Positions 1 through 64,000 of a stretch of 64,000 nucleotides of DNA are shown in pieces. The notes under the pieces are model-generated. The model was not told where the DNA came from, did not search any database, and worked only from the letters and a program-made list of their open reading frames with translations. The position numbers and the translations under genes were made by a program. The DNA is from Bacteroides neonati (GTDB lineage Bacteria; Bacteroidota; Bacteroidia; Bacteroidales; Bacteroidaceae). Position 1 is the first letter of the stretch. Every line of letters begins with the position of its first letter. Where the stretch lies: NCBI RefSeq assembly GCF_000499785.1, contig NZ_HG726023.1:2534-66533 (forward strand), in the 5' to 3' direction.

Positions 1-280
1 GGAATCGACGGTTGACCTCTGCCATCCCAAACTCGATAAGCGTGTTCTTCATCGTTAAACTGGCGCCCTCTTCGAGACTGTTATAGGCTACGCGACCAAA
101 GCGACAGAGGTATTTGCAAAGCTGCATCACAAAAGAGGTTTTTCCGTTACCCGAGTTTCCCCATACGATCCATACACCCCGACGCTCCGGGCATCCGAAA
201 GCATCATAAAATTTGCCCTCGAAAGGAAAAGAAGGAATCTTGGTCGTTAGTATCTCACTTACTGACTTGGCTCTTCCCAT
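1..280 (-). CDS. P-loop ATPase, partial (prophage early gene)
   Basis: The first 93 residues are visible; the gene continues past the left edge. A Walker A motif GNSGNGKTS lies at about residues 41-49, preceded by WIVW, the strand-then-loop pattern of RecA/AAA-type ATPases. The start codon overlaps the stop of the upstream MuB-like gene by one base (TAATG), which implies translational coupling and one operon. A second ATPase directly behind the MuB-like protein suggests a role in phage DNA transposition or replication. That role is inference from position; no family could be assigned from the fragment. Confidence 0.7.
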   Translation of the reverse strand, partial: MGRAKSVSEILTTKIPSFPFEGKFYDAFGCPERRGVWIVWGNSGNGKTSFVMQLCKYLCRFGRVAYNSLEEGASLTMKNTLIEFGMAEVNRRF

Positions 281-1173
281 TACTCTTCTTCTCCTTTCTT
301 GCGTTTTGATTCAATGATACGCTTGCGGGCATGCACCACCTTGCGTACTCGACGTAAGTCATTCTCGGATGCTTCGGCGTCTTTGAGCACTTTCTTTATT
401 TCGGCTTCATCGGTCAGTCCGTTGGCTCGGCAGATGGCATAGATATCGTTTTGCGTTGTGGTGCATATTTCAAAGAAGCGGCGACCGATCCGGCTGTTGA
501 TCTCTTTATAACCTTTCTTATTGTACCGCAAACCATTTTCGATGCGACGCTTCATGTAGTCGGTACTCAAAAAGATAATACCCGCCCGGTTTTCCAATCG
601 GTTATATATAGAGATAAAGTAGTACAGAACGGAGTCGGTCAGTTTGTCACCTTCATCAAAAATAAGTAGCGGATTGTTTAGAAATGCAATCATGGTAAGC
701 GCATATTCGAGCATATCCCTCAAATTGGTACCATCGGTCGGTGCACCTACCTGACGGGCTATCTCACGCACGAAGTCGCTTTTGCGCATATCTTCGGAAC
801 AAAGGATGTAGTATACATTGCGGTGGTTCTTACGGTAGTTGATGGCGGCTGTTGTTTTTCCACATCCGGCATCGCCCACTATCCAGGTGACGTTCTTATA
901 GAGTTGTGCATCGGTGAAAGTGAAAGTCAGATCGTTGAAAGCATTGCTCTCGTGTATCTGCCACTTCTCAAAGCTGAAACCAATCTGCGAAGCGATCTTG
1001 GTAAACATATCGTCTGAGATGTTGGCATACTTCGAATTGATGATTTGCGATACGGTAGCAGAACTGACGCCGTTCAAGCTCTCGCTGGCACGGTTGCGGG
1101 TAGGGTAATTATCGCAATAAGCACTCAGGGCATTGCGAATGGCATCTTTATCTGCGATAGTTAAATTTTTCAT
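280..1173 (-). CDS. MuB-like transposition ATPase
   Basis: This 297-residue protein has an N-terminal helix-turn-helix (about residues 28-50, with ASESLNGVSSATVSQIIN) and an AAA+ ATPase core. Walker A is GDAGCGKTT at 100-108 and Walker B is IFDEGD at 171-176. The HTH plus ATPase architecture and the position just downstream of the transposase match MuB, which binds target DNA, stimulates MuA and gives target immunity. The C-terminus is strongly basic (RKRIIESKRKKG). It is co-directional with the transposase gene (35 bp gap) and overlaps the next ATPase gene by one base. Confidence 0.88.
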   Translation of the reverse strand: MKNLTIADKDAIRNALSAYCDNYPTRNRASESLNGVSSATVSQIINSKYANISDDMFTKIASQIGFSFEKWQIHESNAFNDLTFTFTDAQLYKNVTWIVGDAGCGKTTAAINYRKNHRNVYYILCSEDMRKSDFVREIARQVGAPTDGTNLRDMLEYALTMIAFLNNPLLIFDEGDKLTDSVLYYFISIYNRLENRAGIIFLSTDYMKRRIENGLRYNKKGYKEINSRIGRRFFEICTTTQNDIYAICRANGLTDEAEIKKVLKDAEASENDLRRVRKVVHARKRIIESKRKKGEEE

Positions 1174-1208
1174 ATTTAAATGATGTTTGAATGGTTATTA
1201 AATACGGT

Positions 1209-3272
1209 TTAATAGCGGTTATAGCGATCTACATCGTCAAAGGTGAAGTTGGATAGCTCTTTCGTGTATTCGCCCACATCGGAGAACTCCAATACCTGAT
1301 CTGATTCTTCCGGCTGTTCGCTCTTTGGGGGCAACTGCACCGGAGGGATCAATGTGCCATCTTCATACTCTTCGCGGTATCCTCTCATCTTTTTATCGGA
1401 CAGTCCTTTGGTCTTGGGGGTGTTGAGTCCGAAGTATTCAAGCGCAATACCTTCTTCTTTATCGAAGTTTTCCATCAGGAGCAACATGGCGGCACGGTTG
1501 GCTTTGCTGGCTTCTATCTGGGCGCGCATCTGAACTGTTTCTTCGTGTTCCTGATCCTGTATCGCTCTGTGAACACTGACTTTCGGAGTGGCGCCTGAGG
1601 CAAACTTTAATCCGTCTGCTGTTTCATACCACAATTCTACCAGAGTCATATCGCGCGGATCATACAGTACATGGAATTTCTGTCCGGTGTGTTTCATGGC
1701 AAACGATTCATCACGCAAACCATTGGCGCCATACACCTCGTATTCGTATTTCCGTTTGCCGATCTCGATGCAAAGGCCGCTGTTGGTATAAGTAATCGGC
1801 TTTTTGCTTTTAAGCCAGAACATCTGAATCATATCCAACTCTGTCACCGGAACCGTCAAGGGATTTTCGCTCATGGTGTACATATCCTGACGGCTGATAC
1901 CGGTAGCCGGATGGGCGCTTTCGTTCCATTCGTTTCGACATTCGGCATACAACTGCTTCATTTCTTTGAGTGTAGGCAACTTGTCTACGTTGGCAAGTAT
2001 CAACTCCATATTGGGGTGGCTGTTCTGCTTAGTGGCCGTTATATTCTGTCCCGTGAAGTTCCAGTACTTATGCAATATCTGTGTCTGAAACCGGCCGAAT
2101 ACCGATTCAATGGTTTTACTTTGTCCGCTATATGGGGCGGTAAAACGGTGCAGGCGACAAATCTTTTTAAAGAAGTCTTGTGCACTCAACTTTTTGTGTC
2201 CGCCCTGGTTGTCGTTTACGATCTCGTAAGGTTTCACCTTGGCTGTCTCCACAGCCATGCGGAATGCGCGGAACTGGCTGTCGAACTTCTCGCCCGGAGC
2301 GATATCGTAACCCAATAATACTTCGCTGTAAGCATCCATCACTTCGTACACACTGGTAGTGCATATCTTACCGCTTTCATTGCGGTAGTAGAGATTTAGC
2401 TTCGTACCATCTGAGTACCAAACAGAGTCGCGCAAGCTGGGTTGTTCTGTTTTGAGTAATGCACTGTACTTCTTGCGCCATTCGAGTTCACCGTGAACAA
2501 TGGCAAACCAAAGCGGCTGTATGGCCGGGCTGAATAGGAAATTCCGAACGCTTGTAGGGCTTTTAAGCTGTTCGAGGCCACGGAGTGTTGCCTGGTGGTT
2601 GAACTCTTCGAATATCTGCATCTCGGTGTAAACGGGAACGCGGCTGCGGCGTAGCTTCAATAGCAATCGCGCCTCTTCGGTTCCGATCTTTCGGGTGTTC
2701 TGATTACCAACCTTGCGACTGACGAGTGCAGCGTAACCCTCTTTCTTGTATTGGTTAAACTTTTCGCGCAGACGGCTGTTGCGTAAGGTGTGCCCGTAGG
2801 CTTCGCGCAACTTATCACAAGTACCCTCTACAGCTTCCCAGACTTGTGCTTTGCGTATGAATCCACACTTGCTGTGTAGTGCTCGTGTATTGCTCTCTAC
2901 ACGTATCATCTCATTCATCACCTCGGCATTCAGCACATATTCGGCTTGCTTCTTGTCGGTCAATCCGCTTCCGTCGGGTAAGCGGTATTTGTCGCGGTAA
3001 TACTCCACCGCTTTAGGATCGGGTATTAGAATGTTACTCATATATTGCTCTTTGATTTTTTGAACGGCATCAGGGTTGTGTGAATCATACACCTCGCGGA
3101 CTGGATCATATAGAGAATCATAATCGATAAGTGCCTTCCTACCGTTTCCACCACGCTGAACAATACGAATTTTACCACATCGCACATACTTCTTATAAGT
3201 TGGTTCGCTAAGTATTCCACTTCCAACGAGTTCTCCGTATGTTACGCATCGTATATTTCCAAACATTTCCAT
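1209..3272 (-). CDS. Mu-type DDE transposase (MuA-like)
   Basis: This 687-residue protein has an N-terminal DNA-binding region (about 1-60, a winged-helix Mu-type segment), further helical DNA-binding segments to about residue 250, then a retroviral-type integrase core. The likely catalytic triad is Asp288 (YSDGTK), Asp354 (VNDNQGG) and Glu389 (KTIESVFGRF). A C-terminal region of about 200 residues would correspond to the MuA domain that contacts MuB. The length is close to MuA. The start at 3272 encodes MEMFGN; a second ATG two codons later is equally possible. No Bacteroides-type -7 element is visible just upstream, so transcription probably comes from the early promoter near 4889. Confidence 0.92.
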   Translation of the reverse strand: MEMFGNIRCVTYGELVGSGILSEPTYKKYVRCGKIRIVQRGGNGRKALIDYDSLYDPVREVYDSHNPDAVQKIKEQYMSNILIPDPKAVEYYRDKYRLPDGSGLTDKKQAEYVLNAEVMNEMIRVESNTRALHSKCGFIRKAQVWEAVEGTCDKLREAYGHTLRNSRLREKFNQYKKEGYAALVSRKVGNQNTRKIGTEEARLLLKLRRSRVPVYTEMQIFEEFNHQATLRGLEQLKSPTSVRNFLFSPAIQPLWFAIVHGELEWRKKYSALLKTEQPSLRDSVWYSDGTKLNLYYRNESGKICTTSVYEVMDAYSEVLLGYDIAPGEKFDSQFRAFRMAVETAKVKPYEIVNDNQGGHKKLSAQDFFKKICRLHRFTAPYSGQSKTIESVFGRFQTQILHKYWNFTGQNITATKQNSHPNMELILANVDKLPTLKEMKQLYAECRNEWNESAHPATGISRQDMYTMSENPLTVPVTELDMIQMFWLKSKKPITYTNSGLCIEIGKRKYEYEVYGANGLRDESFAMKHTGQKFHVLYDPRDMTLVELWYETADGLKFASGATPKVSVHRAIQDQEHEETVQMRAQIEASKANRAAMLLLMENFDKEEGIALEYFGLNTPKTKGLSDKKMRGYREEYEDGTLIPPVQLPPKSEQPEESDQVLEFSDVGEYTKELSNFTFDDVDRYNRY

Positions 3273-3296
3273 ATCACGTATATTTTTATTTTATAT

Positions 3297-3392
3297 TTAG
3301 TACAAATTCCGGCTCCGCCCCGAAAAAGTAAGCTGCTCTGTAAAGCTCTTAACTTGCTGCTGTAAAACACACTCACTATTCTCACGAACCAT
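3297..3392 (-). CDS. Possible 31-residue early-operon peptide
   Basis: This short open frame starts with ATG at 3390-3392 and ends with TAA 24 bases before the transposase gene. It encodes a polar 31-residue peptide beginning MVRENSEC and ending SGRSRNLY. It would fill most of the otherwise empty 185-base gap in the early operon. No family is recognised and the ribosome site is weak, so it may be chance. Confidence 0.2.
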   Translation of the reverse strand: MVRENSECVLQQQVKSFTEQLTFSGRSRNLY

Positions 3393-3403
3393 GAGTGTTT
3401 TGC

Positions 3404-3411
3404 TACCTTTG
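3404..3411 (+). promoter_or_regulatory. Bacteroides-type -7 element TACCTTTG
   Basis: TACCTTTG matches the Bacteroides -7 consensus TAnnTTTG and sits 24 bases before the ATG at 3436. No TTTG-type -33 element lies at the right distance. If active it would transcribe rightward, against the phage early operon. An imperfect inverted repeat (AAAACACACTCA at 3364-3375 and TGAGTGTTTT at 3392-3401) lies just upstream. Confidence 0.4.
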
Positions 3412-3435
3412 TAGCATCGTTAAAAAACCATTATT

Positions 3436-3792
3436 ATGAATTACTTTATGATTCGATTCACATTCCATCTCCCAAATCAGGATTCGATGGATATTGCTCG
3501 CAAAGAGTTCGGAGGTCTTCTAAGGAAATTGAACCTGAAATACAGAAGCGTAAATGATTTTGACGGTTATCAATGCTCATCCCGGTCAGATTCACGTCCT
3601 TGGGAACTCGATTTTTTAATATTGCCACCAGAATACCAGCAAGACACGTGTTGGGAAGCTCTTCGACTCCTGAGTGAATCATATTTAAAACCCTTTCAGG
3701 ATGCTCATCCGGAATTGGGAGACGTAACCATATATAGGAATCTTCATAATTTTCCATTTCTAACGCAATTGACTTCGGACTGGTGGAAATAA
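3436..3792 (+). CDS. Hypothetical protein, antisense to early operon
   Basis: This 118-residue frame begins after an AT-rich leader and a -7 element at 3404, which is a typical Bacteroides gene start. The product is soluble, rich in aromatic residues, and ends SDWWK. No family is recognised. It overlaps almost completely with a minus-strand frame (3458-3859) that is translationally coupled into the early operon. Both translations look protein-like and codon use does not settle which is real. The promoter and start favour this one; operon continuity favours the other. Confidence 0.45.
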   Translation: MNYFMIRFTFHLPNQDSMDIARKEFGGLLRKLNLKYRSVNDFDGYQCSSRSDSRPWELDFLILPPEYQQDTCWEALRLLSESYLKPFQDAHPELGDVTIYRNLHNFPFLTQLTSDWWK

Positions 3793-3859
3793 GACCCTGT
3801 TCGGCTTCGTGGTATGACAGCAGATGTGTTCTTAGCTCTTCCAAATAATCTCTATTCAT
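3458..3859 (-). CDS. Hypothetical phage early protein
   Basis: This is an acidic, soluble 133-residue product beginning MNRDYLEELRTHLLSYHEAE. Its ATG (3857-3859) overlaps by one base the stop of the upstream 59-residue membrane protein gene (TAATG), the same coupling seen between the two ATPase genes, which argues it is translated. No family is recognised. It lies opposite the rightward frame 3436-3792, and one of the pair may be a shadow. Confidence 0.5.
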   Translation of the reverse strand: MNRDYLEELRTHLLSYHEAEQGLISTSPKSIALEMENYEDSYIWLRLPIPDEHPERVLNMIHSGVEELPNTCLAGILVAILKNRVPKDVNLTGMSIDNRQNHLRFCISGSISLEDLRTLCEQYPSNPDLGDGM

Positions 3860-4038
3860 TACTCGGCCCTCCTTTCTTCATCCCAAGCCCTGCTAAGCAG
3901 CATTAGTACTGCCAACAATACGATTACCGATGCGGATAACGCATCCTTACGACTTACCTCAATACCATCAGCCAGATACAATGCCATAAACATCGCTACT
4001 ACGGCTGCTACATTCTGAATCCAACGTAATGTTTTCAT
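3859..4038 (-). CDS. Small two-helix membrane protein (phage early)
   Basis: This 59-residue protein starts at ATG 4036-4038. It has two hydrophobic segments (about residues 8-24 around VAAVVAMFMALYLA and 36-49 around SVIVLLAVLMLL) separated by a short charged loop, and a charged tail ending EERRAE. It lies four bases after the upstream gene and overlaps the downstream ATG by one base, so it fits tightly into the early operon. The topology resembles small holin-like or superinfection-exclusion proteins, but no function can be assigned from sequence. Confidence 0.6.
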   Translation of the reverse strand: MKTLRWIQNVAAVVAMFMALYLADGIEVSRKDALSASVIVLLAVLMLLSRAWDEERRAE

Positions 4039-4042
4039 GATT

Positions 4043-4477
4043 TTACATTTTATTTAAAAACCGATCTTTTAATATCTCACGTTCCTGATCGCTCATCGGG
4101 AAAATATCCACGGACGGAATTTGGGTAAATTCACTTCTGATTACCGTCATTGTTATACTGCGTGCTAGTTCAAGTTTTCGCTCGCCTTCCTCACTGAGTT
4201 TCCATGCGGGGTGGTACTGTTCCAACTTTTCGACCTCTACCTTTTTGCCGTCATTGTAGGCAAGGATATGGGGATATGTCACACAGCAGCAACCATCGCT
4301 CAATTCAGCACCGATCAACACATTCCAATATGAATTACGGCCACTTTTGCTACCAATGGCAGACCACACGTCAAAAATCACAAATTGGGGAACACCCTCC
4401 TGATCGTACCCATCTACCACTACCACCTTGGCGTTGGCAGATGCCAATTTCTTGCACTCTTCTTTCCAGTAAATCAT
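4043..4477 (-). CDS. Hypothetical phage early protein
   Basis: This 144-residue protein starts MIYWKEECKKLASANAK and contains GCCCVTYPHI in the middle and an acidic C-terminus (MSDQEREILKDRFLNKM). It is not recognised as a known family. It sits between the Ner-like gene (8 bp gap) and the small membrane protein gene (4 bp gap) in the leftward early operon, so it is probably expressed at phage induction. Confidence 0.65.
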   Translation of the reverse strand: MIYWKEECKKLASANAKVVVVDGYDQEGVPQFVIFDVWSAIGSKSGRNSYWNVLIGAELSDGCCCVTYPHILAYNDGKKVEVEKLEQYHPAWKLSEEGERKLELARSITMTVIRSEFTQIPSVDIFPMSDQEREILKDRFLNKM

Positions 4478-4485
4478 AATATGTA

Positions 4486-4743
4486 CTATTTAAAAGTTAC
4501 TACTTTTACCACATTACCTTTGGAGTCCAGTATCTTAGTTGATCTAACCTCCGATCCGGAATCACTCAGCAACTTTGCACCTAGTTCGCAAATAGCGACA
4601 CTTCTCATTTGTGCAGCCTTTAGGCTGTTGCGTTTAAAACTCATGGCCAGGCTGACAGCCGATTTTTTCACACCGAACACTCTTGCCAAATAGGCATAAG
4701 CCTCACCTTTCTTTTTGGGGTCTTCCCAGTCAATTCTTTGCAT
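4486..4743 (-). CDS. Ner-like small DNA-binding protein
   Basis: This 85-residue protein has a central helix-turn-helix pattern (YLARVFGVKKSAVSLAMSFK, about residues 18-37). It is the first substantial gene of the leftward early operon, the place Mu keeps ner, whose product represses the early and repressor promoters after induction. The assignment to a Ner-like role rests on position and the HTH pattern; overall similarity to Mu Ner was not recognised by eye. Confidence 0.6.
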   Translation of the reverse strand: MQRIDWEDPKKKGEAYAYLARVFGVKKSAVSLAMSFKRNSLKAAQMRSVAICELGAKLLSDSGSEVRSTKILDSKGNVVKVVTFK

Positions 4744-4747
4744 ATAT

Positions 4748-4810
4748 CTACTGTTTTACGTTTGTTAGCTTATCAATCATTTCAGAAGCGTGTTCTAAAA
4801 CCTTTTCCAT
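4748..4810 (-). CDS. Possible 20-residue leader peptide
   Basis: An ATG at 4808-4810 opens a 20-codon frame (MEKVLEHASEMIDKLTNVKQ) that stops five bases before the Ner-like start. It lies in the 5' leader predicted from the promoter near 4889. It could be a leader peptide or a chance frame; there is no clear ribosome site. Confidence 0.25.
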   Translation of the reverse strand: MEKVLEHASEMIDKLTNVKQ

Positions 4811-4837
4811 ACTTATTATTATTTAGAGTTTAATTCT

Positions 4838-4845
4838 TATCTTTG
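4838..4845 (+). promoter_or_regulatory. Candidate -7 element for repressor transcription
   Basis: TATCTTTG fits TAnnTTTG and points rightward toward the repressor gene at 4944. It would give a leader of about 90 bases crossing both operator palindromes. No matching -33 element is visible. Confidence 0.3.
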
Positions 4846-4888
4846 GACGATGTAAACCGATTTCACTACGTGTAATGGTATCACGATG

Positions 4889-4919
4889 CAAATGTATGCT
4901 AATAATATTTAGCATCAAA
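4889..4919 (-). promoter_or_regulatory. Phage early (lytic) promoter, leftward
   Basis: On the minus strand, TTTG (complement of 4916-4919) is followed 19 bases later by TACATTTG (complement of 4889-4896). This is a full match to the Bacteroides -33/-7 pair with standard spacing. It drives the leftward early genes. The inverted repeat at 4896-4915 fills the spacer, which is ideal for repression. Confidence 0.7.
4896..4915. promoter_or_regulatory. Operator O1: ATGCTAA-N6-TTAGCAT
   Basis: A perfect 7-bp inverted repeat with a 6-base spacer lies exactly between the -33 and -7 elements of the leftward early promoter. It shares the core CTAA-N6-TTAG with the second palindrome at 4927-4942, 29 bases away centre to centre. 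It is the probable binding site for the repressor encoded at 4944, or for the Ner-like protein. Confidence 0.6.
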
Positions 4920-4926
4920 ACAAATC

Positions 4927-4942
4927 ACTAAATATTTTTAGT
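4927..4942. promoter_or_regulatory. Operator O2: ACTAAA-N4-TTTAGT
   Basis: A perfect 6-bp inverted repeat ends two bases before the repressor ATG at 4944. With O1 it shares CTAA-N6-TTAG. Binding here would cover the repressor ribosome-binding region, suggesting autoregulation. Confidence 0.55.
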
Positions 4943-4943
4943 T

Positions 4944-5423
4944 ATGGATAGTATTTTTAGTAGAATCAAGCTGTATATTGCTCATTTGGGTATTAGTAAT
5001 AACGAATTTGGCCGTAATATCGACTGTTCAAGTGCACAAATAACCCAAATGTTGACCTATGAAAAGAATTTTGGAATCGATAAGTTGCTTAAAATAATAA
5101 GTAGATATCCAAACTTAAATTGTGATTGGCTTCTTACTGGTAAGGGATCAATGCTTCGCAATAAGAAAGAGGAATCTACTTCAGAACATATATCGCAAAA
5201 TACTCAACCGGATTCGTCTATTCAAGAATCCTTTATATATAATATGTATAAAGAAGAAAAAGCAGAAAACAAATTATTAATAGAAGAGATAGGAGCACTG
5301 AAGCTAAAGATAAGCCAGTTGGAGGCGGGTTCCCTCAAAGGAAAGACAACTGCGAAGACTGCATCTACAAAGAATGCTTCTTCGCAGAAAATCGAAAATG
5401 TAGATTCTGCCAGTGCCCGGTAA
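4944..5423 (+). CDS. Phage repressor, HTH plus coiled coil
   Basis: This 159-residue protein has an N-terminal CI-like helix-turn-helix (about residues 15-50) followed by DWLLTGKGSML (61-71), the hallmark after the HTH of many Bacteroidota phage repressors. A coiled-coil-like segment (about 105-130) probably drives dimerisation, and the tail is rich in Ala, Ser, Thr and Lys. No LexA-type peptidase domain is present, so induction is unlikely to be by RecA-stimulated self-cleavage. It is transcribed away from the early operon, next to two palindromes. A second reading frame over its 3' end encodes a Cys-rich stretch. Confidence 0.85.
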   Translation: MDSIFSRIKLYIAHLGISNNEFGRNIDCSSAQITQMLTYEKNFGIDKLLKIISRYPNLNCDWLLTGKGSMLRNKKEESTSEHISQNTQPDSSIQESFIYNMYKEEKAENKLLIEEIGALKLKISQLEAGSLKGKTTAKTASTKNASSQKIENVDSASAR

Positions 5424-5512
5424 AGAGAACGGTATATGAGAATATTATTGAAAATTAAGCCACAAGATATAGATGTATTACAAAATTAAATAATTTAATC
5501 AAGAGATAAAAT

Positions 5513-6550
5513 ATGATAATTACAACCACAAACAGCATAGAAAATGGGGAGATAGAAAAATATTTCGGTGTAATTTCTACGAATGTTGTAATAGGAACCA
5601 ATGTGTTTTCTGACCTCGCCGCATCATTTACCGATTTTTTTGGAGGAACATCTGAAACCTATCAAAAGAGGTTAGACCTAATTTACAAAAGTGGAATTGA
5701 TGCTTTATCTCAAAAAGCTGCAATATTAGGTGCTAATTGCATCGTAGGTCTTAGTGTTGATTTTGATGAGATATCAGGAAAAGGAAAATCAATGTTTATG
5801 ATTTCTGTGATTGGAACCGCCACTAAAGTGATTGTTAAAAAACAGATAGAAGAAAATATTTCATGTTCTGACTCTATTGTTTCAGCAGAGCATTTAACAT
5901 CTGAATATCTTAAAAGAGACTTAATAGAAAGAGTCGAAGCAGGAGAATTACCTTCTTCCGACGATTGGAGCTTCCTATCAAACTACCCTATAAAGGAATT
6001 AGCCCATTTATTACTGAATCGTTATTTGAGTATGACAAGTATGTCTACTTTAAATAATGAAGAATTGCTGGTTAAAAATTTTCCTCATTTCTTAGGACGA
6101 TTAGATAAAGAAGTTGCCATCAAGCTAATGAATGACAATATTTCCCGAAATGAGCAAGATATCATTAAGTTAGTCAAAGCACATAATCTATTTGATGCTA
6201 ATTTGGTTATAAATGAAATTAAGAAAGATGAGTTAGATACCGCTGTTGCATTATTGGATGCAAACAAAGATAGTTATACGAATGATGATTTATTATCAAT
6301 GAAGAAAATAATCTCCTTGTTTGACACTATTCCAGACAAAGGAAAGGTTGAAGTAGTAAAAGGTATGTTTTCTAAAGGTGAAGAGAAATATATCTGCCCG
6401 CGTGGGCACAAGAACCCATCCTCACAGGTCTTTTGCCAAGAATATGGCTGTGAATTAAATATCAAGGGGCTTACTCCATATCAAATAAATAGAGTTAATG
6501 CTTTCAAATTAAAAGTTCAGTCACTAGAATCATTATTAAAACCTGTATAA
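5513..6550 (+). CDS. YbjQ-like domain protein with C-terminal Cys/His cluster
   Basis: In this 345-residue protein, residues about 1-110 resemble the YbjQ/UPF0145 (DUF74) family: MIITTTNSIENGEIEKYFGVI, then GANCIVGLSVDFD. The middle (about 130-290) is helical and unrecognised. Near the C-terminus Cys295, His299, Cys308 and Cys313 could form a zinc site. It lies between the repressor and the phage end, away from the structural genes, and is notably AT-rich. That is where transposable phages carry accessory genes expressed by the prophage. A role in defence, superinfection exclusion or host fitness is inference only. Confidence 0.7.
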   Translation: MIITTTNSIENGEIEKYFGVISTNVVIGTNVFSDLAASFTDFFGGTSETYQKRLDLIYKSGIDALSQKAAILGANCIVGLSVDFDEISGKGKSMFMISVIGTATKVIVKKQIEENISCSDSIVSAEHLTSEYLKRDLIERVEAGELPSSDDWSFLSNYPIKELAHLLLNRYLSMTSMSTLNNEELLVKNFPHFLGRLDKEVAIKLMNDNISRNEQDIIKLVKAHNLFDANLVINEIKKDELDTAVALLDANKDSYTNDDLLSMKKIISLFDTIPDKGKVEVVKGMFSKGEEKYICPRGHKNPSSQVFCQEYGCELNIKGLTPYQINRVNAFKLKVQSLESLLKPV

Positions 6551-6760
6551 TAATATAAATGGCACACGCGCACTTTTTCACTGCTAAAAGTAGTGTTTTA
6601 TATTCTTGCTTACTGAATATCAATGCGTTAAGTGTGTTTTATAATTCTTATCGACGTTTATCTTACTACATTTTCCTACATAAAACATCGTGTTTCATTC
6701 ATTAAAATAGGCTTATAAACTCAATTTCATATCTAAATACGTAGTTAAAAACGTTAAAAA

Positions 6761-6850
6761 GTAACCCTAAAAGTAACCCTAAACTATCAACATTTAAAAA
6801 ATATCTCCAAAAAAGTAACTCTAAACCCGTAACCCTAAAGTAACCCTAAA
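6761..6850 (+). repeat. Five copies of GTAACCCTAAA
   Basis: Copies lie at 6761-6771, 6773-6783, 6815-6825 (one mismatch, GTAACTCTAAA), 6829-6839 and 6840-6850, all in the same orientation. Two pairs are spaced 11-12 bp, about one helical turn, which fits a protein binding on one face of the DNA. They lie about 460-550 bases from the phage end, a distance at which Mu keeps part of its left-end and enhancer sites. Confidence 0.75.
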
Positions 6851-6993
6851 CCTATAATTAACTATATTTTAACAACTTGGCGGACAATTAGGATATTAAA
6901 GTCGTATATCTGTAATCAAACGCCTCACATCGTCTTTTTTCGCTCATTTTCGACCATTCCAGTTTCCTAACCTATATATTCACATAGAAACAC

Positions 6994-7036
6994 AAACCCT
7001 CTCAAACACCTATAAAAAAGGTATTTAAGAGGGTTT
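6994..7036. terminator. Long hairpin, possible terminator
   Basis: AAACCCTCT (6994-7002) pairs with AGAGGGTTT (7028-7036), with an inner ACCT/AGGT stem in the loop. It lies downstream of the YbjQ-like gene and would stop rightward transcription before the nrfA fragment, although no long T tract follows on the plus strand. Confidence 0.4.
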
Positions 7037-7165
7037 CGCTTGCCATTGTATCAGTATTAAAGCAATGCCGGTTTGGTTCTTTGGTAGAATCGTATTATCT
7101 TAGTGTAAGAAAGAAGGGAATCCCACAGACGATGTAAAGTTATCCAGTTTCTTTCACTCCATTTT

Positions 7166-7280
7166 GAAGCTTTTTGCAAAGCAAAAGCAAAGCAATGTAA
7201 ACACGTCGATTTAAAACCTTATTCTCTTCATATTCTCTGAAACGCTTTATTCATCGGACTTTGCGAAGCTTTTCATAATG
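7166..7280 (+). repeat. GAAGCTTTT-type repeats near phage end
   Basis: Related motifs appear at 7166-7175 (GAAGCTTTTT), 7239-7254 (GAAACGCTTTATTCAT) and 7265-7280 (GAAGCTTTTCATAATG). The last two are 26 bases apart and finish about 30 bases from the nrfA junction. They are candidate transposase end-binding sites; similarity is short and the assignment is tentative. Confidence 0.3.
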
Positions 7281-7311
7281 TCATAGTTTACACAATTCGT
7301 TCTATCCCCCA

Positions 7312-7914
7312 TACGTGTCGTGTGCCGACTGTCACATGCCTTATAAAAGCGAAGGAGGAATGAAATTCAGCGATCATCATATACAGAGCCCGTTGGCAAT
7401 GATCGATCGCACCTGCCAGGTTTGCCACCGCGAGAGTGAGGAGACACTTCGCAATAATGTGTACGAACGGCAGCGGAAGGCGAACGAAATTCGCAATCGT
7501 CTTGAACAAGAATTGGCAAAAGTTCATATAGAAGCGAAGTATGCTTGGGAGAAGGGGGCTACCGAGGCGCAAATGCAGGAAGCACTCAAACTAATCCGCC
7601 AGGCACAATGGCGATGGGATTTTGCAGTAGCCTCACACGGTGCTTCGTTTCATGCACCCCAAGAGATTCAGCGTATTTTAGGGCATGGGCTCGACAAGGC
7701 TATGCAGGCCCGCTTAACAGTCTCTAAAGTATTAGCCAAAAACGGCTTTGTGGGCGAAGTACCCATGCCCGATATTTCCACCAAAGAGAAAGCACAGAAA
7801 TATATCGGTTTGGATATGAAGACAGAACACGAAAATAAAGAGAAATTCCTTAAAACAATCGTACCTCGGTGGCTTGAAAAAGCGAAAGCCAACGGGCGGT
7901 TAGTAACTACTTAA
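7312..7914 (+). pseudogene. nrfA: Cytochrome c nitrite reductase, 3' fragment cut by prophage
   Basis: About 200 residues of the C-terminal part of NrfA, the periplasmic pentahaem enzyme that reduces nitrite to ammonium. Two CxxCH haem sites are present (CADCH near the start, then CQVCH), with the conserved SDHHIQSPL between them and WRWDFAVASHGASFHAP further on. The active-site CxxCK haem, two other haem sites and the signal peptide are missing. The match to NrfA starts at VSCADCH, immediately after the phage terminus. A GTG at 7315 could be read as a start, but a product would lack the catalytic haem. The 5' part should be at the other phage end. Confidence 0.88.
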
Positions 7915-7924
7915 CGCTGACTGG

Positions 7925-9172
7925 ATGATGTGGAAAAATCCCTGGGGATATAAAGAAGGCTTCATAATCTGTGGCGGGCTCTTAACGGTTGGAGCATTGT
8001 GGCAATTAATCATTGGCAGCTGTTCACTTACGTTTTTATCATACCCCGTCAATGTAGTCTCTCTATTGGTTTATGTGGCAGTGCTGGTGATTGTTTACGT
8101 TTTTTTTCGTAAACGAACGCTTATTCGTTGGATGAGTAGCTATTTTGCTGCGGTAACAGGAATGATTGCACTGACTGTACTGGTCGTTTTGATGGGGCTG
8201 ATTCGTCAGCTGCCATCAAGCCACCTATTGCAGGCTGACACGAGCAATGGGTTGGGGTTTTCGTATATGCTTTCTTCCTGTCCATTTGTGTTGCTGTTCT
8301 TTTGGTTTATTACGCTGTTGGGGATGACCATCCTTCGCCGTTTGATGCATGTGCGTTGGTGGGATATTCCATTTTTATGCAATCATCTCGGATTGTTTAT
8401 TGCCTTGATCGGTGCCATTCTGGGGAGTGCCGATATGCAGCGGCTGAAGATGACAACGCAGGTAGGGAAAGCCGAATGGCGTGCAATGAATGAGTATAAG
8501 GAGGTAGTCGAGCTACCTTTGGCGGTTGAGCTACGTGACTTTATGATAGAGGAGTATCCTCCTAAATTGATGTTGATTGATAATGAAACGGGGCGGATTG
8601 TTCCGCAAGGCAGACCCGTCAGCCTGTTCTTGGAAGAAGAGTTTGACCGGGGAGCATTGCTTGATTGGCAGGTGGAACTGATTGAGCGGCTTCCGGAAGC
8701 GGCAAGTGTAGCGACCGAAGATACGGTAAAGTTTGTAGCTTTTCATTCTACCGGTGCTACTTATGCTGTTTACGTAAAGGCTCTGAATGTAAGAACGAAT
8801 GAGCGTCGCGAAGGTTGGGTGAGTTGTGGCAGTTTTTTGTTTCCGTATAAAGCGTTACGGCTGAATCAGCATTTGAGCCTCATTATGCCCGATCGCGAGC
8901 CAAGGAAGTTTACTTCTGATGTAATCGTTTATACCGAATCCGGTTTTCGAAAGGAAGCGGTTATTGAGGTGAACCACCCACTCGAAATACAAGGGTGGAA
9001 GATCTACTTGTTGAGCTATGATGAAGAAAAGGGGCGATGGAGTGATACGAGTATTTTTGAATTAGTAAAAGATCCGTGGTTGCCAGTTGTTTATACGGGT
9101 ATCTGGATGATGATCGTAGGAGCTATTTGTATGTTTTCCTTGACACGTAAAAGAAAGGAGGAACTGGGATGA
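7925..9172 (+). CDS. ResB/CcsB-like cytochrome c biogenesis protein
   Basis: This 415-residue membrane protein has four hydrophobic segments in the first 175 residues, a soluble ResB-type domain (about 185-380, with PLEIQGWKIYLLSYDEEKG) and a final transmembrane helix. With CcsA it forms the system II haem delivery and ligation machinery on the periplasmic side. It lies 10 bases after nrfA and its stop overlaps the ccsA start (ATGA), so it is dedicated to NrfA maturation, like the split halves of NrfI. The prophage in nrfA should be polar on it unless a promoter lies at the phage end. Confidence 0.85.
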   Translation: MMWKNPWGYKEGFIICGGLLTVGALWQLIIGSCSLTFLSYPVNVVSLLVYVAVLVIVYVFFRKRTLIRWMSSYFAAVTGMIALTVLVVLMGLIRQLPSSHLLQADTSNGLGFSYMLSSCPFVLLFFWFITLLGMTILRRLMHVRWWDIPFLCNHLGLFIALIGAILGSADMQRLKMTTQVGKAEWRAMNEYKEVVELPLAVELRDFMIEEYPPKLMLIDNETGRIVPQGRPVSLFLEEEFDRGALLDWQVELIERLPEAASVATEDTVKFVAFHSTGATYAVYVKALNVRTNERREGWVSCGSFLFPYKALRLNQHLSLIMPDREPRKFTSDVIVYTESGFRKEAVIEVNHPLEIQGWKIYLLSYDEEKGRWSDTSIFELVKDPWLPVVYTGIWMMIVGAICMFSLTRKRKEELG

Positions 9173-9960
9173 GTTGGGATTTATTTGGCTGGTTTGCTAT
9201 AGTGGCTGTACTCTTTTGGGCAAGTGGAGCGGTTGTGGGATGGAAAGGAATACGTCCTATGGTCGCTGTTATATTAACATCGATCGGTTTAGCCGTTTTT
9301 TTCTACTTCATTCTGTGCATGTGGATTTCACTTGAGCGTCCACCTTTGCGAACCATGGGTGAGACTCGTTTATGGTACTCCTTTTTCTTGCCATTGGCTG
9401 GGCTTATTACCTATTTGCGTTGGCGTTATAAGTGGATTTTGGCTTTCAGCTCTTTGTTGTCGCTGGTATTTATTTGTATCAATATTTTTCGTCCCGAGAT
9501 TCATAATAAGACTTTGATGCCGGCTTTGCAGAGTCCTTGGTTTGCTCCTCATGTTATTGTGTATATGTTTGCCTACGCTATGTTGGGTGCAGCTTTTGTA
9601 ATGGCTGTTTATCTGCTTTGGTTTAAACGGTCCGGGATTGATGAACGAGAGATGAAGCTTTGTGATAATCTGGTCAATGTGGGATTATCTTTTCTTACAC
9701 TGGGTATGCTCTTTGGAGCCTTGTGGGCGAAAGAGGCTTGGGGACATTATTGGAGTTGGGACCCCAAAGAGACATGGGCTGCAGCCACTTGGATCGGTTA
9801 CTTATGCTATATTCATTTTCGTATTCAAAGTAGGTATAGCTACCGCAAGGCACTAACCGGGTTATTGGTCTGCTTTTTACTTTTGCAAATGTGCTGGTAT
9901 GGTATCAATTATTTGCCATCGGCACAAGGAGTAAGTATACATACTTATAATTTAAATTAA
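9169..9960 (+). CDS. ccsA: CcsA/ResC-like haem handling protein
   Basis: This is a 263-residue polytopic membrane protein of the cytochrome c assembly family. The haem-binding tryptophan-rich signature WGHYWSWDPKETWA lies at about residues 189-202, flanked by conserved histidines in transmembrane segments. It partners the ResB-like protein encoded just upstream (4-bp overlap) to attach haem to CxxCH sites of NrfH/NrfA. The length and motif are typical of the family. Confidence 0.92.
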   Translation: MSWDLFGWFAIVAVLFWASGAVVGWKGIRPMVAVILTSIGLAVFFYFILCMWISLERPPLRTMGETRLWYSFFLPLAGLITYLRWRYKWILAFSSLLSLVFICINIFRPEIHNKTLMPALQSPWFAPHVIVYMFAYAMLGAAFVMAVYLLWFKRSGIDEREMKLCDNLVNVGLSFLTLGMLFGALWAKEAWGHYWSWDPKETWAAATWIGYLCYIHFRIQSRYSYRKALTGLLVCFLLLQMCWYGINYLPSAQGVSIHTYNLN

Positions 9961-9967
9961 CACACGT

Positions 9968-11260
9968 ATGAGACAAACTATTTTATTCGCAACACTGGGT
10001 TCTCTCTTTTCTATACTATCTCTGAATGCTCAGAATGGACAAAATACGTTCACGATAGACACTCAGTTACGCTCTCGGGCAGAGTATAGAAATGGAGCAT
10101 TGTCACCCCGTTCTGAGGGAGATCATCCGGCCTTTTTTATCAATAATCGTGCCCGCTTCTCCTTGGGCTATCAGCGAGAGAGGTTGCAGATGAAACTTTC
10201 GGCTCAGCATGTGGGTGTATGGGGGCAAGATCCGCAGATTGATCGAAATGGGCGGTTTGCTCTCAATGAGGCGTGGGCAAAGATCGATTTGGGAAAAGGT
10301 TTGTTTGCCCAGCTTGGACGTCAGCCTTTGGTATACGATGACGAACGTTTATTGGGGAGCTTGGACTGGAATGTAGCAGGTCGTTTTCATGATGCTTTGA
10401 AGCTGGGATACAAACGAGAGCAACATCAGGTACATCTTGTCTTAGCTTTTAATCAGAATGATGAGAAAGTGAAAGAAACTTATTATGCAGTTGGTGGACA
10501 ACCCTACAAAACGATGCAAACCTTGTGGTACAACGGACAGTACGGAACGCACCTGAATGCTTCCATATTATTTATGAATATAGGACTGGAAACAGGTGAA
10601 CCCGGTACGGATACAAAGAAGCAAAGGGGGAAAACTACGTATATGCAAACAGCAGGTACTTATATTACTTATACCTCCGGAAAGTGGTTGTTGTCTGGTA
10701 GCGGTTATTATCAGTTTGGTAAGAAGAGGGTTGGCCGGATAGACGAACCTCGAACGGTATCTGCTTATATGTTGGGCTTAAAGGCGGATTATGAAATTAA
10801 TCGCCAATGGAGTGTTTCGTTATTGAGCGATTATCTGAGCGGTGATCCGGACAGTGAAAAAGTCACAACGTTCGATCCACTTTACGGTACGCATCATAAA
10901 TTCTATGGGGGTATGGATTATTTTTATGCTTCGGCATACAACAAGGGTTTGTGGGATAAACAGTTAGGGTTGACTTTTAGACCGAAAGCTTCTTTGGTTT
11001 GCAGTTTGAATTACCATCACTTTTCAACGACCTATGATGTGAAGGCTGTGGATCGGTCGGAGGGTAGAAGTATTGGTTCTGAGATCGATTTACAGACAGA
11101 CTATACGATTGCGAAAGATGTGAAGATAACACTTGGGTATTCAATAATGCTCGGAACAAAATACATGGATGCAATAAAAGGAGGTAACCACAATGCGTGG
11201 CAAGATTGGGGATGGCTCTCAATTAATATAAATCCACGTATATTATTTGCAAAATGGTAG
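9968..11260 (+). CDS. Alginate-export-type outer membrane barrel
   Basis: This 430-residue protein has a Sec signal peptide (about 1-21, ending LSLNAQ), followed by alternating amphipathic strands and aromatic girdles typical of an outer-membrane beta barrel. It matches the alginate_exp family in its N-terminal pattern (RSRAEYRNG, FFINNRARFSLGYQ, KIDLGKGLFAQLGRQPLVYDDERL). It starts seven bases after ccsA, so it belongs to the nrf operon. Real alginate export is unlikely here; it may let small anions such as nitrite cross the outer membrane. The substrate is inferred. Confidence 0.75.
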   Translation: MRQTILFATLGSLFSILSLNAQNGQNTFTIDTQLRSRAEYRNGALSPRSEGDHPAFFINNRARFSLGYQRERLQMKLSAQHVGVWGQDPQIDRNGRFALNEAWAKIDLGKGLFAQLGRQPLVYDDERLLGSLDWNVAGRFHDALKLGYKREQHQVHLVLAFNQNDEKVKETYYAVGGQPYKTMQTLWYNGQYGTHLNASILFMNIGLETGEPGTDTKKQRGKTTYMQTAGTYITYTSGKWLLSGSGYYQFGKKRVGRIDEPRTVSAYMLGLKADYEINRQWSVSLLSDYLSGDPDSEKVTTFDPLYGTHHKFYGGMDYFYASAYNKGLWDKQLGLTFRPKASLVCSLNYHHFSTTYDVKAVDRSEGRSIGSEIDLQTDYTIAKDVKITLGYSIMLGTKYMDAIKGGNHNAWQDWGWLSININPRILFAKW

Positions 11261-11280
11261 TTAGTTTTCCATAAAAATAC

Positions 11281-11288
11281 TATTTTTG
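11281..11288 (+). promoter_or_regulatory. -7 element TATTTTTG before Crp/Fnr gene
   Basis: TATTTTTG fits TAnnTTTG and lies 24 bases before the GTG start at 11313. It would let the regulator be transcribed independently of the interrupted nrf operon. No clear -33 element is seen. Confidence 0.4.
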
Positions 11289-11312
11289 CTTTTATACTAA
11301 TAAGAACACATT

Positions 11313-11999
11313 GTGGTAAAAATCGAGTTTACAGATGATTACAAGGAATTACTTTTGCAGATACCGCTGTTTTGCCAGTTGGATAGCAACTTAAAGCGCC
11401 GTTTACTAAAGGAGTTAGCGTTTGTATTATATGAGATACCTCGAAAAAAAGTAGTATTGCAACAAGATACTATTTGTCATCACTTGTATGTATTGCTGAG
11501 AGGAGAGTTATCAGTCGATATTATTGATGTGGCAGGCAATTTGATTAAAGTGGAAGAGATTATCGCTCCCCGCACATTTGCGACGCCTCACTTGTTCGGA
11601 ACGAATACCTTATTGCCGGCTACTTTTACTGCTAGTAAAGATTCTGTATTACTTATGGCAACAAAGGCTTCTGTATTTAAGCTGATTAGTTCCGAACCAC
11701 AACTGTTGCATAGCTTTTTGTGTGTGGCAGGCAATTGTAACAAATGTACGGTTGTTCGGCTCAGAATTTTATCTTACCGATCTTTGCGTAGTCGTTTTGT
11801 TTATTATTTGATGGAGCATCGTACATCGCCTACATCGGCACTTTTGGAGCACAATCAGGTGCAACTTGCCGATTATATGGCAGTTACCAGACCAGCCTTA
11901 TCGAAAGAAATCAATAAAATGGTAAAAGAAGGATTGATCGAAGTTAACAAGAAAGTCGTGACACTTTTGAGTGTGCAAGCCTTGAAAGAGTACATCTAA
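11313..11999 (+). CDS. Crp/Fnr-family transcriptional regulator
   Basis: This 228-residue protein has an N-terminal cyclic-nucleotide-binding-type beta-roll (about 15-140) and a C-terminal winged helix (about 155-220). The recognition region is QLADYMAVTRPALSKEINKMVKEGLIEV. It contains a CNKC pair (about residues 149-152) but lacks the N-terminal cysteine cluster of classical FNR, so a 4Fe-4S sensor is not evident; haem-based NO sensing, as in HcpR-like proteins, is possible. The start is GTG; no in-frame ATG exists nearby. Position after the nrf genes suggests it controls nitrite/NO response, which is inference. Confidence 0.85.
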   Translation: MVKIEFTDDYKELLLQIPLFCQLDSNLKRRLLKELAFVLYEIPRKKVVLQQDTICHHLYVLLRGELSVDIIDVAGNLIKVEEIIAPRTFATPHLFGTNTLLPATFTASKDSVLLMATKASVFKLISSEPQLLHSFLCVAGNCNKCTVVRLRILSYRSLRSRFVYYLMEHRTSPTSALLEHNQVQLADYMAVTRPALSKEINKMVKEGLIEVNKKVVTLLSVQALKEYI

Positions 12000-12043
12000 A
12001 TATCTACAAAGAACAGTCATGAATCATGTAACTGTTTCGTTTT

Positions 12044-12088
12044 AAGGCAATAGAACTGCTATTTTTAAGTGATCAGTTCTATTGCCTT
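12044..12088. terminator. Bidirectional terminator between crp and lutC
   Basis: AAGGCAATAGAACTG (12044-12058) pairs perfectly with CAGTTCTATTGCCTT (12074-12088) around a 15-base loop, with T-rich sequence at both ends. It sits between convergent genes. Confidence 0.8.
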
Positions 12089-12116
12089 TGTATCTCCACT
12101 AAACTGACAGCAAAAC

Positions 12117-12698
12117 TTATATAAGCAATACCGTCACTCCCTTTGCTCCATGAGCTCCAATAACCAACGCTTGCTCAATGTCTGCTGTCTTCGATGGTCC
12201 CGAAATAAAGACACCGAAGTCGTAGCTATGATTGTTTATTCGTGAGTAGGCTTCATGCATATTGTTGACCAACTCGCTCTTTCTCAATAGAATCACCAGA
12301 TTTTCGGAGATGAAATAGAGAGCTCTCTGTTTGATGTTCTGTTCGATCCAGATAGCCCCATTCTCGGCAACACCGAATACCCCTTCGATGACTGCCAGAT
12401 CGGTTCCGTCTAGTTCGGCCGGATTGTCCGTGTCGTTGGGGTTGAAAGTGGCGCAAGTAATTTGAGGCAGTACCGAGCCGATGCGTTTGGCATTGGGATA
12501 CAGCTTTTGTATTATTTCATTGAGGTCTTCATTCTCTTTCACCACAAGAGCATCTCCTCCTACTAGTTTCATTATTTGAATGAATTGATCCGTTCGATCC
12601 GAATAAACCGTTCCATGAATGGCTTTTAAATCGGGCATAGGGTGCGTTGTCAGCGTATGTCCCTTGATGCGCTGCAATATTTGTTCTTTACTACTCAT
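12117..12698 (-). CDS. lutC: Lactate utilisation protein LutC
   Basis: This 193-residue protein has the LUD/DUF162 fold: MSSKEQILQRIKG start, then LAVIEGVFGVAENGAIWIEQ and the C-terminal FISGPSKTADIEQALVIGAHGAKGVTVLLI, all hallmark LutC/YkgG motifs. With LutA and LutB it forms the iron-sulfur enzyme that oxidises L-lactate to pyruvate. Its start overlaps lutB by eight bases. It is the last gene of lldP-lutA-lutB-lutC and is followed by a terminator hairpin. Confidence 0.93.
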   Translation of the reverse strand: MSSKEQILQRIKGHTLTTHPMPDLKAIHGTVYSDRTDQFIQIMKLVGGDALVVKENEDLNEIIQKLYPNAKRIGSVLPQITCATFNPNDTDNPAELDGTDLAVIEGVFGVAENGAIWIEQNIKQRALYFISENLVILLRKSELVNNMHEAYSRINNHSYDFGVFISGPSKTADIEQALVIGAHGAKGVTVLLI

Positions 12699-14079
12699 CG
12701 TGATCTGCTTTTGAGGTTAGTTTGTTCTTTTTCCACATCTCATTGAAGGACTCATTACTGAATTCCGGAAGTTCGCGTCCCTCTCCCCACGTATTGAGGT
12801 GGTTGTATTTCATAAAATGGGGAAGATGGTTGGCAATGGGAGCCATCCGGACAGCCGAATTAAAGAGCTTGGGGCGTTCCATTAAGTATTGCATACCATC
12901 GGACATCGCCTTTTTGGTTTTATTGGCTCGTCCTATGCGAAGTAAGTCTTGCCGCCACAAGTAGATTTGTTCGGCAAGGTCGACTTTGGCCGGACATACA
13001 AACGAGCAGGAGTGGCATAGGGAGCAAGCGGATACGTTGTCGAAATATTTCTGTTCCGACTTGAGCATACCTAAGTTAATGCCGATGGGCCCCGGAATGA
13101 AATAAGTATAAGAGTATCCACCGCTGCGGCGATAAACCGGACAGGTATTCATACAAGCTCCGCAGCGAATGCAGTTCAGCGTTTTTATGTGTTCCGGCTT
13201 TGCCAGAATATCGCTTCTGCCGTTGTCTACGATTATGATATGAAACTCTCCTCCTTTGCGTGGCTTGCGATAGTGGGAGGTATAGGTCGTGATGGGCTGT
13301 CCTGTAGCCGAACGAGCTAGTAGGCGGGTAAAAACACCTAACGACTCACGATTGGGTACGATCTTCTCCAATCCCATTCCGGCAATCTGCAAGGTGGGTT
13401 GCGAGGTTCCCATGTCTGCATTGCCCTCGTTGGTACATACCACTACTTCGCCTGTCGAAGCTACGGCAAAGTTTACTCCGGTCATGGCCGCTTGTGCGTG
13501 GATGAACTTGTTGCGAAGGTCTTTACGGGCGGCATGAGTGAGGTAGGTCGGGTCTGAATTTCCTTTCTCTGTTCCCATCTTCTCTTCGAAAAGTGCTCCT
13601 ACTTGCTCTCTTTTGATATGTATGGCCGGAAGCACAATGTGGCTCGGAGGGAGGTTCATTAATTGCAGAATACGTTCGCCCAAGTCGCTTTCTACCACCT
13701 CTATTCCTTTACTTATTAAAAAGGGGTTCAGTTCGCACTCTTCGGCAAGCATCGATTTGCTTTTAATGAATCGTTTTACTTGGTGGCTATGCAGAATATC
13801 ATATACCGTCCGGTTAAACTCTTCAGCATCTTTTGCCCAATGAACGATGGCGCCATTGGCCAAGGCATGCTGTTCGAACTCTTGTAGCAGTTCGTGCAGG
13901 TGGCTGTTTGAATACAGTTTGATGTCGCGAGCCATATCTCTTAACTGCTCCCACTCGGGAAGTTGCTTGCTCATGCGGTCTCTTTTCTCCCGTACCTGCC
14001 AAAGAGTTTCGTCCTGCCACTCTTCTTGTTTCTTGTTTTGCAGAAACTTTGTTGCTGCGATGGAATGTTTCGTACTCAT
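12691..14079 (-). CDS. lutB: Lactate utilisation iron-sulfur protein LutB
   Basis: This 462-residue protein has an N-terminal LUD domain (about 60-300, with AVASTGEVVVCTNEGNADM) followed by two cysteine clusters for 4Fe-4S centres: CIRCGACMNTCP and CSLCHSCSFVCP (about 305-360). It is the electron-carrying subunit of the LutABC lactate oxidase. It overlaps lutA by four bases and lutC by eight, so the three are translationally coupled. Confidence 0.95.
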   Translation of the reverse strand: MSTKHSIAATKFLQNKKQEEWQDETLWQVREKRDRMSKQLPEWEQLRDMARDIKLYSNSHLHELLQEFEQHALANGAIVHWAKDAEEFNRTVYDILHSHQVKRFIKSKSMLAEECELNPFLISKGIEVVESDLGERILQLMNLPPSHIVLPAIHIKREQVGALFEEKMGTEKGNSDPTYLTHAARKDLRNKFIHAQAAMTGVNFAVASTGEVVVCTNEGNADMGTSQPTLQIAGMGLEKIVPNRESLGVFTRLLARSATGQPITTYTSHYRKPRKGGEFHIIIVDNGRSDILAKPEHIKTLNCIRCGACMNTCPVYRRSGGYSYTYFIPGPIGINLGMLKSEQKYFDNVSACSLCHSCSFVCPAKVDLAEQIYLWRQDLLRIGRANKTKKAMSDGMQYLMERPKLFNSAVRMAPIANHLPHFMKYNHLNTWGEGRELPEFSNESFNEMWKKNKLTSKADHDE

Positions 14080-14810
14080 AATTCTGAAGCTAATATTTCG
14101 GCAATATGGATCGTTTTAATCGGGCTCTTTTCTCGTTTAATGACTCCTTCGAGATGCATCAGGCACGAGCTGTCGGCACCAACAATGTATTCGGCTCCGG
14201 TTGCCAGGTGCCTTTTGACTTTGTCCTGCCCCATGCAAACAGAAACGGCGTCTTCTTCGATGGCAAACATTCCACCGAAACCGCAGCATTCGTCCGGTCG
14301 TTCGGGTTCTACAATTTCTATTCCTTCGACCAATGAAAGAAGGTCGCGTAGTTTCGAATAATAGGGAACGTTCATCTCGCTGGCCGAGGAGAGGTTCAAT
14401 AAGCGTACGCCGTGGCAACTGTTTTGTAAACTCACTTTGTGCGGAAACTTGGATTTCAGGCTGGTTGGTTTCACCACATCGTGGATGAACTCGCAGAGAT
14501 CGTATACTTTTTGGGCACTGCTGCATGTGTGTTGCTTTATCAGTCGTCCGTAATTATCGCGAACGAAAGCGACACAACTCGCTGACGGCCCCACAATGTA
14601 GTCGTACGTTTTGAACTTTGCTTCGAATTGCATTGCCAGTTTTTCCGCTTCGCTCTCGAACCCTGCGTTTGCCATCGGTTGTCCGCAGCAGGTTTGATCG
14701 ATCGGATAGTCTACATCCAGACCGAAGCTTTTCAATAGTTTATACGATGCAGCACCCACATGAGGATAAATTGCATTGATATAACACGGGATAAATAAGC
14801 CAATCGTCAT
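14076..14810 (-). CDS. lutA: Lactate utilisation protein LutA (CCG domains)
   Basis: This 244-residue protein has two cysteine-rich CCG domains: TCCGQPMAN near residue 40 and ECCGFGGMF near residue 175. These bind iron-sulfur or interact with the electron acceptor in LutABC, GlpC and heterodisulfide reductase families. It starts MTIGLFIPCYINAIYPHVG. It is the first lut gene after the permease gene (47 bp gap). Confidence 0.95.
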   Translation of the reverse strand: MTIGLFIPCYINAIYPHVGAASYKLLKSFGLDVDYPIDQTCCGQPMANAGFESEAEKLAMQFEAKFKTYDYIVGPSASCVAFVRDNYGRLIKQHTCSSAQKVYDLCEFIHDVVKPTSLKSKFPHKVSLQNSCHGVRLLNLSSASEMNVPYYSKLRDLLSLVEGIEIVEPERPDECCGFGGMFAIEEDAVSVCMGQDKVKRHLATGAEYIVGADSSCLMHLEGVIKREKSPIKTIHIAEILASEL

Positions 14811-14857
14811 AATTATATTAGTTTAATTTGTAGTAGAATCATCTGTTTGGTTTTCTG

Positions 14858-16357
14858 TTAGCTAAATAAGAAAACCATTATACCGGCTATCGCGACATAG
14901 GCCAAAGCATAGGGAATAGCGGCTTTTAAGATTTCGCCCTCCTTACCCTGTTGGTTGCTCGCAGAGGTTGCGATGGCAATACTTTGTGGAGAGATAATCT
15001 TTCCGCCGGTAGCACCTACGGTATTGGCAGAGGCTAACCAATCGGGGCTGACACCGATTTGCCCGGCTACCGTTGTTTGCAACTTACCGAAAAGAATGTT
15101 CGAGGAGGTATCACTTCCGGTAATGAATGTTCCTAAGCAGCCGATGATTGGTGCAAAGAGCGGATATAGTCCGCCGGTTGCCGCAGCCAGTGCAGTGGCA
15201 ATAACGGCAATCATCCCCGAAAAATCCATAATGGTAGACAAACCTACCAAACAGATAACTGTTACGAATGTTTTCTTTAACTGCTTTGTTGTACTCCACA
15301 ATACGGCGAAGAGCTCCTTTACCGATGCACCTTGTATAAGCCCCCCCACAAACGTGCCGATAAATAATAGTACTCCAGCATGGGTAAGCCATCCTATCTT
15401 ATAGTCAACAAAGGTATTATGGATTGGGAGCGTGATTTTAGTGACTCCGTTCAACTCTAAGAAACTACGTAACTCTGGGAAAAGCGGGCTGGTCATAAAG
15501 ATTAGGAACAGTATCAGGAGATAAATGCTCCATGCACTCAATATATCTTTTGTCTGTAAATGAGTCTTGTTAGTCTCTTTTTCTTTACTTCCTGTAAGTT
15601 TGCCGAAGAGTACGATGATAATAATCGAAACAATGCTGCCAATGATGGCGGGAGACTCAGCTCCCATATAGCGTGCTGCCAGGTATTGGCTTCCGAAAGA
15701 GAAACCACCGACCAATAAAGCCAATAATAGATTCTTTGGCAATGATTTCAGTTTATGATCGGTTAGGAATAGCAGAACAAAAGGAATGAGGAACATCAGT
15801 ACGGAAAGCTGCAAAACGACATTGCTACTGAGTTGCAATATATCCAATCCGGTCTCTTTGGCCAACACAATGACGGGCGTACCTATGGCTCCGAAAGCTG
15901 TTGCCACACTGTTGGCTATTAAGCTGACCACAGCCGAGAAGATCGGTTTGAATCCCAAGCTAATCAAGATGGCTGCGGGGATGGCTACTGCGGTACCAAA
16001 ACCTGCCATTGCTTCTAGTAACCCTCCAAAGCCCCAGGTCAATAAGAGTACTTGGATGCTTTTATCAGTCGAGATGGAGGAGAACTGCTGTTTGATAATC
16101 TCCATCTTTTGCGTTTTCAGCAATACATTGTAGCTAAATATAGCCATCAAGATAATAATCAAGATGGGAGATATTGCCTTCAATGCTCCATAAAGAAAAG
16201 AGTAAAAAAGGTTACCTACAGAGAAGTGAAAGCCTAGAGAGGCGATCAATATTGTTACAATAAGAGAGATAACGCTACTCTTATCACCCGACATTTTAAA
16301 GAATGCCATTAACACAATGAGAAGTAAAACCGGAATGACGGCAAGTATAAGCTCCAT
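14858..16357 (-). CDS. lldP: L-lactate permease (LldP family)
   Basis: This integral membrane protein has many hydrophobic segments and the family signatures GFGGLLEAMAGFGTAVAIPA and GCLGTFITGSDTSSNILFG. It imports lactate (also glycolate in characterised members) by proton symport. The ATG at 16355-16357 (MELILAVIPVLLL) is preferred over an upstream start that would add 14 polar residues before the first transmembrane helix; this gives 499 residues. It heads the lutABC cluster, so it is the uptake step. The 190 bases upstream to the serine hydrolase gene show no clear -7 element. Confidence 0.92.
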   Translation of the reverse strand: MELILAVIPVLLLIVLMAFFKMSGDKSSVISLIVTILIASLGFHFSVGNLFYSFLYGALKAISPILIIILMAIFSYNVLLKTQKMEIIKQQFSSISTDKSIQVLLLTWGFGGLLEAMAGFGTAVAIPAAILISLGFKPIFSAVVSLIANSVATAFGAIGTPVIVLAKETGLDILQLSSNVVLQLSVLMFLIPFVLLFLTDHKLKSLPKNLLLALLVGGFSFGSQYLAARYMGAESPAIIGSIVSIIIIVLFGKLTGSKEKETNKTHLQTKDILSAWSIYLLILFLIFMTSPLFPELRSFLELNGVTKITLPIHNTFVDYKIGWLTHAGVLLFIGTFVGGLIQGASVKELFAVLWSTTKQLKKTFVTVICLVGLSTIMDFSGMIAVIATALAAATGGLYPLFAPIIGCLGTFITGSDTSSNILFGKLQTTVAGQIGVSPDWLASANTVGATGGKIISPQSIAIATSASNQQGKEGEILKAAIPYALAYVAIAGIMVFLFS

Positions 16358-16546
16358 AATAAAGAAGTGTGTTTGATCAGTACTATGTGTATTGAACAAA
16401 CCAGACCTCCTTTTAGTTCCTGCTTTTCAGCATTACGTTTCTTTTATTTTTTACTTATTAATTACTTTCTACTCCAGATTGGCACTCTTATCCTATAAGA
16501 CTTAGCCGAATATGTGGTTCTATTTTTTGTTGGATTATTCTTTCGC

Positions 16547-18382
16547 TCACAAATATCGTTTTAATGCTTTGCTCCAAATAACGTATCCGTCTTCTGTCAA
16601 GTGAAGTCCGTCACTTGTAAGTTCGGGACGTAATACATTGGTGCCTTTTTCGGTAAACAGAGGAAATAGATTGATAAAGGTTACTTTTCGGTTTTGAGCG
16701 ACTGCTTTCAGCTTTGTATTGATTTCGGGGATAAGCTCCGTTTTTCCTATCATTGTCTTATAGATACAAACTGATTCGTTAATTGGCAACAGGCTTTGTA
16801 CGTAAAGATGAGTATCGGGCGAATCGGTTCGTACGCGATCAATCACGCGGGTGATGAGGGTGACTACACTATCGGGAGTGAGTTGGTGAGAAAGATCGTT
16901 AACACCAATCATAAGAAAGAGCTTCTTTGGCCGGGCAGGCAGAATCTGATGAAGACGATCCAGTAGTCCCATTGCTTCATCGCCAATAATACCACGGTTG
17001 TAAACGGTCTTTTTCGTCTTGAAACGGGCTTTCCAATCACCGCCACCTTCCGTTAAGCTATTGCCTAGCATCACAATGTCTTTGTTGGTAATCGGTGTCT
17101 CGTTTTCGAAGCCAAGAAATCGTTGATAGTAATGATCGGTATAGAGGCGTGGGGTAGGGTAGATAGCACCAGCTACTGCGTTGGCCACCAGCGAACGGAG
17201 ACGGACTACCTCTCCTTTGTCTTCCGGATGGGCACGATTGGTCAATAGGATAACCGATGTATCGTTGTCGGGATCAATAATGATTGAAGTGCCGGTATAT
17301 CCGGTATGTCCGTAGGTGTTAGGCCCAAAGAGGTCGCCATTATTGGACGCATAGGGTGACGAAACATCCCAGCCCGGTGTTCGCCCGAAGGAGGCTACCG
17401 ATCTGGGAACGGTACGCATGACCTTAACGCTGAACGGACTAAGAATACGGTGGCCGTTCAACTCACCTCCGTTTTGCAGAGCAGCGACCAGCAAAGCTAC
17501 ATCACCGGCATTGGAGAAAACGCCCGCATTGCCCGATATGCCTCCATTCATGATGCGCGCGAGCGGATCATGAACTTGTCCGCAAAGAACACTGCCGTCG
17601 GGCTGTTTCTCTGTTGGGGCGATAAGCGGAGCGAATGGACTGGGAGAAATAGTGATCCATTGATTGTTTCTGCGCGTCGTGGGTAAATAATCGGTATGTG
17701 TCATCCCCAGCACATCGAAAATGTTGGCTTTGGCAAATTCGCGTAACGACTGGCCACTAACGGTTTCGATGATATGCTGCAAGGCGATGTAATTCAAGCA
17801 ACTGTATTGAAAATCGGTTTGCGGTTTAAAGTCTCGTTTGCAGGTGTTGATATAGGTAAGCAACCCCTCGGGGTTGGGCGATCCGTACTTTTTCTCCAAC
17901 TCGCTAACGGGTGCATAAGGGGGTAGTCCCGACGTATGTGTCAGGAGGTCTATAATGCGTATGTCTGTTTTTTTACCCTGCTCGTCTATCCAGCCTTCAA
18001 ATGCGGGGAGGTACAGGCCGACGCGATCTATGAGGCGTAGCTTGCCCCGCTCGACCAATATCATGGCCGAAATAGCAGTCGACATCGATTTGCTGCACGA
18101 AGCCATATCGAAAATCGTTTGGGTTTCCATTGGTTCGATCGTGGGGTATACTTGTTTGTGTCCATACGCTTTGAGGTAGGCAAGCTTTCCTTGACGAACG
18201 ATGGCAAGTACCGCACCGGGAATATCTTTTCGGGCAATCGCTTCTTCGATGGCAGCATCGGCGTAGGTGCTGAGATGGCGAGAGTTCATCCCTACTTGTT
18301 CGGGTGCCACACGCGGCAGTGATTGTGCAGCGGCAGAATCAATGATTAAAAAACAGATAAGGGCAATCAAAAGACTTTTCAT
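16547..18382 (-). CDS. Beta-lactamase-type serine hydrolase fused to SGNH esterase
   Basis: This 611-residue exported protein has a signal peptide at about 1-20 (ending SAAAQS). Residues about 25-390 are a class C beta-lactamase/DD-peptidase fold with the nucleophile motif Ser95-x-x-Lys98 (SCSK) and an HTG box (YGHTGYTG). The usual YxN motif reads YSC. Residues about 420-611 are an SGNH/GDSL hydrolase with GNSLTEGG, GVND and DGLHLTEDGY blocks. In a peptidoglycan locus the first domain could trim stem peptides and the second could remove O-acetyl groups; both substrates are inferred. It is the last gene of the 14-gene operon, 27 bases after murQ. Confidence 0.85.
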   Translation of the reverse strand: MKSLLIALICFLIIDSAAAQSLPRVAPEQVGMNSRHLSTYADAAIEEAIARKDIPGAVLAIVRQGKLAYLKAYGHKQVYPTIEPMETQTIFDMASCSKSMSTAISAMILVERGKLRLIDRVGLYLPAFEGWIDEQGKKTDIRIIDLLTHTSGLPPYAPVSELEKKYGSPNPEGLLTYINTCKRDFKPQTDFQYSCLNYIALQHIIETVSGQSLREFAKANIFDVLGMTHTDYLPTTRRNNQWITISPSPFAPLIAPTEKQPDGSVLCGQVHDPLARIMNGGISGNAGVFSNAGDVALLVAALQNGGELNGHRILSPFSVKVMRTVPRSVASFGRTPGWDVSSPYASNNGDLFGPNTYGHTGYTGTSIIIDPDNDTSVILLTNRAHPEDKGEVVRLRSLVANAVAGAIYPTPRLYTDHYYQRFLGFENETPITNKDIVMLGNSLTEGGGDWKARFKTKKTVYNRGIIGDEAMGLLDRLHQILPARPKKLFLMIGVNDLSHQLTPDSVVTLITRVIDRVRTDSPDTHLYVQSLLPINESVCIYKTMIGKTELIPEINTKLKAVAQNRKVTFINLFPLFTEKGTNVLRPELTSDGLHLTEDGYVIWSKALKRYL

Positions 18383-18409
18383 AATGATACCGATTACATA
18401 TTGCGTTAC

Positions 18410-19228
18410 TTATTTATTGGATCGATAAGCATCTGCGGCCTTTTTAACCGATCCGTGCATCAACAACAGAGCTTTTGCTTGATCGTATTCAAGACCAAGC
18501 TCTTCGATCAACATACGTGTGCCTCGATCTACCAGTTTCTGATTACTGAGTTGCATATTGACCATTTTGTTACCTTTCACCCGTCCCAGTTGAATCATAA
18601 CCGAGGTAGTGATCATGTTTAAGATCATTTTCTGTCCGGTTCCTGACTTCATACGCGAACTACCTGTCACATATTCCGGTCCTACAATCATCTCAATAGG
18701 CACATCGGCTTCGGCAGCCATGGGCGAATCGGGGTTGCTGGTAATGCATCCGGTCAGTATACCGTGTTCACGGGCTGCTCGCAAAGCACCTATTACATAG
18801 GGGGTGGTGCCCGATGCAGCAATACCTATTACGGTATCTTTAGTTGTGATATGGTGTGCTTCGAGCTCTTCCCAGCCACGGGTTGTATTATCTTCTGCAT
18901 TTTCTACCGGATTACGCAAAGCCGTGTCTCCTCCGGCAATGAGTCCGATGACAAGTGTAGGAGGCATACCGAAGGTGGGAGGTATTTCCGAGGCATCAAG
19001 TACACCCAGGCGTCCGCTCGTACCGGCACCCATATAAAAGATGCGCCCCCCCTGCTTCATACGGGGAACAATTTGGGCGACAAGTTTCTCTATTTGTGGA
19101 ATGGCGCGTGCGGTAGCCAAGGCTACCTTCTGGTCTTCGGTATTGATGTCTTCCAGTAATTCGCGAATTGATTTCTTCTCTAAATCGGTGTAGAGTGAGG
19201 GTTGCTCTGATATTTTAATAAAAGCCAT
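18410..19228 (-). CDS. murQ: N-acetylmuramic acid 6-phosphate etherase
   Basis: This 272-residue SIS-domain protein cleaves the lactyl ether of MurNAc-6-P, giving GlcNAc-6-P and D-lactate in the cytoplasm. Signature stretches are GAGTSGRLGVLDASEIPPTF (with one likely catalytic Glu in DASE) and NAEDN (second Glu region), plus GIAASGTTPYV and SSRMKSGTGQK. It is a little shorter than the E. coli enzyme. It follows murK by 30 bases in the order murT-murK-murQ known from Tannerella forsythia. Confidence 0.96.
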   Translation of the reverse strand: MAFIKISEQPSLYTDLEKKSIRELLEDINTEDQKVALATARAIPQIEKLVAQIVPRMKQGGRIFYMGAGTSGRLGVLDASEIPPTFGMPPTLVIGLIAGGDTALRNPVENAEDNTTRGWEELEAHHITTKDTVIGIAASGTTPYVIGALRAAREHGILTGCITSNPDSPMAAEADVPIEMIVGPEYVTGSSRMKSGTGQKMILNMITTSVMIQLGRVKGNKMVNMQLSNQKLVDRGTRMLIEELGLEYDQAKALLLMHGSVKKAADAYRSNK

Positions 19229-19258
19229 ACTATGCTGGATTAGTTAATGAATAGAATA

Positions 19259-20098
19259 TTAAGAGTGATGAAATCGAATGAGTCCGGGCATCGGACTCTG
19301 AATGATTGTGCCAAGTTTGATGCCGGCAGCAGTGGCGGCTTCTGCAAGTACTTCCTGATAGTAATAGGCTACCGATCCGATAAAGTGTACCGGTACATGT
19401 TCATAATCATATTGCTTCACATTACGTTCCAAAAAAGCACGGAAACTACCTAAGACCAAGGCACGCACCTTTGGCTCATCCAAGTGCTGCCAAGCGAAAG
19501 GCGACAGGCTGGCCAAGAATCGGTTGGGGAAGGGTTGGCGGTAGATGCGATCGATGATATCGGCCGGAGTCAAGCCAAACTGCTCGAGAAACTCCTCCTT
19601 CAAACCGTCGGGCATTTGATTTTTGAGCAGGTCGCCTACCAATAGTTTGCCTATAACAGCCCCACTTCCTTCATCGCCCAGAATGAAACCTAATGGCGAA
19701 ACATTGTTGACGATTTGCTTACCATCATAATAACACGAGTTAGAACCGGTACCCATGATACAGGCAATCCCTGCTTCGTGTCCGCATAATCCCCGGGCTG
19801 CTGCCAGCATATCGGTATCTACCTCGATCGTGTTAGTGACTTGCAGGTGTGCTGCAATGGCACGACGCACGGTTTCTATCTTGTCGGGAAAGGCACAGCC
19901 TGCTCCATAGAAATAAACGGCTTCAAAAGTATGTGTATCCAGTTGAGGAAGCAGTGTACTGGCTATCTCAGTACTAATTTCCTCCTCAGACTGGAAAAAG
20001 GGATTGGTGCCTTTGGTGAAAATTTGCTGGATCAATTGTCCTTTGTCTACCACGCTCCAATCTGTCTTGGTAGAACCACTATCTGCTATTAGTATCAT
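19259..20098 (-). CDS. murK: MurNAc/GlcNAc kinase, BadF/BcrA ATPase family
   Basis: This 279-residue sugar kinase of the ASKHA superfamily has the phosphate-1 motif DSGSTKTDW (residues 6-14), then VYFYGAGC, TDMLAAARGL and the GTGSNSCYYDG and GDEGSGAVIGK blocks. The Tannerella homologue, MurK, phosphorylates MurNAc and feeds MurQ. The start overlaps the end of murT by four bases. A paralogue is encoded at 38733-39581. Confidence 0.9.
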   Translation of the reverse strand: MILIADSGSTKTDWSVVDKGQLIQQIFTKGTNPFFQSEEEISTEIASTLLPQLDTHTFEAVYFYGAGCAFPDKIETVRRAIAAHLQVTNTIEVDTDMLAAARGLCGHEAGIACIMGTGSNSCYYDGKQIVNNVSPLGFILGDEGSGAVIGKLLVGDLLKNQMPDGLKEEFLEQFGLTPADIIDRIYRQPFPNRFLASLSPFAWQHLDEPKVRALVLGSFRAFLERNVKQYDYEHVPVHFIGSVAYYYQEVLAEAATAAGIKLGTIIQSPMPGLIRFHHS

Positions 20099-21216
20099 AT
20101 TTTAATGTATATTTTGTTTTTGTATAGTATATATCCGATGCCCCAGTTTAATATAACAAAGAGCAATGCGTATGCCAGCGAGCCGGGGTAATCGCCCAAT
20201 GCGGGCTGAAGAATAACGGAATAAAAATAAGTCTTAAGTGCCATCATGTCGCCTGTAGCGCCATAAGGAATGGTGATATTGGCAAGCAGGATGGAAAGAA
20301 CACCTGCCATAACGTAAATGAATAAGGGGTTTACACCAAAAACCTCGAAAGGTCTGCACCATGTTTTAAAGCCTTTCACGTCGATGAGCCACACTAGTAA
20401 TGCCAGAAAGCTGGAACCTAATCCGCAGGTGGCAAGAACGAAAGTAGGAGACCATATCTTTTTATTGATCGGGCATCCGTAACTTAGCAAAAAGCCAAGA
20501 AAGGTAAGGATAGTACCCGCCAAGAATAGACGTAATAACTTATCATTGATATCCTTCACTTCCATGAGAAGCTTGCCTACGCAAAAGCCGATGAGTACAT
20601 GTGCAATGGCGGGAATGGTGCTAAGCAGTCCTTCGGGGTCAATTCCATTGTCTTTGTACATATGCGCTTCTCCCAATACTGCCCGATCTACAATGGATAG
20701 GATATTGGTGTCGTTGTAAGCAAAGCCATTGCCCGTGATAAGCAGTATAAAATATCCCCCCAGCATGACCACAATGAGTGCCGGAATATATCGGTGCTTA
20801 ACGGTTAGCGCAATGATGGCTGTTGCACCGTAGCAGAGAGCAAGGCGTTGCATAACACCCAGAATGCGAATATGATCGAATGGTAGCCATTCGCCTGTAC
20901 GGCAAAGAATGGAGAACCACCCAATACCCAAGCCGATAGCAAAGATAACCAGTGTGCGTCGTAGAATCTTAGTCAGAGCCGACATGGAGAATTCAAATTG
21001 GTATTTACGCAGTGAGATATAAGTGGAAATACCCATGATGAACATAAAGAATGGAAACACAAGATCGGTTGGTGTTAAACCGTTCCATTCGGCGTGTTTC
21101 AGTGGGGCATAGATGGTGCCCCAAGAACCCGGATTATTGACCATGATCATCCCTGCGATAGTGATACCTCGTAAGACATCCAGTGCCAGTAAGCGGGAGT
21201 TGACTGTTTTACTCAT
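20095..21216 (-). CDS. murT: MurT-type MurNAc transporter (DUF5009/HGSNAT-like membrane protein)
   Basis: This 373-residue polytopic membrane protein has about ten hydrophobic segments and the family signature LDVLRGITIAGMIMVNN and HAEWNGLTPTDLVFPFF near the N-terminus. The family (COG4299, DUF5009) is usually annotated as heparan-alpha-glucosaminide acetyltransferase-like. From memory, the Tannerella forsythia member of the murT-murK-murQ operon acts as an inner-membrane MurNAc transporter. The identical gene order and four-base overlap with murK support that role here. Transmembrane acetylation of the sugar is the main alternative. Confidence 0.78.
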   Translation of the reverse strand: MSKTVNSRLLALDVLRGITIAGMIMVNNPGSWGTIYAPLKHAEWNGLTPTDLVFPFFMFIMGISTYISLRKYQFEFSMSALTKILRRTLVIFAIGLGIGWFSILCRTGEWLPFDHIRILGVMQRLALCYGATAIIALTVKHRYIPALIVVMLGGYFILLITGNGFAYNDTNILSIVDRAVLGEAHMYKDNGIDPEGLLSTIPAIAHVLIGFCVGKLLMEVKDINDKLLRLFLAGTILTFLGFLLSYGCPINKKIWSPTFVLATCGLGSSFLALLVWLIDVKGFKTWCRPFEVFGVNPLFIYVMAGVLSILLANITIPYGATGDMMALKTYFYSVILQPALGDYPGSLAYALLFVILNWGIGYILYKNKIYIKI

Positions 21217-21228
21217 GATTGTATAAGG

Positions 21229-24063
21229 TTATTTTGAAGTTGTACATTCGTTTACTAAATAAACAATGGATACATAGGGGATACCTGCATTTGTGGTCAA
21301 GCCGATTTCGCAGGTTCGACTGTTCGAATATCCGATAGGAATGTTTGCTGCTTCTATCTGAGGGCGAAGTTTTCGCAGTGCATAGGTATTTACTTCGGGG
21401 TGAGTGAAACCTTTATCTCCGGCAAATCCGCAACAACCGACTTCCTCGGGAACGAGAACATGAGCAGAGCATCGCTTAGCCAAGGCCATGATCGTGTCTG
21501 CCAAACCCATACGGCGCATGGAGCAGGTAATATGTAGCGCAACGGGGCGGTCTGTACGAGTGAACGTGAGCTTATCGGTTAGAAAGACACTGATGAACTC
21601 AGCGGGTTCATAAAGCTTCATGCGTGAGATGGTTTCTCTCATTCGATGCAGGCAGGGACTTTGGTCACACAATACCGGATAACGCCCTTGCTCAGACGCT
21701 TCCCATAATGCTGTTTCCAGTTCGGCTGCTTTACGGTCGGCAATGTCGGGCATACCTTTGCTTTCCCAGATCGTACCACAGCACAACTTATCCATTTCCC
21801 GGGGAAAGATTACCTCATAACCTGCCTTTTGCAGCAGTGTTAACATCTTATTAACAAGTGGTTGTGCAGTCGGTGATTGACGAGGGAGACCCATTGTTTG
21901 GTTAATACAGCTTGGAAAGTAAACAACCTTCAATGGGTCATTGGTTGCCGAAGGCGATTTCTTTACTAATTCTTTATCTATTTTATAGGCTTTGGGCATG
22001 GCAGGAGTCCATAAAGGGAGTCCCATCCATTGATGCATACCTTTGGCTATATGTTGCATGTTCTTCGTTCCTACGATGCCGTGTGCCGTATTTGCCAGTC
22101 TCAATACCGGACGAATGCTACCTTTGATACCGCGGAAATGGTTGGCAGCAAAATTGCCGATGTTATAGGCAAAGCTACCGATAGGAAATTTGGTCTCACG
22201 AAGTACGTGTGTCAGTGTTCCCGTGTTAATCCCCATCGGACACGATAAGGAACAAAGTCCATCACCCGCACAGGTTTCGTTGCCCGGATACTGATATTGT
22301 TTTTCTAGCTTCTCAAGGAGCTGCGGATTGCTACCGCTTTGTTTGAGTCTGCTTATTTCGCGCTGTACAACGATGCGCTGACGCGACGACAAAGTGAAGC
22401 CGCAGGTGAGGCAGTTAATCTCACAAAAGCCACATTCAATGCATTTATCTACCGCCGGATGAGTAAGCGGCAAGGGTTTGAAGTTCTTGATGTGGCACAA
22501 TGGGTCGTCGTTGAATATGACTCCCGGATTGAGTAGCCCTTTGGGGTCGAAGAGATGTTTAACCTCTTTCATAAATTGATAAGCAACCTCTCCCCATTCA
22601 TAGCGTACGAATGGTGCCATATTTCGGCCGGTGCCGTGCTCGGCTTTCAGTGATCCGTTATATTTATCAATAACTAATTTGATTACATCTTCCATCAATA
22701 AAGCATAGCGTTCTACTTCTCGTTCTGTACTAAAGCTTTGGTTGATAATAAAATGGTAGTTCCCTTCGAGTGCATGTCCGTAGATGCAAGCATCGTCATA
22801 TCCATGACGGGCAATGAGTGCTTGCAATTCGGCTGTTGCTTCGGGCAAATCGGCTATGTGAAATGCTACATCTTCAATCAGGCAGGTGGTGCCCGGTTGA
22901 CGCGTTCCGCCTACCGAAGGAAAAATACCCGAACGGATAGCCCAGTACTTGGAGTATTCTTCTGCCCGATCGGTAAAGTAGGGTGGCAGGTATGTATCGA
23001 ATGCTGCAAGTGTCTTCGTAATCGTATCTATGCGCATCTTCAGTTCTTCTGCTGTACACGCTTTGGTTTCGGTTAGTACGGCGGTGAGTCTCTCGCCGGT
23101 GGTGTCGTTGACCGAAGCGAGTGATTTATGATCGAGCAATTCGGCTCCGAAGACGATAGGAGTGCCTTCCGAACTCATTAATCCCTTCATAGCTACCACT
23201 GCCCGGCATGCTTCTTTGATGTCTTTAAAGTAAAGCATGGCACTTGCTTTGTGGGGGTAGTCGTATTCGGTTTTCATCGTTACCTCAGATAGGAATGCGA
23301 GCGTGCCTTCCGAACCCACTAATAGGTGAGCGATGATGTCGAACGGATTATCGGACAGAATGAAAGGAAGCAGATTAAGCCCCATCACATTCTTGATTGA
23401 ATATTTATAGCGGATACGCGCTACAAGTGTTTCGTCGGCCAATATCCGGTTACGAATTGCTTCGATAGTTGATATAAAAGAGGTGTGAGAGGATCTGAAT
23501 TGTGCCCGGCTAGCCTCCGATCCGGTATCGAGTATCGTTCCGTTGGGTAGTATCAGACGTGCCGAGAGGAGTACACGGTCGCTGTTGGCATGTGTGCCGC
23601 AGTTCATTCCGGAGGCATTGTTCATGACAATACCTCCCACCATAGCACTTTTTACGGAGGCGGGGTCGGGAGCAAACTTTCGTTTGTAGGGAGCTAGAAT
23701 CTCATTGACCCGTTGACCAATGATGCCCGGTTGAAGCGTAATCTGCTCATGATCGGGCGAAATGGAGTATCGCTCCCAATGTTTACCCGCTACAATGAGT
23801 ATGGAGTCACTAATAGCCTGTCCCGATAAGCTCGTTCCCGCTGCACGAAACGTGACGGGTAGTTCGTGGCGATAGGCTATGCGCAAGAGTTTAGATACTT
23901 CCTGTTCATTTTCCGAGCGGATAACTATTTGTGGAACCAGGCGATAGAAGCCTGCGTCGGTACCCCAAGCCAGCCGGTGGAGTTCATCGACATATATTCT
24001 GTCTTGCGAAACGAATGTGCGAACGTCTTCCAGAAAAGCCTTGTATCTATTTTCCTTCTCCAT
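21229..24063 (-). CDS. FAD/iron-sulfur D-lactate dehydrogenase-type oxidase
   Basis: This is a 944-residue fusion. The N-terminal FAD-binding type 4 domain carries FRAAGTSLSGQA (72-83). The FAD oxidase C-terminal domain ends with HGTGR (476-480) and DPKGLLNPG. Next come a ferredoxin-like segment with Cys541/544/547/551 and Cys598/604/608, and C-terminal CCG domains (KLCCGTIWESKG, VGCCGFAGDKGF). Such fusions oxidise 2-hydroxyacids, usually D-lactate or 2-hydroxyglutarate, passing electrons to the respiratory chain. It lies 12 bases upstream of murT and in one operon with murQ, whose product is D-lactate, so D-lactate is the likely substrate. Confidence 0.85.
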   Translation of the reverse strand: MEKENRYKAFLEDVRTFVSQDRIYVDELHRLAWGTDAGFYRLVPQIVIRSENEQEVSKLLRIAYRHELPVTFRAAGTSLSGQAISDSILIVAGKHWERYSISPDHEQITLQPGIIGQRVNEILAPYKRKFAPDPASVKSAMVGGIVMNNASGMNCGTHANSDRVLLSARLILPNGTILDTGSEASRAQFRSSHTSFISTIEAIRNRILADETLVARIRYKYSIKNVMGLNLLPFILSDNPFDIIAHLLVGSEGTLAFLSEVTMKTEYDYPHKASAMLYFKDIKEACRAVVAMKGLMSSEGTPIVFGAELLDHKSLASVNDTTGERLTAVLTETKACTAEELKMRIDTITKTLAAFDTYLPPYFTDRAEEYSKYWAIRSGIFPSVGGTRQPGTTCLIEDVAFHIADLPEATAELQALIARHGYDDACIYGHALEGNYHFIINQSFSTEREVERYALLMEDVIKLVIDKYNGSLKAEHGTGRNMAPFVRYEWGEVAYQFMKEVKHLFDPKGLLNPGVIFNDDPLCHIKNFKPLPLTHPAVDKCIECGFCEINCLTCGFTLSSRQRIVVQREISRLKQSGSNPQLLEKLEKQYQYPGNETCAGDGLCSLSCPMGINTGTLTHVLRETKFPIGSFAYNIGNFAANHFRGIKGSIRPVLRLANTAHGIVGTKNMQHIAKGMHQWMGLPLWTPAMPKAYKIDKELVKKSPSATNDPLKVVYFPSCINQTMGLPRQSPTAQPLVNKMLTLLQKAGYEVIFPREMDKLCCGTIWESKGMPDIADRKAAELETALWEASEQGRYPVLCDQSPCLHRMRETISRMKLYEPAEFISVFLTDKLTFTRTDRPVALHITCSMRRMGLADTIMALAKRCSAHVLVPEEVGCCGFAGDKGFTHPEVNTYALRKLRPQIEAANIPIGYSNSRTCEIGLTTNAGIPYVSIVYLVNECTTSK

Positions 24064-24102
24064 ATTCTTTTTGTTTTTTTAAACGACTTAGTCGGAGTCT
24101 GA

Positions 24103-25344
24103 TTATTTATATAAATAATAACGCTTTGATAATCGCTTGAACGAATCTACATCTTTGTACCAATAGTCACGAACGTCCTCCCATCGGTTTCGTTGGGCAA
24201 AGCGTTCGCGTATCTGATTGGAACCACTTACTTTGTCGAACATGGAGAACCGTCCTTTATCTGCATGATCGAACACGGCTCTATCGGGATATAGAGCGGC
24301 TACTTCCTGCATTACCAAGAACTGAATTTCACTTAAGCGTGCCTGCTTCATATCGGTAATGTGTACTTGTACGCCTTGTAAGAGTTCACCTTGTCCTACA
24401 GAATAGAATGGTTTAAGATACATGGGTCTGAAGATAACACCTGGCGTATGGAGCTGGTTCAAGGCATTGGCCAGCTTTTCGGCTTCTATCCATGGGGCAG
24501 CAAACATTTGAAAAGGGATGGTATAACCTACACCTATAGACATATAGCCCAACTCGCCCAGGATACCCGAAACCGGATAAAACACTGCCGAGTGAGGATG
24601 CGGGATATGGGGAGATGATGGCACCCATTGTAGTCCAGTCGCTGTATAGTCCATTTTGCGTTTCCAACCTTTCATCTTCACCACTTGCAGGCGGCAGGGT
24701 TCTCCGGCCAACATCCGTTCGCCGTTTAACAGAAGTGCTAACTCGCCACAAGTGAGGCCGTAAAGATACGGGATTTTAAATTGACTGACAAATGAAATAT
24801 ACTTATCCTCCGTTAGATTACCTTCTACTTTGAGCCCACCTACCGGATTAGGACGATCCAATACGATAAACTCTTTCCCATTTTCGGCAGCAGCCTCCAT
24901 GGCTACTCCCATAGTGCTGATGTAGGTAAATGAGCGACAGCCGATGTCTTGAATGTCATACACCAATACGTCGATATCTTTCAGCATCTCCGGTGTAGGC
25001 TTGCGTGTTTTGCCATAGAGTGAATATACCGGTAGTCCCGTGGCCGAATCGGTCGAGCTGTCTACCTTATCGCCTGCATGTACGTCACCGCGTACTCCGT
25101 GTTCAGGACCGTAGAGTGCTACCAAATTCACATTGGGTGCTTCGTGCAGTATGTCGATCGTTGAGCGTAAGTGGTTGTCTACTCCGGTAGGGTTGGTGAT
25201 GAGCCCGACACGCTTGCCTTCCAGGCATTTGAAATTCTGTTCTTTTAGTACTTCAATACCTGTTTTAATTCTGATCTTCTGCGCCTGCATGTGGGTGGCA
25301 AAGAGGCAGGCAAGAGTGAGTAATAAAACTGTTATCTTTTTCAT
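24103..25344 (-). CDS. NamZ-type exo-N-acetylmuramidase (DUF1343)
   Basis: This 413-residue exported protein has a signal peptide at 1-21 (ending HMQAQ). DUF1343 motifs include GKRVGLITNPTGVD, LYGPEHGVRGDVHAGD, YDIQDIGCRSFTYISTMG, VLDRPNPVGG and SIGVGYTIPFQ. The founding member, NamZ of Bacillus subtilis, removes MurNAc from the non-reducing ends of peptidoglycan strands. Here it would release MurNAc in the periplasm for MurT. It lies between the AmpG-type importer and the lactate oxidase genes (gaps 6 and 39 bp). A paralogue is encoded at 36885-38051. Confidence 0.9.
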   Translation of the reverse strand: MKKITVLLLTLACLFATHMQAQKIRIKTGIEVLKEQNFKCLEGKRVGLITNPTGVDNHLRSTIDILHEAPNVNLVALYGPEHGVRGDVHAGDKVDSSTDSATGLPVYSLYGKTRKPTPEMLKDIDVLVYDIQDIGCRSFTYISTMGVAMEAAAENGKEFIVLDRPNPVGGLKVEGNLTEDKYISFVSQFKIPYLYGLTCGELALLLNGERMLAGEPCRLQVVKMKGWKRKMDYTATGLQWVPSSPHIPHPHSAVFYPVSGILGELGYMSIGVGYTIPFQMFAAPWIEAEKLANALNQLHTPGVIFRPMYLKPFYSVGQGELLQGVQVHITDMKQARLSEIQFLVMQEVAALYPDRAVFDHADKGRFSMFDKVSGSNQIRERFAQRNRWEDVRDYWYKDVDSFKRLSKRYYLYK

Positions 25345-25350
25345 AATGGA

Positions 25351-26640
25351 TTATTTCGTTGAGTCTTCGGTTTTCTTTCCGTAATTCGGATCAATTTTAA
25401 TAAATGCACAAACGGTAATGGTCGCAACGCAGCATATCATCACCCAAATAAAGAAGTTTTCGTATCCTATTTGTTCCTGCAACCATCCTGCAGCCATTCC
25501 GGGCAACATCATTCCCAATGCCATAAATGCTGTGCAAATGGCATAATGAGCTGTTTTGTGTTCACCATCCGAATAGTATATCAAGTAAAGCATATAGGCC
25601 GTGAAGCCGAATCCATAACCAAATTGCTCAATAAAGACACAGATGTTGATAATTACAAAGTCTTGCGGTTGGAAATAACCTAGGTATACAAAGGTGATGC
25701 AAGTCAGCGAGATACTCCAAGCCATTGGCCAGAGCCACTTTTGCAGTCCTCCACGAGCGGCACAGATACCCCCTATGATACCCCCGAGCGTTAGACCGAT
25801 AATACCGATCGTTCCATACACAAAGCCTACTTCGGCAGTAGTCAATCCTAAACCGCCTTTTTCCAAAGGATCGAGCAAGAATGGGTTAATGAGCTTGACC
25901 AGTTGTGCTTCGGGGAAACGATAGAATAGCATGAAAAGTATGGCTACGAACGCTTGTTTCTTACGGAAGAAAGAGGCAAAGGTGGCAAAGAATTCGCTGA
26001 AAATATTTCGGGCATTTACTTCACCTGCCGCTGGGCGGTCGGAGCTTGGACTCGGCAAAATAAAGCTATGATAGAGGTAAAAAGCAATAAATGCTCCTGC
26101 TAAAATATAGAACGTAATACTCCATGCCATAGCAATACTGGAGGTACGCTTCTCTAACTCTCCCGCCAATACAACGAGCAACCCTTGACCTGCAATTGTA
26201 GCAATGCGGTAAAAGGTGCTTCGGATACCTACATACAGCGCTTGATCTTTGACATTGAGAGCGAGCATATAGAATCCGTCGGCTGCAATATCGTGTGTGG
26301 CAGAGCTAAAGGCTACCAGCCAGAAGATAGCGAGTGTTGTTTGAAAGAAATTAGACATGGGAATGGTAAAAGCGATACCGGCCAATCCTGCCCCTACAAA
26401 GAGTTGCATGGTGATTACCCACCAACGCTTTGTTTTCAGCAGATCGACAAACGGGCTCCAAAAGGGTTTAATCACCCACGGTAGATATAACCACGAGGTA
26501 TACAGAGCAATGTCGGTATTTGAAATACCTAAATTCTTGTACATGATGACGGAGATCGTCATCACGGCTACGTAGGGTAGCCCCTGCGCAAAATAAAGAG
26601 TGGGTATCCAGGCCCAAGGAGATTTTATTTGGTTTTTCAT
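25351..26640 (-). CDS. AmpG-like MFS muropeptide permease
   Basis: This 429-residue major facilitator protein has twelve hydrophobic segments. The N-terminal LYFAQGLPYVAVMTISVIMY and SWLYLPWVIKPFWSPFVDLL are characteristic of AmpG, which imports GlcNAc-anhydroMurNAc muropeptides in Gram-negatives. It is followed six bases later by the NamZ-type gene and preceded by the SpoIID-like gene. The locus context strongly favours a peptidoglycan fragment as cargo, though which fragment is not shown. Confidence 0.83.
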   Translation of the reverse strand: MKNQIKSPWAWIPTLYFAQGLPYVAVMTISVIMYKNLGISNTDIALYTSWLYLPWVIKPFWSPFVDLLKTKRWWVITMQLFVGAGLAGIAFTIPMSNFFQTTLAIFWLVAFSSATHDIAADGFYMLALNVKDQALYVGIRSTFYRIATIAGQGLLVVLAGELEKRTSSIAMAWSITFYILAGAFIAFYLYHSFILPSPSSDRPAAGEVNARNIFSEFFATFASFFRKKQAFVAILFMLFYRFPEAQLVKLINPFLLDPLEKGGLGLTTAEVGFVYGTIGIIGLTLGGIIGGICAARGGLQKWLWPMAWSISLTCITFVYLGYFQPQDFVIINICVFIEQFGYGFGFTAYMLYLIYYSDGEHKTAHYAICTAFMALGMMLPGMAAGWLQEQIGYENFFIWVMICCVATITVCAFIKIDPNYGKKTEDSTK

Positions 26641-26667
26641 GATCGTAACGTTGGTATAGTGTTTTCG

Positions 26668-27987
26668 TTAATATAGTTTATCGATTGTTGCACCCAGATA
26701 ATAATGCAATAGTATTTCGTCGTATGCATAGCCTTGTTCGCCCATAACGGCAGCTCCTATTTGGCAAAGACCTACGCCATGTCCCCATCCGGCGCCGGTG
26801 ATGACAAAGGTACCGGGTATTCCTTTTTTCAAGTCTCTTTTGTCGATAACGAATGCCGAACTGTATAGGTGTGAGGTGGATAAGGTGCGACGAATCTCCA
26901 ACTCTTTGCCAATGGTCAGGGTACGTTTGGTGCCAACTATCTTTAATTTAATCAGTCTGCCCGATACTCCGCGTTCTATCGGAATAAGATCAATAATGTC
27001 TCCATAATCGATGCCCGAACGTTCGAAGATCAACTTCGATAGCTCTTCCTGTGTGTAGCTTATTTGCCACCGATAGAAATCGGTTGTTTCCTGATCGTAG
27101 TTATTCAGAACCTGAGCCAGTACTCGTTTGTCTGTTGTGTTACAGAAAGCGTCGGGCGACGAGCGTATCCATTGTTCTGCTTCACTTTCCAGACGTAGAT
27201 CGGGCAATTCAGTCACCGTCTTACTATCCCGCTGCTTCTGAAGGTACGAATGTGAGCGATTGTCCCAGCACGAGGCAAACTCTTCAAACGCTCCTCCGCA
27301 ACATTTAGAGAAACGTGCATCGCATACGTTGCCTCCGCTCATCAATACCTCTCCCCGGGTGGCGGAGGTTGCTGCTGCCGCAAGTGGGGTAGAGGCTCTC
27401 GTAATACCTTGGTAGCGCTGGCAGTGATCATCGGCACAGACATTGAAGTGAGTATGTGCATCGCATTCGTACCATTTGATAAACTCCGACTCCGAATGAC
27501 TAACGGTGGCTGAAGAATCTGCCGCAGGTACGTGATTGGCTTGTTCGACTACCTTCAACTTATCGAGCAGCCAGCTGCGTGATATCACCGCGTGTGCTTT
27601 GAGCAACTCCAAAGATGCTTTCGCACTCATCTCTGAAGAAATGACGCTGGTCAGGTAATCCTCTACACCTATTACATTGATTCCGGTTAGCTTTCCGTGC
27701 TCTACGATGCATTTGAACGAGCCCAGAAAACGTTGATTCTCTTTGCGCTCCCAATGAAAATTGATACCGATGGTTACGTCTGTCAGTTCAAAGCAGGAGG
27801 TGGCGTAGTCAACAGGGGTAAAGAGTAACTCTTTGTAATGTTGCCCGTTCCACAAGATGAGTCCCTGATCATATTTCACCACTTGTGGTCCGCTTACCTC
27901 TTTACCACCGAAGTGATAAGGAGCAAGTAAAACGAATGTTATCTGCGGCTCAAAGAGAATGCCGACTTGTACTTGAGGTTCGTTCAT
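26668..27987 (-). CDS. SpoIID/LytB-domain protein without signal peptide
   Basis: In this 439-residue protein the SpoIID domain starts around residue 100, with GVEDYLTSVISSEMSAKASLELLKAHAVISRSW (110-142). Glu119 aligns with the catalytic glutamate of SpoIID lytic transglycosylases. C-terminal GAGWGHGVGLCQIGA is another family hallmark. There is no signal peptide or membrane helix: the N-terminus is MNEPQVQVGILFEP. Cytoplasmic action on imported muropeptides would explain this. The start is supported by a three-base gap from the DUF4922 gene. Confidence 0.82.
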   Translation of the reverse strand: MNEPQVQVGILFEPQITFVLLAPYHFGGKEVSGPQVVKYDQGLILWNGQHYKELLFTPVDYATSCFELTDVTIGINFHWERKENQRFLGSFKCIVEHGKLTGINVIGVEDYLTSVISSEMSAKASLELLKAHAVISRSWLLDKLKVVEQANHVPAADSSATVSHSESEFIKWYECDAHTHFNVCADDHCQRYQGITRASTPLAAAATSATRGEVLMSGGNVCDARFSKCCGGAFEEFASCWDNRSHSYLQKQRDSKTVTELPDLRLESEAEQWIRSSPDAFCNTTDKRVLAQVLNNYDQETTDFYRWQISYTQEELSKLIFERSGIDYGDIIDLIPIERGVSGRLIKLKIVGTKRTLTIGKELEIRRTLSTSHLYSSAFVIDKRDLKKGIPGTFVITGAGWGHGVGLCQIGAAVMGEQGYAYDEILLHYYLGATIDKLY

Positions 27988-27990
27988 GGT

Positions 27991-28941
27991 TTATTGTTTT
28001 ATGCGTTCGATTAATGATTCAAGCGCTTCGGCCGACAGGCATACTTCGGTTAATATATTGGCTATGTCGGTTGCTGTTATTTTCTCGAAATCGGCTTCGC
28101 GCGGCATGATAAATACACCACCCATATCTACCGAAGCCGGGCTGATTAGCATATTCGCCTCACCTTCGGCTGTATAGCACGATGGTCGGTGTAGGCTACG
28201 AGGAAATACGCAGACAACGTACGTTCCGCTATCTTGGTTTTGCTCTCCGTTTGTTTCGAACCATGCCAGAACATTCATCATCGGTTCTTCTTGGTCTGCC
28301 TGTTGGTCAAGTGCATTGTAGATGCGATGAAACAGTTCAACAGCCTCTTCTTTGTGCCTGCTTTCGATGACGAGCGTATGGCGTGGAGCATCATTCAACA
28401 GCCAGAGTGTTGCTTCTCCTTGCGTGACAATCCTCTTTTCTCTCCGGGTTTTCCATTGTTGTTCAATGGGTAAGAATCCTTTGTTACCCGCTTGAAAATG
28501 GGCATGATCGGGTGCTGATGCTCCGCATTTTGGTCCGTTGTAAAAGATCACAAAGTCAGGAAGCGTGGCTGCGAGATCGAGCATATCGCCTATTCGCATC
28601 AGGATGCGTTGATCTACATGCGCTTTCTCGGGAATTGTAAGGTGCCGTGGAAAGATGGGAAACGGATTGACCAATAAGGTATATCGTTCACCAAAAGGAA
28701 TGCCCTTTTGCTCTGCCGGTAAATGAGCCGGACAGAGAAAGCACTTGCGTTCCTGTATCGACTTACTATCTACCTTGGCAGCCGAAGAAACGATGCGTGC
28801 GGGGTTGAACTGCACCTTGTAACCGATACCGTTAACGATCAGCTCTTTCACTCTTACCTGTTCCAGAGCCGCATAATTGTTTTTTGCCAGCATCCAGGTG
28901 TCGAGTTGATCATTGAATAGGTTTTGTATTGTATTTCTCAT
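27991..28941 (-). CDS. DUF4922 protein, GalT/HIT-type nucleotidyltransferase fold
   Basis: This 316-residue protein has a zinc-type CFLCPAH (67-73), then FPRHLTIP and the active-site-like APDHAHFQAG (144-152) with His146, His148 and Gln150. This is the HxHxQ form of the GalT/Ap4A phosphorylase/VTC2 branch of the HIT superfamily. Such enzymes transfer nucleotides to or from sugar phosphates. The substrate is unknown. Its neighbours are the signal-less SpoIID protein (3 bp) and a glycosyltransferase (8 bp), so it may act on a muramyl or glucosaminyl phosphate. Confidence 0.78.
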   Translation of the reverse strand: MRNTIQNLFNDQLDTWMLAKNNYAALEQVRVKELIVNGIGYKVQFNPARIVSSAAKVDSKSIQERKCFLCPAHLPAEQKGIPFGERYTLLVNPFPIFPRHLTIPEKAHVDQRILMRIGDMLDLAATLPDFVIFYNGPKCGASAPDHAHFQAGNKGFLPIEQQWKTRREKRIVTQGEATLWLLNDAPRHTLVIESRHKEEAVELFHRIYNALDQQADQEEPMMNVLAWFETNGEQNQDSGTYVVCVFPRSLHRPSCYTAEGEANMLISPASVDMGGVFIMPREADFEKITATDIANILTEVCLSAEALESLIERIKQ

Positions 28942-28949
28942 GATGATCC

Positions 28950-30407
28950 TTACTTATTCATTGCAATACGAGCTTGCAGCTCCCAAGTGCGGATACGATC
29001 TTTGTATAGGTTGTGTCCGTTCATTTTTACGATGTCGAGCGAAGCATCCGAGTTGTCATCCCAGCGGCGGCAGAGGTAGACCACTTCGTATACGCGTCCT
29101 ATCTGGTAGTGACGCGAGAAGTTCAGTCCCAATGCATAATCTTCGCCATAACTCGTGTTCGGTACTTTTATAGCGCGCAATACCGGTGTATAGAATGCAC
29201 GCGGAGCACCCAGACCATTGATGCGTAATGCATTGTTGCGACCATTTTCGGGTGTCCACTCTTTATGATCGATAATGCCGGGAGCAATCATATTCATATC
29301 GAAGTCGGTCATCATATAGGTGCCCACTACCATGGCGCAATTTTGTTCGTAGAAAGCCCGAACCATGATTTGAAGTGTTTGTTCGTGTGCATACACATCG
29401 TCACTATCAAGTTGTACGGCAAATTTTCCACATTTAGGATGATGCACACCTACGTTCCAGCATCCACCAATACCCAGATCGTTGCGCTCGGGAAGCAGGT
29501 GAATCAGTCGCTCATCTTCCTTGAACTCATCAATGGCTTCGGTAGTACCATCGGTCGAATGATTATCAATGATGATGAGGTTGAACTTAAAGTCTGTCTT
29601 TTGAGCCAATACCGATCGAATAGCATCGCGAATGGTACGGATGCGGTTGCGTACGGGGATGATAACCGAAGCTTCGTACTCAAAGTTATCTGCTGCAAAC
29701 TCTATCTTTTTGAATTTTGGCGGCAGGTAGCCTCCAATCTCTTTCAAGTGTTCGGTACAAGCTGCTTCCATTTCTATTTGCCGGTTCCGATTCTTCGGAT
29801 CTACATAGTCGAATATTTTCTCACCACTTTTGCGGGTATCGTTCTCGACTTCACTGTATAAGTATTCATTGATGTGTACCAACGGATACTTTTGAGACAG
29901 TTTCAACCGCAGGTCATACAATCCGGCGTAATCGTAATCGACTTTCATTCGTCCGGCAGATTCTTTGAACGCTTGGGCATTGAATAATAATACCGATCCA
30001 AAATTAAAGTCGTCTCGTAAGCTCCCTGCCTGATAGTCGATAACAGGAGCATTCTTCCGTTCGTTGCCTATTACTTGATAATGATCGGCATATACCATCC
30101 CTGCACCACTATCTTCGGCAATGTGTACCATGCGCTCAAGAGCGAATAAGCCTAACTCCAACGTAGTCTCTTTGGTATAAATCAATGTGTATGCTGCATC
30201 CGATCGGGTTGCAATTTCACACATGGCTGCACTATTTGCAAAGAAATCGACCGATAGTAGTTCGCAGCCCGGTAAAGGTTGGTCTGTTGGGTTGGCACTT
30301 ATCAGATAGATCGTTTTTACGAGTCCGGTTGCTTGAAGTCCTTGTACGGTCTTTTCGGCTTGTGCTGCTCCCGCAAAAGGGATAAAGCAGTTGATGGTTG
30401 TCTTCAT
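28950..30407 (-). CDS. Tandem GT-A glycosyltransferase, family 2
   Basis: This 485-residue protein has two GT-A-like halves. The N-terminal half (about 1-215) lacks an obvious DxD. The C-terminal half (about 245-440) has ASVIIPVRNRIRTIRDAIRS, IIIDNHSTDGTTEAI and the metal-binding LDSDD. No transmembrane segments or signal peptide are visible, so it is cytosolic. It is embedded in the peptidoglycan-salvage operon between DUF4922 and the phosphoesterase/PQQ gene. The acceptor is unknown. It may use a nucleotide sugar made by the DUF4922 enzyme. Confidence 0.8.
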   Translation of the reverse strand: MKTTINCFIPFAGAAQAEKTVQGLQATGLVKTIYLISANPTDQPLPGCELLSVDFFANSAAMCEIATRSDAAYTLIYTKETTLELGLFALERMVHIAEDSGAGMVYADHYQVIGNERKNAPVIDYQAGSLRDDFNFGSVLLFNAQAFKESAGRMKVDYDYAGLYDLRLKLSQKYPLVHINEYLYSEVENDTRKSGEKIFDYVDPKNRNRQIEMEAACTEHLKEIGGYLPPKFKKIEFAADNFEYEASVIIPVRNRIRTIRDAIRSVLAQKTDFKFNLIIIDNHSTDGTTEAIDEFKEDERLIHLLPERNDLGIGGCWNVGVHHPKCGKFAVQLDSDDVYAHEQTLQIMVRAFYEQNCAMVVGTYMMTDFDMNMIAPGIIDHKEWTPENGRNNALRINGLGAPRAFYTPVLRAIKVPNTSYGEDYALGLNFSRHYQIGRVYEVVYLCRRWDDNSDASLDIVKMNGHNLYKDRIRTWELQARIAMNK

Positions 30408-30415
30408 ATTGTTTT

Positions 30416-32296
30416 TTAATTAGATTGTTTCTTTGTTTTTTTACTCCATTTCAATAATCCTGTTTCACCACCGGTAGCGGTGAAGAGCACACTTCGATCT
30501 CCTATCGGAAGCACTGTGTTAATCAACGAGTTTCCCACTTTATGTTTCCATAGCACCTTTCCTGTCGACGGATTGAGTGCAAAGATAAGACCTCCTTTCG
30601 TACTCCCATATACAATGCCCTCTTTTTCTACTTGCATGGAAGGGGCATGCTCATAACCAAACCCTACGTTCGATGCCCATACTTGTTGAGGGGTGTTACC
30701 GTGGGTGGAAAAGCAAACGATGCTATCGCCCATTGTTTTGCTGTACAACCGTTCTTTATCTTCCGAAAGGCCGATTGTTTCGCGTACTTTCGATTGATAA
30801 GTGCGCCATACGGTGGTACCTTTCTCCAGATCGATTGCTGTCAGAGCACGTTCGGGATCAGTGATAAATACTTTTCCATGGGCTGCTACCGGCCATACGG
30901 CAGCAGGAGAGAAGTGCATCCGCGTTAGTCCGCCGTTCCATTTCCACCGTTCTTTCCCGGTATGCTTGTCGAGCGCATAGAGTGTGTTATCCCATGCACC
31001 AAAAATGACTTTGTCGCCTTCGATAAGCGGTAATGTCTCGATGTACCCTTTCACTCCATTGTAGCTCCAAACAAGTTCTCCGTTTTTGATTCGAATGGCT
31101 CGGAATGTATGATCACTTGCACCTACATACGCAATGCCTTTTTCTATTCTTACGGCACCTAATACCGGCTCGGCGGCTTCTATTTTCCAGCAAAGCTTTC
31201 CGGTTTTTGCGTCAAGGCCATATATGTTTTTGTCTGCCGATCCGAAGACAACCCTGCCGTTTGCTACGGCAGGTGTACCGACAATTCGATTACCACTGCG
31301 GAAACTCCACAGTTTTTTGCCTTCTTTGAGGCTGTAAGCGGTGAGAAAGCCTAAGTCATCGGTCACAAACACTTGATTCTTATATACGGCAGGCGAACTA
31401 TAGATGCCTGCTCCGGTTTGTATCAGCCATCGTTCTTTCACTTGCGGATACGTTTGATTGACCGAGAAGTCGGGGTATTTATCAGTGGCTCCCTGTTCCG
31501 TATAATAAGACTTCGTCAGCGAGAGTGCCGTCCACTGTTGAGGCTTTTCACCTATCTTCTGTTCAAAGACGTATAGCGAATCGGGTGTTACCTGATAGAT
31601 ACTGTATCCACCTACTGAATCCTTACCCCGAAGGTTCGAGCGATTGAGAATACCCGGAATACCGTCATACCTTAGTGCCCGATTCGAGTGATAATGTCCG
31701 CCCAGAAAGGCGCGTATGTTATACGGGCGTACAGCATCTGTTACATCGTACCAATTATCTACATCCCCCTTTTGCAAGGGATAGTGTGTGACGAGAAAAA
31801 CCGGTTTTTCTTTCCCCACCTTCATTAATTCCTCTTTCATCCAGGTGATATCCTGCGGCGCTACATGTCCGTCTGCCATGCGCATCAGCGGGCCGGTATT
31901 AAAGCCGAGAAACAGAAAGCCTTTGTGCTCGAACTTGAAACGTTCGCTTCCGAAGATGTGTCCGAAGTCGGTGACTCCACTCTCACTCCATTTGGTTTCA
32001 TGATTGCCCGGAATGATGTAGTATTTCACCCGAAGTTGGTCGAGTAACTGTTTGGTGCGCAATAAAGAAGCACGGTCGCCCTCCTCGGTTACATCGCCCG
32101 AGATGAGCACAAAATCAAGATCGGGTGTCTCATTAAGCTGGTTGACTGTTCGTTCCAGATCCTCGGCAGCAGTCGTTCGTTCGGTGACGTGAAGATCGGT
32201 CAGCAAAGCAAAACGAAATCGCTCCCCAACTTGTGCGTAGAGTGTTACGTAACAAATGAGTAGCCAGATCATGCAACTATTTCTTTTTCTGTTCAT
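30416..32296 (-). CDS. Metallophosphoesterase fused to PQQ-type beta propeller
   Basis: This 626-residue exported protein has a signal segment at about 8-22. The calcineurin-like phosphoesterase (about 27-260) has all metal motifs: DLH (34-36), GDVTEEGD (67-74), GNHE (97-100), THYPL and GGHYHSN. From about 300 onwards repeated blades (VANGRVVFGSADKNIYGLDA and similar) form a PQQ/WD-like propeller. No PQQ dehydrogenase active site was recognised, so the propeller is probably structural or ligand-binding. In this operon it might remove phosphate groups from wall fragments. That role is inference. Confidence 0.83.
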   Translation of the reverse strand: MNRKRNSCMIWLLICYVTLYAQVGERFRFALLTDLHVTERTTAAEDLERTVNQLNETPDLDFVLISGDVTEEGDRASLLRTKQLLDQLRVKYYIIPGNHETKWSESGVTDFGHIFGSERFKFEHKGFLFLGFNTGPLMRMADGHVAPQDITWMKEELMKVGKEKPVFLVTHYPLQKGDVDNWYDVTDAVRPYNIRAFLGGHYHSNRALRYDGIPGILNRSNLRGKDSVGGYSIYQVTPDSLYVFEQKIGEKPQQWTALSLTKSYYTEQGATDKYPDFSVNQTYPQVKERWLIQTGAGIYSSPAVYKNQVFVTDDLGFLTAYSLKEGKKLWSFRSGNRIVGTPAVANGRVVFGSADKNIYGLDAKTGKLCWKIEAAEPVLGAVRIEKGIAYVGASDHTFRAIRIKNGELVWSYNGVKGYIETLPLIEGDKVIFGAWDNTLYALDKHTGKERWKWNGGLTRMHFSPAAVWPVAAHGKVFITDPERALTAIDLEKGTTVWRTYQSKVRETIGLSEDKERLYSKTMGDSIVCFSTHGNTPQQVWASNVGFGYEHAPSMQVEKEGIVYGSTKGGLIFALNPSTGKVLWKHKVGNSLINTVLPIGDRSVLFTATGGETGLLKWSKKTKKQSN

Positions 32297-32306
32297 CGGT
32301 TTGCTA

Positions 32307-35300
32307 TTAAGGATGATTATTTACTGACGAACCGGATACCGATGTTTCGTCGGTAAAGAAGTTCAATATCGTTCTCATTAACTGTTCCCGCTCGGTGGCT
32401 GTACGAAGCGACTCAAAGGGAAAACCCAGTACGTAGGTTCGATAAGCTCCTTTATAGGCTATACCGGCACTTAGGTTATTTTCGGCATAACGCATAACGG
32501 TAGTCGCTTGGCTGTCGGCCGGTTCAATGGCATCCGGCGATTCTACTACATAGGATTGTGGGTTGAGCTCGTGGTAGTAGCTATACGAATCTATTTGGTG
32601 CGAGAAAGGAGAAATAACGGTTTTTACTTTTCCCGTCGTTGCTGCCTGTCCAACACGCCATTTATACTTCAATACCTCTGTTGCAAACGTCTTATCCTCT
32701 TCGTTTGGTGTTGCCAATCTGTTGTCCCATAAATCAGAGCCGACATATGCACCCGATACAAAGAAGTTACCCCCTGCCCGGCAATAATCCGTAATGGCTT
32801 TTTGCATCTCCTGATCGAAGGTTTTAAAAGTCAGGGGAGTGATACCACCCCGTCCCATCTTTGTTTGGCACTCCTTTCCAAGAATCAGGTCTACTACCTG
32901 AAAAGGCTCCATGTGTATGGTTTTATCCTGAATTGCTTCATCGCTACAGGAAGTAAAGGAAAATCCGGCCTTCAGTATGGCAGCACCGTGTATTGAGGGG
33001 TAATCAAATGTATTGCCTGCTATAACCATGGTTTCGTAATTGGCATAACTGTCTCCAAAGCCCGATGCATCATCGTCCATCCAAGGTATCGGGCGACGAA
33101 ACTCTTTCATGCTTCCAATATAGCTGATATCCTCTTTATACGGAACCCCATGATCCAATCTATCTAAGAAACCTGCCAACGAATCGGCTGTTGCTACAAA
33201 ATCGGCCGGTGCACTAATACGATCAAAACCGTTGATGATAAGAACTGTACCGTGGCTGTTGGTAGCCTTTCCTGCCGAGAGTATTTCGGAAGCGAAGCTC
33301 TCGCCTCCTTTATTAACCGCAGTTACTTTATAACTACATACTACGTCGGTTGGCAATGTAGTACGATAGGAGGTACCCTTAACTAGAGTGCCATGATCAA
33401 AGTCGGAGTTGCCGATACGTGTGTAGACCAAGTAACTATCGGGCTTGGCGGTTGGTTCCAACGGGTCGTTTACCGGTTGCCAGTTGAGTTCCACTTCGTT
33501 GTCGGTCGTAAAGCGGAGGCTTAGATGATCGACGGGTAGCGGTTGTACCACATAAGGCATTTTGTATTGCGAACAGACAAACTGTAAGATACCTTTATAG
33601 ATAGCTCTACTTACCGTGAAGCGGAAGCGTGGATCGAGTCCGTAACGCATATCCGCAAAGTTTTGGTGTGAGAGCAACTCCAATAGCATGGTAGGCACTT
33701 GAGGTGCCCGTGCTTCATAATAAGATTTGTTCCACATCCCCCGGCGTGTCCAATCCGGTTCGTATAAGGTTCGTATATCGCGGGTGATTGTTGATTGGAT
33801 CAAGTCGGTCAAATCATGAGCCGCTAAACGCGAAGCTCCGTTTGCATACTTGCCATTGGATACGTCGGTGTAGAAAATGCCTAAGGTGCCGATGATGGAG
33901 TCATTCGGCGTAGTACCGGCATCGGTATGAAAAGCAAAAGCCATATCAATCGGAATTCCTAGTCCTTGCCCGCCGGGGTTAACCGGTGAGCCTCCGGCCA
34001 AATAGTTCACCCAGTGTCCGCGCGCTTTATAATCGTCGGTATAATCGTTTGTTCCCCGGCTTTCGGAGTAGATCGAGTCGGGTATGCCGGCCCATTGCAT
34101 CCAGTAACGGGCAGCTTCACAAAAACGCGGATAACCGCTCGTTTCGTATGGGTAATTGACCGTCGGCAGTTGCTTGTTAATAGGGCTTATACTGGTATCT
34201 GAACTCTTTTTGTTTTCCGTTGCACCTTCATCGGATATACGACGGGCGATGTTTCCATATCCTCCTCCGATTTTTACGGCATCGGCTGTTACGATTCGTC
34301 CGGCTTTGGATGAGCGGTTACTTAAAGTCACTTTCCCGTTTTCACTGTTTCCGGCGTCAAACGCAAAGTGGCCCAGATAAATCCAGGTACCACCGCCCAT
34401 CTGTTGATTGACCTTGAATTGCGAAACTCCCCCCTTGTGATAAACAGTGTATAAAGCATCGTCTGTTCCGTTCTCTACCGTTTGATATGAGACATAAACC
34501 GCATACTTACCGTTTTGTGGAATCTCCGGAATCCATTCTGCCAAGCTCTCTTTTCCTTTCTTGATTGTCTCTGCGAGTCGATAAGTTCCCTCTTTAAATG
34601 GATTTTCGAACTCTTTATAGGTAGCGAGTAGCTGTGCAAAGCCCGGTGCTTGTGCTGCTTTCCATGCTTTACTGCCTGTTTGCTCCCTATATACAGATCC
34701 TTGGCTTAAAGAACCATCATTGTCTATGATTGCCTCGTTGGTTTGCGTATCACGTTCGCGTGGAATCAATACGTTTGCCCCCGCTTGCTCAAGCATCGGC
34801 ACTAAAAACGGTAGTACATAGCTCTGTGTATACAAGTCCTCGACGGTTTGAAAAATGCGTGCCCGTTGCCACTCCCATCGCGTTAACTTCGGTTCATAAT
34901 AGTACCCGTGGCTTTGCCATAACGCGATATGGCGGTTCTGTAGTCCATTGCTGGGTGTATAAGGAACCGATAGGCGCGTAATGAGTGGTTTGTCTACCTT
35001 GTGGCTGAATGTAAGCGCTTTTTTATCTTTCTTACTCCGCATAGCCAGTGGTATGAGTTCTTCAATCAGATGGCGATCGGTATATATGCGTACCCGATGT
35101 TTGCCCAACTCCGTTGGAAGCAGGGCGCGTACCTCCCTATAAATACGCTCTACATTCTCTTCCCGGAAAGGTATGTACGAACAATTGTAGTTGGCAAACA
35201 GATGCACTTCCTTTGCTGTAACATGAGTTGAGTCAATCTTAATCTTTCCGACCGAGATTTCTTTCCGGGCAATAGCGTCGATGGCTTTACCGATGGCAGA

Positions 35301-35393
35301 ACATGTTTCGGGAGTCACGTTTTGCCCCATAGCAGCTTGTGGGAGCAAGCTTACTATGAGTAATGCAAATAGGGAGGTACGGATGCTTTTCAT
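32307..35393 (-). CDS. Amidase_3-like peptidoglycan amidase with golvesin-type insert
   Basis: This 1028-residue exported protein has a signal peptide at about 1-23. Four likely zinc ligands of an N-acetylmuramoyl-L-alanine amidase are spread along it: His162 (LWQSHGYYY), Glu213 (PRERD), His489 (AFHTDAG) and Glu572 (MLLELLSH). A golvesin-C/xanthan-lyase-type beta domain (about 270-375) is inserted between the second and third. A fibronectin III-like domain (about 618-710) and an uncharacterised C-terminal region follow. It would cut stem peptides from MurNAc in the periplasm. It is twelve bases after the symporter gene. Confidence 0.8.
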   Translation of the reverse strand: MKSIRTSLFALLIVSLLPQAAMGQNVTPETCSAIGKAIDAIARKEISVGKIKIDSTHVTAKEVHLFANYNCSYIPFREENVERIYREVRALLPTELGKHRVRIYTDRHLIEELIPLAMRSKKDKKALTFSHKVDKPLITRLSVPYTPSNGLQNRHIALWQSHGYYYEPKLTRWEWQRARIFQTVEDLYTQSYVLPFLVPMLEQAGANVLIPRERDTQTNEAIIDNDGSLSQGSVYREQTGSKAWKAAQAPGFAQLLATYKEFENPFKEGTYRLAETIKKGKESLAEWIPEIPQNGKYAVYVSYQTVENGTDDALYTVYHKGGVSQFKVNQQMGGGTWIYLGHFAFDAGNSENGKVTLSNRSSKAGRIVTADAVKIGGGYGNIARRISDEGATENKKSSDTSISPINKQLPTVNYPYETSGYPRFCEAARYWMQWAGIPDSIYSESRGTNDYTDDYKARGHWVNYLAGGSPVNPGGQGLGIPIDMAFAFHTDAGTTPNDSIIGTLGIFYTDVSNGKYANGASRLAAHDLTDLIQSTITRDIRTLYEPDWTRRGMWNKSYYEARAPQVPTMLLELLSHQNFADMRYGLDPRFRFTVSRAIYKGILQFVCSQYKMPYVVQPLPVDHLSLRFTTDNEVELNWQPVNDPLEPTAKPDSYLVYTRIGNSDFDHGTLVKGTSYRTTLPTDVVCSYKVTAVNKGGESFASEILSAGKATNSHGTVLIINGFDRISAPADFVATADSLAGFLDRLDHGVPYKEDISYIGSMKEFRRPIPWMDDDASGFGDSYANYETMVIAGNTFDYPSIHGAAILKAGFSFTSCSDEAIQDKTIHMEPFQVVDLILGKECQTKMGRGGITPLTFKTFDQEMQKAITDYCRAGGNFFVSGAYVGSDLWDNRLATPNEEDKTFATEVLKYKWRVGQAATTGKVKTVISPFSHQIDSYSYYHELNPQSYVVESPDAIEPADSQATTVMRYAENNLSAGIAYKGAYRTYVLGFPFESLRTATEREQLMRTILNFFTDETSVSGSSVNNHP

Positions 35394-35405
35394 TTTTATG
35401 TTAAG

Positions 35406-36854
35406 TTAATCGTTTCTTTTAATCAGCAGACAAAGACCTATAAAGGTAAAAAAGGCATTAAACAGCAATAATTCGTAGCTAAACTGGTATCCATGGAACC
35501 AGGCTTCGGAATTCTTCTGTAAAATAAAGCAGAGCACCGGAGAAAGAATCGCTATGAGCGGTACATACCGGTCGCGAACGGCCTTTTTCGTAAAGATGCC
35601 AAAAGCGAATAATCCCAATATCGGTCCGTAGGTATAGCTTGCCAGAATATAAACCGCATCGATAACGCTGGTATTGTTTAGCATGTTGAACACGAAGATG
35701 ACAACACCCATCACAACGGCCATGCCTACGTGTACTCGTTTACGGATACTTACCAACTCCTTCTCGGGTTTATCTTTTGCTTTCAGTATATCGACGGTGA
35801 ATGAAGTCGTCAGAGCCGTCAATGCCGATCCGGCAGCAGAATAGGCTGCTGCAATGAGTCCGATGATAAATAGAACTCCTACGACAGCCGGAAAATAATG
35901 CCCGGTAGCGACCATAGGAAATAGCTGATCGCTTTTGGCGGGATTCTCAATACCCTGTTGGGCGGTAAATGTATAAAGCAATACACCCAACATCAGAAAC
36001 AGTAAGATGACAAAGAATTGTAAGATGCCGCTTGTAATCATATTCTTCTGCGAATCTTTGAAGTTCTTGCAACTTAAATTACGTTGCATCATATCCTGAT
36101 CGAGTCCCGTCATGGCAATCATGGTGAATATGCCTGCCAGAAATTGTTTAAAGAAATAGCGCTTGTCATTTACATCATCGAAGAAGAACATACGCGATAA
36201 ATCGCTCTTCTCTATAGTGGTAATCATGCTTCCAACTCCCAAATCGAGGTCGGCGGCAATGAACCAGATGCATAGTACAACGGATACGATGAGACAAAAC
36301 GTTTTCAGTGTATCGGTCCAGATCAATGATTTAACTCCCCCTTGAAAGGTGTAGAGCCAAACCAATGCAACGGTAATAATGACGTTCAATAGAAAGGGCA
36401 AGTGGAAGGGTTCGAATACCAATAATTGCAGTGTAAGGCAAACCAGAAACAATCTGACCGCCGCTCCCAACATTTTTGAAATAAAAAAGAACCAGGCTCC
36501 TGTTCGATACGAAGAAGCTCCAAATCTATTTTCGAGATACTCGTAAATAGAAACCAAATTCATCCGATAAAAGAGCGGGATCAGTACGAAGGCTATGATA
36601 AACTGCCCCACTACAAATCCGAGCACCATTTGCAGGTATGAAAAGCTGCTTGCTGCGACCATGCCCGGTACCGAAACAAAGGTGACTCCCGAGATGCTCG
36701 AGCCAATCATGGCAAAGGCTACTACGTACCAGGCCGATTTGCGATTCCCTACGAAAAAACCTTCGTTATCGGCTTTTCTGCCGGCAATGTACGATACTGT
36801 AAACAGAATCAGAAAGTAAGCTACGATCGTGATTAAAACGGAAACAGGGCTCAT
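35406..36854 (-). CDS. Sodium:solute symporter (SSS family)
   Basis: This 482-residue protein has about thirteen hydrophobic segments and the SSS signatures YIAGRKADNEGFFVGNRK and GSSISGVTFVSVPGMVA near the start, GLDQDMMQRNL in the middle and SAAGSALTALTTSFTVDIL later. Members import sugars, amino acids or sialic acid with sodium. It lies between the second NamZ gene (30 bp) and the amidase gene (12 bp), so a freed wall amino sugar or stem peptide is the probable cargo. Substrate specificity cannot be read from sequence. Confidence 0.88.
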   Translation of the reverse strand: MSPVSVLITIVAYFLILFTVSYIAGRKADNEGFFVGNRKSAWYVVAFAMIGSSISGVTFVSVPGMVAASSFSYLQMVLGFVVGQFIIAFVLIPLFYRMNLVSIYEYLENRFGASSYRTGAWFFFISKMLGAAVRLFLVCLTLQLLVFEPFHLPFLLNVIITVALVWLYTFQGGVKSLIWTDTLKTFCLIVSVVLCIWFIAADLDLGVGSMITTIEKSDLSRMFFFDDVNDKRYFFKQFLAGIFTMIAMTGLDQDMMQRNLSCKNFKDSQKNMITSGILQFFVILLFLMLGVLLYTFTAQQGIENPAKSDQLFPMVATGHYFPAVVGVLFIIGLIAAAYSAAGSALTALTTSFTVDILKAKDKPEKELVSIRKRVHVGMAVVMGVVIFVFNMLNNTSVIDAVYILASYTYGPILGLFAFGIFTKKAVRDRYVPLIAILSPVLCFILQKNSEAWFHGYQFSYELLLFNAFFTFIGLCLLIKRND

Positions 36855-36884
36855 CGTATTCTTATTTTTAGTAAATACTTCGAA

Positions 36885-38051
36885 TTATTCTTGATAAAGC
36901 AAGTAGGGCTTGCGTTGTTTCTTAAACTTTACCACATCCCCTTGCCACATGGCTTTAATCTCGTCGGCACTTTTTCCCTCTTTAATCATCTTGCGCACGT
37001 AATCAGTGCCCACAAGCAGTTCAAAAAATGGGCGAAAGAAGTGATCATCGAGATTTAAATTCCGATAGGCATCGATTACGTAGCTTAAATCGACTCCTTT
37101 TTTCCAGATTTCTTCATCGCTTAGTCCGCTAAGATTGACTCCGTAGCACACACGGTTTAGCTGCGGTGGATTCTTAGCTCCGGGCAAGCTACGTGGAGTG
37201 AAGCTGTAATTATAACCTTTCATGTTGGGGTGTCCATATACCTGAAACGGGAGAGAGGTACCCCGACCCAAACTCACGGGTGTTCCTTCAAAGAAGCAAG
37301 TCGATGGATATAAATAGATCGCTTTCATGTTAGGTAAGTTTGGCGACGGCGGAACGGGTAATTGATACATCGTTTGATGTGTATAGTTGCGGCACTTTAT
37401 CACTGTAATGTCGCAAGTGCGAGATGCCGGTAGCCAGTGCTCGCCATTGACCATACCTGCCAATTCGCCCAAAGTCATACCATGTACAATCGGAATAGGT
37501 AGCCAGCCCACTCCCGATTTGTATTTCATGTTGAGTATAGGACCATCTACATAGTGTCCGTTGGGGTTCGGTCGATCTAATATCAGCATTTTCCGGTTTG
37601 ACTCGGCGCAGGCATCCATTAACCTCACCATCGAGGCATAGTATGTATAGAAACGTAGCCCTACATCTTGTATGTCTACAACCAATATATCGAATTTCTT
37701 CATCGACTCTTTACTCGGTTTTCCCGATTTACCATTGTATAAAGAGAGTATGGGTACACCTGTTTTTTTATCTACCGAGCTTGAAATGTGCTCACCTGCA
37801 TCTGCATCTCCCCGAAAACCATGTTCGGGTGAGAAGATAGCAACTACATTTATCTTATGCTCGAGTAATACGTCCAATAGATGTTTGTCTCCAACCATTC
37901 CTGTGTGGTTGGAAAAGATAGCCACTCGTTTATCTTTTAATAGAGGAAGGTATTCGTTTAATTGTTCGGCACCTACTATGACGCGTTCTGTTTGCGCCTG
38001 ACAAAACAGGGTGCTACATATCAACAATGCTATAAGTAGAACTTTCTTCAT
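36885..38051 (-). CDS. Second NamZ-type exo-N-acetylmuramidase (DUF1343)
   Basis: This 388-residue exported protein, using ATG 38049-38051, has a signal peptide MKKVLLIALLICSTLFCQAQ. A longer frame upstream would start beyond the promoter -7 element at 38085-38092 and is rejected. DUF1343 motifs are all present: KRVAIFSNHTGMVG, FSPEHGFRGDADAGEH, VVDIQDVGLRFYTYYASM, ILDRPNPNGHYVDGP and SLGRGTSLPFQVYGHP. It is the first gene of the 14-gene salvage operon. The two NamZ copies are clearly diverged and may prefer different strand ends or peptide substitution. Confidence 0.9.
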   Translation of the reverse strand: MKKVLLIALLICSTLFCQAQTERVIVGAEQLNEYLPLLKDKRVAIFSNHTGMVGDKHLLDVLLEHKINVVAIFSPEHGFRGDADAGEHISSSVDKKTGVPILSLYNGKSGKPSKESMKKFDILVVDIQDVGLRFYTYYASMVRLMDACAESNRKMLILDRPNPNGHYVDGPILNMKYKSGVGWLPIPIVHGMTLGELAGMVNGEHWLPASRTCDITVIKCRNYTHQTMYQLPVPPSPNLPNMKAIYLYPSTCFFEGTPVSLGRGTSLPFQVYGHPNMKGYNYSFTPRSLPGAKNPPQLNRVCYGVNLSGLSDEEIWKKGVDLSYVIDAYRNLNLDDHFFRPFFELLVGTDYVRKMIKEGKSADEIKAMWQGDVVKFKKQRKPYLLYQE

Positions 38052-38084
38052 GATATTATTATTAAGGAGGAAAAGTTGATGAAG

Positions 38085-38092
38085 CAAAGATA
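38085..38092 (-). promoter_or_regulatory. -7 element of the 14-gene salvage operon
   Basis: The complement reads TATCTTTG (TAnnTTTG). Transcription would start near 38078, leaving a leader of about 27 bases before the ATG at 38051. CAAA words at 38109 and 38115 are possible -33 elements, at spacings of 16 and 22. Confidence 0.55.
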
Positions 38093-38104
38093 TTATTATT
38101 TTTA

Positions 38105-38129
38105 ATATCAAAAACAAATGTTTTGATAT
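38105..38129. promoter_or_regulatory. Operator-like inverted repeat ATATCAAAA-N7-TTTTGATAT
   Basis: A perfect 9-bp inverted repeat with a 7-base spacer covers the expected -33 region of the leftward operon promoter. It is a candidate site for a repressor or activator. The regulator is not encoded next to it. Confidence 0.5.
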
Positions 38130-38269
38130 ATTTAGATTTATATATGTTAATTCACAAAAGTGTTAGTTTTCATTTTCAATTACCTATTCGTTAATTTAAT
38201 ACCCGAACATTGAAGCATGTCGTCTTTTAATAATGTTAATCGTTTCTATCCCTTTATTTTTCTTTTGAG

Positions 38270-38335
38270 CCAAGAATACGTACTCTTGGTATTAATAAAT
38301 ACGTATTCTTACCCTCCAAGAGTACGTAGTTAACA
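38270..38335. repeat. Three TACGTA-centred motifs at exact 23-bp intervals
   Basis: TACGTA cores lie at 38277-38282, 38300-38305 and 38323-38328. The first is inside the near-palindrome CCAAGAATACGTACTCTTGG (38270-38289). The second is flanked as AAATACGTATTC, and the third repeats CCAAGAGTACGTA. Regular spacing close to two helical turns suggests cooperative binding of a regulator. Confidence 0.65.
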
Positions 38336-38700
38336 TCGTGTTAATATACTATTCTTGTAAACGAGAAAAAGCATGATTCTATAATTTTAGTAAATCGTTT
38401 AATGTGAATTGATATTCAATAGTTTATGTGTTTTTATTCAACTTTCGTTTGTTGTGTTTTCCTGCTTCCTGCTTTTTTATACTCTTCTGTTCTTGGTGAT
38501 GATATTTATTTATTAGTCATGTATGCATATATAATTTTGCCTAGATCTGTACGTGAAATCGTTTTAAATGTGAGGCACTATAGCCATTTTGAACGGTCAT
38601 AAAAATAAGACTAGCTATATTGGGTTGTTATAAATGAGAAGAGTGAACATACTAAATACAAAAAAAACGTCAAGAGTTTCGTTTATCTTTCAAAACAACT

Positions 38701-38708
38701 TATATTTG
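38701..38708 (+). promoter_or_regulatory. -7 element TATATTTG for the second kinase
   Basis: TATATTTG fits TAnnTTTG, 24 bases before the ATG at 38733; TTTC at 38677-38680, 20 bases upstream, could be an imperfect -33. Its position decides the start: an upstream in-frame ATG at 38634 would lie before the promoter. Confidence 0.5.
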
Positions 38709-38732
38709 TATTCAATTCAAAAAAATTACGTA

Positions 38733-39581
38733 ATGAAACTTATCGCGGAGAGTGGTTCTACAAGAACTGAATGGGCATTGGTTGAAGATGATCATCTTGT
38801 GCAATCTGTTTTTACAGAAGGGCTTAACCCGTTTTTTCAGAGCCGGAGAGAAATTAGCAGAAGTGTTCGATTGGGATTGCCCGAGCCCTTCTTTAAAAAG
38901 AAACTGGAGCAAGTGTACTTCTACGGTGCCGGTTGCTCCTCCAATGAAAAGAAAAATATTGTTGGTGCCTCTTTGGTAGCTCAATTTAAAACTCCGATAC
39001 AGGTTGAGAGTGATCTACTTGCTGCCGCCCGGGGCTTATTCAAGTGCGAACCCGGTATTGCCTGCATTTTAGGAACTGGGTCAAATTCTTGTTTCTATGA
39101 TGGGAAAATTATTGCAAAGAACATCAAGGCTGCCGGATATATATTAGGAGATGAAGGAAGTGGCTCTGTATTAGGTAAATTGTTCTTATCAGATGTATTA
39201 AAAGGGTTGGCTCCCAAGCAGATTTCTACTGATTTCTATGAGAAGTTTCGTATTTCGCCCAATGATGTAATGGACTCTGTCTATAATCACCCTTTTCCTA
39301 ATCGCTTTTTGGCAACTCTTTCTTATTTTCTGGCTGACTATCTGGATAATGAGTATGTTTATAATTTGTTGACCAGCAATTTGCGTAGTTTCTTTGTTCG
39401 CAATGTCTGCCAGTATGATTATAAAAACTATCCTATCCGTTTTGTCGGTTCGCTGGCTTATAGTTATTCGGATCAATTGCGGGATGTAGCACACGAATTT
39501 GGTATCGAAATAGATGTTATTGAAGAAACGCCTATGGCCGGATTAATTGAGTTCCATTCCTTGAATATTGAAGAACCATAG
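38733..39581 (+). CDS. Second MurK-like amino-sugar kinase (BadF family)
   Basis: This 282-residue paralogue of the kinase at 19259-20098 shares VYFYGAGC, DLLAAARGL, GTGSNSCFYDG, GDEGSGSVLGK and HPFPNRFLATLS. The phosphate-1 motif reads ESGSTRTEW instead of DSGSTKTDW: two Asp to Glu and one Lys to Arg change, all conservative. It may have a different sugar preference (GlcNAc versus MurNAc) or lower activity. It is transcribed rightward, upstream of SusC/SusD (464-base gap). Confidence 0.85.
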   Translation: MKLIAESGSTRTEWALVEDDHLVQSVFTEGLNPFFQSRREISRSVRLGLPEPFFKKKLEQVYFYGAGCSSNEKKNIVGASLVAQFKTPIQVESDLLAAARGLFKCEPGIACILGTGSNSCFYDGKIIAKNIKAAGYILGDEGSGSVLGKLFLSDVLKGLAPKQISTDFYEKFRISPNDVMDSVYNHPFPNRFLATLSYFLADYLDNEYVYNLLTSNLRSFFVRNVCQYDYKNYPIRFVGSLAYSYSDQLRDVAHEFGIEIDVIEETPMAGLIEFHSLNIEEP

Positions 39582-40045
39582 CTTTAAGTTCTTTTTGAAA
39601 AAAAATCATTAAGACTATTTATTATAGTTAAAATATCTTTTGAGGCCTTATTTCCCTTATAAAACAGCCTCTCTAGTGTGAAAATATGATCATAAATATA
39701 AATTATATAAAATATTTGTACTAGATATTAAATTAATATCTATCTTTGTTGTGTTAGAACCTCTAATAAAAGGTTTTATCTCCCTTTGTTATTTGTGTGT
39801 TTTTTGACATTTAGGTGTTTTTTACCAAACAAACGCTTAAGAATCCTAAATTTCTTCTAAGTTCGGATAGAACTTTAGTTATATAGCGAAATTTTAATAG
39901 ATAAGAAATAGTTGTTTGAACCTTTTAAATGAATTGTGCCTATGAGACATGAACTAATCCAGCAGAACAACATCCGTTTTGTTCTAACCTTCTTTCTATT
40001 TACCTTTTTAGCAAAAGGATTAACTAATTAAACTATCAATCTTTT
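39582..40045. other. Leader and promoter region of susC
   Basis: This AT-rich stretch has no coding frame. It contains a palindrome and -7 element (39723-39748). From there the SusC mRNA would have a leader of about 290 bases with a small AACCT/AGGTT hairpin near 39758-39775. No riboswitch class is recognised. Confidence 0.5.
39715..39748 (+). promoter_or_regulatory. susC promoter with overlapping palindrome
   Basis: TATCTTTG at 39741-39748 is a good -7 element; TTTG at 39715-39718 is a possible -33, with a 22-base spacer. A 19-base palindrome (AGATATTAA-A-TTAATATCT, 39723-39741) fills the spacer and touches the -7 element, suggesting regulator binding. Confidence 0.55.
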
Positions 40046-43000
40046 ATGAATGAAGATCACAAAAAAAGAGGACTAAGCAATAGCAAGCTCCTCACCGCTG
40101 TGGCAATCGCAGCTCTATTTATTGGAGCCGGGAATGTAATGGCAAATTCAGCTGCTTCGGGCAGTATCAATAATGTAACAGAGCAACAGCAACAATCGCA
40201 GTCTATTTCGGGTGTAGTTGTTGATGCATCGGGTATATCGGTCATTGGAGCCAGTGTTGTTGAAAAAGGTACAACGAATGGAACCATTACGGATATGGAT
40301 GGACAATTTAAACTCAATGTAAAGCCGGGCGCTATGCTGCAGGTTTCTTTTGTGGGTTATCAAACGCAAACGGTAAAAGCTGAACGCACAATGAGAATTG
40401 CGCTGAAAGAAGACTCTGAGCTATTGGATGAAATAGTTGTAGTGGGGTATGGTACGCAGAAAAAAGAAAATTTAACGGGTGCTGTAGCTTCAGTAGACGT
40501 GAATAAAACGCTAAATGGTAGGCCGATAGCAGATGTTGGACGTGGCTTACAGGGTACTACCCCTGGGCTTTCTGTTGTTATTCCAAGTGGTGAGGTGGGT
40601 TCTGACCCTGTGATGAAGATTCGTGGACAAATAGGTTCTTTAAATGGAGGATCTGCCCCGCTTATTCTATTGGATAACGTTGAAATCCCTTCTATTCAGA
40701 TGATTAATCCTGATGATATCGAATCTATTTCTGTATTGAAAGATGCTGCTTCCGCTTCCATATATGGTGCTAAAGCCGCATTTGGTGTCGTATTGATTAC
40801 TACTAAAAAAGGTGCAAAACAAGAAAGTGTCAATGTTACTTATTCTGGAAATTTCTCTTGGCAAAATATCTCTAAAAATATGGAGATGGCTGGAATTGAT
40901 GGAATGGAATATACCGTTGAAGCTTTTGAACGTGTTAAAGGAACGAAGGCCGGAGCTTTTTGGTTGGTAGATCGTACTAGTTTCGAGAAAGCTAAAGAAT
41001 GGCAAATGAAATGGGGTGGCCAAATAGGCTCCAATGATCCATTTGTATATGGACGTGACTGGTATCGTGGCGCCGATACAGGTAAATATAGCATGAGAAC
41101 ATTTGATCCTTATGACTATATGATTGCCGAATGGACACCATCAATGACACATAATGCATCGATTAATGGTAAAAGTGGTCGTACAACATATAATGTAGGA
41201 CTTGGTTATTTGAGTCAAGAGGGCTTAATGAAAACGGCTAAACATGATGATTTTAGACGCTATAATGCCTCGGTTCGTTTAAGTACAGATATTAATAAAT
41301 ATTTAACGATTAGAGCAGGTGCAATTTATTCTAAACGGAATAAAAGATATCCTTATTCTACTAATTCTACAACTGCCGATCCTTGGCTATATCTCTATCG
41401 ATGGGGACCATCTGTTCCTATGGGATATAATGAAGAGGGGGAAGAACTTCGTAGTCCAGCTTCTGAAACGAGACAGGCTAATACTGCGAATATAGAAAAT
41501 AATTATACAAATATTAACTTAGGAGCAACGCTCAATATCACGAAAAACTGGAAAGTTGATTTTGATTATACTTACGCCAATGAGCAAGAATTAATCAACC
41601 GTCCGGGAACTCGCTTTACTGCACTGAATACTTGGGGAGCTGCTATAACTAAATTAGATGCGTCTGGGAATCAAGTATATGTAGATGACAACGGTAGTGT
41701 AGTAGCACCTGGTGCTCCTGGTGCAATGCCTGCATATACTTTGAGTAATTTTGAATATACAAGTTCGGGTGCTAATCCTGATCATATTTATCGTAAGTCA
41801 ACCAATGCTAATCGAAATACGATTAATGTGAATACCAACTATAATTGGCAGATTGATGAAAATAACAGCATTAAAGCCATGTTGGGAATGAATCGTGTTA
41901 CGTGGGATGAGAAGTATAACTGGTCACAAACAACAAAATTGATGGACTTGGAAAACCCTCAATATGATTTAGCTTACGGAACACAAACAGCTAGTGGTGG
42001 TAGTGCATGGGATGGACAGTTGGGCTTTTTTGGTCGTGTGAATTATGCACTGTTTGATCGTTATTTGATAGAAGCCAATTTGCGTTATGATGGTACTTCT
42101 AAATTTCCCAATAACTTACAGTGGCGTTGGTTCCCTTCTTTCTCAATGGGATGGCGTGCTAGTGAAGAGTCTTTTATGCAATGGGTTAAACCTGCAATGA
42201 GCTCACTGAAGTTTCGCGGATCATGGGGTACAATTGGTGATCAAACTGTAAGTAATAAGTTATATGTACCTACCATGGATACTGGCCAAAGTACATGGAT
42301 TGGCGGCGATGGAAGTAAAGTAGGTTATGTAGGCACACCTACTGCGATTATTCCCTCCATTACCTGGCAAGATATTACTACGCTCGATTTTGGTGTTGAC
42401 CTACGTTTCTTAAATAATGAATTAGGTGTTACCTTTGATTGGTATCGTCGAGATACGAAAAATATGATTGTGCCCATGGGTAATGTTTCGCTTGGTTTTG
42501 GCGCAGAAGCACCTAAAGGAAACTTTGGTTCATTACGAACAGACGGTTGGGAGTTAGCGGTTGATTATAACCATCGTTTTGCTAATGGTATTGGAATCAA
42601 TATTATGGCTACCTTGGCCGATGCTATAACAGAAATTACGGCTTACGGCGATACCAAAAGCGTTGATAGTTGGTATGTAGGAAAGAAATATGGTGAAATT
42701 TGGGGCTATCGTACAGACCGTCTTTATCAAAAAGATGATTTTGAGTACGGCAGTGATGGAAATATTAAGAATGTTTGGATCAAAGGCGGTAAAATCTACG
42801 AAACGTCAGTGGCGGGAGCGAAGATGGTTAATAAACTGAAAGATCCAAATGCAGCTTATCAAGACTACTTGCAAGGAGGTGATTTTATTTTTGGTCCTGG
42901 TGATGTAAAATACACTGATTTAAATGGAGATGGAACAATAAATGATGGAAGTCGCTCGGTTGCACTAGATGAAAATGGTAATCCAATGTATGGTGACTTA

Positions 43001-43555
43001 GAGGTAATTGGTAACTCTACTCCACGCTTTGAATACGGTTTCCGCTTAGGTGCCGACTATAAAGGGTTCGATTTATCTTTGTTTTTCCAAGGTGTAGGCA
43101 AACGTGAGATTTGGGGGGATGGTTTTCTTGCTATTGCGGGATATAACTCTGCCGATGGTGCAATGCCTCAAGCGATTGCAGGTGACTTCTGGAAAGAAGA
43201 CCGTACTGATGCTTTTTATCCACGTGCATTTAATAATGGAGGATCGAACGATGCTTATAATATGAAGAAGCAATCTGGTTATTTACTAGATATGTCATAT
43301 CTCAGAATCAAGAATATTACTCTAGGCTATTCTTTACCAATGGAATGGATGAAAAAGGTGCATGTTCAAAAGGCGCGTTTTTATGTAGCTCTTGAGAATT
43401 TTGTGACTTGGGATAAGTTGGGTGGACTTCCTATTGATGCGGAAGTAATATCTGGTTATTCTATGTTTAATACGGATAATTATAACTCGGGACGTACAGG
43501 TGTGGGAACTCCAACATTTAAGAGTATGTCGGTTGGCGTTCAGTTGAACTTTTAA
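40046..43555 (+). CDS. SusC/RagA-type TonB-dependent outer membrane transporter
   Basis: This 1169-residue protein has a signal region (about 12-34), then a CarboxypepD_reg-like domain (about 53-130: SGVVVDASGISVIGASVVEKG, ending before LDEIVVVGYGTQKKENLTGA). A plug domain and a 22-strand barrel follow, ending in a terminal aromatic residue (VGVQLNF). It imports oligomers across the outer membrane with TonB energy, capped by SusD. The adjacent kinase and opposing salvage operon suggest peptidoglycan fragments as cargo. No N-terminal signalling (STN) domain is seen, so it is not a sigma/anti-sigma transducer. Confidence 0.95.
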   Translation: MNEDHKKRGLSNSKLLTAVAIAALFIGAGNVMANSAASGSINNVTEQQQQSQSISGVVVDASGISVIGASVVEKGTTNGTITDMDGQFKLNVKPGAMLQVSFVGYQTQTVKAERTMRIALKEDSELLDEIVVVGYGTQKKENLTGAVASVDVNKTLNGRPIADVGRGLQGTTPGLSVVIPSGEVGSDPVMKIRGQIGSLNGGSAPLILLDNVEIPSIQMINPDDIESISVLKDAASASIYGAKAAFGVVLITTKKGAKQESVNVTYSGNFSWQNISKNMEMAGIDGMEYTVEAFERVKGTKAGAFWLVDRTSFEKAKEWQMKWGGQIGSNDPFVYGRDWYRGADTGKYSMRTFDPYDYMIAEWTPSMTHNASINGKSGRTTYNVGLGYLSQEGLMKTAKHDDFRRYNASVRLSTDINKYLTIRAGAIYSKRNKRYPYSTNSTTADPWLYLYRWGPSVPMGYNEEGEELRSPASETRQANTANIENNYTNINLGATLNITKNWKVDFDYTYANEQELINRPGTRFTALNTWGAAITKLDASGNQVYVDDNGSVVAPGAPGAMPAYTLSNFEYTSSGANPDHIYRKSTNANRNTINVNTNYNWQIDENNSIKAMLGMNRVTWDEKYNWSQTTKLMDLENPQYDLAYGTQTASGGSAWDGQLGFFGRVNYALFDRYLIEANLRYDGTSKFPNNLQWRWFPSFSMGWRASEESFMQWVKPAMSSLKFRGSWGTIGDQTVSNKLYVPTMDTGQSTWIGGDGSKVGYVGTPTAIIPSITWQDITTLDFGVDLRFLNNELGVTFDWYRRDTKNMIVPMGNVSLGFGAEAPKGNFGSLRTDGWELAVDYNHRFANGIGINIMATLADAITEITAYGDTKSVDSWYVGKKYGEIWGYRTDRLYQKDDFEYGSDGNIKNVWIKGGKIYETSVAGAKMVNKLKDPNAAYQDYLQGGDFIFGPGDVKYTDLNGDGTINDGSRSVALDENGNPMYGDLEVIGNSTPRFEYGFRLGADYKGFDLSLFFQGVGKREIWGDGFLAIAGYNSADGAMPQAIAGDFWKEDRTDAFYPRAFNNGGSNDAYNMKKQSGYLLDMSYLRIKNITLGYSLPMEWMKKVHVQKARFYVALENFVTWDKLGGLPIDAEVISGYSMFNTDNYNSGRTGVGTPTFKSMSVGVQLNF

Positions 43556-43567
43556 ATAAACTAAACA

Positions 43568-45418
43568 ATGAAAAAATATATTTTTACATTATTAACAGCG
43601 GTAGCTTTTGCGCTTACTGGATGTGATGACGTCTTGGACCGTCCGCAATTGAACAATCCTCAAGATGATAACTTTTGGAGAAATGAAACCGATTTACGCT
43701 TGTTTGGCAATGGCTTTTATCCAAATTATTTTGTAGGTTATAATAGCGGTTGGGGAACAGCTTTTGCGCCATTGCGTGGTTATAATTTCTCAGATGATTT
43801 TGCTGTAACAGGCAAACAAACATCTTTTGAAAACACGGTTCCTTCTAGTCGGGGAAGTTCTAAAGAAGAAGTTGCCTGGATGGATGCTCAAAATGCAGGA
43901 CCTACTTGGAATTTTGCTTGGGTACGTAAAGCTAATTTATACATTGACCGTATTGAAACTGTAGCTAAACCTAAAATAACAGAGGAGGTATATAAACATT
44001 GGATGGCAGTAGGGCGCTTTTTTCGCGGCTATGAGTATTGTCGCTTAGTGAGTGTTTTTGGTGCAGTACCTTATTACGATAAAGTGTTCTCTGAAACAGA
44101 TGAGAAAGAGATGTTTAAAGATCGCTCTTCGCGTAAGGAAGTTATGGAAAAAGTCTATGCCGATTTTCAATATGTGATGAGCAATATGCGTTTGGATGAT
44201 GGTGCACAAAACTTAAATAGATACATTGCGGCAGGATTTATTAGTCGCTTTATGTTGTTTGAAGGTACTTGGCAGAAATATCACAATGAAGATCCCACGT
44301 TGGCTAAGAAATATTTAGAAATGGCTCGAGATGCTGCTCAGTTGATTATTGATTCAAAAAAATGGGCTGTAAGCGGTGAGTTTAGAGGTCTTTTTGGTGC
44401 ACAGGATTTGAAAGGGCATAAAGAGGTGCTAATGTATCGTCATTATGATGCTGCTTTGGGAGTTACTCATCATGTTGCTTCATACTCCAATGGTCAAGAA
44501 AGCCAGTCGCCAGCACCTAATCTTGCTTTGGCTAAATCGTTTTTATGTAATGATGGTAAACCGTATGCAAATTCAAGTGTCGACAATGCAACGGTACTTG
44601 ATATTACAAATATGATTAAGACTCGTGACCCGCGATTTGAAGCTACATTTGAGTCAAGACCTAAAATAGAATCAGTAACGTTGCTTTATGCAACTAAGTT
44701 TATTGATCGTGTAGGTCCATCTTTGGCCGATCCGGGCAAAGTTGCCATTTATGGTAGTATGACTAATACGAATGATTATCCGGTAATGCGTTATTCTGAA
44801 GTTATATTGAACTGGATTGAAGCGAAAGCGGAGTTAGCCAAAAGTTATGGTGGAGTCGCAGTAACACAAGGAGATATAGATATTTCAATTAATGCCTTAC
44901 GTGCCCGTCCATTGGATAAACCAGCTGTAGATAAAGGTGTACAACAAACGCGTCCAATGGTATTGGCCGATATTACAGATGCTTTTGCTCCTGATCGAGA
45001 TAAAGACGTAGATCCTTTAATTTGGGAAATACGCCGCGAACGTCGAATGGAATTTGTTTTCGAATATTCTCGTATTCATGACTTAAAACGTTGGATGAAG
45101 TTAAGCTATATGGATAATAGCTTATATCCTGAAACTAAATTAGGTTTATGGGTTAATTTAAAGAAAGAGGTACCTAGCTATTTGAATCCGAACAAGGATG
45201 GTACTTATCCTAAAAGACAGGTTATGAAAGAAGATATGAAAACGATTATTACTTATGACGGGAAAAATGGAGATGCTTTGGTCGGCTTCTACGTACCTCT
45301 GAACGCTAGTAATAGGGATGGATTTACTGAACGATCGTATTGTGCACCAATAGGTAAAGCTCAAATAGATCAATATGCCGAAAAAGGTTATAAGTTGACT
45401 CAAACGACCCTTTGGTAG
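43568..45418 (+). CDS. SusD/RagB-type surface lipoprotein
   Basis: This 616-residue protein has a lipoprotein signal with lipobox LTGC (mature Cys about residue 19) followed by DDVLDRP. TPR-like helices and the SusD C-terminal pattern (IWEIRRERRMEFVFEYSRIHDLKRW) are clear. It forms the lid that captures ligand over the SusC barrel. It starts 12 bases after susC and is followed by a strong terminator. No extra surface binding protein or glycoside hydrolase follows. Confidence 0.95.
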   Translation: MKKYIFTLLTAVAFALTGCDDVLDRPQLNNPQDDNFWRNETDLRLFGNGFYPNYFVGYNSGWGTAFAPLRGYNFSDDFAVTGKQTSFENTVPSSRGSSKEEVAWMDAQNAGPTWNFAWVRKANLYIDRIETVAKPKITEEVYKHWMAVGRFFRGYEYCRLVSVFGAVPYYDKVFSETDEKEMFKDRSSRKEVMEKVYADFQYVMSNMRLDDGAQNLNRYIAAGFISRFMLFEGTWQKYHNEDPTLAKKYLEMARDAAQLIIDSKKWAVSGEFRGLFGAQDLKGHKEVLMYRHYDAALGVTHHVASYSNGQESQSPAPNLALAKSFLCNDGKPYANSSVDNATVLDITNMIKTRDPRFEATFESRPKIESVTLLYATKFIDRVGPSLADPGKVAIYGSMTNTNDYPVMRYSEVILNWIEAKAELAKSYGGVAVTQGDIDISINALRARPLDKPAVDKGVQQTRPMVLADITDAFAPDRDKDVDPLIWEIRRERRMEFVFEYSRIHDLKRWMKLSYMDNSLYPETKLGLWVNLKKEVPSYLNPNKDGTYPKRQVMKEDMKTIITYDGKNGDALVGFYVPLNASNRDGFTERSYCAPIGKAQIDQYAEKGYKLTQTTLW

Positions 45419-45438
45419 ACTCTACAAAGGTATATAAC

Positions 45439-45476
45439 AAAAAGAGGGGACGCAAATACATGCGTCCCCTCTTTTT
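45439..45476. terminator. Strong bidirectional rho-independent terminator
   Basis: A perfect 16-bp stem (AAAAAGAGGGGACGCA, 45439-45454, with TGCGTCCCCTCTTTTT, 45461-45476) and a 6-base loop. It ends susD and, on the other strand, asd. Confidence 0.92.
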
Positions 45477-45498
45477 GTTTGTATTATCGAGATCGATG

Positions 45499-46509
45499 TT
45501 ATCCGATGTTCTTTTCTTTAATCAGATACTCTGCAATCTGTACGGCATTTAGTGCAGCACCTTTCTTGATCTGGTCGCTAACCGTCCAGAAAGTCAGACC
45601 GCAATCGTTCGTCAAGTCTTTACGGATACGACCTACATATACGGGGTCTTTTCCCGAAAGGAAGAGAGGCATTGGGTATTCTTTTTCTGCAGGATTGTCT
45701 TGCAATACCAGTCCTTCGCCATTGGCAAAAGCTTCGCGAGCGTCTTCGATAGAGATAGGACGCTCGGTTTCAATCCAGATACTTTCTGAGTGAGCGCGTA
45801 GAGCCGGTACACGAACGCAGGTAGCACTTACTTTGATATCAGAGTGCATGATTTTACGTGTCTCGTTGAACATCTTCATCTCTTCTTTGGTATAACCGTT
45901 CTCCGTAAACACATCTACCTGTGGAATCAGGTTGAAGGCTAATTGATAAGCAAACTTCTCTACGGTTACAGGTTCGCCTGCCAATACTTGGCGGTATTGT
46001 ACATACAACTCATCCATTGCTGCTGCACCTGCACCGCTGGCTGCCTGATAAGTCGATACACGTACAGCCTTGATATGAGATAGGTTCTCAATAGCTTTCA
46101 GTGCTACAACCATCTGAATAGTCGTACAGTTGGGGTTGGCAATAACGCCACGAGGACGATCTTTAGCATCGGCTGCATTAACTTCGGGTACTACCAATGG
46201 CACATCGTTGTCCATACGAAAAGCACTCGAGTTATCAATCATTACCGCTCCATGCTTCGTAATGGTTTGTTCAAACTCTTTAGAAGTACCTGCTCCTGCC
46301 GAGGTGAAAGCGATGTCTACATCTTTAAAGTCATCATTGTGCTGCAGAAGTTTGACCTCAATCTGTTTACCACGAAAGGTATATTGGGTTCCGGCACTAC
46401 GTTTAGAGCCGAATAAAACTAACTCGTCTAACGGGAAATTTCTTTCGTCGAGCACACGCAGGAATTCTTGTCCTACGGCTCCGCTTACGCCAACAATAGC
46501 TACTTTCAT
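45499..46509 (-). CDS. asd: Aspartate-semialdehyde dehydrogenase
   Basis: This 336-residue NADP-dependent enzyme converts aspartyl phosphate to aspartate semialdehyde for lysine/diaminopimelate, threonine and methionine synthesis. The N-terminal [18 protein letters not shown] dinucleotide-binding motif, the active-site cysteine in [10 protein letters not shown] and the C-terminal [12 protein letters not shown] region are present. It is a single gene facing the susD terminator, with a divergent lipoprotein gene 100 bases away. Confidence 0.95.
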
Positions 46510-46549
46510 CTTTTTCTTTGTTTAATGGTGATTGTTTAGATTATAACTT

Positions 46550-46557
46550 TATCTTTG
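46550..46557 (+). promoter_or_regulatory. -7 element TATCTTTG before lipoprotein gene
   Basis: It fits TAnnTTTG and lies 57 bases before the ATG at 46614. It supports that start, because an upstream in-frame ATG (46518) would precede the promoter. Confidence 0.45.
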
Positions 46558-46613
46558 TGATTTGTATAATTGCCTGCAAAATTATAACAATTTGCAATAT
46601 AATCTCTAATATT

Positions 46614-47861
46614 ATGAAAAGAATTATTGGTATTACCTGTTTTTTGTCGTCGCTTTGTAGTTGTTCACCCGTTATAGACGATCTATCTGAAGAAATGGCG
46701 GATGACTTCACCTATAAGCTTGCATGGACGGGAGATACGGATAAGTTCACCATAAGCGAGCAAGAAGGGCTGCGCCTGAACGACAAAGAGAAGGTGGCAG
46801 GAAGTGCTTTTCTTGCTTCAGGCTCTTCGCGAGTCAGAGATACGAGATGGGAGTTTAGAACACACTTTTTCTTTCAGCCATCGGTCAATAATCACGCCCG
46901 GTTCTACTTGATTTCTTCTTCCGACAATCTTTCGGGACCACTTGATGGTTACTTCGTGCAGATAGGCGGCAAAGATTATAATGTGTCGCTTTATCGACAA
47001 ACGGGGCTCAAATTGCAATTACTGGCTTCGGGCAGAGAGTTAATGAGAGGCAATAAATCGCCCGATCTAAAAATAAAAGTAGAATGTGATGCTAATGGTT
47101 ACTGGACTTTTTGGACTTGTTTGAAAGAGGAATCGGCATACGTAATAGAACAACAGGTATGGGATAATCCTGTCGGATCGTCGGTTTGCATCGGTGTGTA
47201 TTGCTTTTATACGTCAAGTCGTTACAATGGTTTTGTATTTAGTCACATCCGGGTAACGGAGGGAGTCGAAGTAGTTACAGAACCAAAGCCGGCCGATCCG
47301 GATTCCGAAGTATCTGAGGTGCTCGATGAACCGACTGCTACGCTGCTTTTTAATGAGATAATGTATCATAATGGAAAAGATGGGGCTGAGTATATTGAAC
47401 TTTATAATCATTCGGAGGAATCTGTTTCGCTCGTTGGATTACAGGTGGAAAAGCTAAAGCTGGATGGCTCGGCCATTCTAAACGGAACGATGGAATTGAC
47501 AGAAGGAACCTCGACGCCATCGGTCGTGGCTCCCGGGAGTTACATCTGTTTTACTCAATCGCCTAAAACAATCGTAAATAAACATCAAGTGGAACAAGTG
47601 AGAGTCGTTAGGTTGAGCAACTTCCTGCCATTAAGCGATAAGGGAGGGTATTTGATCTTGCGATCTAAAGAGGGTAAGCTGATTGATCGTTGCTATTTTG
47701 GCGATCAGGTACACTCGATTCCTGCATCAAAAGCCATTGGTATTGCTTTAGAAAAACGCTCTCCGCGGTTAGCTTCTGATAAGATAAGTAATTGGACTTC
47801 TTCCGGTCATGCTACCGGCGGAACTCCCGGTATAAAGAATTCGGTGGTGAAGATGAGATAG
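46614..47861 (+). CDS. Lamin-tail-domain lipoprotein
   Basis: This 415-residue protein starts at MKRIIGITCFLSSLCSCSP, a lipoprotein signal with the acylated cysteine in LCSC. Residues to about 210 resemble a jelly-roll family. From about 245 a lamin tail domain is clear (LLFNEIMYHNGKDGAEYIELYNHS and ICFTQSPKTIV). Such proteins are surface or periplasmic in Bacteroidota; function is unknown. The frame can be extended 32 codons upstream, but the extension lies over the promoter. Confidence 0.75.
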   Translation: MKRIIGITCFLSSLCSCSPVIDDLSEEMADDFTYKLAWTGDTDKFTISEQEGLRLNDKEKVAGSAFLASGSSRVRDTRWEFRTHFFFQPSVNNHARFYLISSSDNLSGPLDGYFVQIGGKDYNVSLYRQTGLKLQLLASGRELMRGNKSPDLKIKVECDANGYWTFWTCLKEESAYVIEQQVWDNPVGSSVCIGVYCFYTSSRYNGFVFSHIRVTEGVEVVTEPKPADPDSEVSEVLDEPTATLLFNEIMYHNGKDGAEYIELYNHSEESVSLVGLQVEKLKLDGSAILNGTMELTEGTSTPSVVAPGSYICFTQSPKTIVNKHQVEQVRVVRLSNFLPLSDKGGYLILRSKEGKLIDRCYFGDQVHSIPASKAIGIALEKRSPRLASDKISNWTSSGHATGGTPGIKNSVVKMR

Positions 47862-47931
47862 AAGCGGCGATTCTTTTGTGCACTCTAAATCTTTTTTGTT
47901 ATTTTGCACAGAAATCATAAAAACAAAAGAT

Positions 47932-50064
47932 ATGCATTGGCCTGATTTTAATCTTGAATTCCCTATAACCGACCCTACTTGGATTTTTTTTCTTGTACTT
48001 GTCATTATTTTATTTGCCCCTATTTTGCTTAGTCGGCTGCGTATCCCGCATATTATTGGTATGATTCTGGCAGGTGTGATGATTGGCGAACATGGATTCA
48101 ATATTTTAGTGCGCGATAGTAGCTTTGAGCTTTTCGGGAAGGTAGGACTTTATTACATTATGTTTCTGGCTGGCTTGGAGATGAATATGGAGGATTTTAA
48201 GTCGATTCGAACGAAAGCGATCGTACTTGGGCTTCTAGCTTTTATCATTCCGATCACTTTAGGCTTTTTCAGTAATGTGTTCATTTTGAAATATGGTTTT
48301 ATAACCTCTGTTCTGCTGGCAAGTATGTATGCCTCTCATACGCTAATTTCTTACCCTATTGTAATTCGATATGGAATCTCTCGGCAGCGAAGCGTCAGTA
48401 TTGCTGTGGGGGGAACGGCTGTGACCGATACCTTGACCCTCTTGGTACTGGCTGTGATCGGTGGTATGTTCAAAGAGGAATATTCCGACCTTTTTTGGGT
48501 ATGGTTAGTTGTTAAAGTGATTTTTCTGAGTGTCTTGATTATCATATTCTTCCCGCGTATCGGACGATGGTTTTTTAGAAAGTATGACGATAATGTAGTA
48601 CAGTTTATCTTTGTGCTCGCAATGGTTTTTCTTGGAGCCGGACTGATGGAAGTGGTTGGAATGGAAGGTATCCTAGGTGCTTTTCTGGCCGGTTTGGTCT
48701 TGAATAGGTTGATTCCTCATGTATCTCCATTGATGCATCATCTTGAATTTGTGGGCAACGCTTTATTCATCCCATATTTTTTGATTGGGGTAGGGATGTT
48801 AATCGATATCAGAATTTTGTTTGGACATGGTGCTGCCTTGAAAGTGGCCCTTGTGATGACGGTAATGGCAATGATCAGTAAGTGGATTGCTTGTTGGGCA
48901 ACACAGAAAATCTATCGGATGGCTTCGTTGGAGCGGGAACTCATGTTCGGGCTAAGTAATGCACAGGCTGCAGCTACACTTGCTGCCGTTTTGGTGGGAT
49001 ATAATATTATCTTGCCGGATGGACAGCGTTTGCTGAACGAAGATGTGCTTAACGGTACGGTGGTGCTGATTCTGTTTACATGTATCATAAGCTCTTTTGT
49101 TACCGAGAGAGCAGCTCGTAAAATGGCTGTAAAGGAAGACTATGAAGGGATGAAAGCAGAACCTTTGGAAGAGGAAAACGTTCTTATACCGATGGCAAAT
49201 CCCGAAACGATCGAATACTTGATGGGAATGGCTTTAGTCATGAAAGATCCGAAGAGGAAGGGTGGTTTTACCGCGCTGAATGTAATCAACGACAGCATGA
49301 CATCGGTAGCAAGCCAAACGAAGGGTAGGCGCCAGCTGGAACATGCGGCCATGATTGCTGCATCGGCGGATGTGACGTTGAATACGGTGACCCGCTATGA
49401 TTTAAATATTGCTTCCGGTATTATTCATACATTGAAAGAATGTAACTCATCGGAGGTGGTAATTGGCTTGCACCGTAAAGCGACATTGGTCGATTCGTTT
49501 CTGGGAAACATGACCGAAAGTCTGTTGAAAGGAATGCATCGGCAGGTGATGATTGTAAAATGCTTGATGCCGGTCAATACGTTAAGACGAATTATTGTAG
49601 CAGTGCCACCCAAAGCAGAATATGAAGTAGGCTTCTTTAAATGGCTCGAACGTATCTGTCGAATGGGAAGTCAGCTGGGATGTAGGGTACACTTTTTTGC
49701 TCATCCCGATACACAGCGCTATCTGGAGGAGTATATCAATAAGAAGCATAAGGGTGTGCGATCGGAGTTCTCTGAGCTGTCAAACTGGGACGAGTTGCTC
49801 TTATTGACCCGACAAGTGAATTACGACCATCTGTTGGTGATTGTAAGTGCGCGCCGCGGATATATCTCTTACGATCCGTCGTTTGAACGCTTACCGCAAC
49901 AGATAGCTCGCTATTTCAACAACAATAGTCTGATTGTGCTTTTTCCCGATCAATATGGCGATCCGCAGGAAACGGTTTCTTTTTCTGATCCCACCCAGCA
50001 TCATGAATCGCCACATTATGAGAGTGTAGGACAATGGTTTTATAAATGGTTTAAAAAGAAATGA
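47932..50064 (+). CDS. KefB/CPA2-type cation:proton antiporter with USP-like tail
   Basis: This protein has 710 residues from ATG 47932. The first 400 form a Na+/H+ exchanger membrane domain (LRIPHIIGMILAGVMIGEHG, LFGKVGLYYIMFLAGLEMN, GMEGILGAFLAGLVLNRLIP). The C-terminal 270 residues resemble two universal-stress-protein-like segments instead of a TrkA-N domain. It probably exchanges K+ or Na+ for H+. A GTG 18 codons upstream is possible but adds a weak extension. The stop overlaps the tcdA start. Confidence 0.88.
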   Translation: MHWPDFNLEFPITDPTWIFFLVLVIILFAPILLSRLRIPHIIGMILAGVMIGEHGFNILVRDSSFELFGKVGLYYIMFLAGLEMNMEDFKSIRTKAIVLGLLAFIIPITLGFFSNVFILKYGFITSVLLASMYASHTLISYPIVIRYGISRQRSVSIAVGGTAVTDTLTLLVLAVIGGMFKEEYSDLFWVWLVVKVIFLSVLIIIFFPRIGRWFFRKYDDNVVQFIFVLAMVFLGAGLMEVVGMEGILGAFLAGLVLNRLIPHVSPLMHHLEFVGNALFIPYFLIGVGMLIDIRILFGHGAALKVALVMTVMAMISKWIACWATQKIYRMASLERELMFGLSNAQAAATLAAVLVGYNIILPDGQRLLNEDVLNGTVVLILFTCIISSFVTERAARKMAVKEDYEGMKAEPLEEENVLIPMANPETIEYLMGMALVMKDPKRKGGFTALNVINDSMTSVASQTKGRRQLEHAAMIAASADVTLNTVTRYDLNIASGIIHTLKECNSSEVVIGLHRKATLVDSFLGNMTESLLKGMHRQVMIVKCLMPVNTLRRIIVAVPPKAEYEVGFFKWLERICRMGSQLGCRVHFFAHPDTQRYLEEYINKKHKGVRSEFSELSNWDELLLLTRQVNYDHLLVIVSARRGYISYDPSFERLPQQIARYFNNNSLIVLFPDQYGDPQETVSFSDPTQHHESPHYESVGQWFYKWFKKK

Positions 50065-50777
50065 TGAATACAGATTGGAAACAGCGTACACAATTACTGC
50101 TGGGTGAAGAGAAGATGCAACGAATGGCTGCCGCTCATGTATTGGTGGTTGGCCTAGGCGGAGTGGGTGCCTATGCAGCCGAGATGATTTGTAGGGCTGG
50201 TGTAGGGAAAATGACCATTGTGGATGCCGATACGGTACAACCAAGTAATATTAACCGCCAATTAGCTGCACTTCAGACGACGATTGGTCAAGAGAAGGCT
50301 CAGGTGTTGGCCGAACGATATAAGCAGATTAACCCGGAACTGAAACTTACAGTATTGCCGGTTTATCTGAAAGATGATAATATCCCCGAGCTACTTGATG
50401 CAGCACATTATGATTTTATTGTCGATGCCATCGATACGATTAGCCCCAAATGTTATTTGATCTACCATGCCATGCAGCGACGAATTAAAATCGTATCGAG
50501 CATGGGTGCCGGTGCAAAGAGTGATATTACGCAGGTACGCTTTGCCGATATCTGGGATACTTACCATTGTGGATTAAGTAAGGCTGTACGCAAACGCTTG
50601 CAAAAAATGGGAGTGAAGCGAAAACTACCCGTAGTATTCAGTACCGAGCAGGCAGATCCTAAGGCGGTGTTGCTCACAGATGCTGAACGCAATAAGAAAT
50701 CGACTTGTGGAACGGTGAGTTATATGCCTGCCGTGTTTGGATGTTTTTTGGCGGAATATGTTATTAAAAGACTGTAG
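50061..50777 (+). CDS. tcdA: tRNA threonylcarbamoyladenosine dehydratase
   Basis: This 238-residue E1-like (ThiF/MoeB) protein has the ATP-binding [27 protein letters not shown] split across residues 28-55 and the adenylation cysteine in [10 protein letters not shown] near the C-terminus. TcdA cyclises t6A37 in tRNA to ct6A. It overlaps the antiporter gene by four bases and precedes the ABC ATPase gene by two, so the three form an operon although functions differ. Confidence 0.93.
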
Positions 50778-50779
50778 TC

Positions 50780-51436
50780 ATGATTAAGTTAGAAGGAATT
50801 ACCAAGAGTTTCGGCTCTTTACAAGTGTTGAAAGGTATTGATTTGGAGATTGATAAAGGCGAGGTCATTAGTATTGTGGGGCCTAGTGGTGCCGGTAAAA
50901 CGACCTTGCTACAGATTATGGGAACACTTGACGCACCGGATGAGGGTACTGTATTTATCGAACAAACGAATCTAAGCCGTATGAAAGAGAAAGAGCTCTC
51001 TGCCTTTCGCAACAAGCATATCGGTTTTGTGTTTCAGTTTCATCAGTTGTTGCCTGAGTTTACAGCAGTCGAGAATGTGATGATTCCTGCTTTTATTGCC
51101 GGTACATCTACCAAGGAGGCAACCGCTCGTGCCATGGAGATTCTGGAATTTATGGGACTGACAGACCGTGCTTCTCATAAGCCCAATGAACTATCGGGAG
51201 GAGAGAAGCAGCGCGTTGCTGTGGCGCGTGCGTTAATCAATCAGCCTACCGTTATTTTGGCCGACGAACCATCGGGCAGCCTTGATACGCACAATAAAGA
51301 AGAACTGCACCAATTGTTTTTTGATTTACGCAACCGCTTTGGGCAAACGTTTGTGATTGTTACCCATGATGAAGGGTTGGCACGAATTACCGATCGCACC
51401 ATTTATATGATCGATGGCGAGATACGGAAAGAGTAA
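50780..51436 (+). CDS. lolD: ABC transporter ATPase, LolD-like
   Basis: This 218-residue ATPase has Walker [10 protein letters not shown] (about 35-43), Q-loop [17 protein letters not shown], signature [15 protein letters not shown], Walker [13 protein letters not shown] and switch His in VTHDE. The MacB/LolD family pattern is clear. LolD energises lipoprotein release from the inner membrane. The partner permeases are not in the window, so the lipoprotein role is by family resemblance. Confidence 0.87.
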
Positions 51437-51455
51437 AGAGCCTTCAAAGAGCCTT

Positions 51456-51493
51456 CGCCTTGCGTTAGTCAAAACAAACGTAAGGCGTCATTT
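51456..51493 (+). terminator. Terminator after the lolD-like gene
   Basis: CGCCTTGCGTT (51456-51466) pairs with AACGTAAGGCG (51477-51487), with one G-U pair, followed by TCATTTTTT. It overlaps the stop codon of the convergent helix-hairpin-helix gene. Confidence 0.75.
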
Positions 51494-52367
51494 TTTCTAG
51501 ATCATCGGCCGTAAACTCATCATAAAATTTTAGTTGCCGGAGGCTGGTTAGCCTGCCTTTCTTTTTTCGATGCTCTACGATGAGTTGTGCCTGATAAAAA
51601 TTGAAATAGGGGTGGCGTTTCAGTGTTTCCACACTTGCTTTATTCAGATTCATCTGTCGGATTTCATTCACCTCTACTGTAAACCACGGGTGTAACTTAT
51701 CTGCAGCTAAGCGAATTTCTTTTAGTTGATCAACCTCGTAAAAGCCACCCAACTGCTTTCGATATCCTACGATCATGCGGGCGATACCACTCCCGATACC
51801 CGGTATTCTTTGCAGCTCGGTGGTATCTGCCCGGTTGAGGCTGATTGTTGTTCCGGCCGGATACTTATAGTATAGCAAGGTGTCTTTGGGTGGGCTTTGG
51901 GTATATAGCCGTATGGTATCTTTCCTGCTTGGCAACTCTTTGATGGAGATATAGGGCAACAGCGTTGTATATTGTGCTTCAGTAAGCCCATATATTTTAC
52001 GGAAGTCTTCGGGTTTGCGAAACTTTCCACCTTTATTCCGATAGCGAAGAATGTTCTTAGCCATCCACGGGGGAAGTCCTAAGTTTAAAAAGTCAACGGA
52101 GTCACTCGTGTTCGGATCGAAGGTATGTAGTACTACCGTACGCTTTTCAAATCGTTCGGCATAGGCTGTCCTGCGCTCTCGTTCTTGCTGCTGTATCGAG
52201 CTTTTAAACTCAGCATACTCCTTTTCAAATGTTTCGTCTTTGACAAGGGCTGCTTTGCGCGGTGGAATAAAGTATAGACCGATCCATACTGCCACAATCA
52301 GAACGATAAGGATGAATACTCCTTGTCGCTCTGATCGTGTGAAGTAGAAGAAGTCTTTCCACCTCAT
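51465..52367 (-). CDS. Membrane-anchored helix-hairpin-helix (ComEA-like) protein
   Basis: This 300-residue protein has one transmembrane helix at about 17-34 after a short cytoplasmic start. Three helix-hairpin-helix segments follow: near 92-125 (LNLGLPPWMAKNILRYRNKG), 180-215 (LQRIPGIGSGIARMIVGYRK) and 245-275. The family binds double-stranded DNA non-specifically, as ComEA does in uptake, but the role in Bacteroidota is not established. It overlaps the upstream transporter gene by four bases. Confidence 0.85.
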   Translation of the reverse strand: MRWKDFFYFTRSERQGVFILIVLIVAVWIGLYFIPPRKAALVKDETFEKEYAEFKSSIQQQERERRTAYAERFEKRTVVLHTFDPNTSDSVDFLNLGLPPWMAKNILRYRNKGGKFRKPEDFRKIYGLTEAQYTTLLPYISIKELPSRKDTIRLYTQSPPKDTLLYYKYPAGTTISLNRADTTELQRIPGIGSGIARMIVGYRKQLGGFYEVDQLKEIRLAADKLHPWFTVEVNEIRQMNLNKASVETLKRHPYFNFYQAQLIVEHRKKKGRLTSLRQLKFYDEFTADDLEKMTPYVCFD

Positions 52368-53734
52368 AATTTGAGTAGACCTAACTCGTGGATAAATATC
52401 AATGAAATGGCTACAGGCGCAATATATTTCAAGATAAAGATAATCAGTTTATAGGTTGGAACTTTGAGGGAACCATCGTTGGTAATCTCCTCCCAGGTAA
52501 TCTTTTTATCGAGATACCACCCGATGAATATGGAGATGAACAAACCACCCAATGGAAGCATCAGTTTGGCTGTCACGAAATCAAATAAATCGAAAATATT
52601 CAATCCGAATAGCGTAGCCCCGTTGAGTACTCCCAAAGAGAGGGAGCAAAGTGTGCCTAACACAATACAGCCCGAAGTAACCATCCAGGCCGCTTTCTTT
52701 CGTGTCAATTTAAACTCTTCATGTAAATAGGCTGTTACGACTTCGTGCATGGAGATAGTCGAAGTAAGTGCAGCTACCGCTAGCAATACATAAAACAAAA
52801 CGGAGAATATATAAGCTAATACAGGTGCTCCACTAAAGGCTTGCTGAAATACATTGGGTAAAGTGATGAATATCAGTCCGGGTCCTGCATCGGGTTTAAT
52901 CCCCACCGAGAAAGCAGCAGGGAAAATAATAAAGCCTGCCAGAATCGCCACAAACGTATCGATAACTCCTACGCTTAATGCGGTTCGGGTAAGGTTGGTG
53001 TCTTTACTGAAGTATGAGGCATAGGTGCATAAACAGCCCAATCCCAAACTCAGCGAAAAGAATGCCTGTCCCATAGCACCCAGAAATACATTACCTGTCA
53101 CCTTACTCCAATCCGGTTTCAATAGAAACTCGATACCTTTGCCGGCTCCCGGAAGAGTCACTGAGCACACAACCAATACCAGAATAAGAATGAACAGCAT
53201 GGGCATCATGATTTTAGAGGATTTTTCAATTCCCTTTTCAACTCCTTGTATGATAATGAAGTGTGTAAGCAGCAGAAAAAGGATCAGCCAAATGACCGGA
53301 CGCCAGGCATTTGTTGAGAACTCATCGAAGGATGCCACAAAATCGGCGGGCGTTTTTCCTGCAAAACTATTGGTTACTGCCTCTACTACGAATTCGAGTG
53401 TCCATCCGGCTACCACCGAATAATAGCAGAGGATAAGAAATCCGGCAAGCACCCCCATGCGTCCTATCCAACGCCAATGGGTGCCCGGAGCAAGTACTTG
53501 ATAGGCTCCTGCTGTATTGGTTCGCGAACGGCGGCCGATAATAAATTCGGCTACCATAATTGGAAGCCCCAATAATATAACGCATCCCAGATATATGATA
53601 ATGAAAGCAGCTCCACCATAATTCCCTGTTTCATAAGGAAATCTCCACACATTACCTAAACCAACTGCCGATCCTGCCGAAGCAAGAATAACACCTAGTT
53701 TTGATCCAAAATTTGCTCTGTCATTTTTTGTCAT
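52364..53734 (-). CDS. Neurotransmitter:sodium symporter family transporter
   Basis: This 456-residue protein has about twelve hydrophobic segments. N-terminal FGSKLGVILASAGSAVGLGN and WRFPYETGNYGGAAFIIIY are diagnostic of the NSS/SNF family (LeuT, MhsT), which imports amino acids with sodium. The specific amino acid is not determined. Its stop overlaps the helix-hairpin-helix start. Confidence 0.93.
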   Translation of the reverse strand: MTKNDRANFGSKLGVILASAGSAVGLGNVWRFPYETGNYGGAAFIIIYLGCVILLGLPIMVAEFIIGRRSRTNTAGAYQVLAPGTHWRWIGRMGVLAGFLILCYYSVVAGWTLEFVVEAVTNSFAGKTPADFVASFDEFSTNAWRPVIWLILFLLLTHFIIIQGVEKGIEKSSKIMMPMLFILILVLVVCSVTLPGAGKGIEFLLKPDWSKVTGNVFLGAMGQAFFSLSLGLGCLCTYASYFSKDTNLTRTALSVGVIDTFVAILAGFIIFPAAFSVGIKPDAGPGLIFITLPNVFQQAFSGAPVLAYIFSVLFYVLLAVAALTSTISMHEVVTAYLHEEFKLTRKKAAWMVTSGCIVLGTLCSLSLGVLNGATLFGLNIFDLFDFVTAKLMLPLGGLFISIFIGWYLDKKITWEEITNDGSLKVPTYKLIIFILKYIAPVAISLIFIHELGLLKL

Positions 53735-53782
53735 AATTCCTATTTATCTTACAATTTGATATTATTTAGATACTAAAACGCG

Positions 53783-53810
53783 CAAATATAGAAAATGTTT
53801 CTTATATTTG
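53783..53810. promoter_or_regulatory. Back-to-back -7 elements, SNF transporter and VanZ gene
   Basis: TATATTTG occurs on the minus strand (complement of 53783-53790) for the transporter and on the plus strand (53803-53810) for the VanZ-like gene at 53836. Each fits TAnnTTTG. Neither has an obvious -33 element. Confidence 0.5.
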
Positions 53811-53835
53811 TGCTCTACCTGTAATTAATTCGTAT

Positions 53836-54243
53836 ATGCTATATTATATTAAGAAATATCCACTGTCGCTTATCATTATATTGGCTGTTGTTTATCTTTC
53901 CTTTTTTAAGCCGCCCTCTGTCGAACTGAGCACTATTCCGAATATAGATAAAGTTGTCCATGTAGCCATGTATTTCGGCATGTCTTTCATGTTGTGGATT
54001 GAGTTCTTGCGTACCCATCGAAGTGCAATGCCTATTTGGCATGCCTGGTTAGGGGCATTTGTTTGTCCCATATTATTTAGTGGATGCATTGAATTACTAC
54101 AGGGGTATTGCACCTCCTATCGTGGTGGAGACTGGATGGACTTTGCAGCCAATGCACTAGGCGCAACGTTGGCTAGTATCATTGGCTATTGTGTCCTTCG
54201 TCCGCGCATGATTAAAAAAAGACGAACGGTATCTTATAAATAA
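53836..54243 (+). CDS. VanZ-like membrane protein
   Basis: This 135-residue protein has four hydrophobic segments and the family pattern NIDKVVHVAMYFGMSFMLW and the later GCIELLQGYCTSYRGGDWMDFAANALG. VanZ-like proteins occur widely; teicoplanin tolerance was shown for the founding member only. Its last ten bases overlap the convergent murF gene. Confidence 0.88.
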   Translation: MLYYIKKYPLSLIIILAVVYLSFFKPPSVELSTIPNIDKVVHVAMYFGMSFMLWIEFLRTHRSAMPIWHAWLGAFVCPILFSGCIELLQGYCTSYRGGDWMDFAANALGATLASIIGYCVLRPRMIKKRRTVSYK

Positions 54244-55538
54244 TCGACTACGGTATTTAATCTGATTCCATTGGAACCCTTAATTAGAATGGTACTATTC
54301 TGCGGCTTATGGGCTTGTAGTTCTTCTATCAGTTCCTGTGCATTGGCGTACGACCTGAAGTGATGTTGAATGGCAGCAAACTCTTCGCCCACCAACAGAA
54401 TCTCTGCAAATGAATATCTCGTTAAGAAATCAATAATCTTTTTGTGCTCTGCTTCGCTCTCAACCCCTAACTCTCGCATATCGCCCAGTATGATTACTTT
54501 GTTGGGAGCATCCATGCTTCGAAAATTCTCCAATGCAGCCATCATGCTTGTTGGGTTTGCATTGTAAGCATCGATAATCAATGTATTATCGTTTGTCTTT
54601 TTCAGTTGCGAACGATTGTTTTGTGGCGTATATACGGCTAAAGCATCGTTTATTTGCTGCGGCTCCACACCAAAATAACTTCCTATGGTAACAGCAGCCA
54701 ATGCGTTGGCAAAGTTGTATTCGCCAATAAGCTGTGTTTCTACTGTATAGCAATCGCTCTCTTTACCGGCTCTCCATTCGAATGCCAGATAAGGAGAGTT
54801 TCCGGTCACCCGTCCGCTGATATACAGCGACTCATCCTTGCCATAAAAGATCGGCGATAAGGTACGCGTTTGTATCATCTCCATCAGGTAAGGATTATCG
54901 TGATGAACGAAAACGGTTGCGTCTTCCTTGGTGCATAAATAGTCATATAGTTCGCCTTTCGTTCTCATAACTCCTTCGAGCGACCCGAACCCTTCGAGGT
55001 GTGCCTTACCGATGTTGGTAATGAGACCATAATCCGGTTCGGCTATTTCTGCCAGTTGCTTAATCTCTCCGGGATGATTGGCTCCCATTTCGATGACTGC
55101 CAATGTGTGTTCCGGTTTCAATCGAAGCAAGGTAAGAGGTACTCCGATATGATTATTAAGATTGCCTAGTGTATAAAGTACATTGTGCGCTTGCGACAGT
55201 ACGGTCGAAATAAGTTCTTTGGTCGTTGTCTTTCCATTGGTGCCCGTAATACCAATCACCCGGGTACCCAGTTGGCGACGGTGATAATTAGCCAGTTGTT
55301 GAAGTGTTTGTAAACAATCGGATACTAAAATAAAACGTTCATCGCCTGATACTGCATATTCGGATTCGTCGATTATAGCGTAGGCACAGCCATCTTGTAG
55401 GGCTTGTGCTGCAAAAGCATTGCCATTGAATGACTCACCCTTAAGGGCTATGAATAAAGAATCTTCAGGACAATTACGACTGTCGGTAGTTACGACCGAG
55501 CAATCCAGGAATAGCTGGTATAATGCAGAAAGTATCAT
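54234..55538 (-). CDS. murF: UDP-MurNAc-tripeptide D-Ala-D-Ala ligase
   Basis: This 434-residue Mur ligase has an N-terminal UDP-binding domain with DSRNCPEDSLFIALKGESF, the ATP loop GITGTNGKTTTKELI (about 95-109) and the C-terminal NANPTSMMAALENF motif characteristic of MurF. It adds D-Ala-D-Ala to the UDP-MurNAc-tripeptide, the last cytoplasmic step of wall-peptide assembly. Confidence 0.95.
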   Translation of the reverse strand: MILSALYQLFLDCSVVTTDSRNCPEDSLFIALKGESFNGNAFAAQALQDGCAYAIIDESEYAVSGDERFILVSDCLQTLQQLANYHRRQLGTRVIGITGTNGKTTTKELISTVLSQAHNVLYTLGNLNNHIGVPLTLLRLKPEHTLAVIEMGANHPGEIKQLAEIAEPDYGLITNIGKAHLEGFGSLEGVMRTKGELYDYLCTKEDATVFVHHDNPYLMEMIQTRTLSPIFYGKDESLYISGRVTGNSPYLAFEWRAGKESDCYTVETQLIGEYNFANALAAVTIGSYFGVEPQQINDALAVYTPQNNRSQLKKTNDNTLIIDAYNANPTSMMAALENFRSMDAPNKVIILGDMRELGVESEAEHKKIIDFLTRYSFAEILLVGEEFAAIQHHFRSYANAQELIEELQAHKPQNSTILIKGSNGIRLNTVVDYL

Positions 55539-55563
55539 ATATTATTTCTAAATTAAGATGCAA

Positions 55564-55571
55564 CAAAGATA
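55564..55571 (-). promoter_or_regulatory. -7 element of murF
   Basis: The complement reads TATCTTTG, 26 bases upstream of the murF ATG. It fits TAnnTTTG; no -33 match is visible. Confidence 0.5.
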
Positions 55572-55667
55572 AAGCATAATACCGAGAAATGTGCTGACTC
55601 AGATGTAGATATTATGCAAATATTCGTTTAATTCTAAAATAAAGTATAGATAGTTCTTGTTTTTATT

Positions 55668-55675
55668 TACATTTG
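55668..55675 (+). promoter_or_regulatory. -7 element of folP operon
   Basis: TACATTTG fits TAnnTTTG, 19 bases before the first ATG of folP (55694), so the leader would be very short. The second in-frame ATG at 55703 is an alternative start. Confidence 0.5.
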
Positions 55676-55693
55676 CAGTAATCAAACCGGAAA

Positions 55694-56560
55694 ATGAAAA
55701 GAATGAAACAGACTTCTTCTACTTACCTGAATGTGAACGGACAGCTGATAGATTTAGCTGTTCCCCAAGTAATGGGTATACTCAATGTAACACCCGACTC
55801 TTTCTATGCCGATAGTAGAAAACAAGTCGAAGCGGATATTGCCGCACGTGCCAAACAAATTCTCGATGAGGGAGCTTCTATTATTGATATTGGTGCTTAC
55901 TCGTCGCGTCCCAATGCCGAACATATTTCTGCCGAAGAGGAAATGAGCCGCTTGCGTAACGGATTGGAAATTATACGGAAGAACCACCCCGATGCCATTA
56001 TATCAGTTGATACCTTTCGTGCCGACGTAGCCGAGTGTTGTGTTAAAGATTACGGAGTGGCCATCATCAACGATATTGCAGCCGGAGAAATGGATCAACG
56101 GATGTTCGAGACGGTAGCCCGGCTGGGTGTTCCTTATATTATGATGCACATGAAAGGTACACCGCAGAATATGCAAGCGAAACCACAGTATGAGAACTTT
56201 CTAAAAGAGGTATTTCTCTATTTTGCACGCAAAGTACAGCAGTTACGTGATTTGGGTGCCAAAGATATCATTCTTGATCCGGGCTTTGGCTTTGGTAAGA
56301 CACTGGAGCATAATTATGAACTCATGGCCCATCTGGAAGAGTTTGCTATATTCGAGTTGCCTTTATTAGTGGGTGTATCGCGAAAGTCAATGATCTATCG
56401 TTTGCTGGGCGGAACTCCGCAGGAGGCACTGAATGGAACAACAGTGCTCGATACGGTGGCCTTACTCAAAGGTGCCGATATCTTGCGTGTACACGATGTG
56501 CGCGAGGCGGTAGAGGCTGTACAGATTACAGAGAAACTTAAATCGCAATGGAAGCTGTAA
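55694..56560 (+). CDS. folP: Dihydropteroate synthase
   Basis: This 288-residue TIM-barrel enzyme joins p-aminobenzoate to dihydropterin pyrophosphate in folate synthesis; it is the sulfonamide target. Motifs: VMGILNVTPDSFYADS, DIGAYSSRPNAEHI, ISVDTFRADVAE, INDIAAGEMD, DPGFGFGKTLEHNYEL and the C-terminal RVHDVREAVEA. It is followed by cdaA (43-base gap), an arrangement I recall from other Bacteroidota. Confidence 0.96.
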   Translation: MKRMKQTSSTYLNVNGQLIDLAVPQVMGILNVTPDSFYADSRKQVEADIAARAKQILDEGASIIDIGAYSSRPNAEHISAEEEMSRLRNGLEIIRKNHPDAIISVDTFRADVAECCVKDYGVAIINDIAAGEMDQRMFETVARLGVPYIMMHMKGTPQNMQAKPQYENFLKEVFLYFARKVQQLRDLGAKDIILDPGFGFGKTLEHNYELMAHLEEFAIFELPLLVGVSRKSMIYRLLGGTPQEALNGTTVLDTVALLKGADILRVHDVREAVEAVQITEKLKSQWKL

Positions 56561-56603
56561 GCTTTCCATTGTTCATTGTAAATCGTTAAAACGTTACCGA
56601 ATT

Positions 56604-57368
56604 GTGTTTTTTGAATTTGGAATAAAAGATTTTATTGATATCCTGCTGGTCGCCTTTTTGCTTTACTATACGTACAAGCTCATGAAGGCTTCCGGTTCTA
56701 TCAATGTGTTCACCGGAATTCTGGTGTTCATCCTCATTTGGTTAGTCGTGTCTCAGGTGCTCGAGATGAAGCTGTTGGGCTCTATCTTTGATAAGCTGGT
56801 CAGTGTGGGTGTCTTGGCACTTATTGTGCTTTTTCAGGATGAGATACGTCGCTTTCTCCTGACCTTGGGTACGCATCAGCATGCCAGTTCCTTGATACGT
56901 TTACTTACCGGCAATAAAAAAGAGAAGTTAGAACGAGACGGTATTATGCCTATTGTGATGGCTTGCATCAGCATGAGTAAGCAGAAAGTAGGTGCTTTGA
57001 TAGTGATCGAGCACAATGTGCCGCTCGATGATCTGGTTCGTACCGGCGAGGTCATTAATGCCAATGTAAATCAACGATTGATCGAGAATATTTTCTTTAA
57101 GAATAGCCCGTTGCACGACGGTGCTATGATTATCAGCAAGCAGCGAATAAAAGCGGCCGGCTGTATTCTGCCCGTCTCTCACGACTTAAGCATCCCTAAA
57201 GAGCTGGGTCTTCGCCACCGGGCTGCTATGGGAGTTTCGCAGGAATCGGATGCACTTGCCATCATCGTTTCCGAGGAAACCGGTGCGATATCCGTTGCCT
57301 ATCGGGGGCAGTTTCACCTTCGCTTGAGTGGCGAAGAGTTGGAAAGCTTGCTCACGATGGAGCACTGA
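56604..57368 (+). CDS. cdaA: Diadenylate cyclase CdaA
   Basis: This 254-residue protein has three N-terminal transmembrane segments (about 10-85) and a DisA_N cyclase domain with the catalytic DGA (about 172-174, SPLHDGAMII) and RHR (about 204-206, LGLRHRAAMG) motifs. It makes c-di-AMP from two ATP. The start is GTG, giving MFFEFGIKDFID; no in-frame ATG lies before the membrane segments. In Gram-positives cdaA adjoins regulators and glmM; here it follows folP. Confidence 0.94.
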   Translation: MFFEFGIKDFIDILLVAFLLYYTYKLMKASGSINVFTGILVFILIWLVVSQVLEMKLLGSIFDKLVSVGVLALIVLFQDEIRRFLLTLGTHQHASSLIRLLTGNKKEKLERDGIMPIVMACISMSKQKVGALIVIEHNVPLDDLVRTGEVINANVNQRLIENIFFKNSPLHDGAMIISKQRIKAAGCILPVSHDLSIPKELGLRHRAAMGVSQESDALAIIVSEETGAISVAYRGQFHLRLSGEELESLLTMEH

Positions 57369-57416
57369 CAATAGTTGAAAAACGATTCACAGTTCACAAC
57401 TCATAATTTAATTAAC

Positions 57417-58934
57417 ATGGATAGACGAAATTTTTTAAGAACAGGAAGTATGGCATTGCTTGGCTCGCTGGCGGTTGGTTCGGCTCTGGGCACTCCGTCA
57501 TCAGTTAGAGGCTCTACTCTTTCATCTGCTATGAACCACTTCGGGGTGAGCGAGGAAGATATGCGTAAGGTATTGGCTGCTGCTTTAGAAAAAGGAGGCG
57601 ACTATGCCGATTTGTTTTTTGAACATACGTTTACGAACGCTATCTCTTTGCAGGATGGCGCAGTGAATCGTTGTAACTCTTACATTGACTTTGGTATGGG
57701 TGTGCGTGTACTTGCCGGCGATCAGAGCGGGTATGCTTATGTGGAGAACGTAACGCTCGAAGATATGCTTAAAGTAGCTCGTACGGCAGCTCGTATTGCA
57801 GCTTCCAATCGGGCAGGTAAGCCTGTTGCTCTGAAAGAAAAACCGTTGAAGAAGAATTACTACGCCATCGCTTCATCTTGGGAAGAGGTGAGTCTGAAAG
57901 AGAAGATGCCCTATTTGCAAAAGCTCAACGATAAGATGTTTGCACTAGACAAACGGGTGCATAAAGTTAACGCTTCGCTTAGCGATGCTACCTCTCATAT
58001 CCTGTTCTGTAATTCAGAGGGAGTGATGTACTATGACTATCGCCCCATGGTTACTTTGAGTGCGATGTGTATCATGGAGCAGAACGGACAGATTGAGAAC
58101 AGCTACTCTGCTCGTTCTTATCGCAAAGGATTCGAGTTTCTGACCGACGAGGTTGTGGATACCATTGCTCGTGAGGCAGTCGATAAAACAGCCATTCTTT
58201 TTCAGGCAATCAAACCCAAAGGGGGAGAGATGCCTGTTGTAATGGGAGCAGGAGGATCGGGCATTCTACTGCACGAAGCGATTGGTCATGCTTTTGAGGC
58301 CGACTTTAATCGGAAAAACACGTCTATCTTCTCCGATCAGTTACATAAGAAAATATGCAATGAGCACATTAGTGTGATAGACGATGGTACGATTCCATTC
58401 AATCGTGGTTCGATTAACTTTGACGATGAAGGAGTAGAAGGACAGAAAACCTACCTCGTAACCAATGGGGTGCTGACCAGTTATCTGCACGACCGTATCA
58501 GTGCAAAACATTATGGCATTGCACCGACCGGCAACGGACGTCGTGAATCTTTCCGCAACCTGCCCATTCCTCGTATGCGTGCCACCTATATGGAGCCCGG
58601 AAACATGACGGAAGCCGATATTATTGCCTCAGTTAAAAAGGGAATCTTTGTAGATCAGTTTACCAACGGGCAGGTTCAGATTGGAGCAGGCGACTTTACT
58701 TTCTTTGTCAAGTCGGGCTACCTGATTGAGGATGGCAAGCTTACTCAACCCATTAAAGATGTCAATATCATAGGCAATGGACCGAAGGCACTGGCCGATA
58801 TTACCATGGTAGCCGGCAATGATAAGATTGATAATGGCAGTTGGACCTGTGGCAAGGACGGACAATCTTGTCCGGTAACCTGCGGCATGCCTTCTGCTTT
58901 AGTAAGCAAACTCACCGTTGGTGGTGAAAGTTGA
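57417..58934 (+). CDS. tldD: TldD-like metalloprotease with twin-arginine-type signal
   Basis: This protein has 505 residues from ATG 57417; an upstream TTG is less likely. The N-terminus MDRRNFLRTGSMALLGSLAV looks like a twin-arginine signal, unusual because TldD of E. coli is cytoplasmic. The metal-binding HExxxH motif (HEAIGH, about residues 286-291) is present. TldD works with TldE/PmbA to cleave unfolded or modified peptides, and the partner is encoded 32 bases downstream. Whether the protein is truly exported depends on Tat genes not seen here. Confidence 0.9.
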   Translation: MDRRNFLRTGSMALLGSLAVGSALGTPSSVRGSTLSSAMNHFGVSEEDMRKVLAAALEKGGDYADLFFEHTFTNAISLQDGAVNRCNSYIDFGMGVRVLAGDQSGYAYVENVTLEDMLKVARTAARIAASNRAGKPVALKEKPLKKNYYAIASSWEEVSLKEKMPYLQKLNDKMFALDKRVHKVNASLSDATSHILFCNSEGVMYYDYRPMVTLSAMCIMEQNGQIENSYSARSYRKGFEFLTDEVVDTIAREAVDKTAILFQAIKPKGGEMPVVMGAGGSGILLHEAIGHAFEADFNRKNTSIFSDQLHKKICNEHISVIDDGTIPFNRGSINFDDEGVEGQKTYLVTNGVLTSYLHDRISAKHYGIAPTGNGRRESFRNLPIPRMRATYMEPGNMTEADIIASVKKGIFVDQFTNGQVQIGAGDFTFFVKSGYLIEDGKLTQPIKDVNIIGNGPKALADITMVAGNDKIDNGSWTCGKDGQSCPVTCGMPSALVSKLTVGGES

Positions 58935-58966
58935 TTTTAACTATTAATGCATAATACTGAATAATC

Positions 58967-60286
58967 ATGATATCAGATAGCAATAAGAAATTGGCACAAT
59001 GGGCCATGGATTATGCCCTTCAGAACGGTTGCCAGCAAGCCAAGGTCGATTTGTCTTCGGGCTCTAACAGCTCGTTCGAATTGAGAGATGCTAAAATGGA
59101 TCGCTTGCAACAGGCCTCCGAGAATCAGCTCACCTTGTCGGTGTATGTAGACGGGCGTTATGGAATGTACTCTACCAATAGGTTGGATAAAAAAGAACTG
59201 GAATCTTTTATTAAGAACGGAATTGATGCCACTCGCTATCTTGCGAAGGACGAGGCAAGAATGCTTCCCGATGCATCCCGTTATTATCAAGGTGGAAAGC
59301 CCGACCTGCAATTGACTGATGCGAAGCTTTCATCGCTCAATCCCGATGATAAAGTCTTATTGGCAAAGACGGTAGCCGAAGAGGTTTTAGGCAAGAATGA
59401 GCGAATAATTTCTGTCGATTCCTCGTATAGTGACGGCGAAAGCTCTTCTTACAAACTGGCAAGCAACGGCTTTGAAGGCGAATCAAACAGAACCTGGTTC
59501 TCACTATCGGCGGGTGTTTCCATCAAAGGAGAAGGCGAAGCACGACCATCCGATGGATGGTATGAGTCGGCTATTTACTACGATAAGCTAATCAAATCGG
59601 ATATAGGCAAAACGGCTTTGGAGCGCACATTGCGCAAGTTGGGGCAGAAGAAGGTTAAGTCGGGCAAGTACACGATGGTTGTCGATTCGCTTAACTCAAG
59701 TCAACTGCTCAGACCGGTTTTGAGTGCTTTATATGGTTCTGCTTTGCAGCAGAAGAACTCGTTCTTAATCAATAAATTAGAAACGAAAATAGGTAGCGAT
59801 GTTTTGAACCTGACAGACGAACCGCATCTGGTTCAAGCCTCGGGTGCTCGCTACTTCGATAACGAAGGAGTAGCCACCAAACAAGGTCCTGTATTTGAAA
59901 ACGGTGTACTCAAAACCTATTTTATCGATACCTATACCGGCAATAAAATGAAAGTGGCGCCCACCATCAGTTCGCCCTCTCTATTGGTCATGAAGCCCGG
60001 AGGCAAAAGTCTGGATCAACTCATTGCCGGAGTAGATAAGGGTATCTTGGTGACAGCCTACAATGGTGGTAACTGCAACAGCACAACCGGTGATTTCTCT
60101 TACGGCATCGAAGGTTTTCTGATTGAAAAAGGAAAGTTGACACAGCCCATTTCAGAGATGAACGTAACGGGCAATATGATTACTTTGTGGGCTTCATTGG
60201 CCGAGATTGGCAATGATGCACGGCTCACTTCGTCTTGGCGTATCCCGTCGCTGGTCTTTGATCAAGTAGATTTCAGCGGCTTATAA
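58967..60286 (+). CDS. TldE/PmbA-like partner protein
   Basis: This 439-residue member of the TldD/PmbA family lacks the HExxxH motif. It has no signal peptide (MISDSNKKLAQWAMDYAL). It shares the C-terminal GDFSYGIEGFLIEKGKLTQP and MNVTGNM blocks with TldD. In characterised pairs the TldE subunit shapes the substrate cavity while TldD holds the metal. It is the last gene of the rightward folP-cdaA-tldD-tldE run, five bases from the convergent GNAT gene. Confidence 0.9.
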   Translation: MISDSNKKLAQWAMDYALQNGCQQAKVDLSSGSNSSFELRDAKMDRLQQASENQLTLSVYVDGRYGMYSTNRLDKKELESFIKNGIDATRYLAKDEARMLPDASRYYQGGKPDLQLTDAKLSSLNPDDKVLLAKTVAEEVLGKNERIISVDSSYSDGESSSYKLASNGFEGESNRTWFSLSAGVSIKGEGEARPSDGWYESAIYYDKLIKSDIGKTALERTLRKLGQKKVKSGKYTMVVDSLNSSQLLRPVLSALYGSALQQKNSFLINKLETKIGSDVLNLTDEPHLVQASGARYFDNEGVATKQGPVFENGVLKTYFIDTYTGNKMKVAPTISSPSLLVMKPGGKSLDQLIAGVDKGILVTAYNGGNCNSTTGDFSYGIEGFLIEKGKLTQPISEMNVTGNMITLWASLAEIGNDARLTSSWRIPSLVFDQVDFSGL

Positions 60287-60291
60287 GTCAC

Positions 60292-61305
60292 TTAGTCCAA
60301 CATTAAACTCATATACGGTTGAAGCGGAGCGAGTATCCTTTCGGATAGCTCTCCGATATTCAGCCGTATATGCGTTTCGGGTATCCGCTCTTCGCTATAC
60401 ATGCACTTGCCGTTGCATACATAATAGTAGCCGTTATTGGCCGATAGTTGCTCATCAACCAGTTCAATGCTCATTTCCTGTTCGGGATAAGCAGCGGCAT
60501 AGAGTTGCAATACCGATTTGGCATCGATGATACGCGCCATACCCGACCGATGAGCCTCGTCTGCCGGAGTAGGAGGCAGGGTCAGCTTGATTTGATCTTG
60601 CCCGCTTATTTGCCCTATCTGATGCAGCAGTTCGTTGGATATCTCTTCGCTCTCGGTTAGTAGTTCCTTCACGTACACAGACTGCTCCCACTTATAGCCG
60701 ACGGCTATACCAACGATAGCACCCTCTTGTTTAGCCACATAGACACTGTCTTGTGTGCGCGCCAAGTCGGCAAGTATAACTCTGAAGTCGGTTTCGGTAT
60801 GCTGTATACAGCAAGAACGCTCCTCCATCTTCTTATTCAGATACTGATAGATCTCTTCTTCATACTGATTCGTATGACTTACCTGAACCGATGCGGTAGT
60901 GGGTAGCTTCTGTGCCGACAGCTCTTTTTGTGCATAATGAAATACGGCGGCATACCCTGCATGTGCATAATAATCGTATAGCCAGGATTCTGCCGGAATA
61001 AGCGTGCTGATGAGGCTTTTCGTTTGTATCATACGCCCGAATGCCTGAGACAGCAGTTCGCGCATCACCCCTTTGTTGCGATAGTCGGGGTGTGTACAGG
61101 CTCCCGATATGTAAGCGGTTTGAATTAGCTTTCCGCAGAAAGTCATCGGGTAGGGCAGTAACTGAAGTGCAGCAATGACGTCTTTGCCACTTTCGAGCGC
61201 AATGTTCACTTCATTGTTGTAGCGTAAGTCGAAATATAAATCAACAAAATCGGCACTGTCGGTAAAGCATTGCTTCCACAAGGCTTTGATTGCTTTTTTC
61301 TTCAT
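60292..61305 (-). CDS. GNAT acetyltransferase with sterol-carrier-like tail
   Basis: This 337-residue protein has an N-terminal GNAT fold with acetyl-CoA loop HPDYRNKGVMRELLSQAF (about 72-90), a second GNAT-like half around 150-240, and a C-terminal segment resembling the SCP2 domain of Eis-type acetyltransferases. The acceptor is unknown. It is one base behind the DUF2156 gene, forming a two-gene operon. Confidence 0.8.
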   Translation of the reverse strand: MKKKAIKALWKQCFTDSADFVDLYFDLRYNNEVNIALESGKDVIAALQLLPYPMTFCGKLIQTAYISGACTHPDYRNKGVMRELLSQAFGRMIQTKSLISTLIPAESWLYDYYAHAGYAAVFHYAQKELSAQKLPTTASVQVSHTNQYEEEIYQYLNKKMEERSCCIQHTETDFRVILADLARTQDSVYVAKQEGAIVGIAVGYKWEQSVYVKELLTESEEISNELLHQIGQISGQDQIKLTLPPTPADEAHRSGMARIIDAKSVLQLYAAAYPEQEMSIELVDEQLSANNGYYYVCNGKCMYSEERIPETHIRLNIGELSERILAPLQPYMSLMLD

Positions 61306-61306
61306 G

Positions 61307-62224
61307 TTACCATTTTATCATATCGATGGGTTGTTCGTGTAGGCATACCATGTACTTCTCTAAAATTATTTCGGGCTGATAGGATAGTTTCGCTTTGCGT
61401 AACCCTTCGATGCCGAGGTCTTCTTCGCGATTAATATAGGTGTACTGTTCGGGTATGTGATTGGCAAACTCATAGTTGATCATGGCATAAGCCCCGTCGA
61501 TTGTCGTATCTGCCTTTTCTACATGTACTCCGAAGGTGTCGTTATTGATCGGCATACCGAAAGTGAAAGCTACAATCTTGCCATTGGCACGAAGAATGCC
61601 ACCGCTTAGTCCCAACGCTTCGAAATGGTGCAATGCGTAAATCAATGCCCTGCGCTCGTTGCCGGTACCTTCCTGCTTATCGCAATTGTTAACCTTGCAC
61701 CATTCTGCTTCCAGTTCCAAGCACTCCTGTATGCGGTCGGGGGTGATGGCTGCATACTCATAATCGGGATATGTGTTGCGAAATTTGTTGATGTGATTCC
61801 GTTTCGATTGAAACTTCTTGCCTTTCAACGTGGCCAGATCAGTGTGCAGATAGATGTAATCGGCATAATCCCTATCGGCTGTGAAGTCAAACTGTCCCGG
61901 CAGCAGGTTTTCCAGCTCACCTCTCATGCATGAGCAAGCACCCAACATACAGAAGGGTTGCTGTTCGTGCCGTGCATCTTCTATGAGCTCTTTCAATACC
62001 TTTTCCAAGTCTCCGGTGCCTACGGGCATCATATAAGCCAACTTTTCTCCTGCCCAGAATTTGAAAACAAGAAAGTTATCGACAATGGCAAACTGTGTAT
62101 CGTATAAGAATCTCCAGCTGCAAAGATTGGAGAAAGAAAGATCGCAATTGCGACGAGGACTGTTTAGTGTATATGCTGTAATGGTATCTCTATCCTGTAA
62201 AGTAATGTCTTTAAATGCTATCAT
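61307..62224 (-). CDS. DUF2156 (MprF-like lysyltransferase fold) protein
   Basis: This 305-residue cytosolic protein has the GNAT-like fold of the phosphatidylglycerol lysyltransferase C-terminal domain: KFQSKRNHINKFRNTYPDYE, RALIYALHHFEALGLSGGIL and NREEDLGIEGLRKAKLSYQP. Unlike MprF it has no flippase membrane part. Aminoacyl or acyl transfer is plausible; the acceptor is unknown. Confidence 0.82.
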   Translation of the reverse strand: MIAFKDITLQDRDTITAYTLNSPRRNCDLSFSNLCSWRFLYDTQFAIVDNFLVFKFWAGEKLAYMMPVGTGDLEKVLKELIEDARHEQQPFCMLGACSCMRGELENLLPGQFDFTADRDYADYIYLHTDLATLKGKKFQSKRNHINKFRNTYPDYEYAAITPDRIQECLELEAEWCKVNNCDKQEGTGNERRALIYALHHFEALGLSGGILRANGKIVAFTFGMPINNDTFGVHVEKADTTIDGAYAMINYEFANHIPEQYTYINREEDLGIEGLRKAKLSYQPEIILEKYMVCLHEQPIDMIKW

Positions 62225-62278
62225 AAATTTATTTTTTCCAAATGAATACTATATATAACAAGAAAAGGGGTGATTTTG

Positions 62279-62974
62279 TTACAACAACCCTAATAAATGT
62301 AAGATTGTCGGTGTCAGTATGGCCGTAAATATGCCATTGAGTGTTAACCCTAAACTGGCATAAGCACCGTACTTACTACTGATGTCCATCGCGGTAGAAG
62401 TTCCTACGGCATGTGCAGCTGCACCCAGCGAAAGCCCTTGCGCAATGGGGCTGCCTACACGCGTCAGCTTCATTATCTTAATTCCGAGAATAGCACCAAG
62501 TAAGCCCACACTAACCACAACGGCAGCCGTTAATGACGGAATACCACCCAGTGCTTTGGTTACCTCCATGGCAATAGGCGTGGTTACAGATTTGGGTGCC
62601 AACGACAAGATCACCTCCTGAGAGGCTCCCATTACTTTGGCTATGACCACTACCGATACCACTCCTACAATGCAACCGGCCAGTTGCGAGAGCACAATCG
62701 GCAGAATTTGTTTTTTGATCGTTTCCAGTTGCAGATACAGCGGAACGCCCAATGCCACCACAGCAGGTTTCAACCAAAACTCAATCAAGTGTCCGCCTTC
62801 ATTATACGTTTCAAAGCTGATATGTGTCATCTTTAAAAAGATGATGAGCAGCGCGATGGTTAGTAAGATGGGGTTGAGTAGCACCAACCCGGTTTTCTTT
62901 TGCAATAGTTTTGCCAGGAAGTATATTCCGAAAGTAATGGCTAAGAGAAAGAACTCGTTTTCTAAATAATTCAT
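62279..62974 (-). CDS. lrgB: LrgB-family membrane protein
   Basis: This 231-residue protein has about seven hydrophobic segments and the LrgB patterns SLAPKSVTTPIAMEVTKALG and LSLGAAAHAVGTSTAMDIS. With LrgA it forms the Cid/Lrg system, implicated in murein hydrolase control and, in other bacteria, in pyruvate or glycolate transport. It overlaps lrgA by four bases. Confidence 0.92.
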   Translation of the reverse strand: MNYLENEFFLLAITFGIYFLAKLLQKKTGLVLLNPILLTIALLIIFLKMTHISFETYNEGGHLIEFWLKPAVVALGVPLYLQLETIKKQILPIVLSQLAGCIVGVVSVVVIAKVMGASQEVILSLAPKSVTTPIAMEVTKALGGIPSLTAAVVVSVGLLGAILGIKIMKLTRVGSPIAQGLSLGAAAHAVGTSTAMDISSKYGAYASLGLTLNGIFTAILTPTILHLLGLL

Positions 62975-63309
62975 TTGATTTTGCGTACTAATTGATGAAT
63001 CCAGCCGGTAACAACGAGCACCAGCAATGTGCTAACGGTAGAGGCAACCACAATGGGCCAGAATTGCGCTTCGATGATATCGAAGTAAAGCATTAATGCA
63101 ACACCGGGAGGGATAAAGAAGAAACCGAGATTAGCGATCAGGAAGTCGGACATACCCTGCACCCACTGCAACTTGATCCAACCTAATTTGAGAAAAAGGG
63201 TAAGTAATAACATGCCGATAATACTCGATGGAAACTTTATTCCTGTGAGAAAGACGATTAATTCACCCAAAGCTAAACAGCCAAACAAAATGGCACACTG
63301 ACGTATCAT
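62971..63309 (-). CDS. lrgA: LrgA/CidA-family holin-like protein
   Basis: This protein has 112 residues using ATG 63307-63309 (MIRQCAILFGCLALGELIVF). A frame extending to 63351 is rejected because the promoter -7 element lies inside the extension. Four hydrophobic segments and the motif GIKFPSSIIGMLLL are typical of LrgA/CidA. It is upstream of and overlapping lrgB. Confidence 0.9.
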   Translation of the reverse strand: MIRQCAILFGCLALGELIVFLTGIKFPSSIIGMLLLTLFLKLGWIKLQWVQGMSDFLIANLGFFFIPPGVALMLYFDIIEAQFWPIVVASTVSTLLVLVVTGWIHQLVRKIK

Positions 63310-63339
63310 ACTAATTTTAGTTGAATTTAAAAAACACTG

Positions 63340-63347
63340 CAAAGGTA
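63340..63347 (-). promoter_or_regulatory. -7 element of lrgAB
   Basis: The complement reads TACCTTTG, a canonical Bacteroides -7. Transcription would start near 63333, so the first usable ATG is at 63309. Confidence 0.6.
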
Positions 63348-63625
63348 ACAAAATAATGCTATCCCCTGTTCTCCATTCTATATATGAGGCTATTTTTTAA
63401 CTTATCGTTTGCTGTGCTAAGATGATGAATTCAGTACATTCCATTTGCCTAAGGGTATACCCCGGTAAATGCCTGATGGGTACCTGTCTTAATGGACACT
63501 TGTCAAAGAAAAAATCATGAAATAAGAAGATGAAACAGGCGCGAAAATGGCTTCTCGACAGTTCCTCTGTCGTTTACTAATGTTAAATAACATATAATTG
63601 CATCGTTACGCTATAAAAACCGCAG

Positions 63626-63662
63626 TTTTGCAATGTAGATATTGCAAAATTGTGTACTTTTG
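63626..63662 (+). promoter_or_regulatory. pta promoter with operator-like inverted repeat
   Basis: TTTTGCAAT (63626-63634) and ATTGCAAAA (63641-63649) form a perfect 9-bp inverted repeat with a 6-base spacer, ending five bases before the -7 element TACTTTTG (63655-63662). The arrangement suggests a regulator site on the acetate-pathway promoter. Confidence 0.6.
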
Positions 63663-63712
63663 CGGCGTCAAATATACGTTCTACCGAATTTATACAACTA
63701 TTTAAATATCTA

Positions 63713-64000
63713 TGCTCAACTTGATTAATGAAATTGTTGCGCGTGCGAAAGCGAATCGCCAGCGCATTGTTCTTCCCGAAGGTACGGAAGAACGTACCCT
63801 GAAAGCTGCTAATCTGATTTTGACGGATGAAGTTGCCGATCTTATTTTACTGGGCAATCCGGACGAAATTATGGAACTGGCAGTTAAATGGGGATTGGGA
63901 AATATTGGCAAAGCAACCATTATTGATCCTGCCAATCACCCCAAACAAGAAGAATATGCACAATTGCTGTGCGAACTTCGCAAAAAGAAAGGGATGACCA
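63713..64000 (+). CDS. pta: Phosphate acetyltransferase, partial
   Basis: The first 96 residues are visible; the gene runs off the right edge. The N-terminus MLNLINEIVARAKANRQRIV followed by LPEGTEERTLKAANLI and VADLILLGNPDEI is characteristic of Pta, which converts acetyl-CoA and phosphate to acetyl phosphate, the first step of acetate formation. An ackA gene usually adjoins it, outside the window. Confidence 0.93.

Follow-up and report, generated by a model that had tools for sequence, protein, structure and literature searches.

A probable peptidoglycan salvage locus of Bacteroides neonati carries a conserved, apparently cytoplasmic GT2-DUF4922-SpoIID unit beside AmpG

In E. coli, peptidoglycan recycling follows the NagZ-AnmK-MurQ route. 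The AnmK step of that route is described in a study which also reports that Tannerella forsythia grows on sources of GlcNAc-anhMurNAc via AmpG, yet has no predicted AnmK; according to its authors, the processing of what AmpG imports "remains to be explored" (PMC7670621). The closest described gene cluster is Tanf_08345-08385 of T. forsythia, with the order 'xanthane lyase'-gtf-gtf-lytB-ampG-ybbC-murT-murK-murQ, which is co-transcribed, as judged by RT-PCR, and regulated by GppX (PMC5388701). A second MurNAc kinase, K1058, is encoded upstream of the ampG-murTKQ cluster, and PDB entry 8OW7 is K1058 in complex with MurNAc (PMC10465942). The T. forsythia MurT protein (TfMurT) is distantly related to NagX (PMC9007349). 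T. forsythia is a bacterium of the mouth, and Bacteroides neonati is of the gut type.

The stretch of B. neonati DNA that we analyzed (the window) comprises 64,000 nt (assembly GCF_000499785.1, contig NZ_HG726023.1, positions 2,534 to 66,533 of the forward strand). An initial annotation had described 14 minus-strand genes, spaced by 39 bp or less and facing a rightward kinase-SusC-SusD unit, and the ORF listing of the window bears this out. The 14 genes form a run on one strand (16547-38117, minus), in which the 13 intergenic gaps are 30, 12, 10, 8, 8, 3, 27, 6, 39, 12, -4, 30, and 27 bp (range -4 to 39 bp), and opposite the run lie three plus-strand ORFs, encoding the kinase and a SusC/SusD pair (Table 1). 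Of the assigned families (Table 1), Amidase_3 is below the Pfam cut-off in the window copy, and two starts were revised. NamZa more likely begins at the ATG at 38051 (388 aa, with a signal-like N-terminus) than at the listed ORF end, 38117, and the more likely start of the divergent kinase is 38733 (282 aa), the point where its PDB homologues begin. No Pfam family matches this kinase at 0.001, and its family was assigned by a sequence search of the PDB. The gene-neighbourhood comparison suggested alongside the annotation found the gene order conserved in relatives, and a chance arrangement of the locus is therefore excluded.

Table 1. Genes of the locus, listed from the head of the minus-strand run, followed by the plus-strand genes
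Feature	Coordinates	Strand	Supporting match
NamZa, exo-beta-N-acetylmuramidase family, head of run	36885..38051	-	NamZ_N 7.6e-76, NamZ_C 1e-31; signal-like N-terminus
SSS sodium/solute symporter	35406..36854	-	SSF 8.7e-30
Exported Amidase_3-type protein, inserted Golvesin_C and fn3	32307..35393	-	Golvesin_C 4e-27
Calcineurin-type phosphoesterase with PQQ-like propeller, signal-like N-terminus	30416..32296	-	Metallophos 4.1e-17, PQQ_2 6.2e-38
Trio gene 1, tandem GT-A (GT2)	28950..30407	-	GT2 4.3e-22; without signal or TM helix
Trio gene 2, DUF4922	27991..28941	-	DUF4922 2.7e-65
Trio gene 3, SpoIID domain, no signal peptide	26668..27987	-	SpoIID 6.7e-21
AmpG-family muropeptide/disaccharide permease (MFS)	25351..26640	-	TIGR00901 2.8e-53, under its curated cut-off
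NamZb, exo-beta-N-acetylmuramidase family, signal-like N-terminus	24103..25344	-	NamZ_N 2.1e-86, NamZ_C 6.9e-41
FAD/Fe-S oxidoreductase, GlcD and GlpC-like	21229..24063	-	FAD-oxidase_C 1.1e-43; glcD 7.6e-58, sub-cut-off
MurT-position membrane protein, NagX/HGSNAT kind	20095..21216	-	HGSNAT_cat 8e-9; NagX 6e-39, sub-cut-off
MurK, MurNAc 6-kinase (BadF-like)	19259..20098	-	1zxo 9.3e-126; T. forsythia MurK 8ow9 1.4e-116
MurQ, MurNAc-6-phosphate etherase	18410..19228	-	TIGR00274 314 bits, cut-off 302
PBP4B-like beta-lactamase-fold and SGNH hydrolase, end of run	16547..18382	-	Beta-lactamase 1.4e-63, Lipase_GDSL_2 1e-20; signal-like N-terminus
K1058-type second MurNAc kinase, divergent	38733..39581	+	phmmer against PDB: 8oqk 1.2e-137, 8ow7 2.7e-137
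SusC/RagA TonB-dependent transporter	40046..43555	+	TIGR04056 798.7 bits
SusD-type surface lipoprotein	43568..45418	+	SusD_RagB 5.7e-25

The locus very probably serves peptidoglycan salvage, as a Bacteroides version, with further genes, of the operon with which T. forsythia scavenges peptidoglycan. Both have the corresponding one-strand order of amidase/'xanthan lyase', gtf, gtf, lytB, ampG, NamZ, murT, murK, and murQ, with two extra genes interposed in the window, and both have a second MurNAc kinase of the K1058 type, which in T. forsythia lies upstream of the cluster. DUF4922 of the window occupies the position named as the second gtf; judging from gene position alone, Tanf_08355 would be DUF4922 and Tanf_08345 the amidase. 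Compared with the T. forsythia operon itself, the window additionally has the upstream NamZa and SSS genes, the phosphoesterase/PQQ protein, the D-lactate-type oxidoreductase, the PBP4B/SGNH tail, and SusC/SusD. The initial proposal of a peptidoglycan salvage locus is thus well supported by gene families and their order, but its core is not new, since the co-transcribed ampG-murTKQ operon of T. forsythia, with K1058, is already published. Similarly, several of the parts said never to have been assigned to wall recycling sit in that published operon (PMC5388701), although the claim may hold for the gtf genes and lytB, which are not known to have been given a role.

Amidase_3 is matched in the window protein alone with an E-value of 0.0026, and in 19 of the 20 aligned family members, the window protein included (E up to 1; best 5.9e-7). 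H162, E185, H489, and E572 are invariant in all 20, and we take these to be the Zn/catalytic residues of Amidase_3; by both profile and residues, the Golvesin-bearing protein is a predicted member of this family. The SSS symporter adjoins NamZa in 23 of the 24 neighbourhoods holding both and is a candidate sugar importer paired with it. The MurT-position protein carries a predicted HGSNAT catalytic domain (HGSNAT_cat), which places it among the NagX/HGSNAT acyltransferases, and the D-lactate released by MurQ may be the substrate of the FAD/Fe-S oxidoreductase. Using a Bacteroidetes-type promoter pattern (consensus TTTG-N-TAnnTTTG), we found a match at 38118-38085 (minus), immediately ahead of the NamZa ATG, and a second at 39715-39748 (plus), ahead of SusC. 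The pattern has five matches in the 64 kb, none of them inside 16547-38051; at least five were also reached in 6 of 100 shuffled sequences, so that this evidence is weak. Within 16000-35900, both sigma-70-like matches (33, versus 33.2 in shuffles) and terminator-like matches (17, versus 18.7) are at shuffle level.

What is new here is a conserved GT2-DUF4922-SpoIID unit beside AmpG, which is apparently cytoplasmic. The initial annotation had listed these genes, but overlooked their cytoplasmic nature and their fusions. Among 128 distinct neighbourhood stretches, the trio adjoining AmpG is the most widely conserved portion of the locus: GT2 and DUF4922 stand side by side, or form one fused protein, in 113 of the 119 neighbourhoods holding both, DUF4922 and SpoIID are adjacent in 100 of 108, and SpoIID and AmpG in 82 of 98, and these counts include stretches without NamZ or MurTKQ. 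SpoIID was not found in 20 of the 128 stretches, seven of them 40 kb long (the count refers to the stretch, not the whole genome), and AmpG is missing from 20; one 40-kb stretch without SpoIID (G133) has the order GT2-DUF4922-AmpG-NamZb-MurT-MurK-MurQ. Among 50 fetched genomes, GT2, DUF4922, and SpoIID form a single chain in seven, whilst partial fusions join GT2 to DUF4922 in six and DUF4922 to SpoIID in three. None of these fusion proteins has a hydrophobic segment of TM strength, and since seven genomes encode the whole trio as a single chain that lacks a TM helix, it should act in the cytoplasm. Judged by hydropathy only, the window SpoIID protein has neither a signal peptide nor a TM anchor. 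N-terminal hydropathy exceeds 2.0, our marker of a signal-like sequence, in 3 of 90 SpoIID homologues (87 are not above it), and none of the three reads as a signal peptide, one being an over-long ORF start and two lying in the region of the first beta-strand. For comparison, the same value is exceeded by 0 of 57 MurQ proteins, and by 64 of 70 and 73 of 78 NamZ proteins.

In its predicted structure (AF2 pLDDT 90.5), GT2 is a tandem GT-A protein; D334-S-D-D337 and E422-D423 are invariant in the family alignment, and the first GT-A domain retains fewer recognisable motifs. Both its nearest fold and its best sequence-profile match are K4 chondroitin polymerase (2z87/2z86), which likewise has two GT-A domains per chain. 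However, identity is ~14%, the global superposition is poor (TM 0.43 by query), and the window GT2 has no polymer-export context. DUF4922 has an Ap4A phosphorylase/GalT-type fold with an HxHFQ motif, of which H146, H148, and Q150 are invariant in the family alignment; its best fold match is yeast Ap4A phosphorylase Apa2 (4i5v, 2.3e-9), and the fold and an HxHxQ-type motif are common to Apa2/GalT at ~17% identity. SpoIID, the sole PF08486 match of its genome, has the domain of the spore-former SpoIID lytic transglycosylases (4rwr, 5i1t, 5txu), with the Glu of their SEM/GEM motif (E119) and the C-terminal GxGHG motif kept relative to 4rwr and 5i1t. Unlike these enzymes, it has no signal peptide, lies beside AmpG, and has a glycosyltransferase and DUF4922 either as neighbours or as fusion partners.

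AmpG import and the MurQ end step are common to this locus and the E. coli route. In contrast, a search of the B. neonati genome found nothing that matches AnmK, nor a GH3 NagZ lacking a signal peptide: all seven GH3 proteins, including one with KHFPGHG, have signal-like N-termini (one of the seven only from an internal start). This search for a cytoplasmic hexosaminidase covered the GH3 family. Across 159 Bacteroidales genomes, an AmpG-family protein is present in 37/37 with DUF4922, versus 14/122 without, and AnmK occurs in 4 of those 37, versus 11 of the 14 AmpG genomes without DUF4922 (Fisher 8e-6; G087, G096, and G142 have AmpG and neither of the other two). On a midpoint-rooted tree of rpoB alone (100 genomes, out of 151 in which the gene is present; support ~0.8 at key nodes), AnmK loss is faster in DUF4922 lineages (LR 13.2, p 2.9e-4), and this persists without the 14 genomes that are <95% complete (p 9.0e-4) or without G010 (p 1.9e-3). 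In the wider phylum sample, AnmK is present in 17 of 41 strong DUF4922 genomes (in one, G453, by a weak match), and four Bacteroidaceae-type relatives with the locus also have it (G189, G212, G231, and G160, the contig of which ends inside the locus). The 12 members of that family that are devoid of DUF4922 have no AnmK either, and the depletion is therefore partly one old loss.

The overall explanation, an enlarged T. forsythia-type operon whose trio handles the step between AmpG and MurK, we regard as evenly balanced between right and wrong; we lean slightly towards a trio that is cytoplasmic and acts on AmpG products, processing the imported GlcNAc-(anhydro)MurNAc. Outside the cytoplasm, as signal-like N-termini and families suggest, the two NamZ enzymes would cut off MurNAc at the ends of glycan chains, stem peptides would be removed by the Golvesin-Amidase_3 protein, and SusC/SusD might carry fragments across the outer membrane. 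At the inner membrane, AmpG would import peptide-free GlcNAc-MurNAc and GlcNAc-anhydroMurNAc (a conclusion from a T. forsythia mutant), and MurNAc would enter via the MurT-position protein and perhaps also the SSS carrier. In the cytoplasm, MurK would form MurNAc-6P, MurQ would yield GlcNAc-6P and D-lactate, and the FAD/Fe-S enzyme would presumably oxidise the latter. Between AmpG and MurK, the trio would be a cytoplasmic stand-in for NagZ/AnmK, in which SpoIID, with its lytic-transglycosylase fold working in reverse, would open the 1,6-anhydro ring of GlcNAc-anhydroMurNAc, and GT2, in reverse with nucleoside diphosphate, and DUF4922, as an NDP-sugar phosphorylase, would convert GlcNAc-MurNAc to GlcNAc-1-phosphate and MurNAc, the phosphate split conserving the bond energy as GlcNAc-1-phosphate. 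This exact chemistry of ring opening and phosphorolytic disaccharide cleavage is improbable; no lytic transglycosylase is known to open anhydroMurNAc, and no GT2 enzymes are known to act as net phosphorylases. Equally improbable is that the trio, working in this way, is a new cytoplasmic recycling machine that takes the place of NagZ as well as AnmK across many Bacteroidota.

The SusC/SusD pair, together with the degradative genes, supplies the gene content of a polysaccharide utilisation locus, and outer-membrane uptake by this pair, with wall fragments as its putative ligand, is plausible. There is, nevertheless, an appreciable possibility, short of probable, that it takes up another glycan and is a mere neighbour of the salvage run: SusC has its own promoter-like match, such pairs are abundant in Bacteroides, and a related pair is missing in 6 of the 13 long neighbourhoods of full type. 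The other seven do have one near the locus (SusC 41-67% identical), and SusC directly adjoins the K1058-type kinase on the same strand in 4 of the 8 stretches holding both, which speaks for a connection. Much less credible is a SpoIID that is an ordinary periplasmic lytic transglycosylase feeding AmpG after the amidase, by an unseen export route, with GT2 and DUF4922 as passengers. An amidase followed by SpoIID on denuded glycan is the logic of sporulation. Extracts of T. forsythia do have lytic transglycosylase and amidase activity (PMC7670621), but neither the N-termini of the window protein and of 87 of the 90 homologues nor the seven in-frame fusions with GT2 and DUF4922 fit such a location.

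Rather unlikely, in our view, is an anabolic trio that builds a cytoplasmic glycan or glycosyl conjugate from salvaged sugars, with GT2 a forward polymerase like K4CP, DUF4922 making or recycling the nucleotide sugar, and SpoIID trimming. The nearest fold of GT2 is indeed a bifunctional polymerase, GT2-DUF4922 occurs without SpoIID in at most 20 of 128 stretches (fewer where GT2 is also missing), and the T. forsythia authors label their operon 'glycosylation related' (PMC5388701). However, such a trio would not predict AnmK depletion, the run has no glycan-export genes, and DUF4922 invariably accompanies an AmpG-family protein in the Bacteroidales sample, usually beside muropeptide genes. It is similarly unlikely that the AnmK depletion reflects shared ancestry or lifestyle only, the trio being unconnected with anhydro sugars. 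Most DUF4922-positive, AnmK-negative tips come from one clade, and AnmK and DUF4922 do occur together in the wider phylum and the four close relatives, yet the tree-aware test favours dependence, also in its two reduced forms, and separate DUF4922-positive, AnmK-negative lineages (G143/G029/G072/G106/G015, G093, and G055) stand beside AnmK-positive sisters with support of 0.80-0.82.

How AmpG-bearing, AnmK-less bacteria use anhydro-muropeptides is stated to be open for T. forsythia (PMC7670621), and a trio acting between AmpG and MurK is a concrete and widespread candidate. It is a single protein in some genera, and three proteins with a single substrate are enough to put the question to the test. 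If true, this would be the first known cytoplasmic role for a SpoIID domain, and it would have a bearing on which parts of the cell wall are consumed by Bacteroidota of the gut.

The initial annotation described a peptidoglycan salvage locus of fourteen minus-strand genes, separated by 39 bp or less, facing a divergent kinase, SusC and SusD. An ORF listing found every one of these genes where it had been placed, with intergenic distances of -4 to 39 bp across the run (values that are unaffected by moving the start of NamZa to 38051), and the gene-family list was borne out by family scans. The rightward kinase matched the K1058 structure 8ow7 at 2.7e-137 and MurK matched the MurK structure 8ow9 at 1.4e-116, whilst the phosphoesterase/PQQ and PBP4B/SGNH proteins carry putative assignments, by family name only. 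The source genome (G000) comprises 5.02 Mb in 18 contigs, and the best named relatives of its DUF4922 protein, in a list that may omit the genome's own record, are from Bacteroides nordii (68%), B. fragilis, B. salyersiae, and others, which marks it as a Bacteroides-type genome.

Features of the locus, of its flanks, and of the source genome
Feature	Coordinates	Strand	Remarks
AAA protein and neighbor	280-3272		AAA protein whose C-terminal domain is Mu-B, adjoining an ORF of 687 aa that has no Pfam match; the two may be Mu-like transposition genes
Cytochrome-related genes	7925-11999		Consecutive: ResB and cytochrome c assembly proteins, Alginate_exp-family protein, Crp-type regulator
Lactate genes	12117-16399	same as operon	Lactate permease (LctP) and LutABC-type L-lactate oxidation genes, 147 bp past the operon
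Gene run	16547-38117	minus	14 genes
MurT-position gene	20095-21216	minus	NagX/HGSNAT-kind transmembrane acyltransferase by family scans
SpoIID	26668-27987	minus	Sole PF08486 match in G000
DUF4922	27991-28941	minus	
GT2	28950-30407	minus	
Amidase_3-type enzyme	32307-35393	minus	1028 aa, with an inserted Golvesin_C domain
SSS gene	35406-36854	minus	Alternative candidate for the MurNAc carrier
GH3 gene L290	G000:C5:166164-167102		Sole GH3 gene of G000 with KHFPGHG

AmpG import, MurK, MurQ, and the operon structure are already published for relatives. According to PMC5388701, Tanf_08345 to 08385 of Tannerella forsythia form a single transcript, in an order that corresponds to amidase-GT2-DUF4922-SpoIID-AmpG-NamZb-MurT-MurK-MurQ of the window; to this, the window adds a phosphoesterase/PQQ gene between the amidase and GT2, and an oxidoreductase gene between NamZb and MurT. 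PMC7670621 reports that growth of T. forsythia on peptidoglycan sources requires AmpG, that ampG goes up on peptidoglycan, and that deletion of ampG leads to release of GlcNAc-anhMurNAc and GlcNAc-MurNAc free of peptide. PMC10465942 describes, besides MurK, a second kinase, K1058, encoded upstream of the cluster.

Two genes of this core call for comment. The Amidase_3-type protein falls under the cut-off of the Amidase_3 profile, which matched 19 of 20 aligned family members, and H162, E185, H489, and E572 are invariant in the family alignment. The T. forsythia label for this position, "xanthane lyase", probably derives from the Golvesin_C domain, which is common to the Paenibacillus xanthan lyase 6f2p, and genes labeled "xanthan lyase" in this position probably encode Amidase_3 enzymes. 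Such enzymes could account for the strong amidase activity that is under discussion in T. forsythia. As for the MurT-position protein, TfMurT has been assigned to the sodium symporter superfamily (PMC5790795) and is described as distantly related to NagX in PMC9007349; the window protein could be either a transporter or an acyltransferase.

DUF4922 was detected in 103 genomes besides that of the window, and 50 of these were hand-chosen for reading, with a preference for long contigs. Together with 80 named records they gave 130 stretches (up to 20 kb per side for genomes and 10 kb for records), and removal of the duplicates L009 and L046 left 128 neighborhoods, in which the frequency of DUF4922 is fixed by construction. 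GT2 was present in 119, SpoIID and AmpG in 108 each, MurK in 78, NamZb in 66, MurQ in 64, MurT in 56, AmiG in 46, and a D-lactate-type gene in 27. Same-strand adjacency or fusion was observed for GT2-DUF4922 (113/119), DUF4922-SpoIID (100/108), SpoIID-AmpG (82/98), MurK-MurQ (63/63), NamZa-SSS (23/24), oxidoreductase-MurT (23/23), and MurQ-PBP4B (19/20). Because of these presence and adjacency counts, GT2-DUF4922-SpoIID(-AmpG) is the most widely retained part and MurNAc catabolism is a variable addition. The GT2-DUF4922-SpoIID module also extends beyond Bacteroidales.

SpoIID is dispensable as a neighbor in 20/128 stretches. Seven of the stretches from which it is absent are 40 kb long (including those of G133, G029, G059, G002, G023, and G151) and the remainder are truncated at contig ends or at the 10-kb flank. 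AmpG is likewise absent from 20/128. Among Ignavibacteria-type records, L083 and L084 retain the GT2-DUF4922-SpoIID-AmpG order, in L070, L076, and L077 SpoIID precedes DUF4922, and L060 has GT2-DUF4922 without SpoIID. The L-lactate genes of the window adjoin a locus whose MurQ releases D-lactate. Membership of LctP-LutABC in the locus found no support, as LctP stood beside PBP4B in 0/128 neighborhoods, most of which were too short to show LctP (named-record stretches extend just 10 kb each side of DUF4922).

Linkage to SusC/SusD was evaluated in 13 "full type" neighborhoods (at least three of NamZb, MurK, MurQ, and AmpG within the stretch, and at least 36 kb read) from the 50 hand-chosen genomes. 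A SusC/SusD pair was found in seven (G133, G019, G189, G212, G231, G166, and G194), with SusC 41-67% identical to that of the window, but six lacked such a pair. This linkage is thus recurrent, though short of universal. Peptidoglycan fragments are a possible ligand.

By hydropathy, GT2, DUF4922, and SpoIID of the window have neither a signal peptide nor a TM helix. We surveyed their homologs with an N-terminal threshold of 2.0, which is a simple measure rather than a trained signal-peptide predictor, keeping ORFs with closed ends and 0.75-1.15 of the window protein length. The threshold was exceeded by 0/103 GT2, 0/80 DUF4922, 0/57 MurQ, 0/84 MurK, and 3/90 SpoIID proteins, and on inspection none of the three resembles a signal peptide; the counts were 64/70 for NamZa, 73/78 for NamZb, 33/35 for phosphoesterase/PQQ, 33/44 for the amidase, and 5/7 for PBP4B. 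A periplasmic SpoIID is unlikely, as its sequence shows no signal peptide. In 7/50 genomes, from four genera, GT2, DUF4922, and SpoIID form a single chain (G162, G232, G213, G221, G195, G226, and G200); GT2 is fused to DUF4922 in G059, G165, G237, G188, G219, and G215, and DUF4922 to SpoIID in G184, G111, and G025 (G168, whose 766-aa DUF4922 frame is a probable GT2 fusion, was kept out of the count). No 19-residue hydropathy window in the fused chains exceeds 1.6 (maximum 1.48), and the joined domains therefore share one compartment. The trio should be cytoplasmic.

The AF2 model of GT2 (pLDDT 90.5) has two GT-A-like halves; K4 chondroitin polymerase comes closest to it in both profile and fold comparisons, and the DSDD, ED, and RRW residues of its second domain are invariant in the alignment. 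The DUF4922 model (pLDDT 90.1) matched yeast Ap4A phosphorylase best, followed by a DUF4931 protein and GalT, and its HxHFQ motif is invariant in 21 sequences. SpoIID retains the motif Glu in alignment with 4rwr and 5i1t, and E119 is invariant in 24 sequences. Since the beta linkages formed by inverting GT2 enzymes come from alpha-linked NDP-sugars, stereochemistry would allow GlcNAc-beta-1,4-MurNAc as a substrate when such an enzyme runs in reverse.

Profile searches of G000 gave no AnmK match. All seven of its GH3 genes have signal-like N-termini by hydropathy and by eye, although one does so from an internal start only and one scores 1.76. L290, whose KHFPGHG is the NagZ-type motif, starts with a signal-like segment and is predicted to be exported. 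Thus, neither of the usual cytoplasmic steps after AmpG was found in G000 by the AnmK and GH3 searches.

Of a common set of 159 Bacteroidales genomes, 37 carry DUF4922, 106 AnmK, and 51 an AmpG-family protein (called at E<=1e-20 with 0 matches at the curated cut-off, so that some are possibly not true AmpG). AmpG-family proteins occur in 37/37 DUF4922 genomes versus 14/122 others, and AnmK in 4/37 DUF4922 genomes (including G038, as two separate matches) versus 11/14 AmpG genomes without DUF4922 (Fisher 8e-6); three AmpG genomes have neither. The order-level anti-correlation (Fisher 5e-16) was judged to be inflated by ancestry, and a tree-based test was used instead. On an rpoB tree of 100 hand-picked genomes (37/37 DUF4922-positive, 16/20 with neither, and 47/102 AnmK-only; support ~0.8 at key sister groupings), a two-trait Markov model in which AnmK loss depends on DUF4922 fitted better (rates 0.073 and 1.08; LR 13.17, p 2.9e-4). 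The p-value was 9.0e-4 without the 14 genomes <95% complete, 1.9e-3 without G010, 6e-4 without G010 and with G038 relabeled, and 0.0086 in a four-degree version of the test. With MurQ matches of E <1e-40, AnmK was found in 4/19 DUF4922-positive versus 9/13 DUF4922-negative MurQ genomes (Fisher 0.011), which is weak support because two members are fragments; a MurQ match of this strength is missing in 93/106 AnmK-bearing Bacteroidales genomes.

A strict choice between AnmK and the trio is contradicted by their co-occurrence. In the phylum sample (296 genomes), AnmK is present in 17/41 strong DUF4922 genomes versus 190/255 others (Fisher 7e-5), with the weak DUF4922 matches G264, G373, and G397, all with AnmK, scored negative; co-occurrence is common, yet below background. 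Within the window's family, AnmK occurs in 4/81 genomes: G189, G212, and G231, which have the full locus, and G160, in which the contig stops after the oxidoreductase. The trio is therefore compatible with AnmK. Given this co-occurrence, and the absence of AnmK from all 12 genomes of the family without DUF4922, AnmK loss may be old and in part unrelated to the trio.

An enzyme requiring the disaccharide would fit the T. forsythia report, and so would poor import, the explanation suggested by its authors in PMC7670621. The analysis itself shows how the genes are ordered and fused, that signals are missing, which folds the proteins have, and which genes co-occur. While the core of the locus is known already, the trio as a recycling system is apparently undescribed in the literature searched, with no description among the matches listed (titles and abstract openings; most subscription literature, including NamZ1/NamZ2, lies outside this scope). 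We propose that the trio would act on the AmpG-imported disaccharide: SpoIID would open the ring, and GT2 with DUF4922 would split the disaccharide in a phosphate-dependent manner. The FAD/Fe-S enzyme would oxidize the D-lactate.
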